The position numbers and the translations under genes were made by a program. This document shows, piece by piece, positions 1 to 64,000 of a stretch of DNA of 64,000 bases. The notes below the pieces were generated by a model. It was not told where the DNA came from. It made no database searches and worked only from the letters and a program-made list of their open reading frames with translations. This stretch comes from Monodelphis domestica (lineage: Eukaryota; Chordata; Mammalia; Didelphimorphia; Didelphidae), in assembly GCF_027887165.1 (NCBI RefSeq), contig NC_077232.1, positions 2,409,064 to 2,473,063 on the forward strand. Reading direction: 5' to 3'. Numbering within the stretch: the stretch's first letter is position 1; each line of letters starts with the position of its first letter.

Positions 1-75
1 TTAAAAAGTAAACTCCTTGAGGGTAGAAATTGTCTCGTTTGTTTCTGTTTGTATTTCCAATACTCAGTACAATGC
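1..75 (+). repeat. L2 3'-end fragment
   Basis: The text ctccttgagggtagaaattg ... aatactcagtacaatgcc matches the familiar L2 3' end (ctccttgagggcagg ... cttagcacagtgcctggca). It runs off the window start. Confidence 0.6.
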
Positions 76-116
76 CTATTGTAAACATTCTTTCTTTCAT
101 GCATGTCTCCATTGCC

Positions 117-446
117 TCAATCTTGTCCTTCATAATTAAAATCATTTGCTTTTAACTCTGAGTCCTTAGTAATCCACAACACAATAGATTTCAATCTATC
201 ACCAATACCAAACACCACAAATTTACACTTATATAAAATAAAAAAACATATACACATCAAAGGCACATATGACAACACAGATTGCATAGTTAAAAACATA
301 ATTGGTTTCATCCACTGATATCCCAACATCACATACATACATTGAAGAAACAGATAAAAAATTACATAAGGGATGTGTAAAGCACAATCCCACAACAGGT
401 ATAATAAATCATTTATCATGTTCCCTGACATATTTACATTCAACAT
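117..446 (-). other. Orphan 109-codon ORF, unrecognised, hydrophobic
   Basis: An ATG-to-stop frame on the minus strand with many Leu, Tyr, Phe, Cys and Met residues and a polar tail (KANDFNYEGQD). The DNA is AT-rich, which alone favours such residues, yet the frame is long for that composition. It has two or three stretches hydrophobic enough to be membrane segments. I recognise no family. It could be a relic of a transposon-encoded gene or chance. Confidence 0.2.
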
Positions 447-599
447 AAAGCCACTATATGTATAGCATATGATGTATTACTATCCACTTTGATTTATATA
501 TATAAACAGTAAAGAGCAGAAGGAAAAAAAAATTTTAATGGCTGCCTAGCACATGTGCCTTTGGGCCTTTAAAGTTTAAATACCCCTCAGAGTTCAGTC

Positions 600-1254
600 A
601 GAGTCAGAGAATTCTGTGGCCACCCCCCTGGTACCTACTAAGTGTTGGGAGTGAAAATTAAATCTTTCAGTTATCCCCTACTTGCCTATCTATTCTCTAA
701 CAGGTTTTCCCTATCTAAAGTCAAACGTTTTCCCAGATTTAACTAGCTGGCTTGCCAAATGTAATAGGGAGGTTTTAGGGAAGGGGTCACACTAACCAAT
801 TTTATAAAACAGATTTATTATCTAAAGGGATAAGGGAATGAAAGGGTAACAGGAGATTACTTACTACTATTAACCCAACCAGATATTCTTAGATCTTCTA
901 AATAAACCTTAACCTAACTAAATAAACTAATAAAAGATAAAAGGGGCTGGTAATGTCCACAGGGCCAGATTCTTACAACTCCAGAGTCTTTGGTTAAGTC
1001 AAACTGCAGAATCAAGATGTAGGGTCCTTACAAGGTCCAGGAAGGGAGGAGGTTCATACCCATTCACAGGGTCCAACAGGGTGTAGAGGAACACTCACTA
1101 AACCTTTGAAAAGATAATCTAAGTCCTTGGCAGCTCCACAGTTGGTTTCTTCAGGGAGATACTTTGACACACAGCCTCTGTCTTCCACACAGTTTGAGAG
1201 AAACAGTTGCCAGTTGCCCAACTGTCTTAGCATGCTGAGCATGCTTAGTATATG
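600..1254 (-). mobile_element. Possible ERV LTR fragment
   Basis: The text resembles the other LTRs in the window in style: gtggccacc near 620, a reverse-strand AATAAA (tttatt near 815), and short Ser/Leu-like CT-rich stretches. No terminal TG...CA pair with a target duplication could be fixed, so limits are approximate. Confidence 0.25.
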
Positions 1255-1435
1255 TATAGGGATACATATCATTTTAACTTATTGAGTCTCTTTAAAAAGG
1301 GGTTTTGTTTTGTTTTGTTTTGTTTTCCCAGCTAATTGGATACAGGCTGTGGAAGAAAAAAGAAAAACAAAACAAAACAAAACAAAACCCCTTTTTAAAG
1401 AGACTCAATAAGTTAAAATGATATGTATCCCTATA
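1255..1435. repeat. Perfect 72-bp inverted repeat with 37-nt loop
   Basis: Left arm 1255-1326 and right arm 1364-1435 are exact reverse complements (tatagggatacatatc ... gttttgtttt against aaaacaaaac ... gatatgtatccctata). The loop is 1327-1363. The right arm appears to continue into old L1 sequence, so the left arm looks like an inverted copy of the L1 edge. Confidence 0.95.
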
Positions 1436-4400
1436 AGAAAAGAGGTCATTGGTAACTCTTAAAAACTGTTGCTATCACCTGAGCAGCTAGAAGAATTACA
1501 CTCAGAGGGAACAGTGACAAACTGTATAGGATGAAAGGACAAGACATAAATAGGTATATAGATACATGCATACATAAATACATATATATGTGTATGTGTA
1601 TATATATATATACACACATAACTAGAGCTAAAAAAGAAAAGAGGTTATGACTAAAAGAAATGGGAAAAGAAACAAATGGAGGTAAATTTATATGTAACAA
1701 AGAATCTCATGGTGGGAGGGGGGAGAACATCAATACACTGGAAGGGTAAAGAGGTTGGAGACAGGAAATACTCCAACTCCTATGTACTTTGAAACTGACC
1801 CAAATAGGGAAGAACACCCCAATCCATTGGGGGAAGAGAATAGATTTGTGCCCCATAGGGGAGTAGAAGGGTAAAAAACAGACTGGTGGGGAGGGAAGCA
1901 GTACAAGGGAGGGAGAGGGTGGGGGGGAATTTTAAAAAGACTATAGGGGAAAATGAGGGAGGGAATAAGAAGGGAAGGGGGTAGAAAGGGAAGTAAAATA
2001 AGGGAGGGAAGGGGGGGGGCGGGGCTGACTGTAAACAAACATTGGTATAGAAGGAAATAGTGAAAGAAGAAAAGGCAGGACCAGGAGTAGAAATCAAAAT
2101 GCTGGGAAATACACAGTTAGTAATCACTACTCTGAATGTGAATGGAATGAACTCACCCATAAAATGCAAGCGAATAGCAGAGTACATTAGAATCCAAAAC
2201 CCTACCATATGCTGTCTGCAAGAAACAGACATGAGGAAGGTAGATACGCATAGGGTGAAAGTAAGAGGATGGAGCCAAACCTGTTGGGCATCAAATGATA
2301 AAAAGAAGGCAAGAGTAGCAATCATGATATGGGACAAAGCCAAAGTAAAAATAAATCTAGTTAAAAGAGATAGGGAAGGTAATTACATCCTGATAAAAGG
2401 CAGTATACACAACGAGGAAATATCTGTACTCAATATGTATGCACCAAATGGCAGAGCATCCAAATTTTTAAAGGAGAAACTAGAGGAGCTCAAGGATGAA
2501 ATAGATAGAAAAACTATACTAGTGGGAGATCTGAACCTTCCCCTATCCGAACTAGATAAATCAAATCAAAAAATAAATAAGAAAGAGGTGAGAGAAGCAA
2601 ATGAAATCTTAGAAAAATTAGAGTTAGTAGACATATGGAGAAAAATAAATAGGGACAAAAAGGAATACACCTTCTTTTCAGCAGTACATGGTACATTCAC
2701 AAAAATTGACCATGTACTAGGGCACGAAATCATTGCAAACAAGTGCAAAAGGGCAGAAATAATTTTGCAATAAAAATAATAATTATTAAGGGTACATGCA
2801 TAGATAAATCAAAAATTAATTAGAAATTAAACAATATGATTCTCCAAAACCAGCTAGTTAAAGAACAAAACGTAGAAACAATAACTTCATTGAAGAAAAT
2901 GACAATGGTGAGACATCCTTTCAAAACCTATGGGATGCAGCCAAAGCAGTACTCAGGGGGAAATTTATATCCTTGAGCTCATATATAAACAAATTAAGAA
3001 GGGCAGAGGTCAATGAATTGGGCATGCAAATTAAAAAACTAGAAAGTGAAAAAATTAAAAATCCTCAGATGAAGACTAAATTAGAGATCCTAAAAATCAA
3101 AGGAGAAATTAATAAAATTGAAAATCAAAGAACTATTGATTTAATAAGTAGGACTAGAAGCTGGTACTTTGAAAAAAACAAATAAAATTGACAAAGTACT
3201 AGTCAGTCTAATTAAAAAAAGGAAAGAAAAAAACCAAATTGACAGTATCCAAGATGAAAAGGGAGACCTCACCTCTAATGAAGAGGAAATCAAGGCAATC
3301 ATTAAAAATTACTATGCCCAATTATATGGCAAAAATATGGCAATCTAAGTGATATGGATGGATACTTACAAAAATATTAATTGCCTAGCCTAAAAGAAGA
3401 AGAAATAAATTACCTAAACAACCCCATATCAGAAAAAGAAATTGAACAAGCCATCAAAGAACTCCCTAAGAAAAAATCCCCAGGTCCAGATGGATTCACA
3501 AATGAATTCTATCAAACATTCAAAGAACAGCTAACCCCAATACTATACATACTATTTGACAGGATAAGCCAAGAAGGGGTTCTACCAAATTCTTTTTACG
3601 ACACAAACATGGTACTGATCCCAAAGCCAGGCAGGTTAAAAACAGAGAAAGAAAACTATAGGCCAATCTCCCTAATGAATACAGATGAAAAAATCTTAAA
3701 TAGGATACTAGCAAAAAGACTCCAGCAAGTCATCACAAGGGTTATCCACTATGATCAGGTAGGATTCATTCCAGGAATGCAAGGATGGTTCAATATTAGG
3801 AAAACCATCCACATAATTGACCATATAAACAAGCAAACCAACAAAAATCACCTGATTATTTCAATAGATGCAGAAAAAGCCTTTGACAAAATACAACACC
3901 CATCTATTGAAAACACTAGAAAGTATAGGAATAGAAGGGCCTTTCCTAAAAATAATAAACAGTATATACCTAAAACCATCAACAAACATCATCTGCAATG
4001 GGGAAAAACTCAAAGCCTTCCCAATAAGATCAGGAGTCAAACAAGGATGCCCATTATCACCTTTATTATTTAATATTGTACTAGAAACACTAGCAGTAGC
4101 AATTAGAGAAGAAAAAGAAATTGAAGGTATTAAAATTGGCAATGAGGAGACCAAGCTGTCACTCTTTGCGGATGATATGATGATTTACTTAAAGAATCCC
4201 AGGGAATCAGCCAAAAAGCTAATCAAATAATCAACAACTTTAGCAAAGTTGCAGGATACAAAATAAACCCACATAAGTCATCAGCATTTCTATATTTCTC
4301 CAACCCAGTTCAGCAGCAAGAATTAGAAAGAGAAATTCCATTCAAAATTACCCAAGACAATATAAAATACTTAGGAGTCTATCTGCCCAGACAAACACAG

Positions 4401-5316
4401 GAACTATATGAACACAACTACAAAACACTCTCCACACAATTAAAACTATATCTGAACAATTGGAAAAACATTGATTGCTCATGGGTGGGACAAGCTAACA
4501 TAATAAAAATGACCATCCTACCCAAACTTATCTATCTATTTAGTGCCATACCCATTGAACTACCAAAAAACTATTTTACTGAATTAGAGAAAACCATAAC
4601 AAAGTTCATTTGGAAGAATAAAGGATCAAGGATATCCAGGGAAATAATGAAAAAAAATACAAAGGAAGGTGGCCTTGCAGTCCCATATCTCAAACTATAT
4701 TACAAAGCAGCAGTCATCAAAACAATTTGGTACTGGCTAAGAGACAGGAAGGAGTATCAGTGGAATAGAATTGGGGTAAATGACCTCAGTAAGACAGTCT
4801 TTGACAAACCCAAAGACCCCAGCTTTTGGGACAAAAATCCAGTATTTGATAAAAACTGCTGGGAAAATTGGAAGACAGTGTGGGAGAGATTAGGCTTGGA
4901 TCAACACCTCACACCCTACACCAAGATAAACTCAGAATGGATGAATGACTTGAATATAAAGAAGGAAACTATAAGTAAATTAGCTGAACACAGAATAGTA
5001 TACATGTCAGAACTTTGGGAAGGGAAAGATTTTAAAACCAAGCAAGACTTAGAAAAAGAGTCACAAAATGCAAAATAAATAATTTTGACTACATCAAATT
5101 AAAAAGTTTTTGTACAAACAAAACCAATGTAACTAAAATTAGAAGGAAAGCAACAAATTGGGAAACAATCTTCATAACAATAACATCTGGCAAAGGTCTA
5201 ATTACTCAAATCTATAAAGAGCTAAACCAGTTGTACAAAAAATCAAGCCATTCTCCAATTGAAAAATGGGCAAGGGACATGAATAGGCAATTTTCAGTTA
5301 AAGAAATCAAGACTAT
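1436..5316 (+). mobile_element. Old L1, 5'-truncated, left part
   Basis: Inter-ORF purine-rich spacer (1640-2055) is followed by a decayed ORF2. It starts near 2101 (TLNVNGMNSPIK endonuclease motif, LQET, GDLNLPLS), passes the FADDMM reverse-transcriptase motif near 4170 and reaches 5316. Several stops and frameshifts split it (2772, 3185, 3346, 4073, 4230, 5078). The order of segments parallels the full-length L1 at 42401-48814. A solo LTR interrupts it at 5317 and the L1 resumes at 6271. Confidence 0.93.
2101..5316 (+). pseudogene. Decayed L1 ORF2 (endonuclease and reverse transcriptase)
   Basis: Readable blocks are the APE-type endonuclease (2109-2770), a linker (2973-3185), the RT palm and fingers (3381-4230, with KKSPGPDGF near 3470 and [11 protein letters not shown] near 4160) and the C-terminal region (4485-5078). 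The breaks show it is inactive. L1 ORF2p nicks DNA and reverse-transcribes its own RNA; this copy cannot. Confidence 0.9.
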
Positions 5317-6270
5317 TGTAACAAGGGAATCACTTTAAAAGACTGATATATATTAATTTAAGGTCGCCAAGGAATCAGCTATGTAATTCCTAAATGAAAA
5401 ACTCAAGTCAGCTGTCAGCCTTTTTTGGAGTTTAATTACAATAGGAGCAAGAAAGGAATTAGAGATATATATAGAGAGAGAAAGGGGAGAGAAGGGAATA
5501 GGGCTTAAATACCCCTTCTGTTTAGGCTGGGCCAAAAGGCCCAAGCCCTTAGATAGCTGGGGCAAAGAAAAGAGATCAGTCCCTATTACTCACGTGTCCA
5601 AAATGGAGAAACAGTCTCAGAGGCCCCCACCTTCAGCTTCCTTCAGAGCAAGCTTCCTCAGAGCCCCGGAACCACACCGACCCAAAAAAACTCAACCACC
5701 TCCAGTCTCCAGACCCTCCTATCTTTAAGGACACCATCCAAGTTGCCTCCCCTCAGTCCTCACATCTACCAATCACTCTTCATCAATTTCCCTGTCAATG
5801 GAGGCTCTCACTTAACCCAGGACCGCCCAGAGGTCTCTGGCTTTGCACATGTCTGTTGAAGGTCATATTTTTCAAATGATTAAATCTTTACTCCTTTGCT
5901 ACAGCCCTTTCTAAATCCTGTTAACTTGAGTATGGTAGAGATTGGAATAATTAAATTTTGATCTAGGCTGCAGCCCTTACTCAATCCTATTAGGACTGAA
6001 TAGGGTGGAGTATCTCCATTGTATCAATTCTAAAATCAATCATGACTCAAAGAAATTCCTGTTCTATGCTTAAGCATAGGTCAAAGTTCTTTCCATTGTT
6101 CAGCAAAGGGTTTCTGTCCTAAAGTAATCTTAAGAAGGGAAGAGAAGGAACCTCCCATGCCAATGGAGTTCCCATTCCAATAGACTATCAGTAAGAAATT
6201 TTCCAAGTATGAAATATCCCAATGGTGAAATTTCCAACATTTATAAGTCTAAGGAATTTTGAGGTTTACA
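5317..6270 (-). mobile_element. Solo ERV LTR inside the old L1
   Basis: 954 bp beginning TGTAAC and ending TTTACA, flanked by the 4-bp duplication ctat (5313-5316 and 6271-6274). The L1 reads on directly after it. A 4-bp duplication is typical of class I (gamma-type) ERVs. Orientation is inferred from a related LTR at 23563 whose AATAAA reads on the minus strand. It holds no coding sequence. Confidence 0.85.
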
Positions 6271-6313
6271 CTATTAATAAGAAGTGTTCTAAATCTCTTA
6301 TAATCAGAGAGAT
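6271..6313 (+). mobile_element. Old L1, right remnant
   Basis: ctattaataag-aagtgttct-aaatctcttataat matches the full-length L1 at 47873-47922, showing that the LTR split one element. The L1 ends abruptly at about 6313, with no 3' UTR or poly-A. Confidence 0.85.
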
Positions 6314-7945
6314 TATATGGGATCTCCTATGAGAACAGCTGATAGAAATCCTAGCACTCCTCCTGCCTAGCAGATGATTGTTCCAGGACAAAGAAGCAAA
6401 GACTATAATCAGAAGGCAAGCGACAGCAAATGGAATCAAGTGAAGATGCTGGCTCTGGGGTGTGCCAGCCAGAGTTGTTGGCCAGGAAACTGATGACTGC
6501 CAATTACATAGGATGCTCAGAAGAAGAGATCAGAGCTGTCCTCTGGAGGGGCAAGGCAGCACAATTATGGCATCATTGTGAAAAGCAAATGGATTCAATT
6601 GACTTCAATATGCATTTGTTGTTGGAGTGTCCCAAAGCAATCATGAAAAAGTAAAGAAAAATCATCAGTCCTTAGACTGAAAACGTCTTAGAAGAAATTA
6701 CACAAATGAAAGGCAGCTAGGAACAATCCCTCCGAAAAGAGAACAAACTAATTGAACTCCACTCTTGTGCTCATTTACTTCAAGAACAGAGTTGAGAAAA
6801 CAAGTGTTGAAATTCTTCCCCATTTTAAGAGATCGGTGATATCTCTTTGGACTGGACGCCACCTCCTATCACTGCAGGGCACAAGCCTCCAAGCCTCCTT
6901 GTCCTGGGATAATGTACTAGGCCTTTCTAGGTCTCCAGTGAGGAGCCGTCTAAGTTGCTAAAAGACGGTCCCTGATTTATTCTGTAGGCACCCTTGCAGG
7001 GTCACTAACTGCGCCTGTCCCTCTGTGATGCTTTGCTCTTGCTATGTGATCAACCCACCTCCTTGGATGACCCAGTCCTTGTTTTTTCATAAAATTAACT
7101 TAAAGGTGTTAAAGGCTCCCACGAATTTAAAAATGAACACAAGAAACTAAATGGTGCAAGTGCAAAGCAGCAGACCTTTTCGAAGAGGGATCCATCTTCA
7201 GAGGTTAAGTGCTTATTAAATGGCCACGAAGTGCCTCTATTCTGGGTACCGAGAATGCAGAGGCAGAAAGGAAACATCCTGTCCTGAAGTATGTCACATT
7301 CCATCATTATGTCTGGAACCCTGGACTTGGAATTCTGGAATATGCTGAATGTCACGCATGGACAAGTAGGGAACTGTCTTCTCTCAGAAAGGCCCTCTGC
7401 ACTAAAAAAAAAAAAAATAGCCTCCTGCAGCTTCCCCAAAGTGTGCGATTCCCTTTGACACATTCAATCTTCAGTTTCTATCATCTAATGGCCTTCTTCT
7501 TCCTTTGATGATGTTTCCATTTGTTCATCTGGCCCCATTTGGATCCATGCCAGACATCCGTGGCTTTGGGTTTAACAAAGACATTTCTAGTGTTCAAAAT
7601 GGTAAATTCCAACTTCTAGGTTGTGTTCCAGAACAAATGAGGCTGCTCTTGGCTTTGACCAGAGTCCCAGAACATGTGTGTTTTCTATGCTCTCGGTTAC
7701 ATGGACTAGCCTGAGTCTGGGGACTGTAACACCAACCTTGTTGCCATCTTAAGAATGATGTAGGTCTCCAAGAATCCTTGCAACCTGCTCTACTTCTATT
7801 AACTTTTGTGAATACATGAAGTGTCTTATTGTGCCTTTTCCTTTTAAAATCGAGATAATGGATACGGCCCCTGTTGTAACTTCCTAAGAAGAGGCAGAAA
7901 GTAGACTCGGTACTACTTAGCCAAAATTGTATTCATGATTTCGGG
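6314..7945. other. Unassigned stretch
   Basis: No repeat or gene family recognised. An ATG frame at 6430-6654 (74 codons, MESSEDAGSGVCQPELLARK...) and polar text after it (6690-6790) could be a decayed gene fragment, but no homologue is recognised. Low-complexity a-tract at 7403-7417. Confidence 0.3.
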
Positions 7946-8245
7946 CAATGAATCATTTTTTAAATTTTTATTTATTTTATTTTCCATGGTTACATGATTC
8001 ATGTTCTTTCCCTCCCCTCTCCCCAACCCCCTTCCATAGATAACGAGCAATTCCATTGGGTTTTACATGTGTCATTGATCAAGATCTATTTCCATATTAT
8101 TGATATTTGCCCTGGGGTGATCTTTTAGAGTCTACATCTCCAGTCATATCCCCTTTGACCCATGGGATCAAGCAGTTGTTTTTCTTCTGTGTTTCTGCTC
8201 CCACGGTTCTTTCTCTGGATGTGGAGAGCACAATGAATCATTTTT
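7946..8245 (-). mobile_element. L1 3' UTR fragment with 15-bp target duplication
   Basis: Minus-strand L1 tail: a T-rich start, then ccatggttacatgattcatg ... gtctacatctccagtcatat, the same family as the minus-strand L1 at 30283. It is flanked by caatgaatcattttt at 7946-7960 and 8231-8245. Confidence 0.85.
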
Positions 8246-8254
8246 AAAGATGGC

Positions 8255-8350
8255 TCCTTCAATTCGATTCAATTCAATAAGCATCCATTAAACACCTAAA
8301 ACCCTAAAGTGCTGGGTCTTGTTCTAGGCACCACTGAGAAAGAGAGGGAA
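8255..8350 (-). repeat. L2 3'-end fragment, reverse
   Basis: ttcaataagcatccattaaacacc ... gctgggtcttgttctaggca is the reverse of the L2 3' end (caataaatgtttattgactg ... ). Confidence 0.5.
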
Positions 8351-10200
8351 AACAAAATGGCCCTTAGCCTTTAGGAATGTAGATCCGACTGGAATGTCAG
8401 TAGATAGTTCCCAGTGATTCTTAATGAAATAGATCCGGTGTCCAACTTTCTGTAGAGCTCAGAGCTGGCTAGATGTTGAATCCCAAGAGTCAGGAGATGA
8501 TTCTGATAAACAGTTGAGTTAACTGTGAATTGGCAATGGAGACAACCCCAAAGGGCAGCAAGTTTCAACATGCCCAGGGCTATGGGGTTGGGCTTAGCTT
8601 GTAAAAGTTGGAAATCATGGCCTTCCTTCTTTTGTGATGGTCTACAGTAGCCTCTAGCCCTCTTTGTGTTGACTTGAGTGGAGTCTTCAGAGAGGCTTCA
8701 TCTATGTTTGCTGTTATGGTGGTTCTCAGCTGAGGTCAAAAACTGCCTGTGACCAGCTAACAAATGCCCCATTAAAAACACTTTTTCTGCAGCATAAGCA
8801 ACATTTTATGGCTGTCTGAGGTGGTAGCTGCCCCCCACCCCCCACCCCCGCCCTGTTCATTTACTCACTGCATGAACTAATGCCCCCTGCATGTCACAAG
8901 CTGCTGGCACCTAGGGATTCGGGGAAAGCACAGTGAGCGCGGGATTAGATGGACGGAGCCCTGGGTTAACCACCCATGCTTGCCTTTGCTTCTCTGAGCC
9001 TTAGTTTCTTCATCTATGAAACAAACAAGTTGAATGGGACCATCTCCAAGTTTCCTTCTATCTCCGAGATTTGTAGCTCTTCGTCTTGGGGATCCTCCCT
9101 GTCAAGCAAGGGAAGAGACACAACCCAGAAACTACAATAAACCATGTCACATGGCAGAGCTGGGTCTTTTGCTTTGCTTTCTTTTCTGCTTTGTTAGCAA
9201 GGGAGTCTTCCATTGGGAGAGGGGCTGAGGTTCCATTGGAAACAACAGTGATGGCCAATCAAAACAAAGCCAAGGACATTCGTTTTAAAAAGCTGAGAGG
9301 GTATCCTAGAGGGGGCAAAGCAAGGCAGGGCCCCGGAACACGGAGAACCAAAGGGCTTTTTACCCCAAGCTCCCCATGTTCAAAGCTGATCTCCAGTCTG
9401 TCACTGTCCTTCAATGTTCTTTGAGACTCACGTGAACGAAGCTCTCCACTATTCTGGTGTAGCCCCTTCCTCCCCTTATCCCGGCCCTGGCCTGGCCCCT
9501 CCAGAGCTGGTGGTGGGCCCCAGTGATGGTAACTGAGCCCTTAGCCTGCCCCTGAATGGCTTCGTTGCCCCTTTACGCAGTCCCTCCTTCCCCTCTTTTG
9601 GTCCCTCAGTATCCTCCCCTGCAAGATGCAGCTTTTACTTCCCTGGATTTATTAAGCTAAAGGGTAACCCAAGAGACCGTTGAAGTCTCTTCACCAGGAC
9701 TGGTTCTCTGTCCAGTCTTTAGCACTGCCTCTCACTGTATGAAAGCAGCTCGCTCGCTTGTGCCAGGGTTTGAGGACCGGCAACATTTGCTAGCTGCAAC
9801 GGAGCTGAAAAGTAGGAAAGGGGCAAAGCAATAACCACCAACCTCCAAAAGATGTGGCAAATCCATTCCGTAAGTAAATAGTCCACGTGCTCTCTTCGGA
9901 GAAGAACCCTTCAGGTCCCGGCCCCCTGTTTGCTCTATTTTTGATACGACCCGATGGAACTGGACATCGGGCTTCCCAGCCCATCATGCATGGGAAGCTG
10001 CAAACCACTCCGGACAAGAATTACTTCCGTTTCCATGACATTTTCAAGTTTCCAAAGCTTTCCTCTTTCACACATTTCTTTCTCCTTATTGCGAGTGTCT
10101 TCCCTCCAAGACTGCCTCCAATTTATCCTTATATAGCTTGTTCATGTGTAGTTAGTTGCTTATTGCCTTTCCTAGTAGCCTGGGAGCTACTTGAGGGCAG
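8351..10200. other. Unassigned stretch
   Basis: Contains a C-rich homopolymer cluster at 8831-8852 and several short chance frames on both strands (for example 9034-9424). I see no gene or recognisable repeat. Confidence 0.4.
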
Positions 10201-10204
10201 AGAC

Positions 10205-10380
10205 TGTTGAAGGCTGTTGAAGAAGAAAGAGAGGAAGGGGGAGGAGAGAAAAAGAAAGAGAAAGAAAGGAAAAAAGAGACTGAAAGAAAAGACCGAAAGA
10301 AAAAGAGGGCAGGAAGGAAGAAAGAAAAAGGAAGAAAGAGGAAGAGGAAGTAGAGGAAGAAAAGGAGGAGGAGAATCAGA
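10205..10380 (+). repeat. Purine-rich (GA/GAA) low-complexity tract
   Basis: Almost pure A/G on the + strand (aagaagaaagagaggaaggggg ... ), about 175 bp. Confidence 0.8.
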
Positions 10381-10506
10381 ATCAAACAGCCTCTAACAAG
10401 CCAAGGCCATTAAGTACAAGGATAACCATCTCAGCAACCCCTGAGGTCATCCCTTTATGAGAACACAATACCCCAACCATGGCTCATTCCAAATGATCTT
10501 GATACC

Positions 10507-10647
10507 ATGGAAGAAAGTTCAGTCGCTTTTTTAAGGGAGTCAGAAGAGAACAGCGATGAAGAAATCACAGAAATTGTTGGTCTGAGAAGACCAACTCTCT
10601 CAGAAGTCAGTTACAAGACATCGAGTGAATCATCAAGTCAGTTCTAG
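10507..10647 (+). other. Small ORF with strong Kozak context, weak candidate for the missing 5' exon
   Basis: ATG in the context gataccATGG opens a 46-codon frame rich in Glu and Ser (MEESSVAFLRESEENSDEE...). It is 1.1 kb upstream of the first recognised actin-like exon. The first recognised exon needs a donor leaving one base of a codon; the only in-phase GT sites here (10580 and 10610) are poor, and the good gtcagt at 10606 is in the wrong phase. It may be chance. Confidence 0.15.
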
Positions 10648-10839
10648 GAGCCCTAGATAAAGAGATAAAGCAACTGATGTTCTTGTCTGTGGACCGGTCC
10701 AAGGATAACCATTTCCTAAAACCGAGGTCCAGTGAAAACTGGCTCAGGCTACTCGAGAGTCTAAGGAGATGAGCAAATCTACTATAAGTCCAGCCTGCAA
10801 ATATAGCCAGCTCACTGGATCTGAATTCGAGAGGGTCCT

Positions 10840-11035
10840 TAGAACAAGGAATGTGGAATGTCAGGATGAGGCTGATCTTTAGAGATTACCTAGTCCAATG
10901 ATCACCTCATTTTACAGGGTCAGAAACTAAGGCGTAGGGAAAGAAAGAGACTGACCCTCATCATGGGCAGCAAAGCCAAACTGAAGCTAAGTTCTAGGAC
11001 TTCCAATCTAGGAGTCTTTCCACCACCCAACCTTG
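10840..11035 (-). repeat. MIR-like SINE fragment, reverse
   Basis: cattttacagggtcagaaactaaggcg ... aagactgacc ... agtctttccaccac has the order of a reversed MIR (fully decayed). Confidence 0.4.
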
Positions 11036-11611
11036 ACCAGGAAAGTGTCTGGAGGTGAACAGAAATCAGCCAAAGGAGGCCCCATCTGATCAGTTCAGGC
11101 CCGAGCTGTCTCAGCCTAGTGAGTTAGCCAGAAGTGAGGTCCAAAGACCTCCAAGGTCAGAGATGGTCATAATACAGACAGGCCTGCCAAATCAGGGCCC
11201 AAGGATTCCTAGGGCAGTCAGAAAGCAGTGAGAGTCACTGTGAACATGGTTAAAAATGCTTGGGAAGCTCCAAACAAATCATGGGAGAAATTGAGAAGTA
11301 GGAGAAAGAGAGTCAGGAGCCAAGATGCCAGTTCTGACACCTGCCTGGGTGCCTGAGTGGATGGAATTGGACTATAGGGGGCTGGGTGACCTGCCCTGAT
11401 TGGAAAGGAGCACAATTCCAGTGGGGCTCAGTTTCTATTTAGCAACTGCCTTCCGAAATCTGGTTATGGGTGGGAGAATGGGTTAGACTTCCCAGGGACC
11501 CACGGAATGATCCTCCCTCCGGGTCTCTGAGACCCTTTAATCTTTTCCTCTTTGCCGAGGACCCAGAGGCCTTAAGACTGGACCCAGGACAATGTTGTCT
11601 CTTTTCTATAG

Positions 11612-11751
11612 CTGAAGAAAAGTTGATAGAACTCGGAGAATCGTTGCCTGTTATATTTGATGGTGGTTCCAGATACTTCAAAGTGGGATATGGCGGAGAA
11701 TACAGCCCCCGATTTGTCTTCCCCAGTGCCATTGGGCACTACAGATGGCAG
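11612..11751 (+). CDS. Actin-like gene, first identifiable coding exon (N-terminus)
   Basis: The exon follows a pyrimidine-rich acceptor (cttttctatag) and ends at CAG|gttagt. It opens in phase 1 of a split codon, so an upstream exon must donate one base and the ATG. It encodes the first nucleotide-binding loop as [13 protein letters not shown], against DNGSG-CKAGFAG in canonical actins: D11, G13, S14 and K18 are kept, G15 is Arg. It ends after [12 protein letters not shown], the equivalent of the VFPSIVGRPRHQ end at codon 41, where vertebrate actins have an intron. No in-frame ATG lies in the exon. Confidence 0.85.
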
Positions 11752-14700
11752 GTTAGTGTCCCCTAAGATGAGTGGCTATCATCTCTGTGGAGTCCCTTGG
11801 GATTGTCCCAGGCCAAGGCAAGTGTCCATAGAAGATCACACACATGGAAGAAAGCTGAGCCAGGAGTTCTGAATGATGTCCAAGACTGAGATGGTGCCTC
11901 AGGTTAGAGTGGACTCAGCCTTGTTGGTACTGTTCTTTTTGTTCATTCTCTTTCCCCCTAGGCTCTTCCAAACTTTCCTAGTACTGTGTTCAGGGCACCA
12001 TCTTCCTCTTAGGTCATCCGTGTTCCTAACTTAGATCATGATAGCAACAATAATAATCACCAGCACTTAGATAACATGTACTATGTGTCCAGGCTCTGGG
12101 CTAAGCACTTTACAACTGTTTTCTCATTCAGTTTGGGGAGGTAGATGTAATTATTATCCCCATTTTGCAGCTGAGAAAACGGAGGCAGGAAATGATTAAA
12201 TGGCTTGCCCAGGGACACATAGCTATTAAGTATCTGAGGGTAGATTTGAACTCTGGACTTCCTGACTCCAGGTTCAGTAGCCCATACACTGTGGTAACCC
12301 CTAATTGCTACTAGTTGAATGACCTGGAGTATTTCACAGTCTTTCTGGGCCTTAGTTTGCCCATCTGCAAAACGATAGAATTGGACTGGCCTTCGTATGG
12401 TCATCTCAGCACTAAATTCTGTGTTCCTGTACATCAGAGAAGGAGGCTTTGGGAAGTGCTCCTCAAAAATGTCCCCAGTGGCCCACAAAGCAAGTCAGCA
12501 CGGAGATCACTGGGCATTGGACCAAGTTTTGTTCTCAGCTTCCTTCGAGGGCAGAGGAGCCCTGAGTCAGCCCAGAAGATAACCCAGGCTGGTCCCCAAC
12601 AGCCCCAGGCCATGGGCAGTCTAGACGCTTAGTTGACAAGACCTTTTCAAGAGTGGGTTTTTTCCGAATTGGAAATACATTGAAGAAGCATCTAGACTCC
12701 CTTTTTGGAAGTCCCAACATGGAGGTTAAGCTGCCCCCTCTCCCACCAAACATACACACAAACACATATGCACACAGGCACACACGTGTGTACACACATT
12801 CCCTGAGCCTGATGATTCACAGGGATCCATTGGTCATACTCTTGGCATCCCTGGTTTCTCCTTCGTTGTGGAGGACCTCATGCAGCCACCAAGACTGGTC
12901 TGGTTTTGCCTCCTGGCCTTCTCTCTGCTGAGAAAGAGTCCAGGTTCTAAGAAGGGATCGAACAGGACCATCACCTCACTGATCTGCCAAAGGGCAGCGA
13001 GTTTGCTGTTCCCGGAGACCCAAGATCCCGGGGTGGGCCTCGGAGACCCCCGAGCCCAGACTACGCTGAAAGCCAATATCCAACTGGCCTCCAGGACCCC
13101 TGGGAAAGCAGCTGCTTGTAGGCCTCCAGACAGACACACCATCGGTCCTGGGACAGTGTTATGGGACAGTCCCCTCCCAGCCCTGAGTTCTGGACCTTTC
13201 CCTCCATGAAGCCTAGGACAGCACACATTTCATTGGCTGCCCTGCCAGGCACTCAGTTAATCAGCACTTAGTAAGTGCCTATGATGTGCCAAGCACTGGA
13301 CTAGTTTCTGGGATGCAAAGAAAGGCAAAAAAACAGTCCCTTCTCTCAAGGGACTCCCAATCTATTAGGACAGACAATAAGCAACTATGTACAAATAAGC
13401 TATATAGACAGGATAAATAGTAAATAATTTAGGACAAGTGCTAGAATTAAGAGAAATTAGAAAATGCTTCCTTTCTTCTTCCCTTCCTTCCTCCCTCCCT
13501 TCCTTCCTTCCTTCCTTCCTTCCTTCCTTCCTTCCTTCCTTCCTTCCTTCCCTCCTTCCTTCCTTCCTTCCTTCCTTCCTTCCTTCCTTCCTTCCTTCCT
13601 TCCTTCCTTCCTTCCTTCCTTCCTTCCTTCCTTCCTTCCCTCCTCCCTCCCTCCCTTCCTTCCTTCCTTCCTTCCTTCCTTCCTTCCTTCCTTCCTTCCT
13701 TCCTTCCTTCCTCCCTTCCTTCCTCCCTTCCTTTCTTCCTCCCTCCTTTCCTTTCTTCCTCCCTCCCTCCCTTTCTTCCTCCCTCCTTCCCTCCCTCCCT
13801 CTCTCCCTCTCTCCCTTCCTTCCTTCCTTCCTTCCTTCCTTCCTTCCTTCCTTCCTTCCTTCCTTCCTTCCTTCCTTCCTTCCTTCCTTCCTTCCCTCCT
13901 TCCTTCCTTCCTTCCCTCCTTCCTTCCTTCCTTCCTTCCTTCCTTCCTTCCTTCCTTCCTTCCTTCCCTCCTTCCTTCCTTCCTTCCCTCCTTCCTTCCT
14001 TCCTTCCTTCCTTCCTTCCTTCCTTCCTTCCCTCCTTCCTTCCTTCCTTCCCTCCTTCCTTCCTTCCTTCCTTCCTTCCTTCCTTCCTTCCTTCCTTCCT
14101 TCCTTCCTTCCTTCCTTCCTTCCTTCCTTCCTTCCTTCCTTCCTTCCTTCCTCCCTCCCTTCCTTCCTCCCTCCCTTCCTTTCTTTCCCTCTCCCTCAGT
14201 CAGAGCCACTAAAGATTTTTCAATGTCAAACAGACAATTGGGTTCTTGATCTCTGAAGCCAGTGGAAAGAAATGCCCAGACATTTTTGAGCTGAGAAATG
14301 TCTTGCTTGGGATGTACTTTAGGGGTCTCACTTTTGCAGCTATGCAGAGGATGGATCAGAGAGAGGAGCCCCCCTCCCCGATGCTGAGGAGTCCAGTTGG
14401 GAGGCTCTTGTAAGAGTCCAGAGAAAAGAAGGGGGTCCTTAGGTCCTGAAGAAGATGAATGGAAGTGAAGTCATGGAGGTAAAATAGGTAAGACTTGGCA
14501 TCTGATGGAAGTTCGCTATGTAGGTAGCGAGAAAGCAGAGCTGTGTAGAGTCCCGGAGTGCTTGTGTTTGTCCTAGGATTGCATCTCCTTCAGACAGCTA
14601 TGTAAATATGGCCCAGATTCTATCCACAAGCACCGCCCCCCTTTCCGCCATCCCTCAGCCAGCATCTGGACAAGGAGGCAGCAAAGGGCGAGCACAAGCA

Positions 14701-17700
14701 AGAGCCCCTTTCCTTGCTCTTAGTGATGGATATTTCGGATGGTGAGTGAATCCCAGAGATGGAGCTCACTGAAGGGACTTTACAGGCATAGACTCTGATT
14801 TCTCCTTCTGTGATGAGCAAACAGGTCCAAGGAAGCCAGGTCATTCACACAATGGGACCCACCATCATAGGTCAAAGGGTGGCCTTGAACCTAGATGTTC
14901 CTCATCAGCTACTATATGCTACTGGATCTGAGGAATAGAAATGAGGCCTGGTGGGGTTATGAATGTATGTATATACCGATATACACATTGACATGTATAT
15001 AGTTGAAGGAATGAGGAAATACATAGCTTGGAGTAGTGAAGACAAAAGGAGGTGAGATAACTACCTTTGATTGAGGAGGTTTGTTCTGCTTGGCCTGGAA
15101 GGCACCACTGGGAAATTTGGATGGAAGCTGTTCAGAGGCAAATAGAATCTGGATTCCCTAAGGATGGTGGCTCCCCAAATACATCAGGAGCCTGCTTTGG
15201 GAGGTAGTGAGCTTCCCATCCCTGGAGGTCTTCAAGCAGGAGCTGATGAGCCCCTGGTATGGGATCTGTGTCCCTGAAGGGATCCTTGGTCAGCTGTAGC
15301 TTGTTCTATATGGCCCCAAGTTCTTTCTAGCTGTGAAATTCTACGATTCTCTATCTGAAGACAACAATAAAAATTAATCACAATGAATTTATCCTAGGTT
15401 GCACTGTTTGGGGCTTTATGTTTACTAAGCACCATCACAACCCATGTGAGTTTCTTATGTGTTAACACTCAGCCAGGGGTTCTGATTATTCTCTTTTTTG
15501 AAAAACTCTTCCTTTCTATCTAAAAATTGATACTGAATGTTGATTCTAAGGCAGAAGAGTGGTAAGGGCTAGGCAGTGGGGGTTGTGACTTGCCCAGGGT
15601 CACACTCAGCCGGTCAGATTGACACCCAGGCCCTACCATCTCCAGGCCTGGTGTTCTATCTACTGAGCCACCTGGATGGCCCATTATTATCCTCATTTTT
15701 CAAAGGAGGAGACCATCATCACCGTTGCAGGAGTGTGCTCCTGGGGGCCAGGGTATGCCTGCAAAACTTTTGTCCCTGGAGGTATCCTTAATGAGGATTC
15801 GTGTAGCACCACAGCACATGGGCTTGTATTCCTTCAAGGATGCTTTAAAGTCTGGATAGGTTTCCTCTTTCCACATGATGTGTTTGGGGTCACTGGGTAT
15901 CAGTAGACCTGAGACAACGGCTCTTCAGGCTCCAAAAACAAGGCTCTCCTCTGTCCATGTTTTCTTGTTTCTTAAACACAGATCCTATTCCTGGCTGCTT
16001 AGTTGAGTCCAGGGACACAGTGATGCAAGTTAAGTCATTTGCCTTGAGTCTTGAGGCCCATGAGAGCAGGGCACATAGCATTCCCCATCTTCTGCCCTCC
16101 TGGCAACCTCCTGTATTGAGCTGGAATTCTCACTTCTCTGTTCCTAGCTATTGGTGCCTGGGAAAGGGTATCCAGTCATCCAGTCATGGGGCCTTGCTTG
16201 ACTTGAGGCCAGCCCCTACCACAGCGAAGAACATAGGACTGGGGTTCAGAGCCAAAGAGCTGAGAGCAGGGAGATACGTGTGGATAGGATTGTAAATGCT
16301 CCTCTGGGGGGCAGAACTGGGGCCAGGAGTTCCTTAGGTAAGAGGGAGGGAAAAGACAAGGCCAGGGGGATCAAAAGGACCTCATAAGCATTTATGGCAA
16401 ATGAGTACAGTTTAATGCAAGCTGGTTATATATATATCTATTAAAGGCAAAAACCACAGAAAGTAAAAACAATCCTTGGAGAAACATCAAAGAGAAAGTG
16501 TAGCAGATATGGCTCCGACCGTCATCTGGGTTCATAGAATGGTCAAATCAGCAATAACATGTTTTGCTATGCTAAGCATAAAGAGGGTGAAGGCAAGGGC
16601 ACTCAGACCTTGTCTTAGACAGACCCTGAGCTATTGACCTCTGACGAGGGCACTCAGATCTTTGTCTTAGGTGGACCCTTAGTTATCGACTTCTGACAAG
16701 GGTGAGAAAGATGAAGCATGACTGGGGTCACTGGGGGGAAATGGGCCTCATGTCCTGGGACTCCGAGATGCTTGACATACAGAATAGAAATAACCATCCT
16801 TGACTACCTCTGAGGGGAGTTATTAAGAGTAATTAATGTAGGGCAAATCCAGAAGTGGTGGCTGAAAGAAACAGATGTTCATGTGGGAGTAGAAATCCAG
16901 AAGAAAACATGTACTTTATTGCTTGTTTATAGGGGGTTACTTAGAGTTTTGGCTTTAAAGGGCTGCTCTTTTACAAAAATGAATAATCTGGAATTGGGTT
17001 CGAGTGATAATATATAGATGTATAACCCAGTGGAATTGCTTGTCCACTCTGGGAGCAGGGAGGGAGAAAACACGAATTATGGAACCATGGAAAAAATGTA
17101 GAAAGAACTTGAAAAAGAAAGAAAACGAAAAGAAAAAAGAAACCTAAATTCAGCCTTGCCCTCCTCCCTGAATGCCCTTCTGTAAAGCTCCCACAGATGA
17201 GAACAGGCTGTCCTCCTATTATGTATGATACAACAAGTCCAGCCAATGACAAATTGCCACCTACCTTTTACAGAATATAAAATCTGGAATGGATTTAAGG
17301 GATACCTTCATTGGCAACGAAGTCATCGAAAAGTGGGCAAATCTCCTTGTGAAATATCCCATTGAACATGGAATCATTGTCAACTGGGACGACATGGAAA
17401 AGGTCAGTGTATGGCCAGGGGATGGAGGTGGGAAACTGGCAGGATGGCTGCTCTTGGGACCAGTCAGCTCAGTATAATCACCAGAACAGCTACTTCCATG
17501 TCCAGGGAAGAAGTCCTTTAAGAGAGGAGGTTTGTTAGGCCATGTTCAGAAAGTTGTACCCCAGGACTAAATAAGAAAGGAATCCTGTCCACGAAGACGG
17601 TTCAACTGGACACTTCAGCCTACTAGGTTTTCTTCTCTAATTCTATTCAATCAATAAACATTTATGAAGTCCCTACTGTATGCCAAGCACTCTACCAGGT

Positions 17701-20700
17701 GCTAGGGATCAAAAGATAAAAATGAGATGGGCCTTGCCTTCAAGGACACACCAAGTCCATAGAAAAGGAAATCAAAATCTATGCAGAGTCAATCCAAAAG
17801 AATTTGGGGGGAGGTTCAGGAAAGGCCTTGTTTGGGATTCAGCATTGGAGCTAAACTTTGAAAAGAGTGAGTAGCCCAGTCACAGAACCAGGAGGGGGAA
17901 GGCCAAGTCCAGCCAACAGCAAGCACGTATTACTGCCTCTGGTCAGACCCATCATGGTCAAGGAGGAAATCCTTCATTCCACGAAGGCTGAGCACCAGGG
18001 GTCAATCCCAAGGTCTCCATCTCAACAAGAAAACAGGACTGTCCCCCTCAGCCTACAATGGCAGTGACTAACTCAAGCATCCTCTCTGAGCCTTCCTGCA
18101 CAAAGTAGGAATAGCGAAAAGGCAAACATTTATTCCCTCCCAGGGACTTACTAAGCCTTATGATGCTCCAGAGATGAGATATGACTGTCCTGGTAGACTA
18201 GGTGCCACATGATAGGTATCTCCTTGTGGCCATGATAGAATTAGACCTGCAGAAGGGGGAGGAGGGGTGGGAATAAGCCTTTTCTAATCAAGCACCTACT
18301 ATGTGGCAGGCACTGTGCTAAGCACTTTACAGATATCTCCTTTAATCCTCACAACAACCCAGTGCCATACTGTCTCTGTTTTACAGTTGAAGAAACTGAG
18401 GCAGGCCAAAGTTAAGTAACACAGTGAGTAAGTTCCCGAGGCAAAAACTCCAAGCCCAGTGCTCTATCCAGAGCACCACTTAGCTCTAGAACCGTGATGG
18501 TGAACCTATGACACACATGTCAGTACTGACACACAGCCATTTTTATGACACACGGCCACATACAGAGAAGTCTGGGGCCACATGCTAAGAAGGCAATTTC
18601 ATCCGCCATAAAGTGTCTAGTTCTGGGACTTCCAGTTAGGCCATTAGGGGATCTTTGACCTCACTTCCGACCAGCAGAGCAGGGAACAGCGAGATACGGC
18701 AGGGACGCATCTCTGGAGCCCTGTGATTGCCATTACCAGCAACCACATAACCACAGCAACCATCATCCAATCTACTGTTCTGAGGTGTCGTGGATTTCTA
18801 TTTAACCATCCTTACTGAGATAAGTGAGGGGGAGGCTGGGAGAGGCGAGAGCCTCTATGTGCTATGGGTGCTGTTTCCCACCATCAGAAATAGTGGCAGC
18901 CATCTTAATTTATATAAGGAATGCCATCTTGCAGCATAATGCAGACTTCACCCCTATTTCTGCTTATTGACCCTGCCCTTTCCTTGTGCCATCTTGTGGT
19001 CAGTTAGACTAGTTAACCCCTAATTGCCTGCAGGGCTAACCGACTATCTATAATTCTATCATCTGTCACTGCCCCCCATGGAGAACCCCAAAAATAAAAG
19101 CCAAGGTTAAGTAAAGGAGTTATCCAGATATCTGCTGAAGGTTTCTCTCTACCAAAAGCAGAGCAGTTAATAACTACTTTACTTGCAGTAATAATTTTAA
19201 ATACTTCAAAAGGTAAACAAACCTCAAGAGAAATTACATTCTTTTATTTCCATTACTAATGTAGCAGTAGCCAACCCTTTCAAGAGACATGGACCGAGAT
19301 GTATGGCATTATAGAAAAAAAATGGCAGATCATTTTGCATTCTATGTACTGAAACCATAGTAAGCAGAACATGGAATATAAATAGACATTTTGAAATTAA
19401 TCATTCTCAGCACTTGAAAAAAAGTGAGGATGAAAGGATGGAATACATTTCCAGGCAGCTACACCTTTATAAGAACCAATCTAATTTCATCCTTAAATGT
19501 GTAAAAGGCTCTACAAATTTAACATCTGCAAGTTTGAGCATTGCTCACTCCCTAGCTCATCATGGAAAAGCAGTCAGGGAGGGAGAAAATTATTAAAGAA
19601 ACTCTCCTAAGAGGTACACCAGTTCTATTTCACAATATGCAGAATAAAGATGCAATTATTAAGAGAATATCTGAGTTGCCACTCAATAGATATATCATAA
19701 AAGACCAAATAATGATTCTAAACACAAACATACAACATCAATTAAAGAGAGACATAAGTCATTGTAAATATTTTTTGATCTCTCTTGATGAAACTACTGA
19801 TGTCACATCACATGCTCAGTTGGCCATTATTGGTTGATATTCTGCTGGTCTAACAATGAGAGAAGAGTTGATAAAGTTAGTATCAATGCCAACAAGGACA
19901 TCAGGAAACGAAATATGTAAGGTTGTTATACAAACATTCCATGACCTAAGCATTGATATCTCTAAAGTTGTGTCAATGACGACAGATGAGGCACCAAACA
20001 TGATGGGGAAAAAAGTTGTATTTGTCAAATTGTTTAAGGAAGCTGTTGGACATCTGTTGGACAGCCTTTTCATTATATTATCCATCCGGAGGCTTTATGT
20101 GCCAAGGCAGGATTCACCAATTTAAACTTCATGTCAGTTCATACAAAAAGTTAATTTAATAGCTGCTCTCCCCCTTCACAAGTGAGAATGTTCTGCAATT
20201 TTACTGGAGGTTGATTCCGCCTACAGTGGACTGCTGATGTACAATAATGTAAGATGGCTAAGCCAAGGCAAAGTTCTTGAGTGCTTTGTGGAGTGCTTTG
20301 AAGAAATTAATGTATTTCTTGAAGATAAGGATCTGGTAAACTTTCCTCATCTCAATGATGATAAGTGGGTCATCACCCTGATGTTTTTTCAGATCTCTCT
20401 GTTCATATTAATGAATTGAACTTAAAAGTTACAAGTTTTGGCAAAAATATTGATGTTATGTTTGGATACATAAAAGCTTTTGAAAAACTTAAAATTTTCA
20501 AGCAAGATATAGAAATTAAAACTTATAAGTATTTTCTTTGAGTTACAAAGTATTTTGAGAAGGCCAGTGCAGCTGTACAAAATGAAATGGAACCCTTGCA
20601 TATAAAGTACCAACATGTTTTAGAATTGTTACTTGACCAGTTCAATGATAAGTTTAATCAATTTAGAAGCCTAGAAGAGACCATGAAAATAATTAAGTAT

Positions 20701-22854
20701 CCTGATGTAGTAGTCTACAGTAGTTTGGAATTAAATGGTTTCCGATGGATGCAAATTGATGATTTGAAGATGCAACTTGCAGAATTTCAAGATAGCATCT
20801 GGGCTCAGGTGTTTGTTGACTTGAGGTCAAAGCTTGAGAATCTAGAAAGGTGCCGCTTGGAGAATCAAGAGGAGTGCTATTATGAACAGGAAATTTGGAG
20901 TGCCTGGAACCAATTACCAGACACTTTTAGCACCCTGAAAAATATAGCAATGGCTTTGCTCACATTTTTTCCCTCTACATATTTTTGTGAGACCTTATTC
21001 TCAGCATTAATCAAAACCAACAAAAGAAGCAGATTGACAGATGAAGTTAGTAGCACTTGCTTGGGCTGGAAGTGTACAAAATACTGACCTTCAATTGAAG
21101 ATTTAGCCAATGAAATTCAGCAACAAAAAAGTCACAAATAGACAGGTTAGTTAAAGAATTCCCCCTCCCCCTCATTTATCTTAGTTCATGGCACCCCATA
21201 CAAGTTAAGTATATCAAGACCAACAAAAGAAACTGACTGACAGATGAACAAAGAAGTCACTAAGCAGGTAAGTTAAATAATTAGTTTTTGGTTTATTAAA
21301 TACAGTTATATATTAAAATTATGCATTTTTGTTATTTGAACTAAAAATATCATGAAATTATGGTTATTTTCATGAAGTGACACACCATACAAGTTATGCT
21401 TGGTTTTTTGGTGAATTCTGACACACCAAGCTCAAAAGGTTGCCCATCACTACTCTAGAATGTCATCTGGAGGGGACCTCAAACACTACTGAGTTCTCCC
21501 CTTTAACTTATAGGAGAAGAAATTGAGGCCTCTGTAGAGCACTTGCCCAAGGTAACACATTCACATGATTTCAACAACTCAAAAAGATTTCCCTACCAGT
21601 ACATACATTTCTAATATTTTTCACATAGTTGTCTACCAGTGAAGGAAGAAAAACATTCTGGAAACTAATTTAGAATTATATACAAAAAGGTGCCCAACAA
21701 TGGCTAACCTGTGACTTAGGTATATGGCTGATAGACTCATTCTCAAAGGAGATCAACAACATTTATAGTGACTTTTCTTCTGGGTAGGAAAAAAAAAGGA
21801 AGCCAGAAGGAGGAGCAACAATTGAGGAATGACTCAATCAGTCATGGTCTAAGAATGTAGGAGGTGATGAGGGGATGGTTTCAGAGAAACTTATATGTAT
21901 GTAGACTTGTGTGAACTGATGCAAGGCAAAATGGGCAGAACCAGAACCATGTATCCTGGAGCATCAAGATGAACAAAAATGAACAATTCCAAAGACTTGT
22001 GGGAATGGATGATGGATGAAATGAGCAGAACCAGAACAGTTTACACAGTAACTTCTCTGTTGAGACAAATTACTTTGAAAGCTGTGAGAACCAGGTAGAA
22101 CCATCCACAGCTGAAGATGATCAATGAGGAAGCGTATCTACCTCCCAAGAGAAAGGAAAGCCCAAAAGAGAAAGGGAGCCCAGTGAGATGAGCCAATGAG
22201 GGAGTTTCTTTTGCTCCACTATGCATAACTGTTTCAAGGAACTTAGTCTCCCTTTCATTTACCCCTAATCGAAGTGGAAGGCTGGAAGGGAAAGACATTT
22301 TGTTTAATTAAAAAAAGAGAGAGAGAGAGCAGGCAGGAGGGACGTATTACAGAAGCAGAATCTTGTGTGAATCCCCAGATGAGGTCATGGTAAATGACTG
22401 CTGTTCTGGATAGGAGAGGAATCACACCAAGTTCTTTTTTCTCCTAAGATCTGGCATCACTCCTTCTACAATGTGCTCCATGTAGACCCAGAAAAACATC
22501 CTCTTCTGGTGACAGAACACCTCTTTACTCCAAAAGCCAATAAAGAGAAATTGATAGAGGTAAGCAAGGTGGGAGGAGAGAGAAGGAAAGGCAAGAATGC
22601 CAGCTTCTAAACCCTCCTGTGCCAGCACTCTCTGTTCTTACAGCCTTCCTAACTCTGACACTCTCTTTTACATTCTAAGGTTCTTCCAAGTTCTGATGTT
22701 CTGAGTTCTAGTAATCCTTCCAGTTCTGATTGTGTTCTAAGATTCCTTCTGGGTCCCTGTTATTGGTGTGGGTGTGTCCCTGTGGGTCAAGGAGTCAAAC
22801 ATCATTCACAGCTTAAATACATTGTAATCCTGATTTAGCCTCTCACGAATTCGG

Positions 22855-22910
<56 letters not shown>

Positions 22911-25900
22911 GGGAAATGAGGGAAGTGTTTAAGGACAGTATACATTGCCCAGCACCCTGAACAACCTCTTGTTGGAGGTTGTGATATCTCCCAATCCTAC
23001 CCATGATGCTATTTGCCAACTTGGTACCCGAGGCATCCGTTTCCTCTGTAAAAGAGCAATGGGCTGTCTCCTCTTATTGGAAGTTTGCAAGCAAAGGTTT
23101 AATGGCTGCTTGTTGGTTTTGGAGAAGAGATTTCTGTTCAAAGCAATTCAATGAACATTTGGTCCAGGTACTGCTCTAAGGGCTAGAAATGCAAAGATAA
23201 AACATTCCTGTCTTAGAGAACTTCTAGTCTATCTTCAAGAGAACATGGGTCTGAGATAAATGCAAAGGAAGGCTGCAAAGTAATTGAGAGAGAGAGAGCA
23301 CTAGTGCCGGGGTCCCCAATCTTTTTACACAGGGGGCCAGTTCACTGTCCCTCAGACCATTGGAGGGCCGGACTATAAGAACATAACCCTAACCCTAAAT
23401 ACGTTTCTATCCTAACCCTAACCCTAACCCTAACCCTAACTCTAATCCTAACCCTAACCCTAACCCTAACTGGGCAGCAGTATACACAGTGCGGAATCCC
23501 CTCCCCCAGATCACCACTCACCAATGCTGACGTCTTCCATTGAGCAGCCTCCAAGGTGCCACTGTGAGATTTAAAATGGTTGATGTCTTAAACTGTAGTG
23601 ATTAAAATATCACAGTTAAAATAAATTGTGATAGATATAAGAGAGGGTGAGTAAATTTGACCACAGAAATATGTTTCACTACAGTGTCTTGGGTTTTTAA
23701 AATCAAATATAAGGTGGTCGCCAGGGAAATATTCCCAATTATTCAAATACCCAACTCAATTGGGTTTTATTGAGATTTTAATTAACAATACAATGAGTAA
23801 TCAAAGAAAGAAAGAGAAAGAAAGGAATAAGTATGAAGGGCCTCAAGCCAATATGGCCTAGACCTGAGTCTTAAAAGAGAAATCAGTCAGTTTTTTAACA
23901 CTCACCACAAGGTCTGACTAAACAAGGATACTAGTGACACCAGGCCAGCATCCTTCCTCAAAGAGTCTTCCAGCCAGAGATTGTTTCAAAGGGCCTCTCT
24001 CAAGAGCCTCCAGAGCTCCTACCCCAGAGGGACAGAGCCCCTCAGAGGAGCTCCTCAAGGAGCTCTCCTTCAGAATGAGATTTCCTCCAAGAGCACTTCT
24101 CCTCAAAGAGATCTATCTCCAAGGAAAGAGCCCTCAAGCATCAGTCCTCAAGGAAATGAGTCTCTCAGAATGAGATCCTCCAGAATGAGAATCAGAAATC
24201 GAGATCCCTGAATGAGACCCAAGCTCTTATTTTTAAGGGCAAAATTTTCTCTGTCACCTCCCCTAAGTCCTTACATCTACCAGTCACTGTAGCTGTTTCT
24301 AAAGGACCGCCCATTTTGAATTCACAGCTGAGTAGTTTTAATCTCTTTAGTAAGTCAGAAAAAAATGCTGCTGTGTCGACAAATTTCATTAAGAAAAAAC
24401 CTCTGAATAAGTTATCACCCTTTTAGGTTTAAGTAGTTTACAAGTTGCCCCACCTTTATAGGCACTTAGCATCCCATTGTATCAATTTTAAAAACAGGCA
24501 TGACTCAAAGAACTTCCTGTCCTTTCCATAAGCATGGATCAAAGTACTTTTCATTGTTCTCAAGGAGCTCTCTGTCATAAAGCAGTCCTAAGTAGGGTGG
24601 AGTAGGGATATTCCCAAGGCAAGGAGCCCCCACACTCAAGTAGAGTTCTCACCATCTGCTAGGGAATTTTTTTAAGTAGAAGATTCCCCAATGGGGAAAT
24701 TTCCAACATTCATAAGTCTGAGAAATTTTAAGGTTTACACCACTCAAAGGATTATGTCACTGGAAATAGTTCTGTATGTGAGTGATGCCACGCTTTGAGG
24801 CACTGCCACATGCGGTGCTCCTCTCACTGACCACCAATGAAAGAGATGTCCCTTCCAGAAGTGTGGTGGGGGTCGGATACATGGCCTCAGGGGGCTGCAG
24901 GGGGCCTGGGGCCCTAGATTGGGAGTGGGCATGAGGAGGGGAATAAGAAAGGCCTCCAGTAGGATTTGGGCAGTGCTTTGAAAGAAGTTGGGGATCCCTT
25001 GAGGTGGAGAGGTTCAAGTGCCCCAGATGGAGATTCAGTGGCCCGGGGTCTCTTCCGGCAATGACACCCCAGGACCATGTAAGTAGATATTGCTTATGTG
25101 ACTGATAGACGGGGCACTGCCTTCTCCCTACTTTTTCCCTCTGGCCCTCAATAGTGGCCCTTCCTGACCACTGACTCTCTTGCAGGTCATGTTTGAATCC
25201 TTTAGAGTTCCTGCCTTATACGTAGCAATCCAGGACATCTTGTCACTGTTTTCTTCAGGCCGGACATCTGGTGAGTGCTGGCATCTCCATTCTGTTTTGC
25301 CTTGAAATTAGTTTTCCCAAATGTGTCCGTCAGAACCAAAATCTGCCCAGGCTATAGAATGCCCCATTCTTACCAAAGGGGGTCGCATGAGGAGCTCCTC
25401 TAAGGCCTCCCTCCTTGCTGGCAGTCTCTTTCCATGCTCTGAAGTCCTGCTTAGCTCTGCCGTTCTGTATTCCGGGACCCCTTCAGACTCTGCATTCTAA
25501 GGTTCTCCCCAGCCTCGCCCTCCTCTATTGGTCTCAGATTCCTCCCACCTCATGTGCTACATTCTAAGGGCTCTCCAGGCTCCATTGCCTGCCAGGCCAC
25601 CTTTTAGGTCCTGTTTCCTCCCACTCCCACCATGCCAGTTCTAAGGTCCATCCCCGCTTTGCTAGTTTATAGCCTTCTGCTGATCAGAGGGGGGGTGGGG
25701 CGTGGAACCTGCTAGAGAGCTGCCAGCCAATGGGCAATGCCCATCTGCACAGGTTTCCTCAGCCTGGGTAGTGCCAGGATTATTCCTCTTATTCTACACG
25801 TGAGGAAGCTGAGGCTCCGCTGGGCCACTCTGACCTTTGGTCTTGTTTTCGTCTTGGCAATCTCTAAGGTTCTTTCCAGCCCTCCATCGGTGAAAGGCCC

Positions 25901-28900
25901 ACACTGGTCAGAGGTTACCCAACCTGAGGCAGGGCTCGCCAGGCCTCGTCCCTCTGATCCGGTGCTCTCTATACACGAATGCCTCTTTGGAATTCCCGGG
26001 GAGATGGCGGCCTCTCTCTCCGAACCTGGCTGAAGGGGCCCCACTTTGAGCTTCAGGCCAAAATCCGATCCTGTCCCGACACCCACTAGACCTGGGCTTT
26101 GGCTTCTTTCGAGCAAAAGGACCCGCCCGCTTGGGAGGGAGCCAGTCTTGAGGCTGGACAATCGCCTTCCCAGAAAAATTAGGTCTGGTCTGCCTCTGGC
26201 ATCCCAGCGCAGAAGGGGGGGGGGGTGGGGGACCCTCCAGGCTCTCCTCCAGCTCCCATTCCCATCCTCGCCTTTTCTGGGTTCTGAGTTGTGCCCGGCT
26301 CTGGGCCTCCGCTCCAGGCCAGCGGCCGCTCCGGTCACTCCCCTCCCGAGGTCTCCGGCTCTCTTAAGATTTCATGGCCGTCCCATACCCATGTTCCAAG
26401 GGTCGTCCAAGCTCGGAAGGGCCTCAAGGCTCCGGAGGGAGTGAGGGCCGGCTTCCCCGGTAGGCGGTGTCTCTGGAGCCCCGCCCCTCTGCCTTTGGTC
26501 CACATCTCCCCCCCACCCCCCCAGTTTTCCCCGCTCAGCTCCGCTGAAGAGAGCGGCGGACGCTGCTCTGGCTTCGCCGGGGCTCACCTGGGCCTCCTCC
26601 TCTTCCAGGACTCATCGTGAACTCCGGAGATCAGATGACGTACGGCGTGCCCATCGAGGGCGGCGACATCCTGCCCGACTCCATCATGACCATGGAGGTG
26701 GCCGGCCACGACCTCTCTATGGCCCTCATGAAGAGCCTCGTCAACAAGGGCTACTCGCTGTGCACCATGGGTGAGGCGGCACAGCCCCGTCAGGCAGCGG
26801 GCCAGGGGCCGCCCACAGACCTTCCCCTCATTGCGGCAAGCGTGGCTTAAACGTGTGCCCAGCCTGGGCCCTCATTCCGTCTCCCTGGAACTGTGCCACC
26901 CCTTCTCCGACGGCCACTTTGCCCAGAGCCCGTCTCCCATAACCGCCCCATCTAGTGCCAGACTGATCTTCCCAGGGGCACACACAGCACACTTGCATAC
27001 ACCTGCACTTGCACACACGCATGCAGGCACACTCACACGTGTACACACATGGCACTTGCACACACGCATGCACACACGAACACGCATGCACACGTGCACA
27101 CACACACAAGAAACGTCTGTCAGTGGCTCTCTGGTGCCACGAGCACCAAGTACAAACTCTTCTGGCTGGCAGTGAAAGCCCTTCCGAGCCTGCTCCGGCC
27201 GGCCTTTCCGAGGAGATTTCCACCAGGCTCCCTCCTGGCGGCCCTCCGCGTGGCCGCCTTTACCAGAAGCCATTTCCACACACCATGTCCCGCCTCCTGC
27301 CCCCCGTAGCTCTCTTCCCCACCCCCTCCAAGCTCAGCCCAGGGCCGCCTCCTTCCGGAAGTCCATTTACAGTGGATGCACCCCCTCCCCGGCCAGCAAA
27401 GGTTTGGGCTGTCCTCGGGTCTGATCTGCTGCCCCATCTGCTGAGATCCCGGGCGGGGGGGGGGGGGTGTCTCCATAGTCACTTCTGTGTGCCCCCCCCA
27501 GCCCCTTCCCCACACCCGGCTTCCCCCCAGCACGGGCCCTGGGGCACAGCGGGTGCTCCCTGGATACCTGAAAGGCTGGATGGATGCATGCCCAGAGCTG
27601 AGGATAAAGAGATCACCGGAAAAGAAAAAGCCTCAAGGAGTGGCTTATATATTGGGGGGGGGGGGAGCATTTCTGTCATATAAAGGGGGCTATGAGGGCA
27701 GCTGGGTGGCTCAGGGGATGGAGAGCCAGGCCCGGAGATGGGAAGTCCTGGGTTCAAATTTGACTTCAGATACTTCCCAGCTGGGTGACCCTGGGCAAGT
27801 CACTTGGCCTCACCTTTACTGCTCTTCTGCCTTAGAACCACTATATCATATTGAATCTAGTGGAAGGTGGGGGGTTTTCTAAAGGAAATGACATGAGAAA
27901 GGGGTCCTCCTGGCCCTCCCCCATCCCGGCTCTGAAACAGGCAGTTCCCATCCTGGGTCTTCTCTTCCCCCAGTTGAACTGAACTTAGTGAGAGCCATCA
28001 AGGAGAAGCTGTGCTACGTGGCTTTGGACTTCTTCGATGAGATGTTTTCAGAAGATGCCACAGCGGAGACCTTCACGCTCCCTGACGGCCGCATCATTTC
28101 CGTGAAGGAGGAGAGGTACCGAGTTCCTGAGGCTTTCTTCCAGCCCTCCTTGCTAAGTATGTCCACCAGAGACAGACAGGCTGGTAAATGAACATGTCCT
28201 CACACGTGTGTGCACACACATGCACACACATGCCTGTGGTAGCCATGCATGGCTCTGGGATGTCCTAAAGCAGGCAGTGGGGATTGTGGGGTCCAGCAGG
28301 GAGAGATGACGTGGGTGGGGTGGCCACAGCCAGAACGAGGAGGGGACTTGAAGGCTTTTCGGGGTGGGGGTGGGGATGCTGCTGGTTCAGTCACTTATTC
28401 AGTGCCTGCCCTGTGCTAGGCACTTTGTCAAGCAGCCTGGTCACGTGGACACGAGAGACTCCGTCTTGCCTGGAGGAGCCTCTCAGAGGCCAGCCTCGTG
28501 GCCTCGGTCCATTGGGCAGGCCGCCTGGCGAAGCCTGCAGAGTCGTATCAGAATACGCACAAAGTAAGAGCTTCAAAGGGCTTCCTAGGATGCAGGATGC
28601 AGGATGCAGGCCCCGGGAAAGGCAGTGATGGCTGTTCCGGCCTCGGGGCAGTCAGCCAGGGTGGGTGTCCAGAGTCCATACATGGATAAGCTTCATTGGG
28701 GAGGGAGGAGGGCAGGAAAGGCGTCCTGTGGAAGCTGACTTTGGGAGGCCACGAGGAATTCCAGGGGCTCATCTGGGATGGAGGGACAGGAAAGCCTGTC
28801 CTTAGGGACAGCACTCTGAGGGAACAGTGCCAGCAGCCCAGCTCAGGGGAAAGCCGGGAGACAGCCTGTGACGTCAAGGAAGTAAGAAACTGACTAGTGA

Positions 28901-29650
28901 GGGAGAAGAGCAGCACCAAGGCCAGCGTCTGTGCAATGAGAGGGATGAAGAAAAGGGGAAAGCCTGGGAAGGAAGGCCAGAGCCAGAGTTGTAAAATCCA
29001 AAGGCAAAATGAGTTTGTGTTATACTAAAAGCACCTGGAAGCCCCTAGAGGGACCCCTTGAGCAGAGGAGTGCCAGTCAGGCCTGGATCTTGGAAACGTC
29101 CAGGATCCGAGTGTGGAGACACCAGAAAGCAGGGAGGTGGGTTAGGAAGCCAGCACAGTGATGGCAGGCAAGCTAGTGGAGCTGAGGGCCTGGGCTTGGG
29201 CAGTGGTGAGGAGGGATGGACAGGAGAGATTGATGCCTTGGTGGCACAACGGATAAAACCCAACAGCTGATTAGACTATAGGAGTTGGAGCAAGAGAAAA
29301 ATAAAGAATTCCAAGATTCCAAAGAAGGATGTCTGTGAGGATGGTCTGGAAGTGGTGGAGAAGAGGGGAAGAAGGCAAGGTGGGGAGGAGATCAGGAGCT
29401 CAGTTTGGGACAGGGCGAGTTTGTGAGGCCCAGGGGGCACCCAGCTTGAAATGACTAGCAAACAGCTCTGGTGAGAGTGGTCCAGAGCTCAAAATGGTTA
29501 GAGCTGGCCACAGACATCCAGGAATGCATAGAATGGAACTCACGAGAGCAGAGAGAAACAGAGGTGGAGAGGGAAACAGAGAGACAGAGGAAGAGGAAAA
29601 GAAGGAAGGAAGAAAGAGAAGAAACAGAGGAGAGAAAGTGACAGAGGGGA

Positions 29651-29736
<86 letters not shown>

Positions 29737-32700
29737 CACAGAGAGAGACAGAGACTGACAGAGAGACAGAGAGACAGAGAGAGACAGAGATGGAGAGACA
29801 GAGAGACAGAGAGAGACAGAGACACACAGAGAGAGAAACAGAGAGACAGAGAGAGAGAATGGTTATCTGACTTCAAATACCCACTGAGCTGGCATGTGGA
29901 TGAAGATTTAGCCTTGTTCTGCTTGGCCATATCAAGAGGGCAGAACAGAAGCCAAGAAAAGTATCACAAAGGCAGAATTAGCTATAAAGACAAAGTCACT
30001 GCCAATTAGAACATCCCAACATGAAACAGGCTTCCTTGAAAGATAGTGAGTCCCTTTCAGTGGAGGTATTCAAGCAGAGGTTGCATAGCCATTTGAACAA
30101 GGATCCTGGTTCAGCTGTGGGTTGGATGAGAGCCCTCTGGGGCTAGAACACCCCATGACTTTGCACGTCTGATTATGGCACAGGAATAGATGAGAGTTGG
30201 GTGTCAAGAGAGAAAGAGGTTGGAAATACTTTCTGCTTTTCTAATTCTGGTAGTCATGGAAGGGGCCCCGGGGGGAGCTGAGACTCTTTTTTTTTTATTT
30301 TTGAAATTTTTATTTAATTAGTCAATTCAGAACATTTTCCCATGGTTACAAGAATCATATTCTTTCCCTCCCCTTCCCCTGCCCTTCCCGTAGCCTACTC
30401 ACAATTCCACTGGATTTTTACATGTGTGTCCTTGATCAAAACCTATTTCCATGTTGTTGATGTTTGTACTAGGGTTATCATTTAGAGTCTACATCCCCAA
30501 TCATATCCCCTTGACCCATGTATTCAAGCAGTTGTTTTTCTTAGGTATTTTTACTCCCACAGAGTTTCCTCTGAATGTGGATAGTGTTCTTTCTTGTAAA
30601 TCCCTCTGAGTTGTTCAGGATCACTGCATTGCCTCAAATGGCAAAGTCCATTGCATTTGATTATGCCACAGTGTATCAGTCCCTGTGTAAAATGTTCTCC
30701 TGGTTCTGCTCCTTTCACTCTGCATCAGTTCCTGGAGGTCTTTCCAGTTCACATAAAGTCCTTCCAGTTCATTCCTTTGAGCACAACAGTATTCCATCAC
30801 CAACATATACCACAATGTGTACAGCCATTCCCCAATTGAAGGGCATCCTCTCAATTTTCCAATTTTTTGCCACTACAAAGAGCACAGCTATGAATATTCT
30901 TGTACATGTCTTTTTCCCTTATTATTTCTTTGATTCAGCAGTGCTATGGCTGTATCAAAGGGCAGACAGTCTTTTAGTGCCCTTTGGGCATAGTTCCAAA
31001 TTGCCCTCCATAACAGTTGGACCAATTCACAATTCCAACAGCAATGCATTAGTATCCCAATTTTGTCACATCATTCATTACTTTCCTTTTCTATCATCTT
31101 AGCCAATCTGCTAGGTGTGAGGTAGTACCTCAGAGTTGTTTTCATTTGCATTTCTTTGATTATAAGAGATTTAGAACACTTTTTCATGTGCTTATTGATA
31201 GTTTTGATTTCTTTATCTGAAAATTACCTATTCACGTTCCTTGCCCACTCATCAATTGGGGAATGGCTTGATTTTTTGTACAATTAATTTAGCTCTTTAT
31301 AAATTTGAGTAATTAGACTTTTGTCAGAGGTTTTTTTATGAAGATTTTTTCTCAATTTGTTGCTTCCCTTCTAATTTTGGTTGCATTGGTTTTGTTTGTA
31401 CAAAATCTTTTTAATTTAAAGAGCTGAGGTTTCAAGTACTATCTGAATGATGGCAGAAATTGGGGCTCTTAAATAGATGGGGCTTGAAGGAAAGCCTAAG
31501 AACTGAGCTGGTAAAAATAGGCAGAGGAAGATTCTGCTAGGTGTGGGTAGAGATCATAGGAGCAGAGCAATGGATCATCTGGTCTTCTCCTTCCCTGCCC
31601 TCCCTTTCTCCATGTGAAAATAGTGGAGGCCTTAGAGGTAAAGCAACCTGCCCAAGATCATGTAACCAGTAGGTAACAGAGCTGGATTCCAACCCAGACT
31701 CCAAAGGCAATGAATGTTCTTTCCATTATCATGGGCTACCTCCAATCCTAATGCAGTGATGGAATTTTTAAAAATAATCTGGTTTCTTCAATTTCTCTTG
31801 GCTTTTCAATCCCAAAGAACTTTTTGAGAGATAGAGCAAAGTGTAGATAAGCAACAGAACCCCTGAGACTGTTTTATTGTCTCTCAGCCAGTCCATCAGA
31901 GACCAGGGTCGAAGCTTAATTGGCCTCCTTATAACAGCCACCCATTACTCTTGGTTTTGTCCCCCTTCTCCTAACAAGGCTAAGCCCTCCCTTCAAAAAC
32001 TTGAAGACAACTTTTTAGTCTTCCCCACATCACTACCACACACAATCTTCTCTTCCCAAGACTAATCATGCCAAGTTTATTGAATGAATATTCATATGAT
32101 ATGGACTATCACTATAGGTGCCAACTAGGTTGCTCACTAGATAGAGCCCTGACCCTATAGTTATGAAAACTTGAGTTTGAATCTGGCCTCAGACACCTAC
32201 TAGGTGTGTAACCCTGGACAAGTTACTCCAGCCTATTGTACTCAGTTTCCTCACCTATAAAATGAGCCAAAGAAGGAAATGGCAAGCCACTTCAGTAGCA
32301 TTACCAAGAAAACCTCACATGAGGCCAAAAAGAGTCAGATATACCTGAGCAAAAAAAAAATGTCCTTCTCTGGTCAGCCTTCTACCTAATCAATGTTCAT
32401 TTTAAACCATGGCTCCCTGATCTGACCTCGATACTCCAGATGAGATCTGATGAGGCAGAAGGGAGGAGAGGACCTACCATTTCAATATTTCTGGAGACTA
32501 TGCCCTTCTTAATGTCTCCCAAGAACACAAGACCTTTTTTGGCAATCCCAATACATGGAAGACTCATATTGAGCTTGTGATCCTAGATTTTTTTTTCATA
32601 ACTGCTGTCTAACTACAGTCTCCATTTCATACTTATAAAGTTGATTTTTTTGGTACCCAAAATGCAAGATTTCACATTTATCCCAAGTGCCTTTGCTTTA

Positions 32701-33746
32701 TTAGAATCAGGGCAATACTCTAATCTATCATGTGTTTAAGTGGTATAGTGGATAGAGAAGTGGTCCTGGAGTCTAGAAGACCTGAGTTCAAATGCAGCCT
32801 CAGACACTTACTTGCTGTATGACCCTGGGCATGTCACTTACCTTAGTTTAGTTAACTGCAAAAAGGTGGTGATAACTTTTCGGAGTTGTCATGGGGCTCA
32901 AATGAGATAATATTTGCAAAACACTTAGTACAATGCATGACCCCTAGAAGGTTTTTAATAAGTGCCTGTTTCTTTACTCCAAATCCTTCAAGATCCTTTT
33001 GATTCCTGACTGTAATCTACTATGGTAGTTACCCTTCCCAGCTTGGTGGCATCTGAAAACTTGCTGAGCAGATAAATGGTGATAAATCATATTATGATGA
33101 ATGATAATGCAAACTTTTATGCCTTCATCCAAATAATTAACAAAAATATTCATTAACACAGGACCAAATAGAGATTTTTAAAGTATGCCACTGGAGACCT
33201 CCTGCCATGTTACCATTGAATTATTAACAACACCTCTTTGAGTCTAGTCAGCCAATTAGTTTTGAGACTATCTGATTGATGTAATCCATCTCTCCATCAG
33301 AAAAAAAAATAGTTTGAAATGTTTTTTCAAAAGCTTTGCAAAAATCTAGATAAACCACGGGCGTTCCATTCCTCAGCCATTTGTTTAAAGATCCTGTTAA
33401 AAGGGGAACCAATGCCTTCGCTCTGCTTCTCCACTCCCATCCGTGCTTTTCCAGATCTATTCCTTTTATACTTTTTCCTGCCTGTGTTGCAGAACCTCTG
33501 AGCATGCATCCCTGGGAAAAGAATTCATTCTAAGGTGTCAATAACCAAAAAAGCTCGGAAAACCATGGAATTTTAACAACAATCTGTGTGCCTTAACTCA
33601 AAAAGACAATTAACGAGAATATTTCAGATGTGGGGAAAATTTAGGGGTGAGGTGGAGATATTCAGACTACAACATGAACTTTTTCTACTTGTGGCTCCAC
33701 ACTTGACACCTGACCCCACTTTCAGGAGCATAGCTCTGCCTTCCGA

Positions 33747-33793
<47 letters not shown>

Positions 33794-36700
33794 CTGCTCT
33801 GATTACTCAGGCTACATTAAGGCTCTCTTTTGTGTCTTTGGGTTTCAGAATTTATAATGGTAGTCATTGGTGGGGAGGGAGTGGCAGGTAGAAAAGAGCT
33901 ACTGAGGGTTGGCAGGGGTCAGTTCCCTCTCTACTGTGTTCTGTATGCTTGTCATGTGATAGAACAGAACATTTTATAAGAATTCTATCCCAAGTTGTTT
34001 TGCTACAGGCTTATTGTCACAGCCTCAACCTTGATTGGCAAATAAACACATTTCTCACATGGGCACATGGGGGTTAGGGTGGCACAGGAATTGCTATATC
34101 ATACATAATACCTGAGCAGGGAATGGAGAGCTAGAGGGTGCTTTTCCCTATCTCCCTGCTTGTCTGTGCATCAAGGGAAGCTCAGAAATATATTAAAATC
34201 CCACTTTCTTTTAGAAATCTTTCCCGATTCCTCCATGAAGGTTAGGAGCTTTCCCTCTTTTGAATATCTCTGATTTATCATGTCTAAAGTTTATTTGTAT
34301 GTAGCCGATTGCATGTTGTCTCCCCCATTCAGACTTAGCTCCTTGAGAACAGGGGGCCTGTCTTTTGCTTTTCTTTGTATCCTCAATAAGTGTGTGTTGA
34401 CTGACTGACAGACCCATATCAGGTACATTTCTCTTTGGGAAACAAGCACTCTCACCCAGAACTTTCTGACCCGAGTGGGTTTACTCATGCTTGACTTAGT
34501 TGGGGAACAATCCAAATAGCCTGGGGCCCCAGAAGGCAGCCCAGCTGGATAATTCTCACCTCCTGGAAACAGCCCTTCCTCCCTCTTGAAATAGTTCCAT
34601 CAGACTTGAGCAGTATCACCAGCAGCAAAGTGTGCCCAATAGTTTGTCCCCTGGGCTTGGCCATTGGCCCTAGCCATGGTGCTGAAGCAGCTGTCCTCAG
34701 GTCTGCTCTTTCAGTAACGGTGGTGGTGCGTTCAGCTTTGCTAAGAGACAAATGCTAAGCCATCCCCTCTCTGTTTTCCTCCCAGATTTCACATGTCCGG
34801 GTCTTCACAAAAGCATACACGAACTCATTATGAACTGTGACCCAGTTCTAAGGAAGATATTCAAAATGAACACCATCCTTTGTGGAGGCAGCATGGCATT
34901 CCCAGGCATGGAACGACGGATGGTAAAGGAGCTCCAGGCCCAGGAGCATCAACTGACTAATATTAAGGTAGTTTATTCCTGAAGGAGGTGGGTCCTTCCC
35001 ACTCAGTGGTCCTGAGCCTGGCAGCTCTTGCAGTTAGGACAGAGAGTTCTACTGCTAAGACCTGCTAGAAACATCAGGTGATTCTTGGTCCATGGTCTGA
35101 CAGCGAGAAACAATGACCCTTCTCAGCAGCCTGCAGACTGCATAGGATAGTCCTTTGAACAAGCTTCTGGCGGGCTTTGAGAGAACATGAATGGTTGTTT
35201 GATTTCATAATTCAATAACTGATTTTTCCTCCTCTTGGCCCCTCGGCTTTTTTTCTGCTGCTGATTATTTACAGCACAGCAGAGGTTGGAACATGGAGCT
35301 GTCTTCCCATTGGAGTTCTCCTCCTAACTCACTATATGATCTCAGTAAGTCATTTCTGAGGATCCATTTCTTCAGTAGTGAAATATGGATAAAACCATCT
35401 TTTAGATCATGGGGAGCTTTATATCTTTTTTCTCCTTTTTTCAAGACTACTTCATTGAAGCTTATTTTTGTGATTTTTCCAAACATACTTGCCACTTCAA
35501 ATAACTTTTCCCCCACCAAGAAGTACCCTCCTGTGTAACCAAGGGCCCTAGTTATGGAAAGCAAGCATGCATGCCTAATAGCATCATCACTTCTCTGTTT
35601 AGAAGAGGAAAAAAATCTCCCCCTCTTCACTTTGTAAGATTATTGTGGAATCTGATATGGAAATATGGAAATGAGGAGGGAAAGGCAGAAAGAAGCACAA
35701 GAAAATTGAGATGAACCTCAGGGGTTCAGCATTATCAATAACAGGGCAGGCAGGAAGGGCTAGAGTGTCAAGCCTACCAAGGACCAGCTCGACAGAATCA
35801 GTTAGCGTTCCCCAAAGGCATCAAGGACAGATTCAATTGGGGGTCTGGAGGGCTTGAGGCACTGAGAGCAGCAACCAGAAGCACTTTATTGGAAATTACA
35901 TCTTTTTTATATGGGGGAAAAGCAAGCTGGGGATTTTGCACAAGTTTCCATTTACCCAGTGAAGGTAAATGATTTACAAATTTGATACAAAGGATTTGGT
36001 TTACCTTATCGAATCTAGACAGAGTTTTCTATAGGCTAATAAATCAATATGTCAATGTGTAACTATCTAACCCAGATTCACATTGAATGCATACCTCAGA
36101 TTTTGTAGGAACATACAGTTTCAGCAGATGGGGAGGAAAAGGAGGGAATTGAAACCTCAGGTGGTATAGGCTACATGTCTGACTTTAGCTGAACTATGGC
36201 TACCTCCAGAGCTTTGCCCCCCTACACTAGAGGACATGCCTCTAAGGTTGGACCCTTTCCCAACAAGACACGAGCTTGAGTTGCTTGCTGGTGGTCCAGA
36301 CAGCCAGGGGTAGAAGTCCAGCCCTCTCTCCCCTTGAAAATTTGCAGCTGATAAAAGTTTAATTGTTTCAGCATTGTTTCAATCATAATTACAGGAAAAA
36401 ATCCATCATTTCCCAAGTTGCTTCTCTCTACCACCCACATGTCCTGGACACCCCACTTCTCTCCTGTTTCTAGCTAGATAGGGAGTTATCTTGTGGTTGC
36501 CTAGAGAAACATGGAAATGAAATGGGTTTCATGGTGATGATAAGGCCTTGTTGGGGCCACATATAGGCAGGAGTCTACTTGAGAAGACCTGTGATTGTGG
36601 CTCTAAGGCCAATAGGAAGTAGCACTACCACATGACAATTCACAGTAATAACGGTTTCCCCTAAGATGGGAAAAGAGCATTCAGCAATAAGGAAATCCTA

Positions 36701-37729
36701 AAGGGCTCTGAGGTCTGTCTCTGATCACAGCTGAAATATCAAGCTTACTTGTGGGATTCATATTATTGAAAAGACAATGGAGAAGCTAAAGAGCTTGTGT
36801 TCAAAACCCAACTCTACTTCTTATTTTGAGTGTGGGAGACCCTCTTTCTCTCTCTGGGACTTAGCCTCCTTTTTTGAGAGGGGTGAAAATAGAAAGTCTT
36901 TTCTAGGGAATGCATTGAAGACATTTATTATGGGCTTCCTGGGTGCCAAGGCATGGAAATATGAATATATGCTCTAAGTCCTATGATCTATGAATGCCTT
37001 TACTTTCCAGGAAAATACATTCCCTGTCCAGAGTCCTGGTGAGCAACGATGAACTCCAGCCCATCATCTTTAAGGAGATCATTCACTCAGTCAGGTTTAT
37101 AAGCCTGTTAAGTTCCTATAGGCACTGGGGATGCTCCTTATGCAAAATCAGGAGGGCTCAATGTATGACCTTGAGAAAGTCACAGACTCCTCTGCCTCAG
37201 TGCCCCTATCTGATAAAATGGTCGTCTATGCTCCTGTACTAGCTCATAAACCAGGAGAGCTTAAGCAAAGCCCCACACAGTTAAACTGAGGCTCAGGATG
37301 GTTTTGACTCACCCATGATATTGCAGTAAGTGCCAGAGGCAGGTCTTGAATCCCTTCCTCTGATCCCACAGTCAGTATTCTTAACCTTGTACTATATTTA
37401 TAACAGCCTTTTGAGATCATAGTAAAAGTATGAGGAAAACTCAAGAGAGTGACTTGCACAAGGCTACGCAGCCAGTAAGAGTTTGAGCAAGGTCTTTCCT
37501 GACTCTGAATTCCACCCTGCTCCCACTCCACCACACGGCTTTAGTTCCTTCCTAGGAACTCTTTTTCCATGGTTCCTTCCTTCAGGTGATCGTGCCTTCA
37601 GAATGCTGGTTCTCTTCCTGGTGTGGTGGCTCCATCCTGACTGGTCTGAATTCTTTTCAACATATGTGGATCTATGATTATGAATATCAGGACATTGGCG
37701 CTACCATCATCCATCGTAGATGCTTCTGA
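11612..37729 (+). CDS. Divergent actin-family gene, 8 coding exons found (whole span)
   Basis: A spliced actin paralogue. Exons: 11612-11751, 17274-17402, 22449-22559, 25186-25270, 26609-26770, 27974-28156, 34786-34967 and 37586-37729. Phases agree across every junction and no exon contains a stop; together they encode about 378 residues against about 375 for canonical actin. Retained actin hallmarks (muscle numbering) are D11, S14, K18, the KYPIEHG block with His73, NWDDMEK, YVAIQ with Gln137, [11 protein letters not shown], the CGG of the third nucleotide loop and the C-terminal HRRCF with the penultimate Cys. Changed sites include G15 to R, D154 to N, G158 to Q, H161 to Y and K336 to W, so ATP binding or hydrolysis is probably altered. 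Intron positions match those I recall for smooth-muscle actins, pointing to DNA-level duplication. Filament formation and tissue are unknown; testis is a guess by analogy with other divergent mammalian actin-like proteins. The ATG exon is not identified. I do not recognise a named orthologue. Confidence 0.9.
12040..12300 (-). repeat. MIR SINE, reverse
   Basis: Reads caataataatcaccagcact ... gggctaagcactttacaact ... ccccattttgcagctgagaa ... cttgcccagggacacatagc, the reverse of the MIR core and tail. It lies in intron 1 of the actin-like gene. Confidence 0.85.
13258..13440 (-). repeat. L2 3'-end fragment, reverse
   Basis: cagcacttagtaagtgcctatgatgtgccaagcactgg ... gtcccttctctcaagggact is reversed L2. 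It lies directly beside the (TTCC)n tract that follows. Confidence 0.7.
13466..14196 (+). repeat. Long (TTCC)n microsatellite, about 730 bp
   Basis: Nearly pure tetranucleotide with interspersed ccct variants, a continuous polypyrimidine tract on the + strand. It generates spurious frames of 250-272 codons of Leu/Pro/Ser/Phe or Glu/Gly/Arg/Lys on the two strands. It lies in intron 1. Confidence 0.98.
14200..15035. other. Unassigned intronic stretch
   Basis: Within intron 1. No gene or clear repeat recognised; a short tatgtatgtatataccgatatacac alternating stretch lies near 14965. Confidence 0.4.
15050..15355 (+). repeat. CR1/L3-type LINE 3' end
   Basis: ttctgcttggcctggaaggc ... gtgagcttcccatccctggaggtcttcaagcagg ... 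is the recognisable CR1/L3 3' end motif. Confidence 0.6.
15500..15685 (-). mobile_element. Marsupial tRNA-derived SINE, reverse
   Basis: Reverse of the SINE at 50235: ttgattctaaggcagaagag, cttgcccagggtcacactca and ctactgagccacctggatggcc are shared. It lies in intron 1. Confidence 0.85.
15690..16596. other. Unassigned intronic stretch
   Basis: Intron 1; chance frames only, no family recognised. Confidence 0.35.
16597..16704 (+). repeat. Two-copy tandem duplication, unit about 54 bp
   Basis: agggcactcagaccttgtct ... cctctgacg is followed by agggcactcagatctttgtct ... cttctgaca, two diverged copies side by side in intron 1. Confidence 0.8.
16705..17273. other. Intronic sequence, possibly an old repeat tail
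   Basis: A-rich end (17090-17140, aaaaagaaagaaaacgaaaag) after gtggaattgcttgtccact looks like the tail of an interspersed element, family not identified. Confidence 0.3.
17274..17402 (+). CDS. Actin-like gene, exon for codons 42-84
   Basis: 129 bp, the same length as the smooth-muscle actin exon for codons 42-84, with acceptor ccttttacag and donor AAG|gtcagt. The D-loop half is diverged (Met44 position is Lys, Met47 position is kept), while the second half, [17 protein letters not shown], is nearly canonical and includes His73, which is methylated in actins. By hand alignment about half the residues are identical to vertebrate actin. The intron after DDMEK is typical of smooth-muscle actin genes. 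Confidence 0.93.
17640..17775 (-). repeat. L2 3'-end fragment, reverse
   Basis: tcaataaacatttatgaagt ... gtatgccaagcactctacca ... ccttgccttcaaggac matches reversed L2, intron 2. Confidence 0.7.
18265..18483 (-). repeat. MIR SINE, reverse
   Basis: tcaagcacctactatgtggc ... gctaagcactttacagatat ... ctgttttacagttgaagaaa, reversed MIR, cut at its far end by the hAT insertion that follows. Confidence 0.8.
18492..21452 (+). mobile_element. hAT DNA transposon, about 2.96 kb, with 8-bp target duplication
   Basis: The element is bounded by the exact 8-bp duplication ctctagaa (18484-18491 and 21453-21460), the hallmark of hAT elements. Termini form imperfect inverted repeats: left ccgtgatggtgaacc, right ggttgcccatcacta, and both ends carry the word gacacac just inside. 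It contains a decayed transposase. It sits in intron 2 of the actin-like gene and in the same orientation. Confidence 0.93.
19290..21087 (+). pseudogene. Decayed hAT transposase (BED finger and hATC domain)
   Basis: A BED-type zinc finger is still readable near 19338 (CILC ... NRHFEINH). The RNase-H-like core starts with [16 protein letters not shown] near 19785, giving the first catalytic Asp, and [12 protein letters not shown] near 19975. The C-terminal dimerisation region reads [20 protein letters not shown] near 20975. The style resembles the family that gave rise to ZBED5 and the C-terminus of GTF2IRD2. Stops and frameshifts (for example near 19334, 19836, 20125, 20419, 20541) break it, so it is a fossil. 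Confidence 0.9.
21590..22320 (+). mobile_element. Old L1 3'-end fragment (tentative)
   Basis: gcaaaatgggcagaaccagaacc, atgagcagaaccagaacagtttacacagtaac and the closing A/G-rich tail near 22305 resemble the 3' end of older marsupial L1s. It lies directly upstream of the codon 85-121 exon. Confidence 0.45.
22449..22559 (+). CDS. Actin-like gene, exon for codons 85-121
   Basis: A 111-bp exon too short to stand out as an open frame. It reads [20 protein letters not shown] followed by [17 protein letters not shown], matching the canonical block [21 protein letters not shown] and TEAPLNPKANREKMTQ. Acceptor is cctaag and donor is GAG|gtaagc, both phase 0, and the length equals that of the corresponding smooth-muscle actin exon. 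It joins the exon ending NWDDMEK to the one starting VMFESF without a gap, which makes the assignment firm. Confidence 0.95.
22858..22909 (+). repeat. (TG)n microsatellite
   Basis: 26 TG dinucleotides in a row, intron 3. Confidence 0.98.
22930..23130 (+). repeat. CR1/L3-like 3' end
   Basis: attggaagtttgcaagcaaaggtttaatggctg resembles the L3 motif ggaggtcttcaagcagaggttggatggcc; intron 3. Confidence 0.4.
23145..23260 (-). repeat. L2 3'-end fragment, reverse
   Basis: caattcaatgaacatttggt ... gctagaaatgcaaagataaa ... ctgtcttagagaacttctag, reversed L2. Confidence 0.6.
23303..23562 (+). mobile_element. hAT (Charlie-like) fragment, left part
   Basis: Starts with the terminus gccggggtccccaatctttttacacaggggg followed by gccagttcactgtccctcag, a well-known hAT end, possibly of the OposCharlie (OC1) group. 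It carries a telomeric array inside and is interrupted at 23563 by a solo LTR; the body resumes at 24744. Confidence 0.6.
23383..23470 (+). repeat. Interstitial telomeric (CCCTAA)n array
   Basis: About a dozen CCCTAA units on the + strand with one 13-bp non-telomeric break (atacgtttctatc near 23399-23411) and two variant units (ctctaa, tcctaa). It lies inside the hAT fragment in intron 3. Confidence 0.97.
23563..24739 (-). mobile_element. Solo ERV LTR inside the hAT fragment
   Basis: 1177 bp, TGTGAGATTT ... GGTTTACA, flanked by the 4-bp duplication ccac (23559-23562 and 24740-24743). The minus strand carries AATAAA near 23767, so the LTR reads on the minus strand. It shares its end (cataagtctgagaaatttta) with the LTR at 5317-6270, so the two are family members. 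No coding sequence. Confidence 0.88.
24744..24915 (+). mobile_element. hAT fragment, right part
   Basis: caaaggattatgtcactgg ... continues the hAT body after the LTR and ends near the GC-rich tcagggggctgcagggggcc. No clean right terminus was seen, so it is truncated. Confidence 0.45.
25186..25270 (+). CDS. Actin-like gene, exon for codons 122-150
   Basis: 85 bp, exact family length, acceptor ctcttgcag and donor CTG|gtgagt. It encodes [16 protein letters not shown] and then [13 protein letters not shown]; the catalytic-water-positioning Gln137 of YVAIQ is kept. It ends one base into the glycine codon, matching the phase of the next exon. Confidence 0.95.
25690..26608. other. CpG-rich stretch in intron 4 of the actin-like gene
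   Basis: The intron just upstream of the codon 151-204 exon is visibly richer in G+C and CpG than the rest of the window (gcggccgctccgg near 26320, gccgggg and cggcggac near 26550-26580). Several chance open frames arise from this composition. It could be an internal CpG island or a local GC-biased conversion patch; no TATA or other promoter element was recognised. Confidence 0.4.
26609..26770 (+). CDS. Actin-like gene, exon for codons 151-204
   Basis: 162 bp, exact family length, acceptor tcttccag and donor ATGG|gtgagg. It encodes the second phosphate loop as [18 protein letters not shown]; canonical actin has IVLDSGDGVTHTVPIYEG. Asp154 is Asn, Gly158 is Gln and His161 is Tyr, the sites linked to Mg-ATP coordination and hydrolysis, while Asp157 is kept. 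Codons are much richer in G and C at third positions than in the neighbouring exons, in line with the CpG-rich intron just upstream. Confidence 0.94.
27005..27112 (+). repeat. (CA)n-rich imperfect tract
   Basis: cacacgcatgcaggcacactcacacgtgt and similar alternating purine-pyrimidine repeats, intron 5. Confidence 0.85.
27120..27310 (+). repeat. L2 fragment, sense
   Basis: gagcaccaagtacaaactct ... gctggcagtgaaagcccttc ... matches the sense strand of the L2 3' region; intron 5. Confidence 0.6.
27690..27880 (+). mobile_element. Marsupial tRNA-derived SINE
   Basis: ggcagctgggtggctcaggg ... tcctgggttcaaatttgact ... gtgaccctgggcaagtcact; same family as 50235-50435. It lies 95 bp before the codon 205-267 exon. 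Confidence 0.88.
27974..28156 (+). CDS. Actin-like gene, exon for codons 205-267
   Basis: 183 bp, three codons shorter than the usual 192, so the frame is kept. It encodes [20 protein letters not shown] (Lys213 and Glu214 retained), then a shortened subdomain-4 segment, LPDGRIISV and [11 protein letters not shown] chose the gtatgt donor at 28157 because it leaves the phase needed by the next exon; reading through would reach a stop at 28189. The shortening falls in the region that is ATAASSSS-like in canonical actin. Confidence 0.9.
28160..29560. other. Intron 6, left part, mostly unassigned
   Basis: A short (CA)n at 28201-28235 and an L2 scrap at 28388-28435 (cttattcagtgcctgccctgtgctaggc). 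Otherwise no gene or repeat is recognised. Confidence 0.4.
29565..29865 (+). repeat. (GA)n / (GACA)n-rich microsatellite
   Basis: A pure GA run at 29653-29728 is followed by gagacaga repeats. It creates spurious Arg/Glu frames on + and Leu/Ser frames on -. Intron 6. Confidence 0.97.
29870..30175 (+). repeat. CR1/L3-type LINE 3' end
   Basis: gccttgttctgcttggccat ... gtccctttcagtggaggtattcaagcagaggttgc ... matches the CR1/L3 3' end, as at 15050. Confidence 0.65.
30283..31420 (-). mobile_element. 5'-truncated L1, minus strand
   Basis: Poly-T, then 3' UTR (gtctacatccccaatcatat) and the reverse complement of the C-terminal end of ORF2 up to ttttgtttgtacaaaatctt. It is flanked by gagctgag (30275-30282 and 31421-31428). 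It lies in intron 6, opposite to the gene. Confidence 0.92.
31570..31740 (-). repeat. MIR fragment, reverse
   Basis: gaggccttagaggtaaagcaacctgcccaagatcatg ... gctggattccaacccagact, reversed MIR. Confidence 0.55.
32110..32350 (+). mobile_element. Marsupial SINE with RTE-type tail (Mar1-like)
   Basis: gagtttgaatctggcctcagac ... gaaggaaatggcaagccact ... ccaagaaaacctcac shows the tRNA-like head and the RTE-shared tail; counterpart of the reversed copy at 56045. Confidence 0.75.
32380..33520 (-). mobile_element. CR1/L3 LINE relic, minus strand
   Basis: ttctatgccttcatccaa-like text (33117-33135), ggaccaaatagag and, on the minus strand, [10 protein letters not shown] near 33360, the conserved RT A-motif of CR1-type LINEs. 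It is interrupted by a THER SINE at 32735-32960. Confidence 0.8.
32735..32960 (+). repeat. THER/MIR SINE
   Basis: taagtggtatagtggataga ... cctgagttcaaatgcagcct ... ctgtatgaccctgggcatgt ... ataatatttgcaaaacactt. Confidence 0.85.
33747..33791 (+). repeat. (CA)n microsatellite
   Basis: 22 uninterrupted CA units, intron 6. Confidence 0.98.
34320..34415 (+). repeat. L2 3'-end fragment
   Basis: gacttagctccttgagaaca ... cctcaataagtgtgtgttgactgactgac, canonical L2 terminus 370 bp before the codon 268-327 exon. Confidence 0.75.
34786..34967 (+). CDS. Actin-like gene, exon for codons 268-327
   Basis: 182 bp, exact family length, acceptor ttcctcccag and donor AAG|gtagtt. It encodes the hydrophobic-plug side as [13 protein letters not shown], then [27 protein letters not shown] and ERRMVKEL. 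The third nucleotide loop, GGTTMYPG in canonical actin, is GGSMAFPG here. It follows a 6.6-kb intron packed with L1, CR1/L3 and SINE relics. Confidence 0.94.
34968..37270. other. Intron 7, mostly unassigned
   Basis: No gene recognised. A MIR-like scrap lies near 35290-35420. The stretch 35700-36650 has LTR-like text (aagcactttattggaaatta near 35881) but no ends could be fixed. Confidence 0.35.
37275..37510 (-). repeat. MIR fragment, reverse
   Basis: ctgaggctcaggatggtttt ... gtgccagaggcaggtcttga ... tgacttgcacaaggctacgc, decayed MIR pieces just before the last exon. Confidence 0.45.
37586..37729 (+). CDS. Actin-like gene, terminal exon and stop codon
   Basis: 144 bp including TGA, acceptor ccttcag. 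It encodes the C-terminus [20 protein letters not shown] and ends [16 protein letters not shown], against EYDESGPSIVHRKCF in canonical actin; Cys374 and the final Phe are kept, Lys336 is Trp. The length equals the last coding exon of vertebrate actins. Confidence 0.95.
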   Translation: MIVPSECWFSSWCGGSILTGLNSFQHMWIYDYEYQDIGATIIHRRCF

Positions 37730-37818
37730 GCTTGGTCCTACCCCCCCGCCCCCCACACACACACCAGGCCATTCTATCTTGCTTCCAACTCCAAACTTCT
37801 CCTCCTGAGGTAGCCCTC

Positions 37819-37824
37819 AATAAA
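37819..37824 (+). promoter_or_regulatory. AATAAA polyadenylation signal of the actin-like gene
   Basis: An AATAAA hexamer lies 90 bp after the stop codon with a GT-rich stretch downstream (gtctggggtg), which gives a short 3' UTR of about 110 bases. It sits before the solo LTR at 37913, so the gene does not depend on the LTR for its end. Confidence 0.65.
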
Positions 37825-37912
37825 AGTCTGGGGTGCCAACACCCATTCTGTTGACCTTATTTCTGAAGGTTCAACCTTGAATCTTCTTTGAGGCAAATGT
37901 TAGAGATAATAA

Positions 37913-38405
37913 TGTATGTGGTGGGGATAGAGACAGCCCCTCACAATGAAAATTTGGAGTCAGAGGGTATGAGCAGAAAAGACAGACTTTTTATTTCTTT
38001 TTCATGAAAAGGGGCATCACCCTCTGATCATGGACAAGTACGCCCTCTTATAGCCGAACCCCACCTTTATAGGCTTTAACCACAAGCCCCCCTCTTTTCC
38101 CTGACTGCCCTCACCCCACCCCCCCAGAAAATGGCGAGCCAAGACTCCCAAGCTAAGATTTTCCAACTTGGACTAAACTTAAGATCTAAGACTTTACCCA
38201 ACCAGAAAACAGCACAACCACAACTTAGAACACCTGTAGCATGCTGGGGCCGACTACTCTGGGCAAAGCCCAGCAAAAGCAGGGGGGTTCATGATTAGAG
38301 GGTTCTGGGGATAAAACACTTGTTAGCATGCTTGGAAATAGCCCACAGCTCAGCCAGAGGGTTTTGAGAAACATGTTCTGAGAGCAACACAGCCCACTTC
38401 TCACA
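37913..38405 (-). mobile_element. Solo ERV LTR, 493 bp, just past the actin-like gene
   Basis: TGTATGTGG ... CTTCTCACA, flanked by ataa (37909-37912 and 38406-38409). AATAAA on the minus strand near 37993 sets the orientation. It starts about 90 bp after the gene's polyadenylation signal. No coding sequence. Confidence 0.8.
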
Positions 38406-38460
38406 ATAATAACTTCAGGATTTACTCCCAGCAAGGTAGTTATGAAGCTGAAATGAGAGA

Positions 38461-38503
<43 letters not shown>
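38461..38503 (+). repeat. (CA)n microsatellite within a THER tail
   Basis: 21 CA units. Flanking text (gaagctgaaatgagagat before, taaagtgctttgcaaatttta after) is THER/MIR sense sequence. Confidence 0.95.
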
Positions 38504-38504
<1 letters not shown>

Positions 38505-38599
38505 ACATGCACACACATGCATGTCTATTTACATAAAGTGCTTTGCAAATTTTAAAGTACCATGTAAGTGATGCTAGAGGAGCAAATGAAATCATGTAT

Positions 38600-38830
38600 G
38601 TTTCTTTTCATAATAACATTTATTAATAATATTTTAAATTGCAGGAGGTGGGTCTAATGACAGTAACACTGGGAAGTAGGTAATATTTTCATGCCCCTTT
38701 TACAGATGACAAAACTGAGGCACATCAGGGTTAACTGATTTGCAGCTAGTAAATATCTGAAGCCAGATTGGAATTCATGTCTTCTTGACTGAAGACCCAG
38801 TGACATTCTTTCCTCTGTGCCCTCTAGCTG
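38600..38830 (-). repeat. MIR SINE, reverse
   Basis: catgccccttttacagatgacaaaactgagg ... gatttgcagctagtaaatat ... cctctagctgcc. Confidence 0.75.
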
Positions 38831-39076
38831 CCTGGGTGATTTATAAGCTATCCTTGGGAGGATCGCTGGAAATAAAGTTACTTAAAGGTTCTGACAATGG
38901 GGCTCCAACCTCAGAGAGCCACCTGAACCCAAGATCAGGACTGACTATTCAGCTTCATGAACCTGAAGTCTTTTTTGATTGTGAGAATGAATCTGTGTCT
39001 AATTTTTGCAGCTCTAATGTGGATCTAGCTCTGTGAAAGACCATAGGCTTGGGTTTAATGAATAGCATCCACTTGC

Positions 39077-39077
<1 letters not shown>

Positions 39078-39133
<56 letters not shown>

Positions 39134-39565
39134 CTCTCGGTAACCGAGGATGACAATTATCTTTGTGCATTTTTGTGCACAAAGACAATTGTGCATGAAG
39201 ATTTAAGTGGAAAAGTCATTGCACAGAGACAGTCCCACTCTCTCGGCGTTGGAAGCCTGGGTCCAGTGGCATGAAAAGTCGTTACACCTGGAGACTTCCT
39301 CAGCTGCATTGGGTGGTCGTGTTGTCCTTTGTGCTCCAACACGCCCTGAGCACTCCACAGTGCTTTGCTGCGTCGCCCTCTCAGCCGTTGAACCTTCTTG
39401 TTGGTTTCTTCCGTCTGTTCCGCCGAAGCAGTCTTCACATGCTGGGTGAGCAAAGCCCTGGTTCACCAGGGGTCGATGACCCGATGGCTACTCTCACAAG
39501 GTTTAGCCGGCCTGTCAAAGCCGTTGCCCGGGGTATGACCGCTGCCACATGCTAGCAGCTACTGG
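39078..39565 (-). mobile_element. RTE-like retroposon with (CTA)n 3' tail, copy 1
   Basis: On the minus strand, about 430 bp of unique sequence ends ...ttaccgagaga and runs into a pure CTA repeat (39078-39132, 18 units on + as TAG). Short tandem-repeat tails instead of poly-A are typical of RTE-clade elements and their SINEs. Copy 2 is at 54085-54392. Confidence 0.6.
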
Positions 39566-40229
39566 GAGCCACAAGTGAGAGCTGGGTGTCAGGTGAGGGT
39601 CAGAGGCTGGAGAGATGCCCTAGGAGGGCACGACAAGCCCTCCATACCAGAGATACTACCCCTCCCTGAGCACCCCATCCACATGCACACACTTCTATAT
39701 AGACATCATCCAGCTATCTCAGCCTTGAGAAAGAGTTCTCATGCCAAACAATCTGAGTTCTTCCATAATGCCTTGTATGGAGCATATTCTCTTGCTTCTG
39801 CTCCAGATGCATGAGTCACTTAGCCCTCTGGGATTCAGCTTCCCCCTTTTAACACTTGGGATAACAGCCCTTGCTTCTGTCCAGGTAAGAGACTTCATGA
39901 CTTTCCATTTGCAAAGGCATTAACTCTATGATTGATCATCTTTATTACTAGTTCATGGTGTGACAGTGACACTCACTCCATCCCTTCTTCAGACTATAAC
40001 AGTTTTGATCTGGAATTCAACTGAATGAGAAAGAAGGCTGAGAATATGGATAGAAACCTCTCTGCTGGGGATAGGGGGAAATGAATCTTTGCTTTTGGTT
40101 GCTTTAAAAATTTATCAGAGACTTGAACACTACGTCCCCATATCCAGGAATCCTAGAGTCCCAGAGCCAAAAGATACATGAGGACAGAGTCCATCTTGTC
40201 CCTAAAAAGGAATTCTCTCAAAAGGGATG

Positions 40230-40830
40230 GGTGAGATGGAATGGGCAAATTATATAACATAAAGAGGAATGAAAAATTATTATAGTAGAGGGGAGGATGA
40301 GGGTGGTGGTGGGCAATGCTTAACTTAACTTTAATGCTTTACTCTAATTGTACCTGGTTCAGAGAGGGAATAACAACTATACTCATTAGGGTATAGAATC
40401 CTATTTTACCCTGCAGAGAAGAAGAAGGGGAATAAGACAAGGAAAGGGAGGTGGTAATAGTAAGAAGGGGGAAATGAAGGGGTGATAAAAAGCAAAACAC
40501 TGGTGAGGAGGAACAGAGTAAAAGGGAAAAAAAAACAGAATTAAAAGGGGAAAATAAGATGGAGGGGAATACACAGTTTTAATCATAACTGTGAATGTGA
40601 ACGGGATGAACTCACCCATAAAATGGAAGCAGATAGCATAGTGGATTTAAAAAACCAGAATTCTACTATATGTTGTTTACAAGAAACACATTTGAGGCAG
40701 GGTGACACACAGAGATGGTAAGGGACTGGAGCAGAATTTATTATGCATCATCTAAAGGGGGAAAAAGTGGGAATAGCAATCATGATCTCAAATAAAGCTA
40801 AAATAAAAAAGAGAAATTCTCTCTATACTG
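40230..40830 (+). mobile_element. L1 fragment: spacer and start of ORF2
   Basis: A purine-rich spacer is followed by gtgaacgggatgaactcacccataaaatgg and cttgtttacaagaaacacatttgag-like text, homologous to 44640-44900 of the full-length L1. It breaks off near 40830. Confidence 0.88.
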
Positions 40831-41330
40831 TCCCTGACAAGGAACCATCCAGACACTACTGGAAAAGGGAGCCATACTTTGATATCTATACCCCCATTCC
40901 CTTTTGGGCCAATTTGAATTTTTATCAAGTTCTCTCCCATACCCCCTAAAGCCTATAGAAAGCCTAAATCGGCTTCTTTGAAACTTTCCCTTACAGTTCC
41001 TGATTCTACTTTCTGGGACCAAAAAGAACAAATCTCATGCTCTTTTAGATGATAGCCTTCTGGATGCCTAGGGACAGCTGTCACATGCCCTCGAGCCTTT
41101 TCTTCTGGCTAAACATATCCATTCCTTCAGCTTGTGCTCATCTGTCATGGACCCCAAACCCTTCTTAAGCACCTTTCTTTGGATATTCTTTAGATCCTTA
41201 AGATCCTCCTAGAACTGGGATACTTAGAGCTGAACACAACATTCCAGATGGGGTTTGACCAGGCCAGAAGACAGAAGGACCCTGATGGACAGTTCTGTGA
41301 TTCTCTTGGTAAAAAGCCCATTTACTAAAG
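40831..41330 (-). repeat. CR1/L3-like relic
   Basis: gctgaacacaacattccagatggggtttgaccagg at 41230 is the reverse-strand motif of CR1/L3 3' UTRs. The left half (40831-41080) is unassigned. Confidence 0.5.
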
Positions 41331-41409
41331 GTCATCTCAGGCAGTCAGTGAGCTCTGCCTTAGGCTAACTTCCTAAGCACCTTCATTTACTACTACTTTT
41401 GAGCCCTAG

Positions 41410-41615
41410 GATCTAGGAGCTCAGTGGTACAGAAGAGAAAGCGATGGACTTGGAGTCAAGAAGACCTGAGTTCAAATTCTACCTTGGACATGTATTAATC
41501 TCTACTTTAGTTTCCTCACTTTTAGAATGGGGGTCATAGTAGCACCTATCCCACAAGATGGTTATGATGAGTGAATTAAATCATGTAGGAAAAAATGCTT
41601 TGCAAACCTTAAAGG
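41410..41615 (+). repeat. THER/MIR SINE
   Basis: gagctcagtggtacagaaga ... cctgagttcaaattctacct ... aaaaatgctttgcaaacctt. Confidence 0.75.
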
Positions 41616-41619
41616 GCTG

Positions 41620-42165
41620 TGTGTGTGTACACACTCCACCCACTCTCACATATATGCACACACATGCATGTGTACAGAGGTATGTGTCTGATATACACAC
41701 ATGTACATGTGTGTACCTTATACACATGATGTGTATACATAGAATTATACCTGATCTATATATGGGATGCACACATGTATGCATGTATTTACATAGATAT
41801 ACATATATAATTTAGGATACACTGAGTATATGGGAAGCACTGTGCAAATACATGTGTGCTCATATGTACATATGTACATAGACATGCTTCTATGTCTAGA
41901 TATACACACCATATAGGATTGCACACCTGTAGGAACATACATGTATGTGCATATATACCCGTGTGCACACATGCGACACATCTGCATGCACATACACATA
42001 TACACATGTGTATATCATTATAATACAGAGTCTACATATATAGGGTACATGTGTATATATGTGTGTGTATATACATTTGTGCATGTTTATACAGACAGAC
42101 ATGTATATATAAAATCTAGGATATACACACATCTATACATATAGATACACACACATTCAGACACC
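41620..42165 (+). repeat. Long alternating purine-pyrimidine tract
   Basis: More than 500 bp of interrupted (TG/CA/TA) steps such as cacacatgtacatgtgtg. It directly abuts the THER SINE. Confidence 0.9.
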
Positions 42166-42400
42166 CGTAATTTATTGTTGTTGCTTTTATTACGATGACT
42201 CTGAGCTCTTGGGTGGGGGGCTGCTACAGGCTTTGAGGCTGGGGAATACTCAGCTTGTGGTCTTACCGCATTTCTGAGGCCAGAGTCTCTTCCCCAGACC
42301 CAGACTGTGCCCATCACTTGCTCTGGAGGTTCACAAGACACTAAACAAGGAAATCCACAATTTTAGATACAAAAGTTCTGTTGAAAGTTGATACTTTAGA

Positions 42401-42959
42401 CTTCCGGGTAATCATGGCTGCAATCTAGACGCCGCACGCTTCCTCTCCCCGGCACCGAACGAAATAGACTACATCAAAGGAGCATAAAATCACCTTTGGA
42501 GGAACAGAAGGACTCCCCAGTACCCCACAGAGGCAAAGGTACGTGGGGCTTGAACATTTCCACACTAAAATAAGAAGGAAAAGCTTGCACAGAAAAGTGA
42601 ACTGAGCCGCCCTTCCCCCACCCCACCTCCCCCACTAAACCAGAGTGAGCTACCTGAGCGCTCACCGGGACAGCGAGTGAGTGGGGAGCGTCTCTGTCTG
42701 GGGGGGCACTCCAGGGTCCTTGGGATCTGGGGACTGCCAGGAAAAAACGTCTCAGGGCGCTTTCACTGGAGAATCCAGCGGACCTGGACTTGGGGCGGGC
42801 TGCGCTGAACAACGCGCGCTGATTTATCTGGGCGGAGCTGAATACCTGGGCTCTGAGGCTGGGAAGAACTAGTCTGAAGCAACCTAAATTCACAGAAAAA
42901 CCACACATATAACCCAGATCCCAGACCAAAAAGGAAAGGGAAATAAAACCACCAAAGGG
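42401..42959 (+). promoter_or_regulatory. L1 5' UTR (internal promoter region)
   Basis: 560 bp upstream of ORF1, GC- and CpG-richer than the body (gacgccgcacgct, aacaacgcgcgctgat), beginning cttccgggtaatcatggctg. L1s carry an internal Pol II promoter here; this is assigned from position. Confidence 0.6.
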
Positions 42960-43943
42960 ATGGCTCACATGGCCCAAAATCAAGCCTCCAGGAAGAAAGG
43001 GAAAAAAGTGACTATTGAAAACTTTTATGGTGGAAGTACCCAAGGAAAAGAGGAGAATGAGGAGGAAATCCAAAAAAATTCAGAACACGCCTCCCAAAAT
43101 GGAAACTATCAACAAGCTCTGGAAGATCTCAAACTGGAACTTATCCAAAAGATGGAAACCTTCTGGAAAGAAAAATGGGAGAAAGAGATCAGCTGTCTGA
43201 CAGATAAGACTGCTCAATTGGAAAAAGAACTCGAAGCATCCAATAGAAGGGCAGACAAGGCTGAAAAGCAAATCCAGTCCCTAATGACCAGAATTAAGCA
43301 CCTCGAAGAAAGTGAGATGATAAAACAGCAAGAATCAATAAAGCAAACCCAAATAATTAATGAATTGGAAGAAAACATAAAATATCTCACTGAGAAGGTC
43401 ACGGACCTGGAGAACAGAGGAAGACGAGAAAATCTCCGTATCATCAGTCTCCCAGAAAAACCAGAGGTAAACAACAAATTGGATATTATTCTAGAGGAGA
43501 TTATAAAAGAAAATTGCCCCCACGTTCTGGAGCAAGGGGGCAAAATAGAAATAGAAAGGATTCATAGAACACCTTCTATACTAAATCCCCAAAAGACAAC
43601 GCCTAGGAATGTAATTGCCAAATTCAAGAGCTTCCAAGTAAAGGAGAAAATCCTACAAGAAGCCAAGAAGAAGAGCTTCAGATATAAGGGGGCTCCCATA
43701 AGGATCACACACGACTTAGCGGCTAATACACTAAGAGACCGCAAAGCATGGAACACGATATTTAGAAAGGCAAGAGAGCTGGGTCTCCAACCAAGAATCA
43801 ACTACCCAGCAAAACTGACTATATACTTCCAGGGGAAAGTATGGGCATTCAACAAAATAGAAGATTTCCAAGCATTTGCTAAGAAAAGACCAGAACTTAG
43901 TGGAAAATTTGATATCCAAGCACAGAAAGCAAGAGAAACATGA
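42960..43943 (+). CDS. L1 ORF1 protein, intact (327 aa)
   Basis: ATG in good context (aaagggATGGC). The protein has a basic N-terminus, a coiled coil at about residues 50-150 (heptad-like LEKELEASNRRADKAEKQIQ), an RRM-like region starting near residue 155 (NLRIISLPE) and a C-terminal domain (IERIHRTP, ARELGLQPRINYPAKL). L1 ORF1p is a trimeric RNA-binding chaperone that coats L1 RNA in the cytoplasm. The frame is unbroken and the length is normal for mammalian L1 ORF1. Confidence 0.95.
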   Translation: MAHMAQNQASRKKGKKVTIENFYGGSTQGKEENEEEIQKNSEHASQNGNYQQALEDLKLELIQKMETFWKEKWEKEISCLTDKTAQLEKELEASNRRADKAEKQIQSLMTRIKHLEESEMIKQQESIKQTQIINELEENIKYLTEKVTDLENRGRRENLRIISLPEKPEVNNKLDIILEEIIKENCPHVLEQGGKIEIERIHRTPSILNPQKTTPRNVIAKFKSFQVKEKILQEAKKKSFRYKGAPIRITHDLAANTLRDRKAWNTIFRKARELGLQPRINYPAKLTIYFQGKVWAFNKIEDFQAFAKKRPELSGKFDIQAQKARET

Positions 43944-44629
43944 AAAGGTAAATATGAAAGAAAGGGAAAAGGAGATAAATCTTATCTTTCTCTTTAAGTC
44001 AAACTCTCTTCTATAAGGACTACATTTACATCTAATTATATATATTAATATGTGGGGAAAATGTTTTGTGTAACTCTCATAAATTGTATCATCATAAGAG
44101 TAGTTAGAAGAAACATGCATAGGGAAAGATTGGGGAATTAAGAAGATTTGGGGAAAGTTGGGGCAAAAAAAGGAAAAGGGAGGGGGGAACCGTGATAATA
44201 CTAAGATTAACTTCAAGAAATAGGGGGGGAATCAATAGAATAAACTTTCCCATATAAAGATACACATGGGAAGGGGAGGGGAAGAACTCTCATATGAGAA
44301 GGAGAGGAAGAGAGCGTGAAGTGGAATTACTTAAACCTTACTCTCAGTGAAATCAAATCTGAGAGGGAAGAACATCTAGATCCAGTGGGATCCTGAATTC
44401 TATCTTATCCATTAGGGCAAGAAAGAAAGGAAAATTAAGGAGGGGGTGGGGGGAGGGAGTACAAAAAGGGAGGGAAGGAGAGGGGGGAGGGGAAGGGAGC
44501 ATAAAAAGGGAGGGGCTAGAAAGGGAAGCATCTCAAGGGAGGGGACTAGGGGGACTGACCTAAAGTAAATCACTGGTTCAAAAGGAGAAAGCTAAAGAAG
44601 AAAGGTCAGAACTAGGGGAAGACATCAAA

Positions 44630-47600
44630 ATGCCAGCGAATCCACAAATAACAATCATAACTTTGAACGTGAATGGGATGAACTCACCCATAAAACGCAG
44701 ACAAATAGCAGATTGGATTAGAACCCAAAACCCTACCATATGTTGTCTTCAAGAAACACATATGAGACAGGTTGACACTCACAAGGTTAGAATTAAAGGT
44801 TGGAGTAAGACCTTTTGGGCCTCAACCGATAGAAAGAAGGCAGGAGTTGCAATCATGATATCTGACAAAGCCAAAGTACAAATAGACCTGATCAAAAGGG
44901 ACAGGGAAAGTAAATATATTCTGCTAAAAGGAAGTATAGACAATGAGGAAATATCACTAATCAACATGTATGCACCAAATGGTATAGCATCCAAATTTTT
45001 AATAGAGAAACTAGGAGAATTGAAGGAGGAATTAGACAGTAAAACCATATTAGTGGGAGACTTGAACCAACCACTATCAAATTTAGATAAATCAAATCAA
45101 AAAATAAATAAGAAAGAGGTAAAAGAGGTGAATGAAATCTTAGAAAAATTAGAATTAATAGACATATGGAGAAAAATAAATAGGGACAAAAAAGAATACA
45201 CCTTCTTTTCAGCACCACATGGCACATTCACAAAAATAGATCATACACTAGGTCATAGAAACATGGCACTTAAATGCAGAAAAGCAGAAATATTAACTGC
45301 AGCCTTTTCAGATCACAAGGCAATTAAAATATTGATCGGCAAGGGTACATGGAGACCCAAATCAAAAATTAATTGGAAATTAAATAACATGATACTCCAA
45401 AATCGGATAGTTAGAGAAGAAATCATAGAAACAATTAACAATTTCGTTGAAGAAAATGACAACGGCAAAACATCCTTTCAAACCTTATGGGATGCAGCCA
45501 AGGCAGTACTTAGAGGAAAATTCATATCCCTGAGTGCATATATTAACAAATTAGGGAGGACAGAGACCAAGGAATTGGAAATGCAAATAAAAAAACTTGA
45601 GAATGAACAAATTAAAAACCCCCAGAAGAAAACCATACTAGAGATCCTAAAAATTAAGGGAGAAATTAATAAAATAGAAAGTGACAGAACTATTGAGCTA
45701 ATAAACAAGATTAGAAGCTGGTACTTTGAAAAAACAGACAAAATAGACAAAGTACTGGTTAATTTAATTTAAAAAAGGAAAGAAGAAAGGCAAATTAATA
45801 GCATCAAGGATGAAAAGGGGGATCTCACCTCAAATGAAGAGGAAATTAAGGCAATCATTAAAAACTACTTTGCCCAACTATATGGCAATAAATATACCAA
45901 CCTAGGTGATATGGATGAATATTTACAAAAATATATATTGCCTAGACTAACAGAAGAAGAAATAGTTTTCTTAAATAATCCCATATCAGAAATTGAAATC
46001 CATCAAGCCATCAAAGAACTGCCTAAGAAAAAATCCCCAGGGCCTGATGGATTCACCAGTGAATTCTATCAAACATTCAGAGAACAGTTAACCCCAATAT
46101 TATACAAACTATTTGACATAATAAGCAAAGAGGGAGTCCTACCAAACTCCTTTTATGACACAAGCATGGTACTAATTCCAAAGCCAGGCAGGCCAAAAAC
46201 AGAGAAAGAAAACTATAGGCCAATCTCCCTAATGAATATAGATGCAAAAATCTTAAATAGGATACTAGCAAAAAGACTCCAGCAAGTGATTAGAAGGGTC
46301 ATCCACCATGATCAAGTAGGATTCATACCAGGGATGCAGGGCTGGTTCAACATTAGGAAAACTATCCACATAATTGACCACATCAACAAGCAAACCAACA
46401 AGAATCACATGATTATCTCAATAGATGCAGAAAAAGCCTTTGATAAAATACAACACCCATTCCTACTAAAAACACTAGAAAGCATAGGAATAGAAGGGTC
46501 ATTCCTAAAAATAATAAACAGTATATATCTAAAACCATCAGCTAATATCATCTGCAATGGGGATAAACTAAATCCATTCCCATTAAGATCAGGAGTGAAA
46601 CAAGGATGCCCATTATCACCTCTATTATTTGACATTGTATTAGAAACACTAGCAGTAGCAATTAGAGAAGAAAAAGAAATTGAAGGCATCAAAATAGGCA
46701 AGGAGGAGACCAAATTATCACTCTTTGCAGATGACATGATGGTCTACTTAAAGAATCCTAGAGACTCAACCAAAAAGCTAATTGAAATAATCAACAACTT
46801 TAGCAAAGTTGCAGGATACAAAATAAACCCACATAAGTCATCAGCATTTCTATATAATTCCAACACAGCTCAGCAGCAAGAACTAGAAAGAGAAATCCCA
46901 TTCAAAATTACCCAAGACAAAATAAAATACTTAGGAATCTATCTCCCGAGACAAACACAGGATCTATATGAACACAACTACAAAACACTTTCCACACAAC
47001 TAAAACTAGACTTGAACAATTGGAAGAACATTAACTGCTCATGGGTAGGACGAGCCAATATAATAAAAATGACCATCCTACCCAAACTCATCTATCTATT
47101 TAGTGCCATACCCATGGAACTTCCAAAAATTTTTTTTTACTGATTTAGAAAAAAACATAACAAAGTTCATTTGGAAGAACAAAAGATCAAGGATATCCAG
47201 GGAATTAATGAAAAAAAATACAAAGGAAGGGGGTCTTGCAGTCCCAGATCTCAGACTATATTATAAAGCAGCGGTCATCAAAACAATTTGGTACTGGCTA
47301 AGAGACAGAAAGGAGGATCAGTGGAATAGACTGGGGGCAAGCAACCTCAGCAAGACAGTATATGACAAACCCAAAGATCCCAGCTTTTGGGACAAAAATC
47401 CACTATTTCATAAAAACTGTTGGGAAAATTGGAGGACAGTGTGGGAAAGATTAGGCTTAGATCAACACCTCACACCCTACACCAAGATAAATTCAAAATG
47501 GATGAATGACTTGAACATAAAGAAGGAAACTATAAGAAAATTAGGCGAACACAGAATAGTATACATGTCAGACCTTTGGGAAGGGAAATACTTCAAAACC

Positions 47601-48437
47601 AAGCAAGAATTAGAAAGAATTACAAAATGCAAAATAAATAATCTAGATTACATCAAATTAAAAAGTTTTTGTACAAACAAAACCAATGTAACCAAAATCA
47701 GAAGGGTAGCAACAAATTGGGAAACAATCTTCATAAAAACCTCTGACAAGGGTTTAATTACTAAAATTTATAAAGAACTAAATCAATTGTACAAAAAATC
47801 AAGCCATTCTCCAATTGACAAATGGGCAAGGGACATGAACAGGCAATTCTCAGCCAAAGAAATCAAAACTATTAATAAGCACATGAAAAAGTGTTCTAAA
47901 TCTCTTATAATCAGAGAGATGCAAATCAAAACAACTCTGAGGTATCACCTCACACCTAGCAGATTGGCTAACATGACAGCTATGCAAAGTAATGAATGCT
48001 GGAGGGGATGTGGCAAAGTGGGGACATTAATTCATTGCTGGTGGAGTTGTGAATTGATCCAACCATTCTGGAGGGCAATTTGGAACTATGTCCAAAGGGC
48101 GATAAAAGACTGTCTGCCCTTTGATCCAGCCATAGCACTGCTGGGCTTGTACCCCAAAGAGATAATGGACAAAAAGACTTGTACAAAAATATTCATAGCT
48201 GCGCTCTTTGTGGTGGCCAAAAATTGGAAAATGAGGGGATGCCCTTCAATTGGGGAATGGCTGAACACATTGTGGTATATGTTGGTGATGGAATACTATT
48301 GTGCTAAAAGGAATAATAAAGTGGAGAAGTTCCATGGAGACTGGAACAACCTCCAGGAAGTAATGCAGAGCGAGAGGAGCAGAACCAGGAAAACATTGTA
48401 CACAGAGACTGATACATTGTGGTACAATCGAAGGTGA
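44630..48437 (+). pseudogene. L1 ORF2, broken by one nonsense and one frameshift
   Basis: Starts MPANPQITIITLNVNG. The N-terminal APE-like endonuclease shows QETH, GDLNQPLS, IDHTLGH and SDHK. The reverse transcriptase shows KKSPGPDGF near 46028 and SLFADDMM near 46722. The C-terminal Cys/His region reads CWRGCGKVGTLIHCWWSC near 47998. A single-codon nonsense lies at 45770-45772 (the older L1 at 3213 has AAA there) and a one-base slip lies in the T-run near 47130-47138, after which the frame continues to a normal end. Two breaks in about 3.8 kb imply modest age. Confidence 0.95.
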
Positions 48438-48831
48438 TGGACTTCTCCATTAGTATCAATGCAATCCCTGAACAATCTGCAGGGATCTAAAAAAAAATAC
48501 TACCCACAAGCAGAGGATAAACTGTGGGAGTAAAAACACCGCTGAAAAGCAACTGCTTGACTACAGGGTTGGAGGAGATAAGACTGAGGAGAGACTCTAA
48601 ATGAACACTATAATGCAAACTCCAACAACAGGGAAATGGGTTCGAGTCAAGAACACATGTGATAACCAGTGGAATCATGCGTCGGCTATGGGAGAGGGAA
48701 AGGCGGGGGGGGGGGGGGCGAGGGGGAGGGGAGGGGAGGAAAAGAAAACGATCTTTGTTTCCAGTGAATAATGTATGAAAACGACCAAATAAAATAATAT
48801 TAAAATTAAAAAAAAAAGTTGATACTTTAGA

Positions 48832-49597
48832 AATCAGGGACACCTAGCGGGAGCCCTCACTAGAAGAGAAGCCGAGCTGGGAGACGCGTCCTGTGCCCTT
48901 CGCCCCCCACAAAGTCACGCCCAGCCAGGACCCGGATGGACTTGGCTCCTTAAGGTGCATGTGAGAGGTGGGAAGCAGGCGCTCCTCTAGCCTGAGGAGT
49001 TCACCCTGCGTCAGCCTGGCTTTCCTGATTGCTGGAGGGAAGCTTTGGTCCTCACTCGGCTCCGTCTTGGACCCCGACACGTGCGTGCAATTTCCCCTCT
49101 ATTTCCTAGCATACACTCAGGTATAGCGTAGACGATAACTTGGTTGCCAGATCCTGAACTGCCATCTAATTGTGCCTCTGGTTATCAAGCTGAGTCTTAG
49201 CTCTAGAGAGCATTCAACATGAGTCCAACCCTTCTCTTTACAGACAAAGGAGCCAAAGATTCTGGAAAAACCAAGGGACGTACGTAGCCCAAGAACACAC
49301 AGGTAGGAGCGATAGCAACAGCGGCAGCCGGGTTTCGAGGCCGGGTCCTTCAGCTCAGCACTTCACTGAGAAGAAAAAAGAGACAAAGAAAGAAGGAACA
49401 CTGAGGAGGCCCAGGAAGAACAGCACAGATGTGCTGACACTTCTTCCTCCCTTCCCCTCCTCCTGTAAAACTTGAGCTAAATCCAAGCCCTGGCCTTGTC
49501 ACACACACACATCATGCCTCCATTCTCACCTTATTCTGTTAGGGAAGACACCCCCCCCCCCGAAGCCTTTCTCTTCCTGAATGACCCATGATGAGCC
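48832..49597. other. Unassigned stretch
   Basis: CT- and GA-rich patches (49370-49400), a C-run at 49551-49560. No gene or repeat family recognised. Confidence 0.35.
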
Positions 49598-50760
49598 ATT
49601 GTCATGGATGTCTTAGAGCAGGCAAACCCAACACGCTACACGATGCCAGACAGAGGAGGTGCAGGAAGGGACATGCTCAGAAGAGACTCTGCAACCACAA
49701 GGAGTCTTGTGAAGAGCTCAGAAAAAAGAGGAACAATTCCGGGGGCTCATAGAACTAGGAATGTGGCTTGTGCTGGGCCCATGTGCTCCCTACAGGTGTG
49801 CCCCACTCCCAGGGTGTGCTCATTCCTCTCACTGATATTGAGTGTATTTCTAGATTTCTCATACACACCCTGGGCTTATTGGAAGAACTTTTTATAGCTA
49901 CTGTCCTGATGATGTTACCCTGGTAATAATACCTTTGGTTTGTGTCAAAAGATTTTATACAACCAAAGATGATGACAGGCAGCCAGATGGGCAATCCCAT
50001 GAAGGGGGTCTCTCAAATTGGATAAATGCAACGTATGGGTTATGTGCTGGGCTGAGAAGTACACACCTGGACAACTTTAGGATAAATGTTGGGGGGACCC
50101 CCCCAACAAACCAAATGATGCCAGTGCCACCAAACCTGACCTTCAGAACATCAACCTTCCCTCAATAACCCCTCTGGATAACGGAGAAGCTCAGCCCCAG
50201 AAGAATCACAATTTACTTAAGAAGTCTACAGGATTGGGGGCAGCTGGGTAGCTCAGTGGATTGAGAGCCAGGCCTGGAGACAGGAGGTCCTGGGTTCAAA
50301 TCTGGCCTCAGACACTTCTCAGCTGTGTGACCCTGGGCAAGTCACTTGACCCCCATTGCCAGCCCTTACCACTCTTCTGCCTTGGAGCCAATACTCAGTA
50401 TTGACTTCAAGACGGAAGGTAAGGGTTTAAAAAAAAAGAAGTCTACAGGATGCCATTGGCTGTTGCCAATATCAACTTCCTCAGCAGATGTAGAAGAAAA
50501 ATGTATATGAAGAATATGAATTCCTGAAAAAAGAAGGAATGCGATCTAGTCATGAAGCAAAAACAAAGGACAACCAATGGCAACACCCATGGCAAAGTGT
50601 TTCTCCTCAAGGTATAAAAAAGAAGCGAAATAAAGTGAGAGTCCCTGGGAGTAGTTCTTGTCTATAAGTCTTGTGGAAAATCACAAAGCAGAACTGCACC
50701 ATTAGAGAAGACAGGTAGAAAGGCGGCAGCAGGCCCTTGCTACCAGCAAGAGAGTGGTCA
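49598..50760 (+). mobile_element. Possible LTR-type repeat carrying a SINE
   Basis: A TATA-like ggtataaaaaa near 50613 and aataaag near 50630 suggest LTR promoter and polyadenylation elements on the + strand. A chance frame spans 49604-49897. Ends and target duplication were not fixed. A SINE is inserted at 50235-50435. Confidence 0.25.
50235..50435 (+). mobile_element. Marsupial tRNA-derived SINE with 16-bp target duplication
   Basis: ggcagctgggtagctcagtg ... tcctgggttcaaatctggcc (A/B-box-like spacing) ... aagacggaaggtaagggttt plus an A-tail. Flanked by aagaagtctacaggat at 50219-50234 and 50436-50451. Confidence 0.96.
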
Positions 50761-50925
50761 TTTTTTCCTTTCCTTTGTTCAAATTAATTGTGGTTGGACT
50801 CAAATATATTATTAGGTGGCCACCAGGGATTTGATTTCTAAATCCCAAAATGAATTACTAAAGTAAATGGAATTTATAGTAGTTTATTTACAATGTTTAC
50901 AATAGAAGGAAGATGTTAAGGAATA

Positions 50926-51058
<133 letters not shown>

Positions 51059-51533
51059 TCTGGCTTCTTCTGATATCTCCAGCCAGGGGAAGAGAAAAGC
51101 AGGATTACTAAATCAGCCTTTCACTCACCAACGGTGACAGTCTAAAAGGAAAGAAGTCTGGGTGTCTGTCTTCCAATCTCTCCTCTGAGTGCAACTCTGA
51201 GTCAGAGATCCTTCTTCAACTCAAAATTCGAATCGAATATCTCTCAGAAATGAATCTTCTTCTGCCCTTTTCATCCTTTTAAAGATCTTTTTCTCTTGTA
51301 TCACTTCCTCTAAATTTCCACATCTACCAATCATAGCAGATGCTTTTCTCTAGGACTGCCCACTCTTTAGTTCACACCTTTTTGGGTTAGATTACATCTT
51401 TAGGGTTACTTAACACTTTTTTCATAAGTTCACCTTTTGTAGTTACTTAACACCATTTTGTAGTTTAAAATGGTTAGATGTACTTCAAATACTGAGTTAT
51501 CACTTCTTTGTGGATTAAAATCTAAAAATAGAT

Positions 51534-51660
51534 TGTGAATTACAATTCTAGCTTTACTAAGAAGGAAGAGCTAAGTACCTTCATTGTTATAATCAGGAGA
51601 TTACAATTTTATCTTCACAATAAAGGAAGAGCTAAGTATCTTCATTGTTATAATCTGGGG
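51534..51660 (+). repeat. Two-copy tandem duplication in the LTR
   Basis: attacaattctagctttact ... ttcattgttataatcaggag is followed by attacaattttatcttcaca ... ttcattgttataatctgggg. Confidence 0.85.
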
Positions 51661-51776
51661 AGAGTTAAATCCAGTATTCACACCTTTCTACTTAATCCTG
51701 CCCATTTTTATGGAAGAAAAGTTGATGGTTCACATAGACTTTCATTCACATCAACCATAGGCGTGATCTAATCCAC

Positions 51777-52364
51777 AACATACAGAAAAGTGGATGTCTA
51801 CTTAGTTCAGTTTCCAGTCCCTGGAAAGACCTTCCCACCCCTCCTCCTTACAGCCTTGTTGTCTGCCTTGCTGGAAATAGAGTACACAGCAGCAGATTCT
51901 TTATGGTGTATTTGTCAAGGCCTGAAATTATTCTGAATGGAGCAGGGATGCTTGCCTGTGATGAACAAAGCCTAAAATTCAGAGCCCTTGTTTGCCTTTG
52001 TCTATATTCAGTGTACCATCTGTTGCCAGCACCAGAGATGGAGTCCCTCCAGGGGCCTCAGCATCCCAGATGAAACCATTTTCCCTTTGCAATGGGCTGA
52101 TTAGGGCCTGAATGCATTCACAATAATATGAGCAGATCATTCAAAATTAAGATTCATTTTATAACAGGAATTAATTATAGGCTAATGCTTAGTCCACACA
52201 AAAACTCTTTTCCAAACCAATGGAAGCAAGATGCAAACTTCTTCTTATCCAGACTTCAGGTATAGGATTTGTGAGGGAAACCCAAGCATTAAAACCCCAA
52301 TGATCTCAGAACAAAATGTGGGATCTCTTCATTAAACATTTCTTTCGACTTCAGAAACTACCAT
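51777..52364. other. Unassigned stretch
   Basis: No gene or repeat family recognised. Confidence 0.4.
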
Positions 52365-52490
52365 ACAGACATTCATTAATCAACCATCTCTTGAGTGCCT
52401 ACTCTGTGCCAGGCACAATAAAGAATCCAAAGCAAAAGGAGAGACAGTCTCTACCTTTATGGGACTTACAGTCCAGTTGGGAATTAATGA
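52365..52490 (-). repeat. L2 3'-end fragment, reverse
   Basis: cattcattaatcaaccatct ... actctgtgccaggcacaata ... gggacttacagtccagttgg. Confidence 0.65.
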
Positions 52491-52659
52491 TTCAGCTTAG
52501 TAACAACAAAACCAAAACTGTTTGTTTCCTGGGTGCTTAGAGGTTTCAAACAATTCTCCAAAATGAGAAGTTTATCATTACTCTGGAAAGAACTTTATTC
52601 ATTGTAGTACTATGACCAAACCATTCTTCTATGAGATCCATGGCATCCTGGTTTGAAAG

Positions 52660-53720
52660 AGGGTCTTGGGACTAAAAAATGAGAATCATTTGAAGGGATT
52701 AGAGATGTTTGATCTAGAAATGAGAAGAGTTAGAGGATGTAATAAATATCTTCAGGTATCTGAAGGGCATCCGAATGAGAGAAGGATCAGCCTTGTTTTG
52801 CTTGACCCCAGAAGTCAAAACTAGAAGCAGCAAACTGCAGAAACTGCAGAAAAGAAGATGTTGGCTCAAAAAAGGTCAGAAAGAAATATCCTAACAAGGA
52901 GAGTTGTTCAAAAGAATAACGTAGAAATCATTTAGCAATTTTTGGTTAGCTGTTGGCATCAGAGAGCCATTCTAAGATTCCATGGTCTGGGGCAGTACCA
53001 ATGTAATCATACCTAAAGACCTAGGGGGCGTGAACTCCACTCCTATCATGGAACTAGACTCTTCATGAGTTATACAATCTGGTCTGATTGGCCAGATCCA
53101 AAGAGGAGTAGTTAATAGCTTTAATAGTGTGATCAATGACTTTTATTGGTGTGCCCAAAGAGTAGCCTTCAGCACTGTTTGGCACTTTTGTTGACAATTT
53201 GGACAAAGGCATAGATGGCATACTAATCAAATTTGCATGGCACAGATCTGGGAGGCCAATATCCCAGCAGGTTACAGGTTGGGAATCAATCAAGTTCAAT
53301 GAAATTTTTAAAAGATAACAATGAAATCTTGCACTTAGATTTAAAAAATCAGCATCTCAGGTCTAAGGTGGTGTTAACTGTGGCTAAATTGTCATCTGCC
53401 TTGAAGTGATATGAGAGTTTTATTGGAATGGAGGCTCAATGTGAGTTACCAATTTCATATGGCAACCAAGAAAAGCTAATGTGATCTTAGGAGGCATTAA
53501 GAAAAACATACAGACCAGAACTAGGAAAGTGATGGTCCTGCTTCTTTCTGCTAGCCTCAGGCCTTATCTGCACACTTGTGTTCAAGCCTAAGGGTTTGAT
53601 TTAATAAGCTAGAATAGCATCCTGAGGATGACCAGACCAGACAAGATCCTTGAGGTCTCACCACAAGAGATTTAGCTAAGACAACTGGGTCAATGGAGCC
53701 TGGAGAAGGGCAGATTTATA
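52660..53720 (+). repeat. CR1/L3 LINE relic, sense
   Basis: gtttgatctagaaatgagaa ... gccttgttttgcttgacccc ... is a CR1/L3 3' segment. 53160-53300 (gttgacaatttggacaaagg ... catggcacagatctgggagg) corresponds to coding-side L3 text. Order and orientation suggest rearranged pieces. Confidence 0.6.
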
Positions 53721-54020
53721 GGAGACATAGGAGCACAGTTTGGAGTTCAGGTTTGAAGGAATGGGTTGTCTCAGTGAAAGTCTCCAAATAAAAGCTGGAA
53801 AGTCAAGAGAAGAGATTCTTGGCCAAGTAAAATTTCAATTAAATGTTGCCTAGGGTCTCTTGCAGATCAGAGATTCTGCTTGGATGGGTCTGTCTGCATG
53901 AATGCTCCTCCAGGAAGAGATGTCACGAGGTAGCCGTGCTTTCTGGAGCAGAAAAGTATTTCAAGTGAAGCATCCTGAGACAAGAGCCTATCAGCCACAC
54001 AAGAACAGAAGATTTCACTG

Positions 54021-54022
<2 letters not shown>

Positions 54023-54063
<41 letters not shown>

Positions 54064-54080
54064 TGTGTGTGTGTGTGTGT
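54023..54080 (+). repeat. (TG)n microsatellite
   Basis: 29 TG units with one TA step; abuts the RTE-like repeat tail. Confidence 0.97.
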
Positions 54081-54084
54081 AGGT

Positions 54085-54392
54085 TATTTATATATATATA
54101 GTAGTCTCTCGGTAACTGAGGATGATGATTGTCTTTGCGCGCTTTCATCTGTGATGTAGATGAGTGTGCACAAAGACACTTGTGCATGAAGGAGATTTAA
54201 GTGGAAAAGTTGGTGCACAGAGACAGTCCCTCTCTCGGCATTGGAAGCCTGGGTCCAGTGGCACGAAAAGTCATTACACCTGGAGACTTCCTCAGCTGCA
54301 TTGGATGGCCTTGTTGTCCTTTGTGCTCCAACACGCCCTGAGTACTCCACAGTGCTTTGCTGCGTCGCCATCTCAGCCGTTGACCCTTAATA
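54085..54392 (-). mobile_element. RTE-like retroposon, copy 2
   Basis: gtagtctctcggtaactgaggatgatgat ... ctcagccgttgaccctt parallels 39128-39390 almost base for base. The tail on this side is (TA)n with a single TAG plus the (TG)n run. It is about 110 bp shorter on the other side than copy 1. Confidence 0.65.
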
Positions 54393-54584
54393 TATATATA
54401 ACATTTCCTAAAATATTTGGCTTTGATAAATGTTTTCTTTACACGGAATAGTAGTTACTAGCACTTACATTGCAATTCAACACTCGGAGAATACTTTCTA
54501 TGTCTCCTCTGATTGCTCAACAATCCCAGTAGAGAGCTATTACAGAAATAAACACTGAAGTCTGCAGTTCTACTCACGGCAACA

Positions 54585-54830
54585 ATGGAAGGTAGGTGAA
54601 GCAGTAGAGAGTGTTGGAGTTGGCAGACCCAAATTCAAATCTGATCTCAGATATGTACTAGCTGGATGACCCTGGACAATCACTTAAATCCTCTTTACCT
54701 TAGTTTCCTATTTTGTAAGATGGAGGTAATAGCATTTACCTGGCAGGGTTGTTGTGAGGCTCAAATGAGATACTTAGCTCAGTGTCTGGCACATAGTAGG
54801 TGCTACATAAATGTTAGTTATTATTAGAGA
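54585..54830 (+). repeat. THER/MIR SINE
   Basis: aaattcaaatctgatctcag ... gatgaccctggacaatcact ... gggttgttgtgaggctcaaa ... tggcacatagtaggtgctac. Confidence 0.9.
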
Positions 54831-54995
54831 AAGGGGTGTTACTACCAGTTTCTAGATAAAGAAAATGAGGCTCAGAAACTTGAAGCAACTTACCCCAAAG
54901 CATACAATTAGTATTAGAGTCAGGCTTCAAACCCAAGCTTTTCCCAACTCTTAAGTCAAAAACTCTTCCCATAACCACTATCAGGACTGCAACTA
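54831..54995 (-). repeat. MIR fragment, reverse
   Basis: gaaaatgaggctcagaaact ... cttaccccaaagcatacaat, reversed MIR adjoining the previous SINE head to tail. Confidence 0.55.
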
Positions 54996-56040
54996 GCATC
55001 ACTACCATTGATCAAACCAAGTGGGAGAAACCACTCTAAGCTAAAAGCCCAGCATGAATAAAAGCTGAGAGGGAGGAGATCTCAAAAATGTTAAAGGCTC
55101 AGGATATGTCCAATCTGCCTGAATATATGGCATGCACTGAAGGCAGATAGCACCAAACCCTGCTGGAACTAGAATGTCAGGCAGAGGAGATGGGAACATG
55201 GTCATGGGGACTCACTGAAGACGTCAGAGTAGAGTGGCATGATCAGATCTCTACATAATCACCCTCTGAATCCTCACAGCTCTTGTCTGGATGTGGAACT
55301 GGGTTTGGGATCTAAGGGGGAGAATCTGGGGAGCATGTGGAGTTCAAGGGCCCGGCCCCCGAGTGAAAAAAGGCCTGGATTTCACTTTCATCTGTGACAG
55401 TTAAGAGTGATGTCACACACGCGTACCTTGAGAGCTGGGACTTCTCCATTGAATGAATCAGTCAAAGGTATGAACTAGATGTAGTTAAAGCAGATGCTGC
55501 TATCGATTCTACCAACCAACCAACCAAGTGCTTTAATTAAAGGGAAAAAAGGTCTAAATCAATTGGGAAGGGTTGAAATGATGCCACGCAGGAGGTAGGT
55601 TGGGATTAGCTGAAGAAACTCATTCATGACCTGTGGGTTTGGGCAAGGGTGGGATGGAAGCAGATCTATTTGGAACCTAGAAGCAATTGAGGATAAAACA
55701 GTTAAAGCCATGACTCCAAGGGGACTCATACGGAGTGGAGCCTCTGTTTGTTACACCTCTCCCTTGATTTGGACTTTTTCTGTCCCTAGAATGGCAGTGA
55801 TGGGTGGCAATGCTGGCATCAATGACCAAGGACAAATCAGACACACTAAGCAAAGTAGTTTCAAGATATAAGAAGGAACCAGGAGAAAAACTGCTCCATT
55901 CCTAAGGGTAAGACCATGGCTACTCCCAAGAGGAGAGGAAAAGAAAGAACTTGTCCCAGAAGTACTTGGAACAATATGCTCCCCAAGGTTGAGCGACTCC
56001 CCCCTAGACTCTCTCCCTGTGTACAGGTGAGGCAGTGACA
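54996..56040. other. Unassigned stretch
   Basis: Chance frames only (55626-55871). A four-copy ccaa run lies at 55512-55525. No family recognised. Confidence 0.35.
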
Positions 56041-56044
56041 CACG

Positions 56045-56330
56045 TTGGGAGGTGTTTAGAGGAATGGATCACACTATTTTTGTTGTTCACTTGGTTCAGG
56101 TGTGCCCAACTTTTCATGACCCCATTTGGAGTTTTCTTGGCAAAGATACTGGAGTCATTTGCCATTTCCTTCTCCAGCTCATTTGATAGATGAGGAAATG
56201 GAGTAAACCGGGTTTAATGACTTGCCCAGGGTCACACCTAGTGAGTGTCTGAGGCCAGCTTTGAACTCAGAAAGATCAGTCTACTTGAGACCCAACATTC
56301 TATCCCTTCTTCCATCTAGGGGCCGGATCA
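56045..56330 (-). mobile_element. Mar1-like SINE with RTE-type tail, reverse
   Basis: gtgcccaacttttcatgaccccatttggag is the RTE/BovB-shared tail, then gatgaggaaatggagtaaac and cttgcccagggtcacaccta of the tRNA-like head. Right end ctaggggcc matches the reversed SINE head. Confidence 0.85.
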
Positions 56331-56844
56331 TATTATGCCAACCTAGGAAACATTCTCTTTTGAAAGCTAATGAACTCTTGCTTACTAACTATCACCAGCT
56401 GGTAATTATTTGGGGTGGGGAGGGATCTAACCAGTAAAGGCTAATGAACTGAATTAGAAAGACCCTCCTCCCAGCCCCAAGGGTTAACACTAAAAGTCGG
56501 AGGGGATAAATAGCCAGCTGCCTGCTGGGTATCTAGGCTACCAGGAAAAATGGGGGTGGAGAATGTAGCTCCAGAGCCCTCTATCTAGGGCCTGAATCAG
56601 TCAAGTAGGCTTTGAACCTGAGGCTCTCAGACTCCAAATCCATTGTTTCTTGAATTGTACACACTGTTTCAGTGTTTGTTCCTCTTCCTAGTAAGTCCTC
56701 TTAAACCAAGTTAAAGCCAAACGCTTCTGCAAGTTTTTCAATTAATGGACATCCAATCAAAATGGGAAGACCTCCCAAAGAGAGGGAGTGTGCTACTTCC
56801 TGAGCAGTGCATTTGTCCATGAGATAGTTTTCACTGTCATGAAG

Positions 56845-57110
56845 GAACTTGAGATCTGGAGCCAGAGGCCCTAGGTTCAAATCCTGACTTTAATATTTAC
56901 CTTTTGTGTATAACTGTAAGCAAGCATGTACCTTCCTTGCGCACCAACTGTAAGATCACCATCATCATCCTCAATGAGAGGGTATGACCTCTCTAATCCC
57001 TTCCATCTCCAAATCCATGATCCTGTGATCCTGAGCCACTTCAGCTGCCTGAGCCTCAGCTTCCTCAACTGTAGAATGGGAGCGGTCCTGGTTGCATTTA
57101 GCAAATTGGA
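56845..57110 (+). repeat. MIR SINE, decayed
   Basis: gagccagaggccctaggttcaaatcctgac ... cagcttcctcaactgtagaa. Confidence 0.5.
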
Positions 57111-57599
57111 AAGCCCTTTGGAAAGAGTAGCTCTGAAGTTCTCAGGTCTCATCCTGCTCTAATGCTTAGGGATGCCAAGAGATCCTCAGTGATCCTTAAA
57201 ATGTAATGGGAATGATGAGCCACTCCTGCCAAAGGGACCCAATCTCACAGCCCTTGGTTGGCACCTGATATCCAGTGACACCAGGCTTCTCACTCAAACA
57301 TATTCTTTCCCTTGAGACCTTTGTTTTCCAGAAATCATGGAGGAAGCCATGACCGAGGAGGCTGGGGGTGTGAACTCAAGCCCTGGCCTCTCTACTGTGA
57401 TTTTCTCATTTTCCCTAAGAGCCACTCCAGGTTCCTGAACTCTCACTCCCTGCCTGTCCAAGCAGAAAACCCTAATGTACTAGATTGGTGACCCTCTCCC
57501 CCTCCTCCTGGCATTGAACTACTGCTTGGGAAGAGCAAAATGGTTGCTCTGTTTTGAGTGGGTTGGCAACAGATGGCTGAAGGAAATGATTAAGTACTT

Positions 57600-57730
57600 T
57601 ATTATCCTGGCTGATAGAAATAATAATGTTTAGCATATATTAAGAGCTTTTCATTTTCAGAGCATCTTACAAACTAATTAATCCCCACATCACCCTCAGA
57701 AATAGGAGCTGTTAGCAGAGCACTGATGCT
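57600..57730 (-). repeat. MIR fragment, reverse
   Basis: aataatgtttagcatatatt ... cagagcatcttacaaactaa ... ccctcagaaataggagctg. Confidence 0.55.
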
Positions 57731-57959
57731 CATCAGGCTTGGGAGGCTGGTAACCATGGATCAGCACTGATTGGCACAAACGGTGATGATAATTCCCTCT
57801 GAGCAAGGTGGTATAAGGATTATTATCCTCCACTTAAGAAGCAGATCAGAGAGCACCCCCTCCAAGGGTCAGAGCATTTTCTTTAATATAGGATTTAGTA
57901 CTGGAAAACATCTTGGAGATTATTTAGGATCAGAGATCCCAGATTTGGAAGAGACCATT

Positions 57960-58130
57960 GAGACTACCTAGTCCTACCCCTCAGTTTACAGAGAAGGAAA
58001 CTGAGGTTCATAGAGGGCAACTGGCTTACCAGAGGACCTTGTGGATAATCACCGATCTAGAATCTGAAATTAGGTTTTCTTGACTCCAAATTCAGCATTT
58101 GTTCCACTATACTACATTACTTTTCCTCCT
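57960..58130 (-). repeat. MIR fragment, reverse
   Basis: cctcagtttacagagaagga ... ggcttaccagaggacc ... gttccactatactacattac. Confidence 0.6.
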
Positions 58131-58359
58131 AGGGGGTTTTATGCCTCATTGCTAGACACTTCAACAAAATAGCGAAGGGACAAACATTTACTAAATGCCA
58201 GGCACTGTGTAAAGTGCTTACAAATATTATTTCTTTTGAGACAGAGTAAAGAAGATACAAAACTCAGCTCATGGATGTCTTTGAAATGATTTTCCTGATT
58301 CCCCCAAAGGGTTTTTGGCCTTCTCCTCAGTTATCTTGTATTTATTTGTATGTATATTC

Positions 58360-58480
58360 TTACCAATAGAATGCAGGATCCTTGAAGGTAGGGATTGTTT
58401 CTCTTTTGTTTTATCCCCAACATGTAGCACAGTGCCTGGCACATAGTAGGTGCTGAAGAAAGGCTAATGGATTGTTGAAG
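58360..58480 (+). repeat. L2 3'-end fragment
   Basis: gaatgcaggatccttgaagg ... gtagcacagtgcctggcacatagtaggtgc. Confidence 0.8.
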
Positions 58481-59690
58481 CAGACTTTTACTTGGTCCCA
58501 AAGAGCAGAACCAGCAGCATTAGGGGACTGGTGCCAAGTTTCAGATGAGAACAAGGAAGGACTTTCTAATAGTGCTAGCTTGCCAAAAATGGCATGAGTT
58601 ACTCATGGAGAAATGAGTTATTAGTAAATCAGAGGATAAAAGATGCATTGTAAAGTGGCTTCTGTGTGAGATAAAGAATGAGAAGAGTTGACTTCTAAGA
58701 TCCTTTCCATTACAAAGATTCTCTTCTTTTAAGGTATAGCAATGCTCTGGAATTATTTTTCCAATCCCCCACTTTCACTGACAAGTTGAGTCCCCACAGA
58801 TGAACTATTGTGTCTACTTAGGCTCTCAATATATACCTGAGGGGTTGGAGTATCTTTTCTAATTCTATAGCTCACGAACCCCCTCTAGTATTCTTCCTCC
58901 CTTCATCATCACTGACATCAATTAGCCACCTAGACAATTAGCTTTAAGAAAGTCATATTTATTTGATGAAGTGGTTAGAAGAAAAACATCCCCAACAGTT
59001 TATTAAACTTATCAGTTTATGAAGACTCCAGGATAAAGTGGGCTCAAGCTTAGAGAGACCATGTGGCAACAGAGATAACTAACATAGCTACATGGAGATT
59101 TGTTGGGGTTTTTTTTGCAGGAATCTTTAAGATATGTCTCTTAGGTGTAAAGTAGATTTTCTGATGACTTCCTTGCAGAGCCTTGAATCTTACATTCCTC
59201 ATTACAGCCAGTCTCTTCTAAGTTTCCATTTTAGACATTGATGCTACTCTCTGTTGATCCAAGGATGATGCTAGCTAGGATGCCAAAGGGAAGATGTGGA
59301 GTCTCAGATTTTCTTTATCCTTCAAAGGTCCTCTTTCCAAGAAGTGTGGGGAGAAGGCTGAGACTCTCTCCCCTCAAAAAAAATCCTTCCTCAGGAGTTT
59401 GGCTAGGGTGCTCTCTCTGGGATTGCTGCTTGGTGATTTCTATTGACCTCAGAGTATGTAACCAAACCCCCTCAGCTAATCAGAACAGAAATCTTTTTAT
59501 ACCCATGGAAGTGTCTGGGCCTTTAAGATTACAGTTAAAGTTAGCAGCAAATACCTAATGAACAATTGACATATATTCTTAGCTGATTAACATATCTAAG
59601 TCAAGAGGAGTATAGTGAATTATATCCCACCATTACACACACATACAGTTTTAATATTTTCTGTACAAATACATAGTCCCAAGTGAGATA
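58481..59690. other. Unassigned stretch
   Basis: No gene or family recognised. Confidence 0.35.
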
Positions 59691-59747
59691 TTATTTGTAA
59701 ACCTTTTAGCATGATGCCTGGAACATAGTAGGTACTTGATAAATGTT

Positions 59748-60527
59748 TCCTTTCTTCCTTTCCCTCTGCCTTCTTTTTTCCTCTCTCCCTTCTTCCCTCC
59801 CTTCCTTCCTTCCTTCCTTCCTTCCTTCATTCCTTCCTCCCTTCCTTCCTTCCTTCCTCCTTTCCTTCTTTCCTTCCTCCCTCCCTCCCTCCCTCCCTCC
59901 ATTTCTCCTTTCCTCCCTTCCTTCCTTCCTTCCTTCCTTCCTTCCTTCCTTCCTTCCTTCCTTCCTTCCTTCCTTCCTTCCTTCCTTCCTTCCTTCCTTC
60001 CTTCCTCCCTCCCTTCCTTCCTTCCTTCCTTCCTTCCTTCCTTCCTTCCTTCCTTCCTTCCTTCCTTCCTTCCTTCCTTCCTTCCTTCCTTCCTTCCTTC
60101 CTTCCTTCTTTCCTTCCTTCCTTCCTTCCTTCCTTCCTTCCTTCCTTCCTTCCTTCCTTCCTTCCTTCCTTCCTTCCTTCCTTCCTTCCTTCCTTCCTTC
60201 CTTCCTTCCTTCCTTCCTTCCTTCCTTCCTTCTTTCCTTCCTTCCTTCCTTCCTTCCTTCCTTCCTTCCTTCCTTCCTTCCTTCCTTCTTTCCTTCCTTC
60301 CTTCCTTCCTTCCTTCCTTCCTTCCTTCCTTCCTTCCTTCCTTCCTTCCTTCCTTCCTTCCTTCCTTCCTTCCTTCCTTCCTTCCTTCCTTCCTTCCTTC
60401 CTTCCTTCCTTCCTTCCTTCCTTCCTTCCTTCCTTCCTCCCTCCCTTCCTTCTTTCCCTCCTTCCTTCCTCCCTCACTCCCTCCCTCCCTCCTTTCCTCC
60501 TTTCCTCCCTCCCTCCCTTCCTTCCAT
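59748..60527 (+). repeat. Long (TTCC)n microsatellite, about 780 bp
   Basis: Nearly pure TTCC with ccct and ttct variants. It starts directly after an L2/MIR-type end (gcctggaacatagtaggtacttgataaatg at 59716-59745). Produces spurious frames of about 260-316 codons on both strands. Confidence 0.98.
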
Positions 60528-61540
60528 AGCTCTTCAGGGGTTCTTTTTTGAACACTTTCCCCATTATACAAAAGTGCCTTATACAATAGAATCTCAAACA
60601 AAGTATATGGTACAAATCATAACTGGATCATGGCAATTACCATTCCCATTTCCCATACTAACAAATGGTGACACAATTTAACAAGCAAATATTATTCTAC
60701 ACACTTCTGTTAGGGTGACTGTCTATCTTGATGACTGCAAAGGGAGTCCCTCAACTAAAAACAATTTTTTAAAAAGGCAAATAAAAAATATCCTCAAAAA
60801 TAAAGGCTGGCCCTTCCAGAGCTTCCTGATCATGAGGGATTCTCCACACAGGGACTAAGGACCTGGGAGCAACTGTAAATCAAAATATTTTCTTTGGTAT
60901 TCCTGAGGAGAGATAGAAAACTCAAACTATTCCTCCTCTGGCTTTATATTCACATAGTTTTCATTTAGTTGGTTCCTGCAACAACACAGAACACCCACAT
61001 TTTTTCCCACAGATCTCCAAAATCCAGTATATCCAACTGGGGGTCTCCACAAAATCTCCAAGTGTCCCTTTCTACAAAGGGCATACCAAAATTCTCTGGG
61101 TCCCTGTAGCCACAAAGATGCCTAATTTCCTCCTGGGCAATACCTAGAGAATCCCAATGAAGTTGGTAAGATCGCCAGCATTTTTTCTCTTTTTGTTTTC
61201 AACTACTGGTAGAGGAGTCAAGGACAAGCTCCACCATCTCTACGAAGAGATGGGGATGGGGTGGGCGTCTCTGGCAGAAAATGACTCGCAGGCGCTCTTT
61301 ACATTCATGCTTTCTAAGTCGGAGCCCACTCTCCCCTGGTCTGTGTATGTGCTGGTGAGAAAGGTTGGCAGAATTTGAGGAGACACATCTGTAACAGCTA
61401 CATAAAGCCTGTCACTTTAACAGCACCTCTAGGTGTCAACCTTGATTCCCCGTGTCTGGTTCCTAAAAAATGTTTCTTGCATCGATTCACTCACACTCAC
61501 ACTCGCTCCCAGTATCCAGTTTGTAATGAAACACATTGTA
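60528..61540. other. Unassigned stretch
   Basis: Short chance frames only; no family recognised. Confidence 0.35.
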
Positions 61541-61544
61541 GAAC

Positions 61545-62800
61545 CGCTTTAATGCCTCGTTCTGTCTTCTGGCACCACCACCACCCTGGTGTAAGCCTCA
61601 TCACCTCATGCCTGGACCATTGGAACAGTCTTCTAGGCGTGGGCATCTACCTGCCTGCCTCCAATCTCACTCTACCTCAGTCGCCTCCATTCAGCCCCCA
61701 GAGTGATCTTCCTAAAGCCAAGATCTGCCCCCCATCACTCCTCTTCTCAATGAGCTCTTCAGCTCCCCAGCACCTTCAGGAACAAATAAAGGTCTCTCCG
61801 TTTAGCTTTTAAAGACCCGAATAAACTAGCCCCCTCCTAACTGTGCAGTCTTCTTCCACTTTGTATCCTGCCCCCCTGAGCCAGCAGCTGTTACACACAC
61901 AGGAGATGCCATTTTTGATAGGCCAAACTGCACCAAGATGTTGACAACAACACCCTGTCTATCATATATCACACATACATTATATATCCGTGTATATAAT
62001 AAATGTGTCCTTGTGATATCCCTCGTTAGAATGGAAGAGCATTGAAAGAAGGCATTGCTTCTCTCTCTGTCTCTCTGTCTCTCCCTCTCTCTGTATCTCT
62101 GTCTCTGTCTCTCTCTCTGTGTCTCTGTGTCTTTGTCTCTGTCTCTCTCTGTCTCTCGTGTTTCTCTGTAACTCTCCCTCTCTCTGTATCTCTGTCTCTT
62201 TCTCTGTCTCCCTCTCTCTGTCTCTGTGTGTGTATGTGTGTGGATTCCCTGATGCCTGGCACAGGGATGGCCCATTCACTTAATACATGCTATTTGGTAT
62301 CCTTTTGGTCATGGAGCCATAGATGTTGATGGCTTCCTTTACGTTTCTATAGCAGAACAAATCCTACCGTTTACATCTCAGAAGGGACCTCAGAGTGTAG
62401 TCCTTCACCATCAAGTTGGATTGCTGCCCCTCCCATGCTCCATTCCCCAGTCAAACTAGCCTCTGGGCTCTTCTCCAAACTTGGCAGTCCATCTCCTGCC
62501 TCTGCTCTGCGCCTTTCCTCAGGCTGTCCCCCGGTGTGGCGAATGCCCTCCTTTCCCCCTTTTGCCTCTTGGGAGCTTGCAGATCCCTTCAAGGCTTCCT
62601 CCCAGAGCCGCCTCTTTCAAGAAGTCTTTCCCGATTTCCCCCCGCCTGCTCAGACTCTTTCCCAGTCTGTGTGTTGGCTTTGTACATATCTCATAACGGT
62701 CTTAGCACATTGTCCTGGCGAGCAGAGTGGAAGCTGCTTGAGGGCAGGAATGGGGCCCTTCTGCTTTGTGGCTGCCATTGAGGATTCTTTGGTATATCAA
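61545..62800 (+). mobile_element. L2 LINE 3' region, sense
   Basis: Translated-like text characteristic of L2 (ctcatgcctggaccattgga, gagtgatcttcctaaagcc, tcttcagctccccagcacct) and the terminus ctgcttgagggcaggaatgg near 62733. Interrupted by the (CT/GT)-rich microsatellite at 62060-62235. Confidence 0.75.
62060..62235 (+). repeat. (TCTCTG)n-like microsatellite
   Basis: tctctctgtctctctgtctc and variants, ending in gtgtgtgtatgtgtgtg. Confidence 0.95.
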
Positions 62801-63455
62801 GTCCTGGCCGTGCAGGCTGCCCAGCTCTCATCCCAGGAGGTCCTTCAGAAGAGCTTGTTCTTTGTTCATCCATATATAAGCCAAGCTGGCCCTCGACAAG
62901 CCTTCCTCACTCTTCACCAGAGCCCAGCTGCAGAGCAGGTTGCTCTGGAATCTCTGCCTGGTCTGGGGGGGGGGGTGGGGGTTGCGGATGGTCTGCCTCA
63001 TTGGGAGGCCGCTGCATTAGCCTGTGATCCGGCACCAATGATCCAAGCAAGACAGAGAGCAGCTGCAGAGCTCTTCCCCTACTCATTCTTTACAGCAAGA
63101 TCTAATGCCCTCAGGGGGGATGGAGGAAGGAACTGAGCCATCTGGGCTGTGTTGCAGTAGGTAGACCTAGTCTCAAACAGTTCCCTGTGCTGAAGTACCC
63201 AAACAAACAAACAAAAGGCTGCCAGGAAAACAAAGATGAAAAGGGAAGCCTTGGGCTTGGGGTCCTAAGACAGTTTGAATCCTTGCTGTGATCCTGGCTG
63301 GATGGCCTTGGCCAAGTCAGCTTCTCTTTTATAGAACTCATGAATACTCCACATGGACCTGACAGCCAGAAAGATGTCTGCAAGGCTTCCTCTGACCCTT
63401 AACCTGTAGTGTCATGTCCAATACAGGTGCCATGTTTGAGTAAGGGTATCAGTGG
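62801..63455. other. Unassigned stretch
   Basis: A G-run lies at 62967-62982. Chance frames only; no gene recognised. Confidence 0.35.
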
Positions 63456-63651
63456 GGGGCAGCTGATAGCTCAGTGGATTGAATCAGGCCTAGAGATGGG
63501 GGGATCTTGGGTTCAAATACAGCCTCAGACACTTCCCAACTGGGTGACCCTGGGTCAGTCACTTTACCCCTCATTGCCTAGTCCTTCCTCTTCTGCCATG
63601 GAACCAGTACATAATATCGATTCTAAGACAGAAGGTAAGGGTTAAAAAAAA
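63456..63651 (+). mobile_element. Marsupial tRNA-derived SINE
   Basis: ggggggcagctgatagctcagtgg ... tcttgggttcaaatacagcc ... taagacagaaggtaagggtt plus A-tail; same family as 50235. Confidence 0.93.
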
Positions 63652-63892
63652 AAGGATCCGGGAAGTGTCCAGAGGAAGGCAACCACAGTGGTGAATGGAT
63701 TTTGCATTCAAGTCCTGTGGAAATTAGCCAAAGGAATTTTAGCTTGCCAAAAAAGAAAACTCAGAAACAGCTGTTTCTAAGTATGTTCAGGACTAGAAGT
63801 ATTATATCCTTGTTCCTCTTGGTTTCATGGGGAAAAACGAGGAGTTCTGGGACATTTCAGAGAGGCAGATTTAGACTTGAGGTTTAACAATT

Positions 63893-64000
63893 AAGAAGGG
63901 TAGCTAAGTGGCTCAGTGAATAGAGTTCCACACCTGGACTGGGAAGACTTACCTTAATGAGTTCAAATCTAGACTCAGATACTAACTAGCTATGTGTGAC
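63893..64000 (+). mobile_element. tRNA-derived SINE, cut by window end
   Basis: gggtagctaagtggctcagtgaatagag ... gagttcaaatctagactcag ... ctatgtgtgac. Confidence 0.8.

Follow-up and report, generated by a model that had tools for sequence, protein, structure and literature searches.

The 64-kb stretch of Monodelphis domestica DNA analysed here (the window) contains an actin gene of eight exons on its plus strand. When the whole window was searched by tblastn with a beta-actin sequence, eight collinear plus-strand pieces were returned between 11650 and 37726 with E values of 1e-16 to 3e-4; pieces at E 0.27 or worse were discarded as chance. Together with the splice borders, these matches define exon 1, the first coding exon of the conventional actin plan (11612..11751, 140 bp), exon 2, which carries the D-loop and extends to residue 84 (17274..17402, 129 bp), exon 3 (22449..22559, 111 bp), exon 4 (25186..25270, 85 bp), exon 5 (26609..26770, 162 bp), exon 6 (27974..28156, 183 bp), exon 7 (34786..34967, 182 bp) and exon 8 (37586..37729, 144 bp including the TGA), which ends in IIHRRCF. 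Behind the acceptor tctcttttctatag, exon 1 opens with 2 nt that complete a split codon, and its donor is gttagt. GT and AG border all seven introns, with the 14 splice dinucleotides intact and every phase compatible. Splicing yields 377 codons followed by TGA, with no internal stop and no frameshift in 1131 coding bases, and residues 12-377 of the product match positions 6-410 of the 410-position Pfam Actin profile (PF00022; E=2e-103, 346.6 bits). A chance assembly of exon-like pieces is excluded by the eight collinear matches and their fitting splice borders, which are far beyond chance, and a processed (retro) actin pseudogene is excluded by the seven intact introns and the absence of stops and frameshifts. 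An AATAAA motif 90 nt past the stop codon (37819..37824, plus strand) is, by its pattern only, a possible polyadenylation signal.

A preliminary description of this DNA had called the gene a spliced, open, strongly diverged actin in eight exons and had proposed in silico splicing of its exons as a check. The exact exons, the seven GT-AG introns, the absence of internal stops and an identity of 47-49% to conventional actins bear this out, and splicing gave an open actin of 377 residues. The same description spoke of an unbroken actin-length protein, which holds for the 377 open codons and their terminal stop but overlooks that exon 1 is devoid of ATG.

The kilobase 26001-27000 around exon 5 is CpG-rich (GC 0.64, CpG o/e 0.56); it lies in mid-gene, not at the 5' end, and might be an internal promoter. 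In intron 2, at 19315-21087, open pieces were seen that by eye resemble a hAT-type transposase or a ZBED-like host gene. Two plus-strand L1-type retrotransposons with long ORF1/ORF2 stretches, named by eye from their translations, occupy 2051-5338 and 42888-48437, the latter with open stretches of 351 aa (42888-43943) and of 402, 456 and 454 aa (between 44564 and 48437). CTTC/TTCC tetranucleotide arrays in the same orientation are present at 13467-14185 (about 180 copies) and 59747-60525 (about 195 copies), and the second of them, a GGAA microsatellite when read from the other strand (about 59.7-60.5 kb), gave a minus-strand Yae1_N Pfam match that was taken as an artefact. The Pfam scan for neighbour genes covered 5400-11611 in four of six frames and 37800-42700 and 48500-64000 in six. 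Within these stretches it found no convincing neighbour, Gp_dh_N, AalphaY_MDB and PRIMA1 all falling below their cut-offs; Rfam (at gathering scores) and a tRNA scan found nothing in the window.

Exon plan and relationship to other actins

Alignment to conventional actins places the exon ends at codons 41, 84, 121, 150, 204, 267 and 327 (mature numbering). Smooth-muscle actin genes have the exon plan 129/129/111/85/162/192/182/144, a total of 1134 or 377 codons plus stop, and introns at codons 84 and 121, additional to the muscle set, are the mark of these genes. Both are present here. The introns at 150, 204 and near 328 that one study gives for vertebrate muscle actin genes (PMC2753633) are found in the gene as well, to judge from its exon ends. 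The available excerpt of PMC3690210 holds no intron plans. The preliminary description had recognised smooth-muscle exon lengths and phases, and indeed each of the seven introns agrees with that plan in both position and phase. The one exon that it reported as three codons short proved to be exon 6, at 183 bp versus 192 in smooth-muscle actin genes, and this is the sole length change relative to the smooth-muscle plan. Since the spliced, open gene keeps the smooth-muscle-type exon plan, our results also back the earlier proposal that it arose by duplication of a smooth-muscle-type gene at the DNA level, which speaks against a retrocopy; the later specialisation proposed along with it would be a hypothesis.

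Twelve reference proteins were compared with the gene product, the letters of Arp1 being verified. Identity to conventional actins was 48.9% for ACTB, 48.5% for ACTA2, 48.4% for ACTA1, 48.1% for ACTBL2 and 47.3% for yeast actin; among the ARPs it was 38.9% for ACTRT2, 38.6% for ACTRT3, 37.5% for Arp1, 37.4% for ACTRT1, 36.2% for ACTL9, 35.9% for ACTL7A and 30.5% for ACTL8. Identity to ACTA2 varies by exon, from 0.35 in exon 7 to 0.69 in exon 4 (chi-square p=0.045, on counts derived from fractions). In a search of PDB, ACTA2 came first and ACTG2 second among the best 60 of 166 sequences, with a small lead of 1 to 8 bits over the others listed. At 23 isoform-diagnostic positions, 6 residues are smooth, 3 cytoplasmic and 14 neither, and 2 of the 6 smooth ones fall in the uncertain N-terminal tail; the diagnostic residues would therefore be weakly smooth-muscle-like.

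The phylogeny against actins and ARPs that the preliminary description had suggested was run with 12 references. In the resulting 13-row tree, the conventional actins form a group (86/93) that excludes the gene; the gene itself is a long branch, and the forks around it are weak (61/78 and 59/19). AU tests rejected no clade with conventional actins or Arp1, giving p 0.276 with the muscle actins, 0.189 with ACTB/ACTBL2, 0.281 with the four vertebrate actins, 0.31 with all five conventional actins and 0.273 with Arp1. Clades with ACTRT1-3 (p 0.142), ACTL7A+ACTL9 (0.323) and ACTL8 alone (0.338) were likewise not rejected; with ACTRT1+2 and ACTRT3 omitted, p was 0.035. Pairings with ACTL9 alone (p 0.0007) and with ACTRT2 alone (4e-7) were rejected, which says little because each pairing also splits an established one, ACTL7A with ACTL9 or ACTRT1 with ACTRT2. 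When ACTL8, ACTL7A and ACTRT1 were removed, the gene sided with the conventional actins and Arp1, off ACTRT2, ACTRT3 and ACTL9 (91/91), and adjoined ACTA1/ACTA2 at only 55/68. The sequence tree thus does not place the gene, whose placement is carried by the intron set.

The 5' end of the coding region

In a gapless alignment to smooth-muscle actins, the position of the ancestral ATG is occupied by TTG (11623-11625), 11 nt past the acceptor of exon 1. This exon contains no ATG, and the reading frame, which stays open upstream as far as 11443, has no Met there either, which rules out an ATG start within the exon-1 open frame; the start must have been relocated, be non-AUG or be lost. The interval 5400-11560 was searched for an upstream start exon, with an approximate donor score of at least 2.5 and an ATG up to 400 nt from the donor. 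Only two donors with an ATG-opened frame in the correct phase emerged, at 7508-7601 and 9414-9528, and neither candidate is convincing. Over 1-11600, just one start-exon donor reached a score of at least 5, and it is located inside an L1. On the same approximate scale, the seven donors of the gene itself range from 1.2 to 6.3, so a threshold of 2.5 would miss some true start-exon sites. Translation might begin in a further, still hypothetical 5' exon, and this exon may be situated past the L1 at the left end of the window and so not be part of it.

Nucleotide pocket and contact surfaces

Alignment revealed the ATP-pocket replacements G15R, N111T, D154N, G158Q, H161Y, R177T and K336W, position 15 being Gly in all 12 references. 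Exon 5 encodes both the second phosphate loop (D154N, G158Q, H161Y) and the W-loop (Y166E, Y169D). Here we take D154 and G158 to belong to the second phosphate loop, H161 to be the catalytic His and Y166 and Y169 to lie in the W-loop; N111 and R177 are presumably the pair that gates phosphate release, and residue 336 presumably sits at the adenine. Thus, where a conventional actin has D154, H161, G15 and G158 intact, the gene has N, Y, R and Q. Q137, D157, K213, H73, M47 and the C-terminal Cys-Phe are retained.

Identity to ACTA2 was measured over a set of 29 nucleotide-pocket positions and compared with that of all other positions. The gene scored 15/29 in the pocket versus 168/343 elsewhere. 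The corresponding values were 22/29 versus 177/342 for Arp1, 27/29 versus 297/346 for yeast actin, 23/29 versus 156/343 for ACTRT1, 21/29 versus 160/344 for ACTRT2, 19/29 versus 163/343 for ACTRT3, 16/29 versus 107/329 for ACTL8, 15/29 versus 147/342 for ACTL7A and 15/29 versus 135/342 for ACTL9. Pocket identity in the gene equals that of the rest of the protein, so that protection of the pocket is missing, much as in ACTL7A and ACTL9. The barbed-end cleft is identical at 12/23 positions in the gene, 18/23 in Arp1 and 13-16/23 in the ACTRT proteins and ACTL7A/9; being no better kept than the rest, it does not in itself argue for partner binding. Positions of longitudinal contact rank with the least conserved of seven sets (19/53, p=0.039, uncorrected for that number), and they are low in Arp1, the ACTRT proteins and ACTL7A/9 too (11-24 of 52-53).

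These replacements suggest that the protein would keep the actin fold and have given up the ATP-hydrolysis cycle, since replacements strike the gamma-phosphate loops, the catalytic His161 and Asp154 and the Arg177-Asn111 phosphate gate alike. Ordinary filaments would probably not be formed either, because the D-loop and W-loop contacts are replaced. The protein could instead have a structural role in a specialised tissue, lending its actin fold to partners. Such a role has been proposed for divergent ARPs of the sperm head, and it is by analogy to other divergent actins alone that a germline use may be proposed.

Traces of selection

Back-translated ACTA2 was evolved neutrally to 49% identity in 200 runs with stops rejected. 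Reaching this identity needs about 472 mutations, along which about 16 stops would have appeared (0.0345 per random substitution). The mean BLOSUM62 score of changed sites is -0.06 in the gene and -0.52 in the simulations (sd 0.12, best -0.12), and none of the 200 runs reached the gene. The share of conservative changes is 0.366 versus a simulated 0.288 (sd 0.032, maximum 0.386) and that of radical changes 0.230 versus 0.314 (minimum 0.226), so these two of the three measures fall just within the simulated range. The substitutions are filtered, clearly on mean BLOSUM62 and borderline on the other two measures; with a mean above all 200 neutral runs, the protein has probably long been under selection. 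If mammalian sites change neutrally at 2-3e-9 per year, the 472 changes over 1131 bases would have taken very roughly 140-210 million years, unless positive selection made the change faster.

The gene keeps 38 of the 43 columns that are invariant across the 12 reference actins and ARPs and changes 5. When each reference was treated in turn in the same way, Arp1 and ACTRT1 each kept 43/45, ACTRT2 43/44, ACTRT3 and ACTL9 43/47, ACTL7A 43/48 and ACTL8 43/57. The gene is thus looser at invariant columns than the ARPs, ACTL8 excepted.

Interpretation

On balance, and with somewhat more confidence than doubt, we read the gene as an old vertebrate muscle-type, most likely smooth-muscle-type, actin paralogue: a genomic-DNA duplicate with its seven introns kept, diverged to about 49% identity, selected and non-hydrolysing. 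It looks like a real old gene, not debris. Against this reading stand the missing ATG and the lack of a convincing upstream start exon in the window, the long branch in the tree, the few smooth-muscle residues at diagnostic positions, the two BLOSUM measures within the simulated range and the ordinary conservation of the barbed-end cleft; erosion of the pocket, too, would equally be seen in a decaying gene. The main rival is that an old actin paralogue has recently died, its start lost when ATG became TTG at 11623, and has been drifting for too short a time to gather other lesions. The missing ATG keeps this alternative alive: in exon 1, TTG occupies precisely the place of the ancestral start, the window yielded no strong start exon further upstream, and five of the 43 invariant columns are changed. 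However, no stop or frameshift has arisen in the coding bases and every splice dinucleotide is intact. Given the simulated stop frequency, an indel ratio of about 0.1 and 28 splice bases, hand arithmetic limits neutral divergence since death to under about 0.02 substitutions per site, so that any pseudogene would have to be young; by similar arithmetic, a single random lesion would strike the start codon only about 2% of the time. We therefore regard a recent death as unlikely, though it deserves to be taken seriously. Also doubtful, a shade more so, is the bolder proposal that the gene encodes a nucleotide-independent pseudo-actin, an intron-bearing muscle-type paralogue that possibly pre-dates the marsupial-placental split, was lost in placentals and, its actin fold retained, plays a structural role without ATP cycling.

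That the gene still encodes a conventional polymerising isoform, tissue-specific and fast-evolving, with nucleotide binding altered but working, is quite improbable. Its best matches are conventional actins and the residues listed above from Q137 to the C-terminal Cys-Phe are retained, but G15R at a position that is Gly in 12/12 references, together with G158Q, H161Y, D154N, Y169D and K336W, is hard to reconcile with such a protein, as is a pocket conserved no more than the rest. We see as little, or slightly less, prospect that the gene is a testis ARP of mammals that has introns, as a member of the ACTRT or ACTL7/9 families or as their progenitor. The gene does share the derived residues R37H, K336W and Y337F with ACTRT2 and H161Y with ACTL7A/ACTL9; at doubly changed sites it has the same residue as ACTL9 in 27/93 cases (0.29), which nearly matches the 38/125 (0.30) of the true relatives ACTL7A and ACTL9, and the AU test accommodates clades with ACTRT1-3 and with ACTL7A+ACTL9. 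Yet residue sharing with the six other ARPs is only 0.17-0.24, identity is 37-39% to ACTRT1-3 and 36% to ACTL7A/ACTL9 versus 48-49% to vertebrate actins, a clade with ACTRT1+2 but not ACTRT3 fits poorly (p-AU 0.035), and its introns are those of a muscle actin gene; the rejected single pairings add little weight, as they break known ARP pairs. A relation to ACTRT or ACTL7/9 thus appears weakened.

Comparison with known actins

Among the literature matches listed, drawn largely from outside subscription journals, none described a marsupial actin of this kind or a diverged intron-bearing actin; the gene may be undescribed. It is like ACTA2 and ACTG2, its best PDB matches among those listed, in all seven coding intron positions and phases and in Ser89 and Met176. 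Unlike them, it lacks three exon-6 codons and the ancestral ATG, has the residues of its ATP pocket, D-loop and W-loop replaced, and retains only 48.5% identity to ACTA2. With ACTRT1, ACTRT2 and ACTRT3 it has in common a strong divergence, an altered residue 161 and the change K373R, and with ACTRT1/2 also R37H and Y337F; however, in ACTRT1/2, which are intronless, the ATP pocket is more conserved than the remainder of the protein, unlike in the gene. ACTL7A and ACTL9 resemble it in H161Y, in a pocket identity of 15/29 each and in a divergent actin fold, but are only 36% identical to it; both are intronless and carry N-terminal extensions.

ACTBL2 is likewise an extra vertebrate actin outside the classical six, but it is a nearly normal cytoplasmic actin, with 48.1% identity to the gene, and is reported to be intronless in mammals as well as in other amniotes (PMC7870945). 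Drosophila Arp53D, a non-canonical actin relative with reportedly high testis expression (PMC8291977), can be likened to the gene by description but is of insect lineage. Few proteins are as constrained as the conventional actins of vertebrates, of which the muscle actins evolve slowest (PMC7870945). If our preferred reading of an old, selected muscle-type paralogue is true, a muscle-type actin with every intron and half the identity would be an actin that escaped this constraint through DNA duplication, and it would let one test which parts of the fold persist in an actin freed from ATP hydrolysis and filament contacts. The divergent actins usually discussed in mammals are largely retrogenes, and the gene would then represent a different route to a divergent actin.
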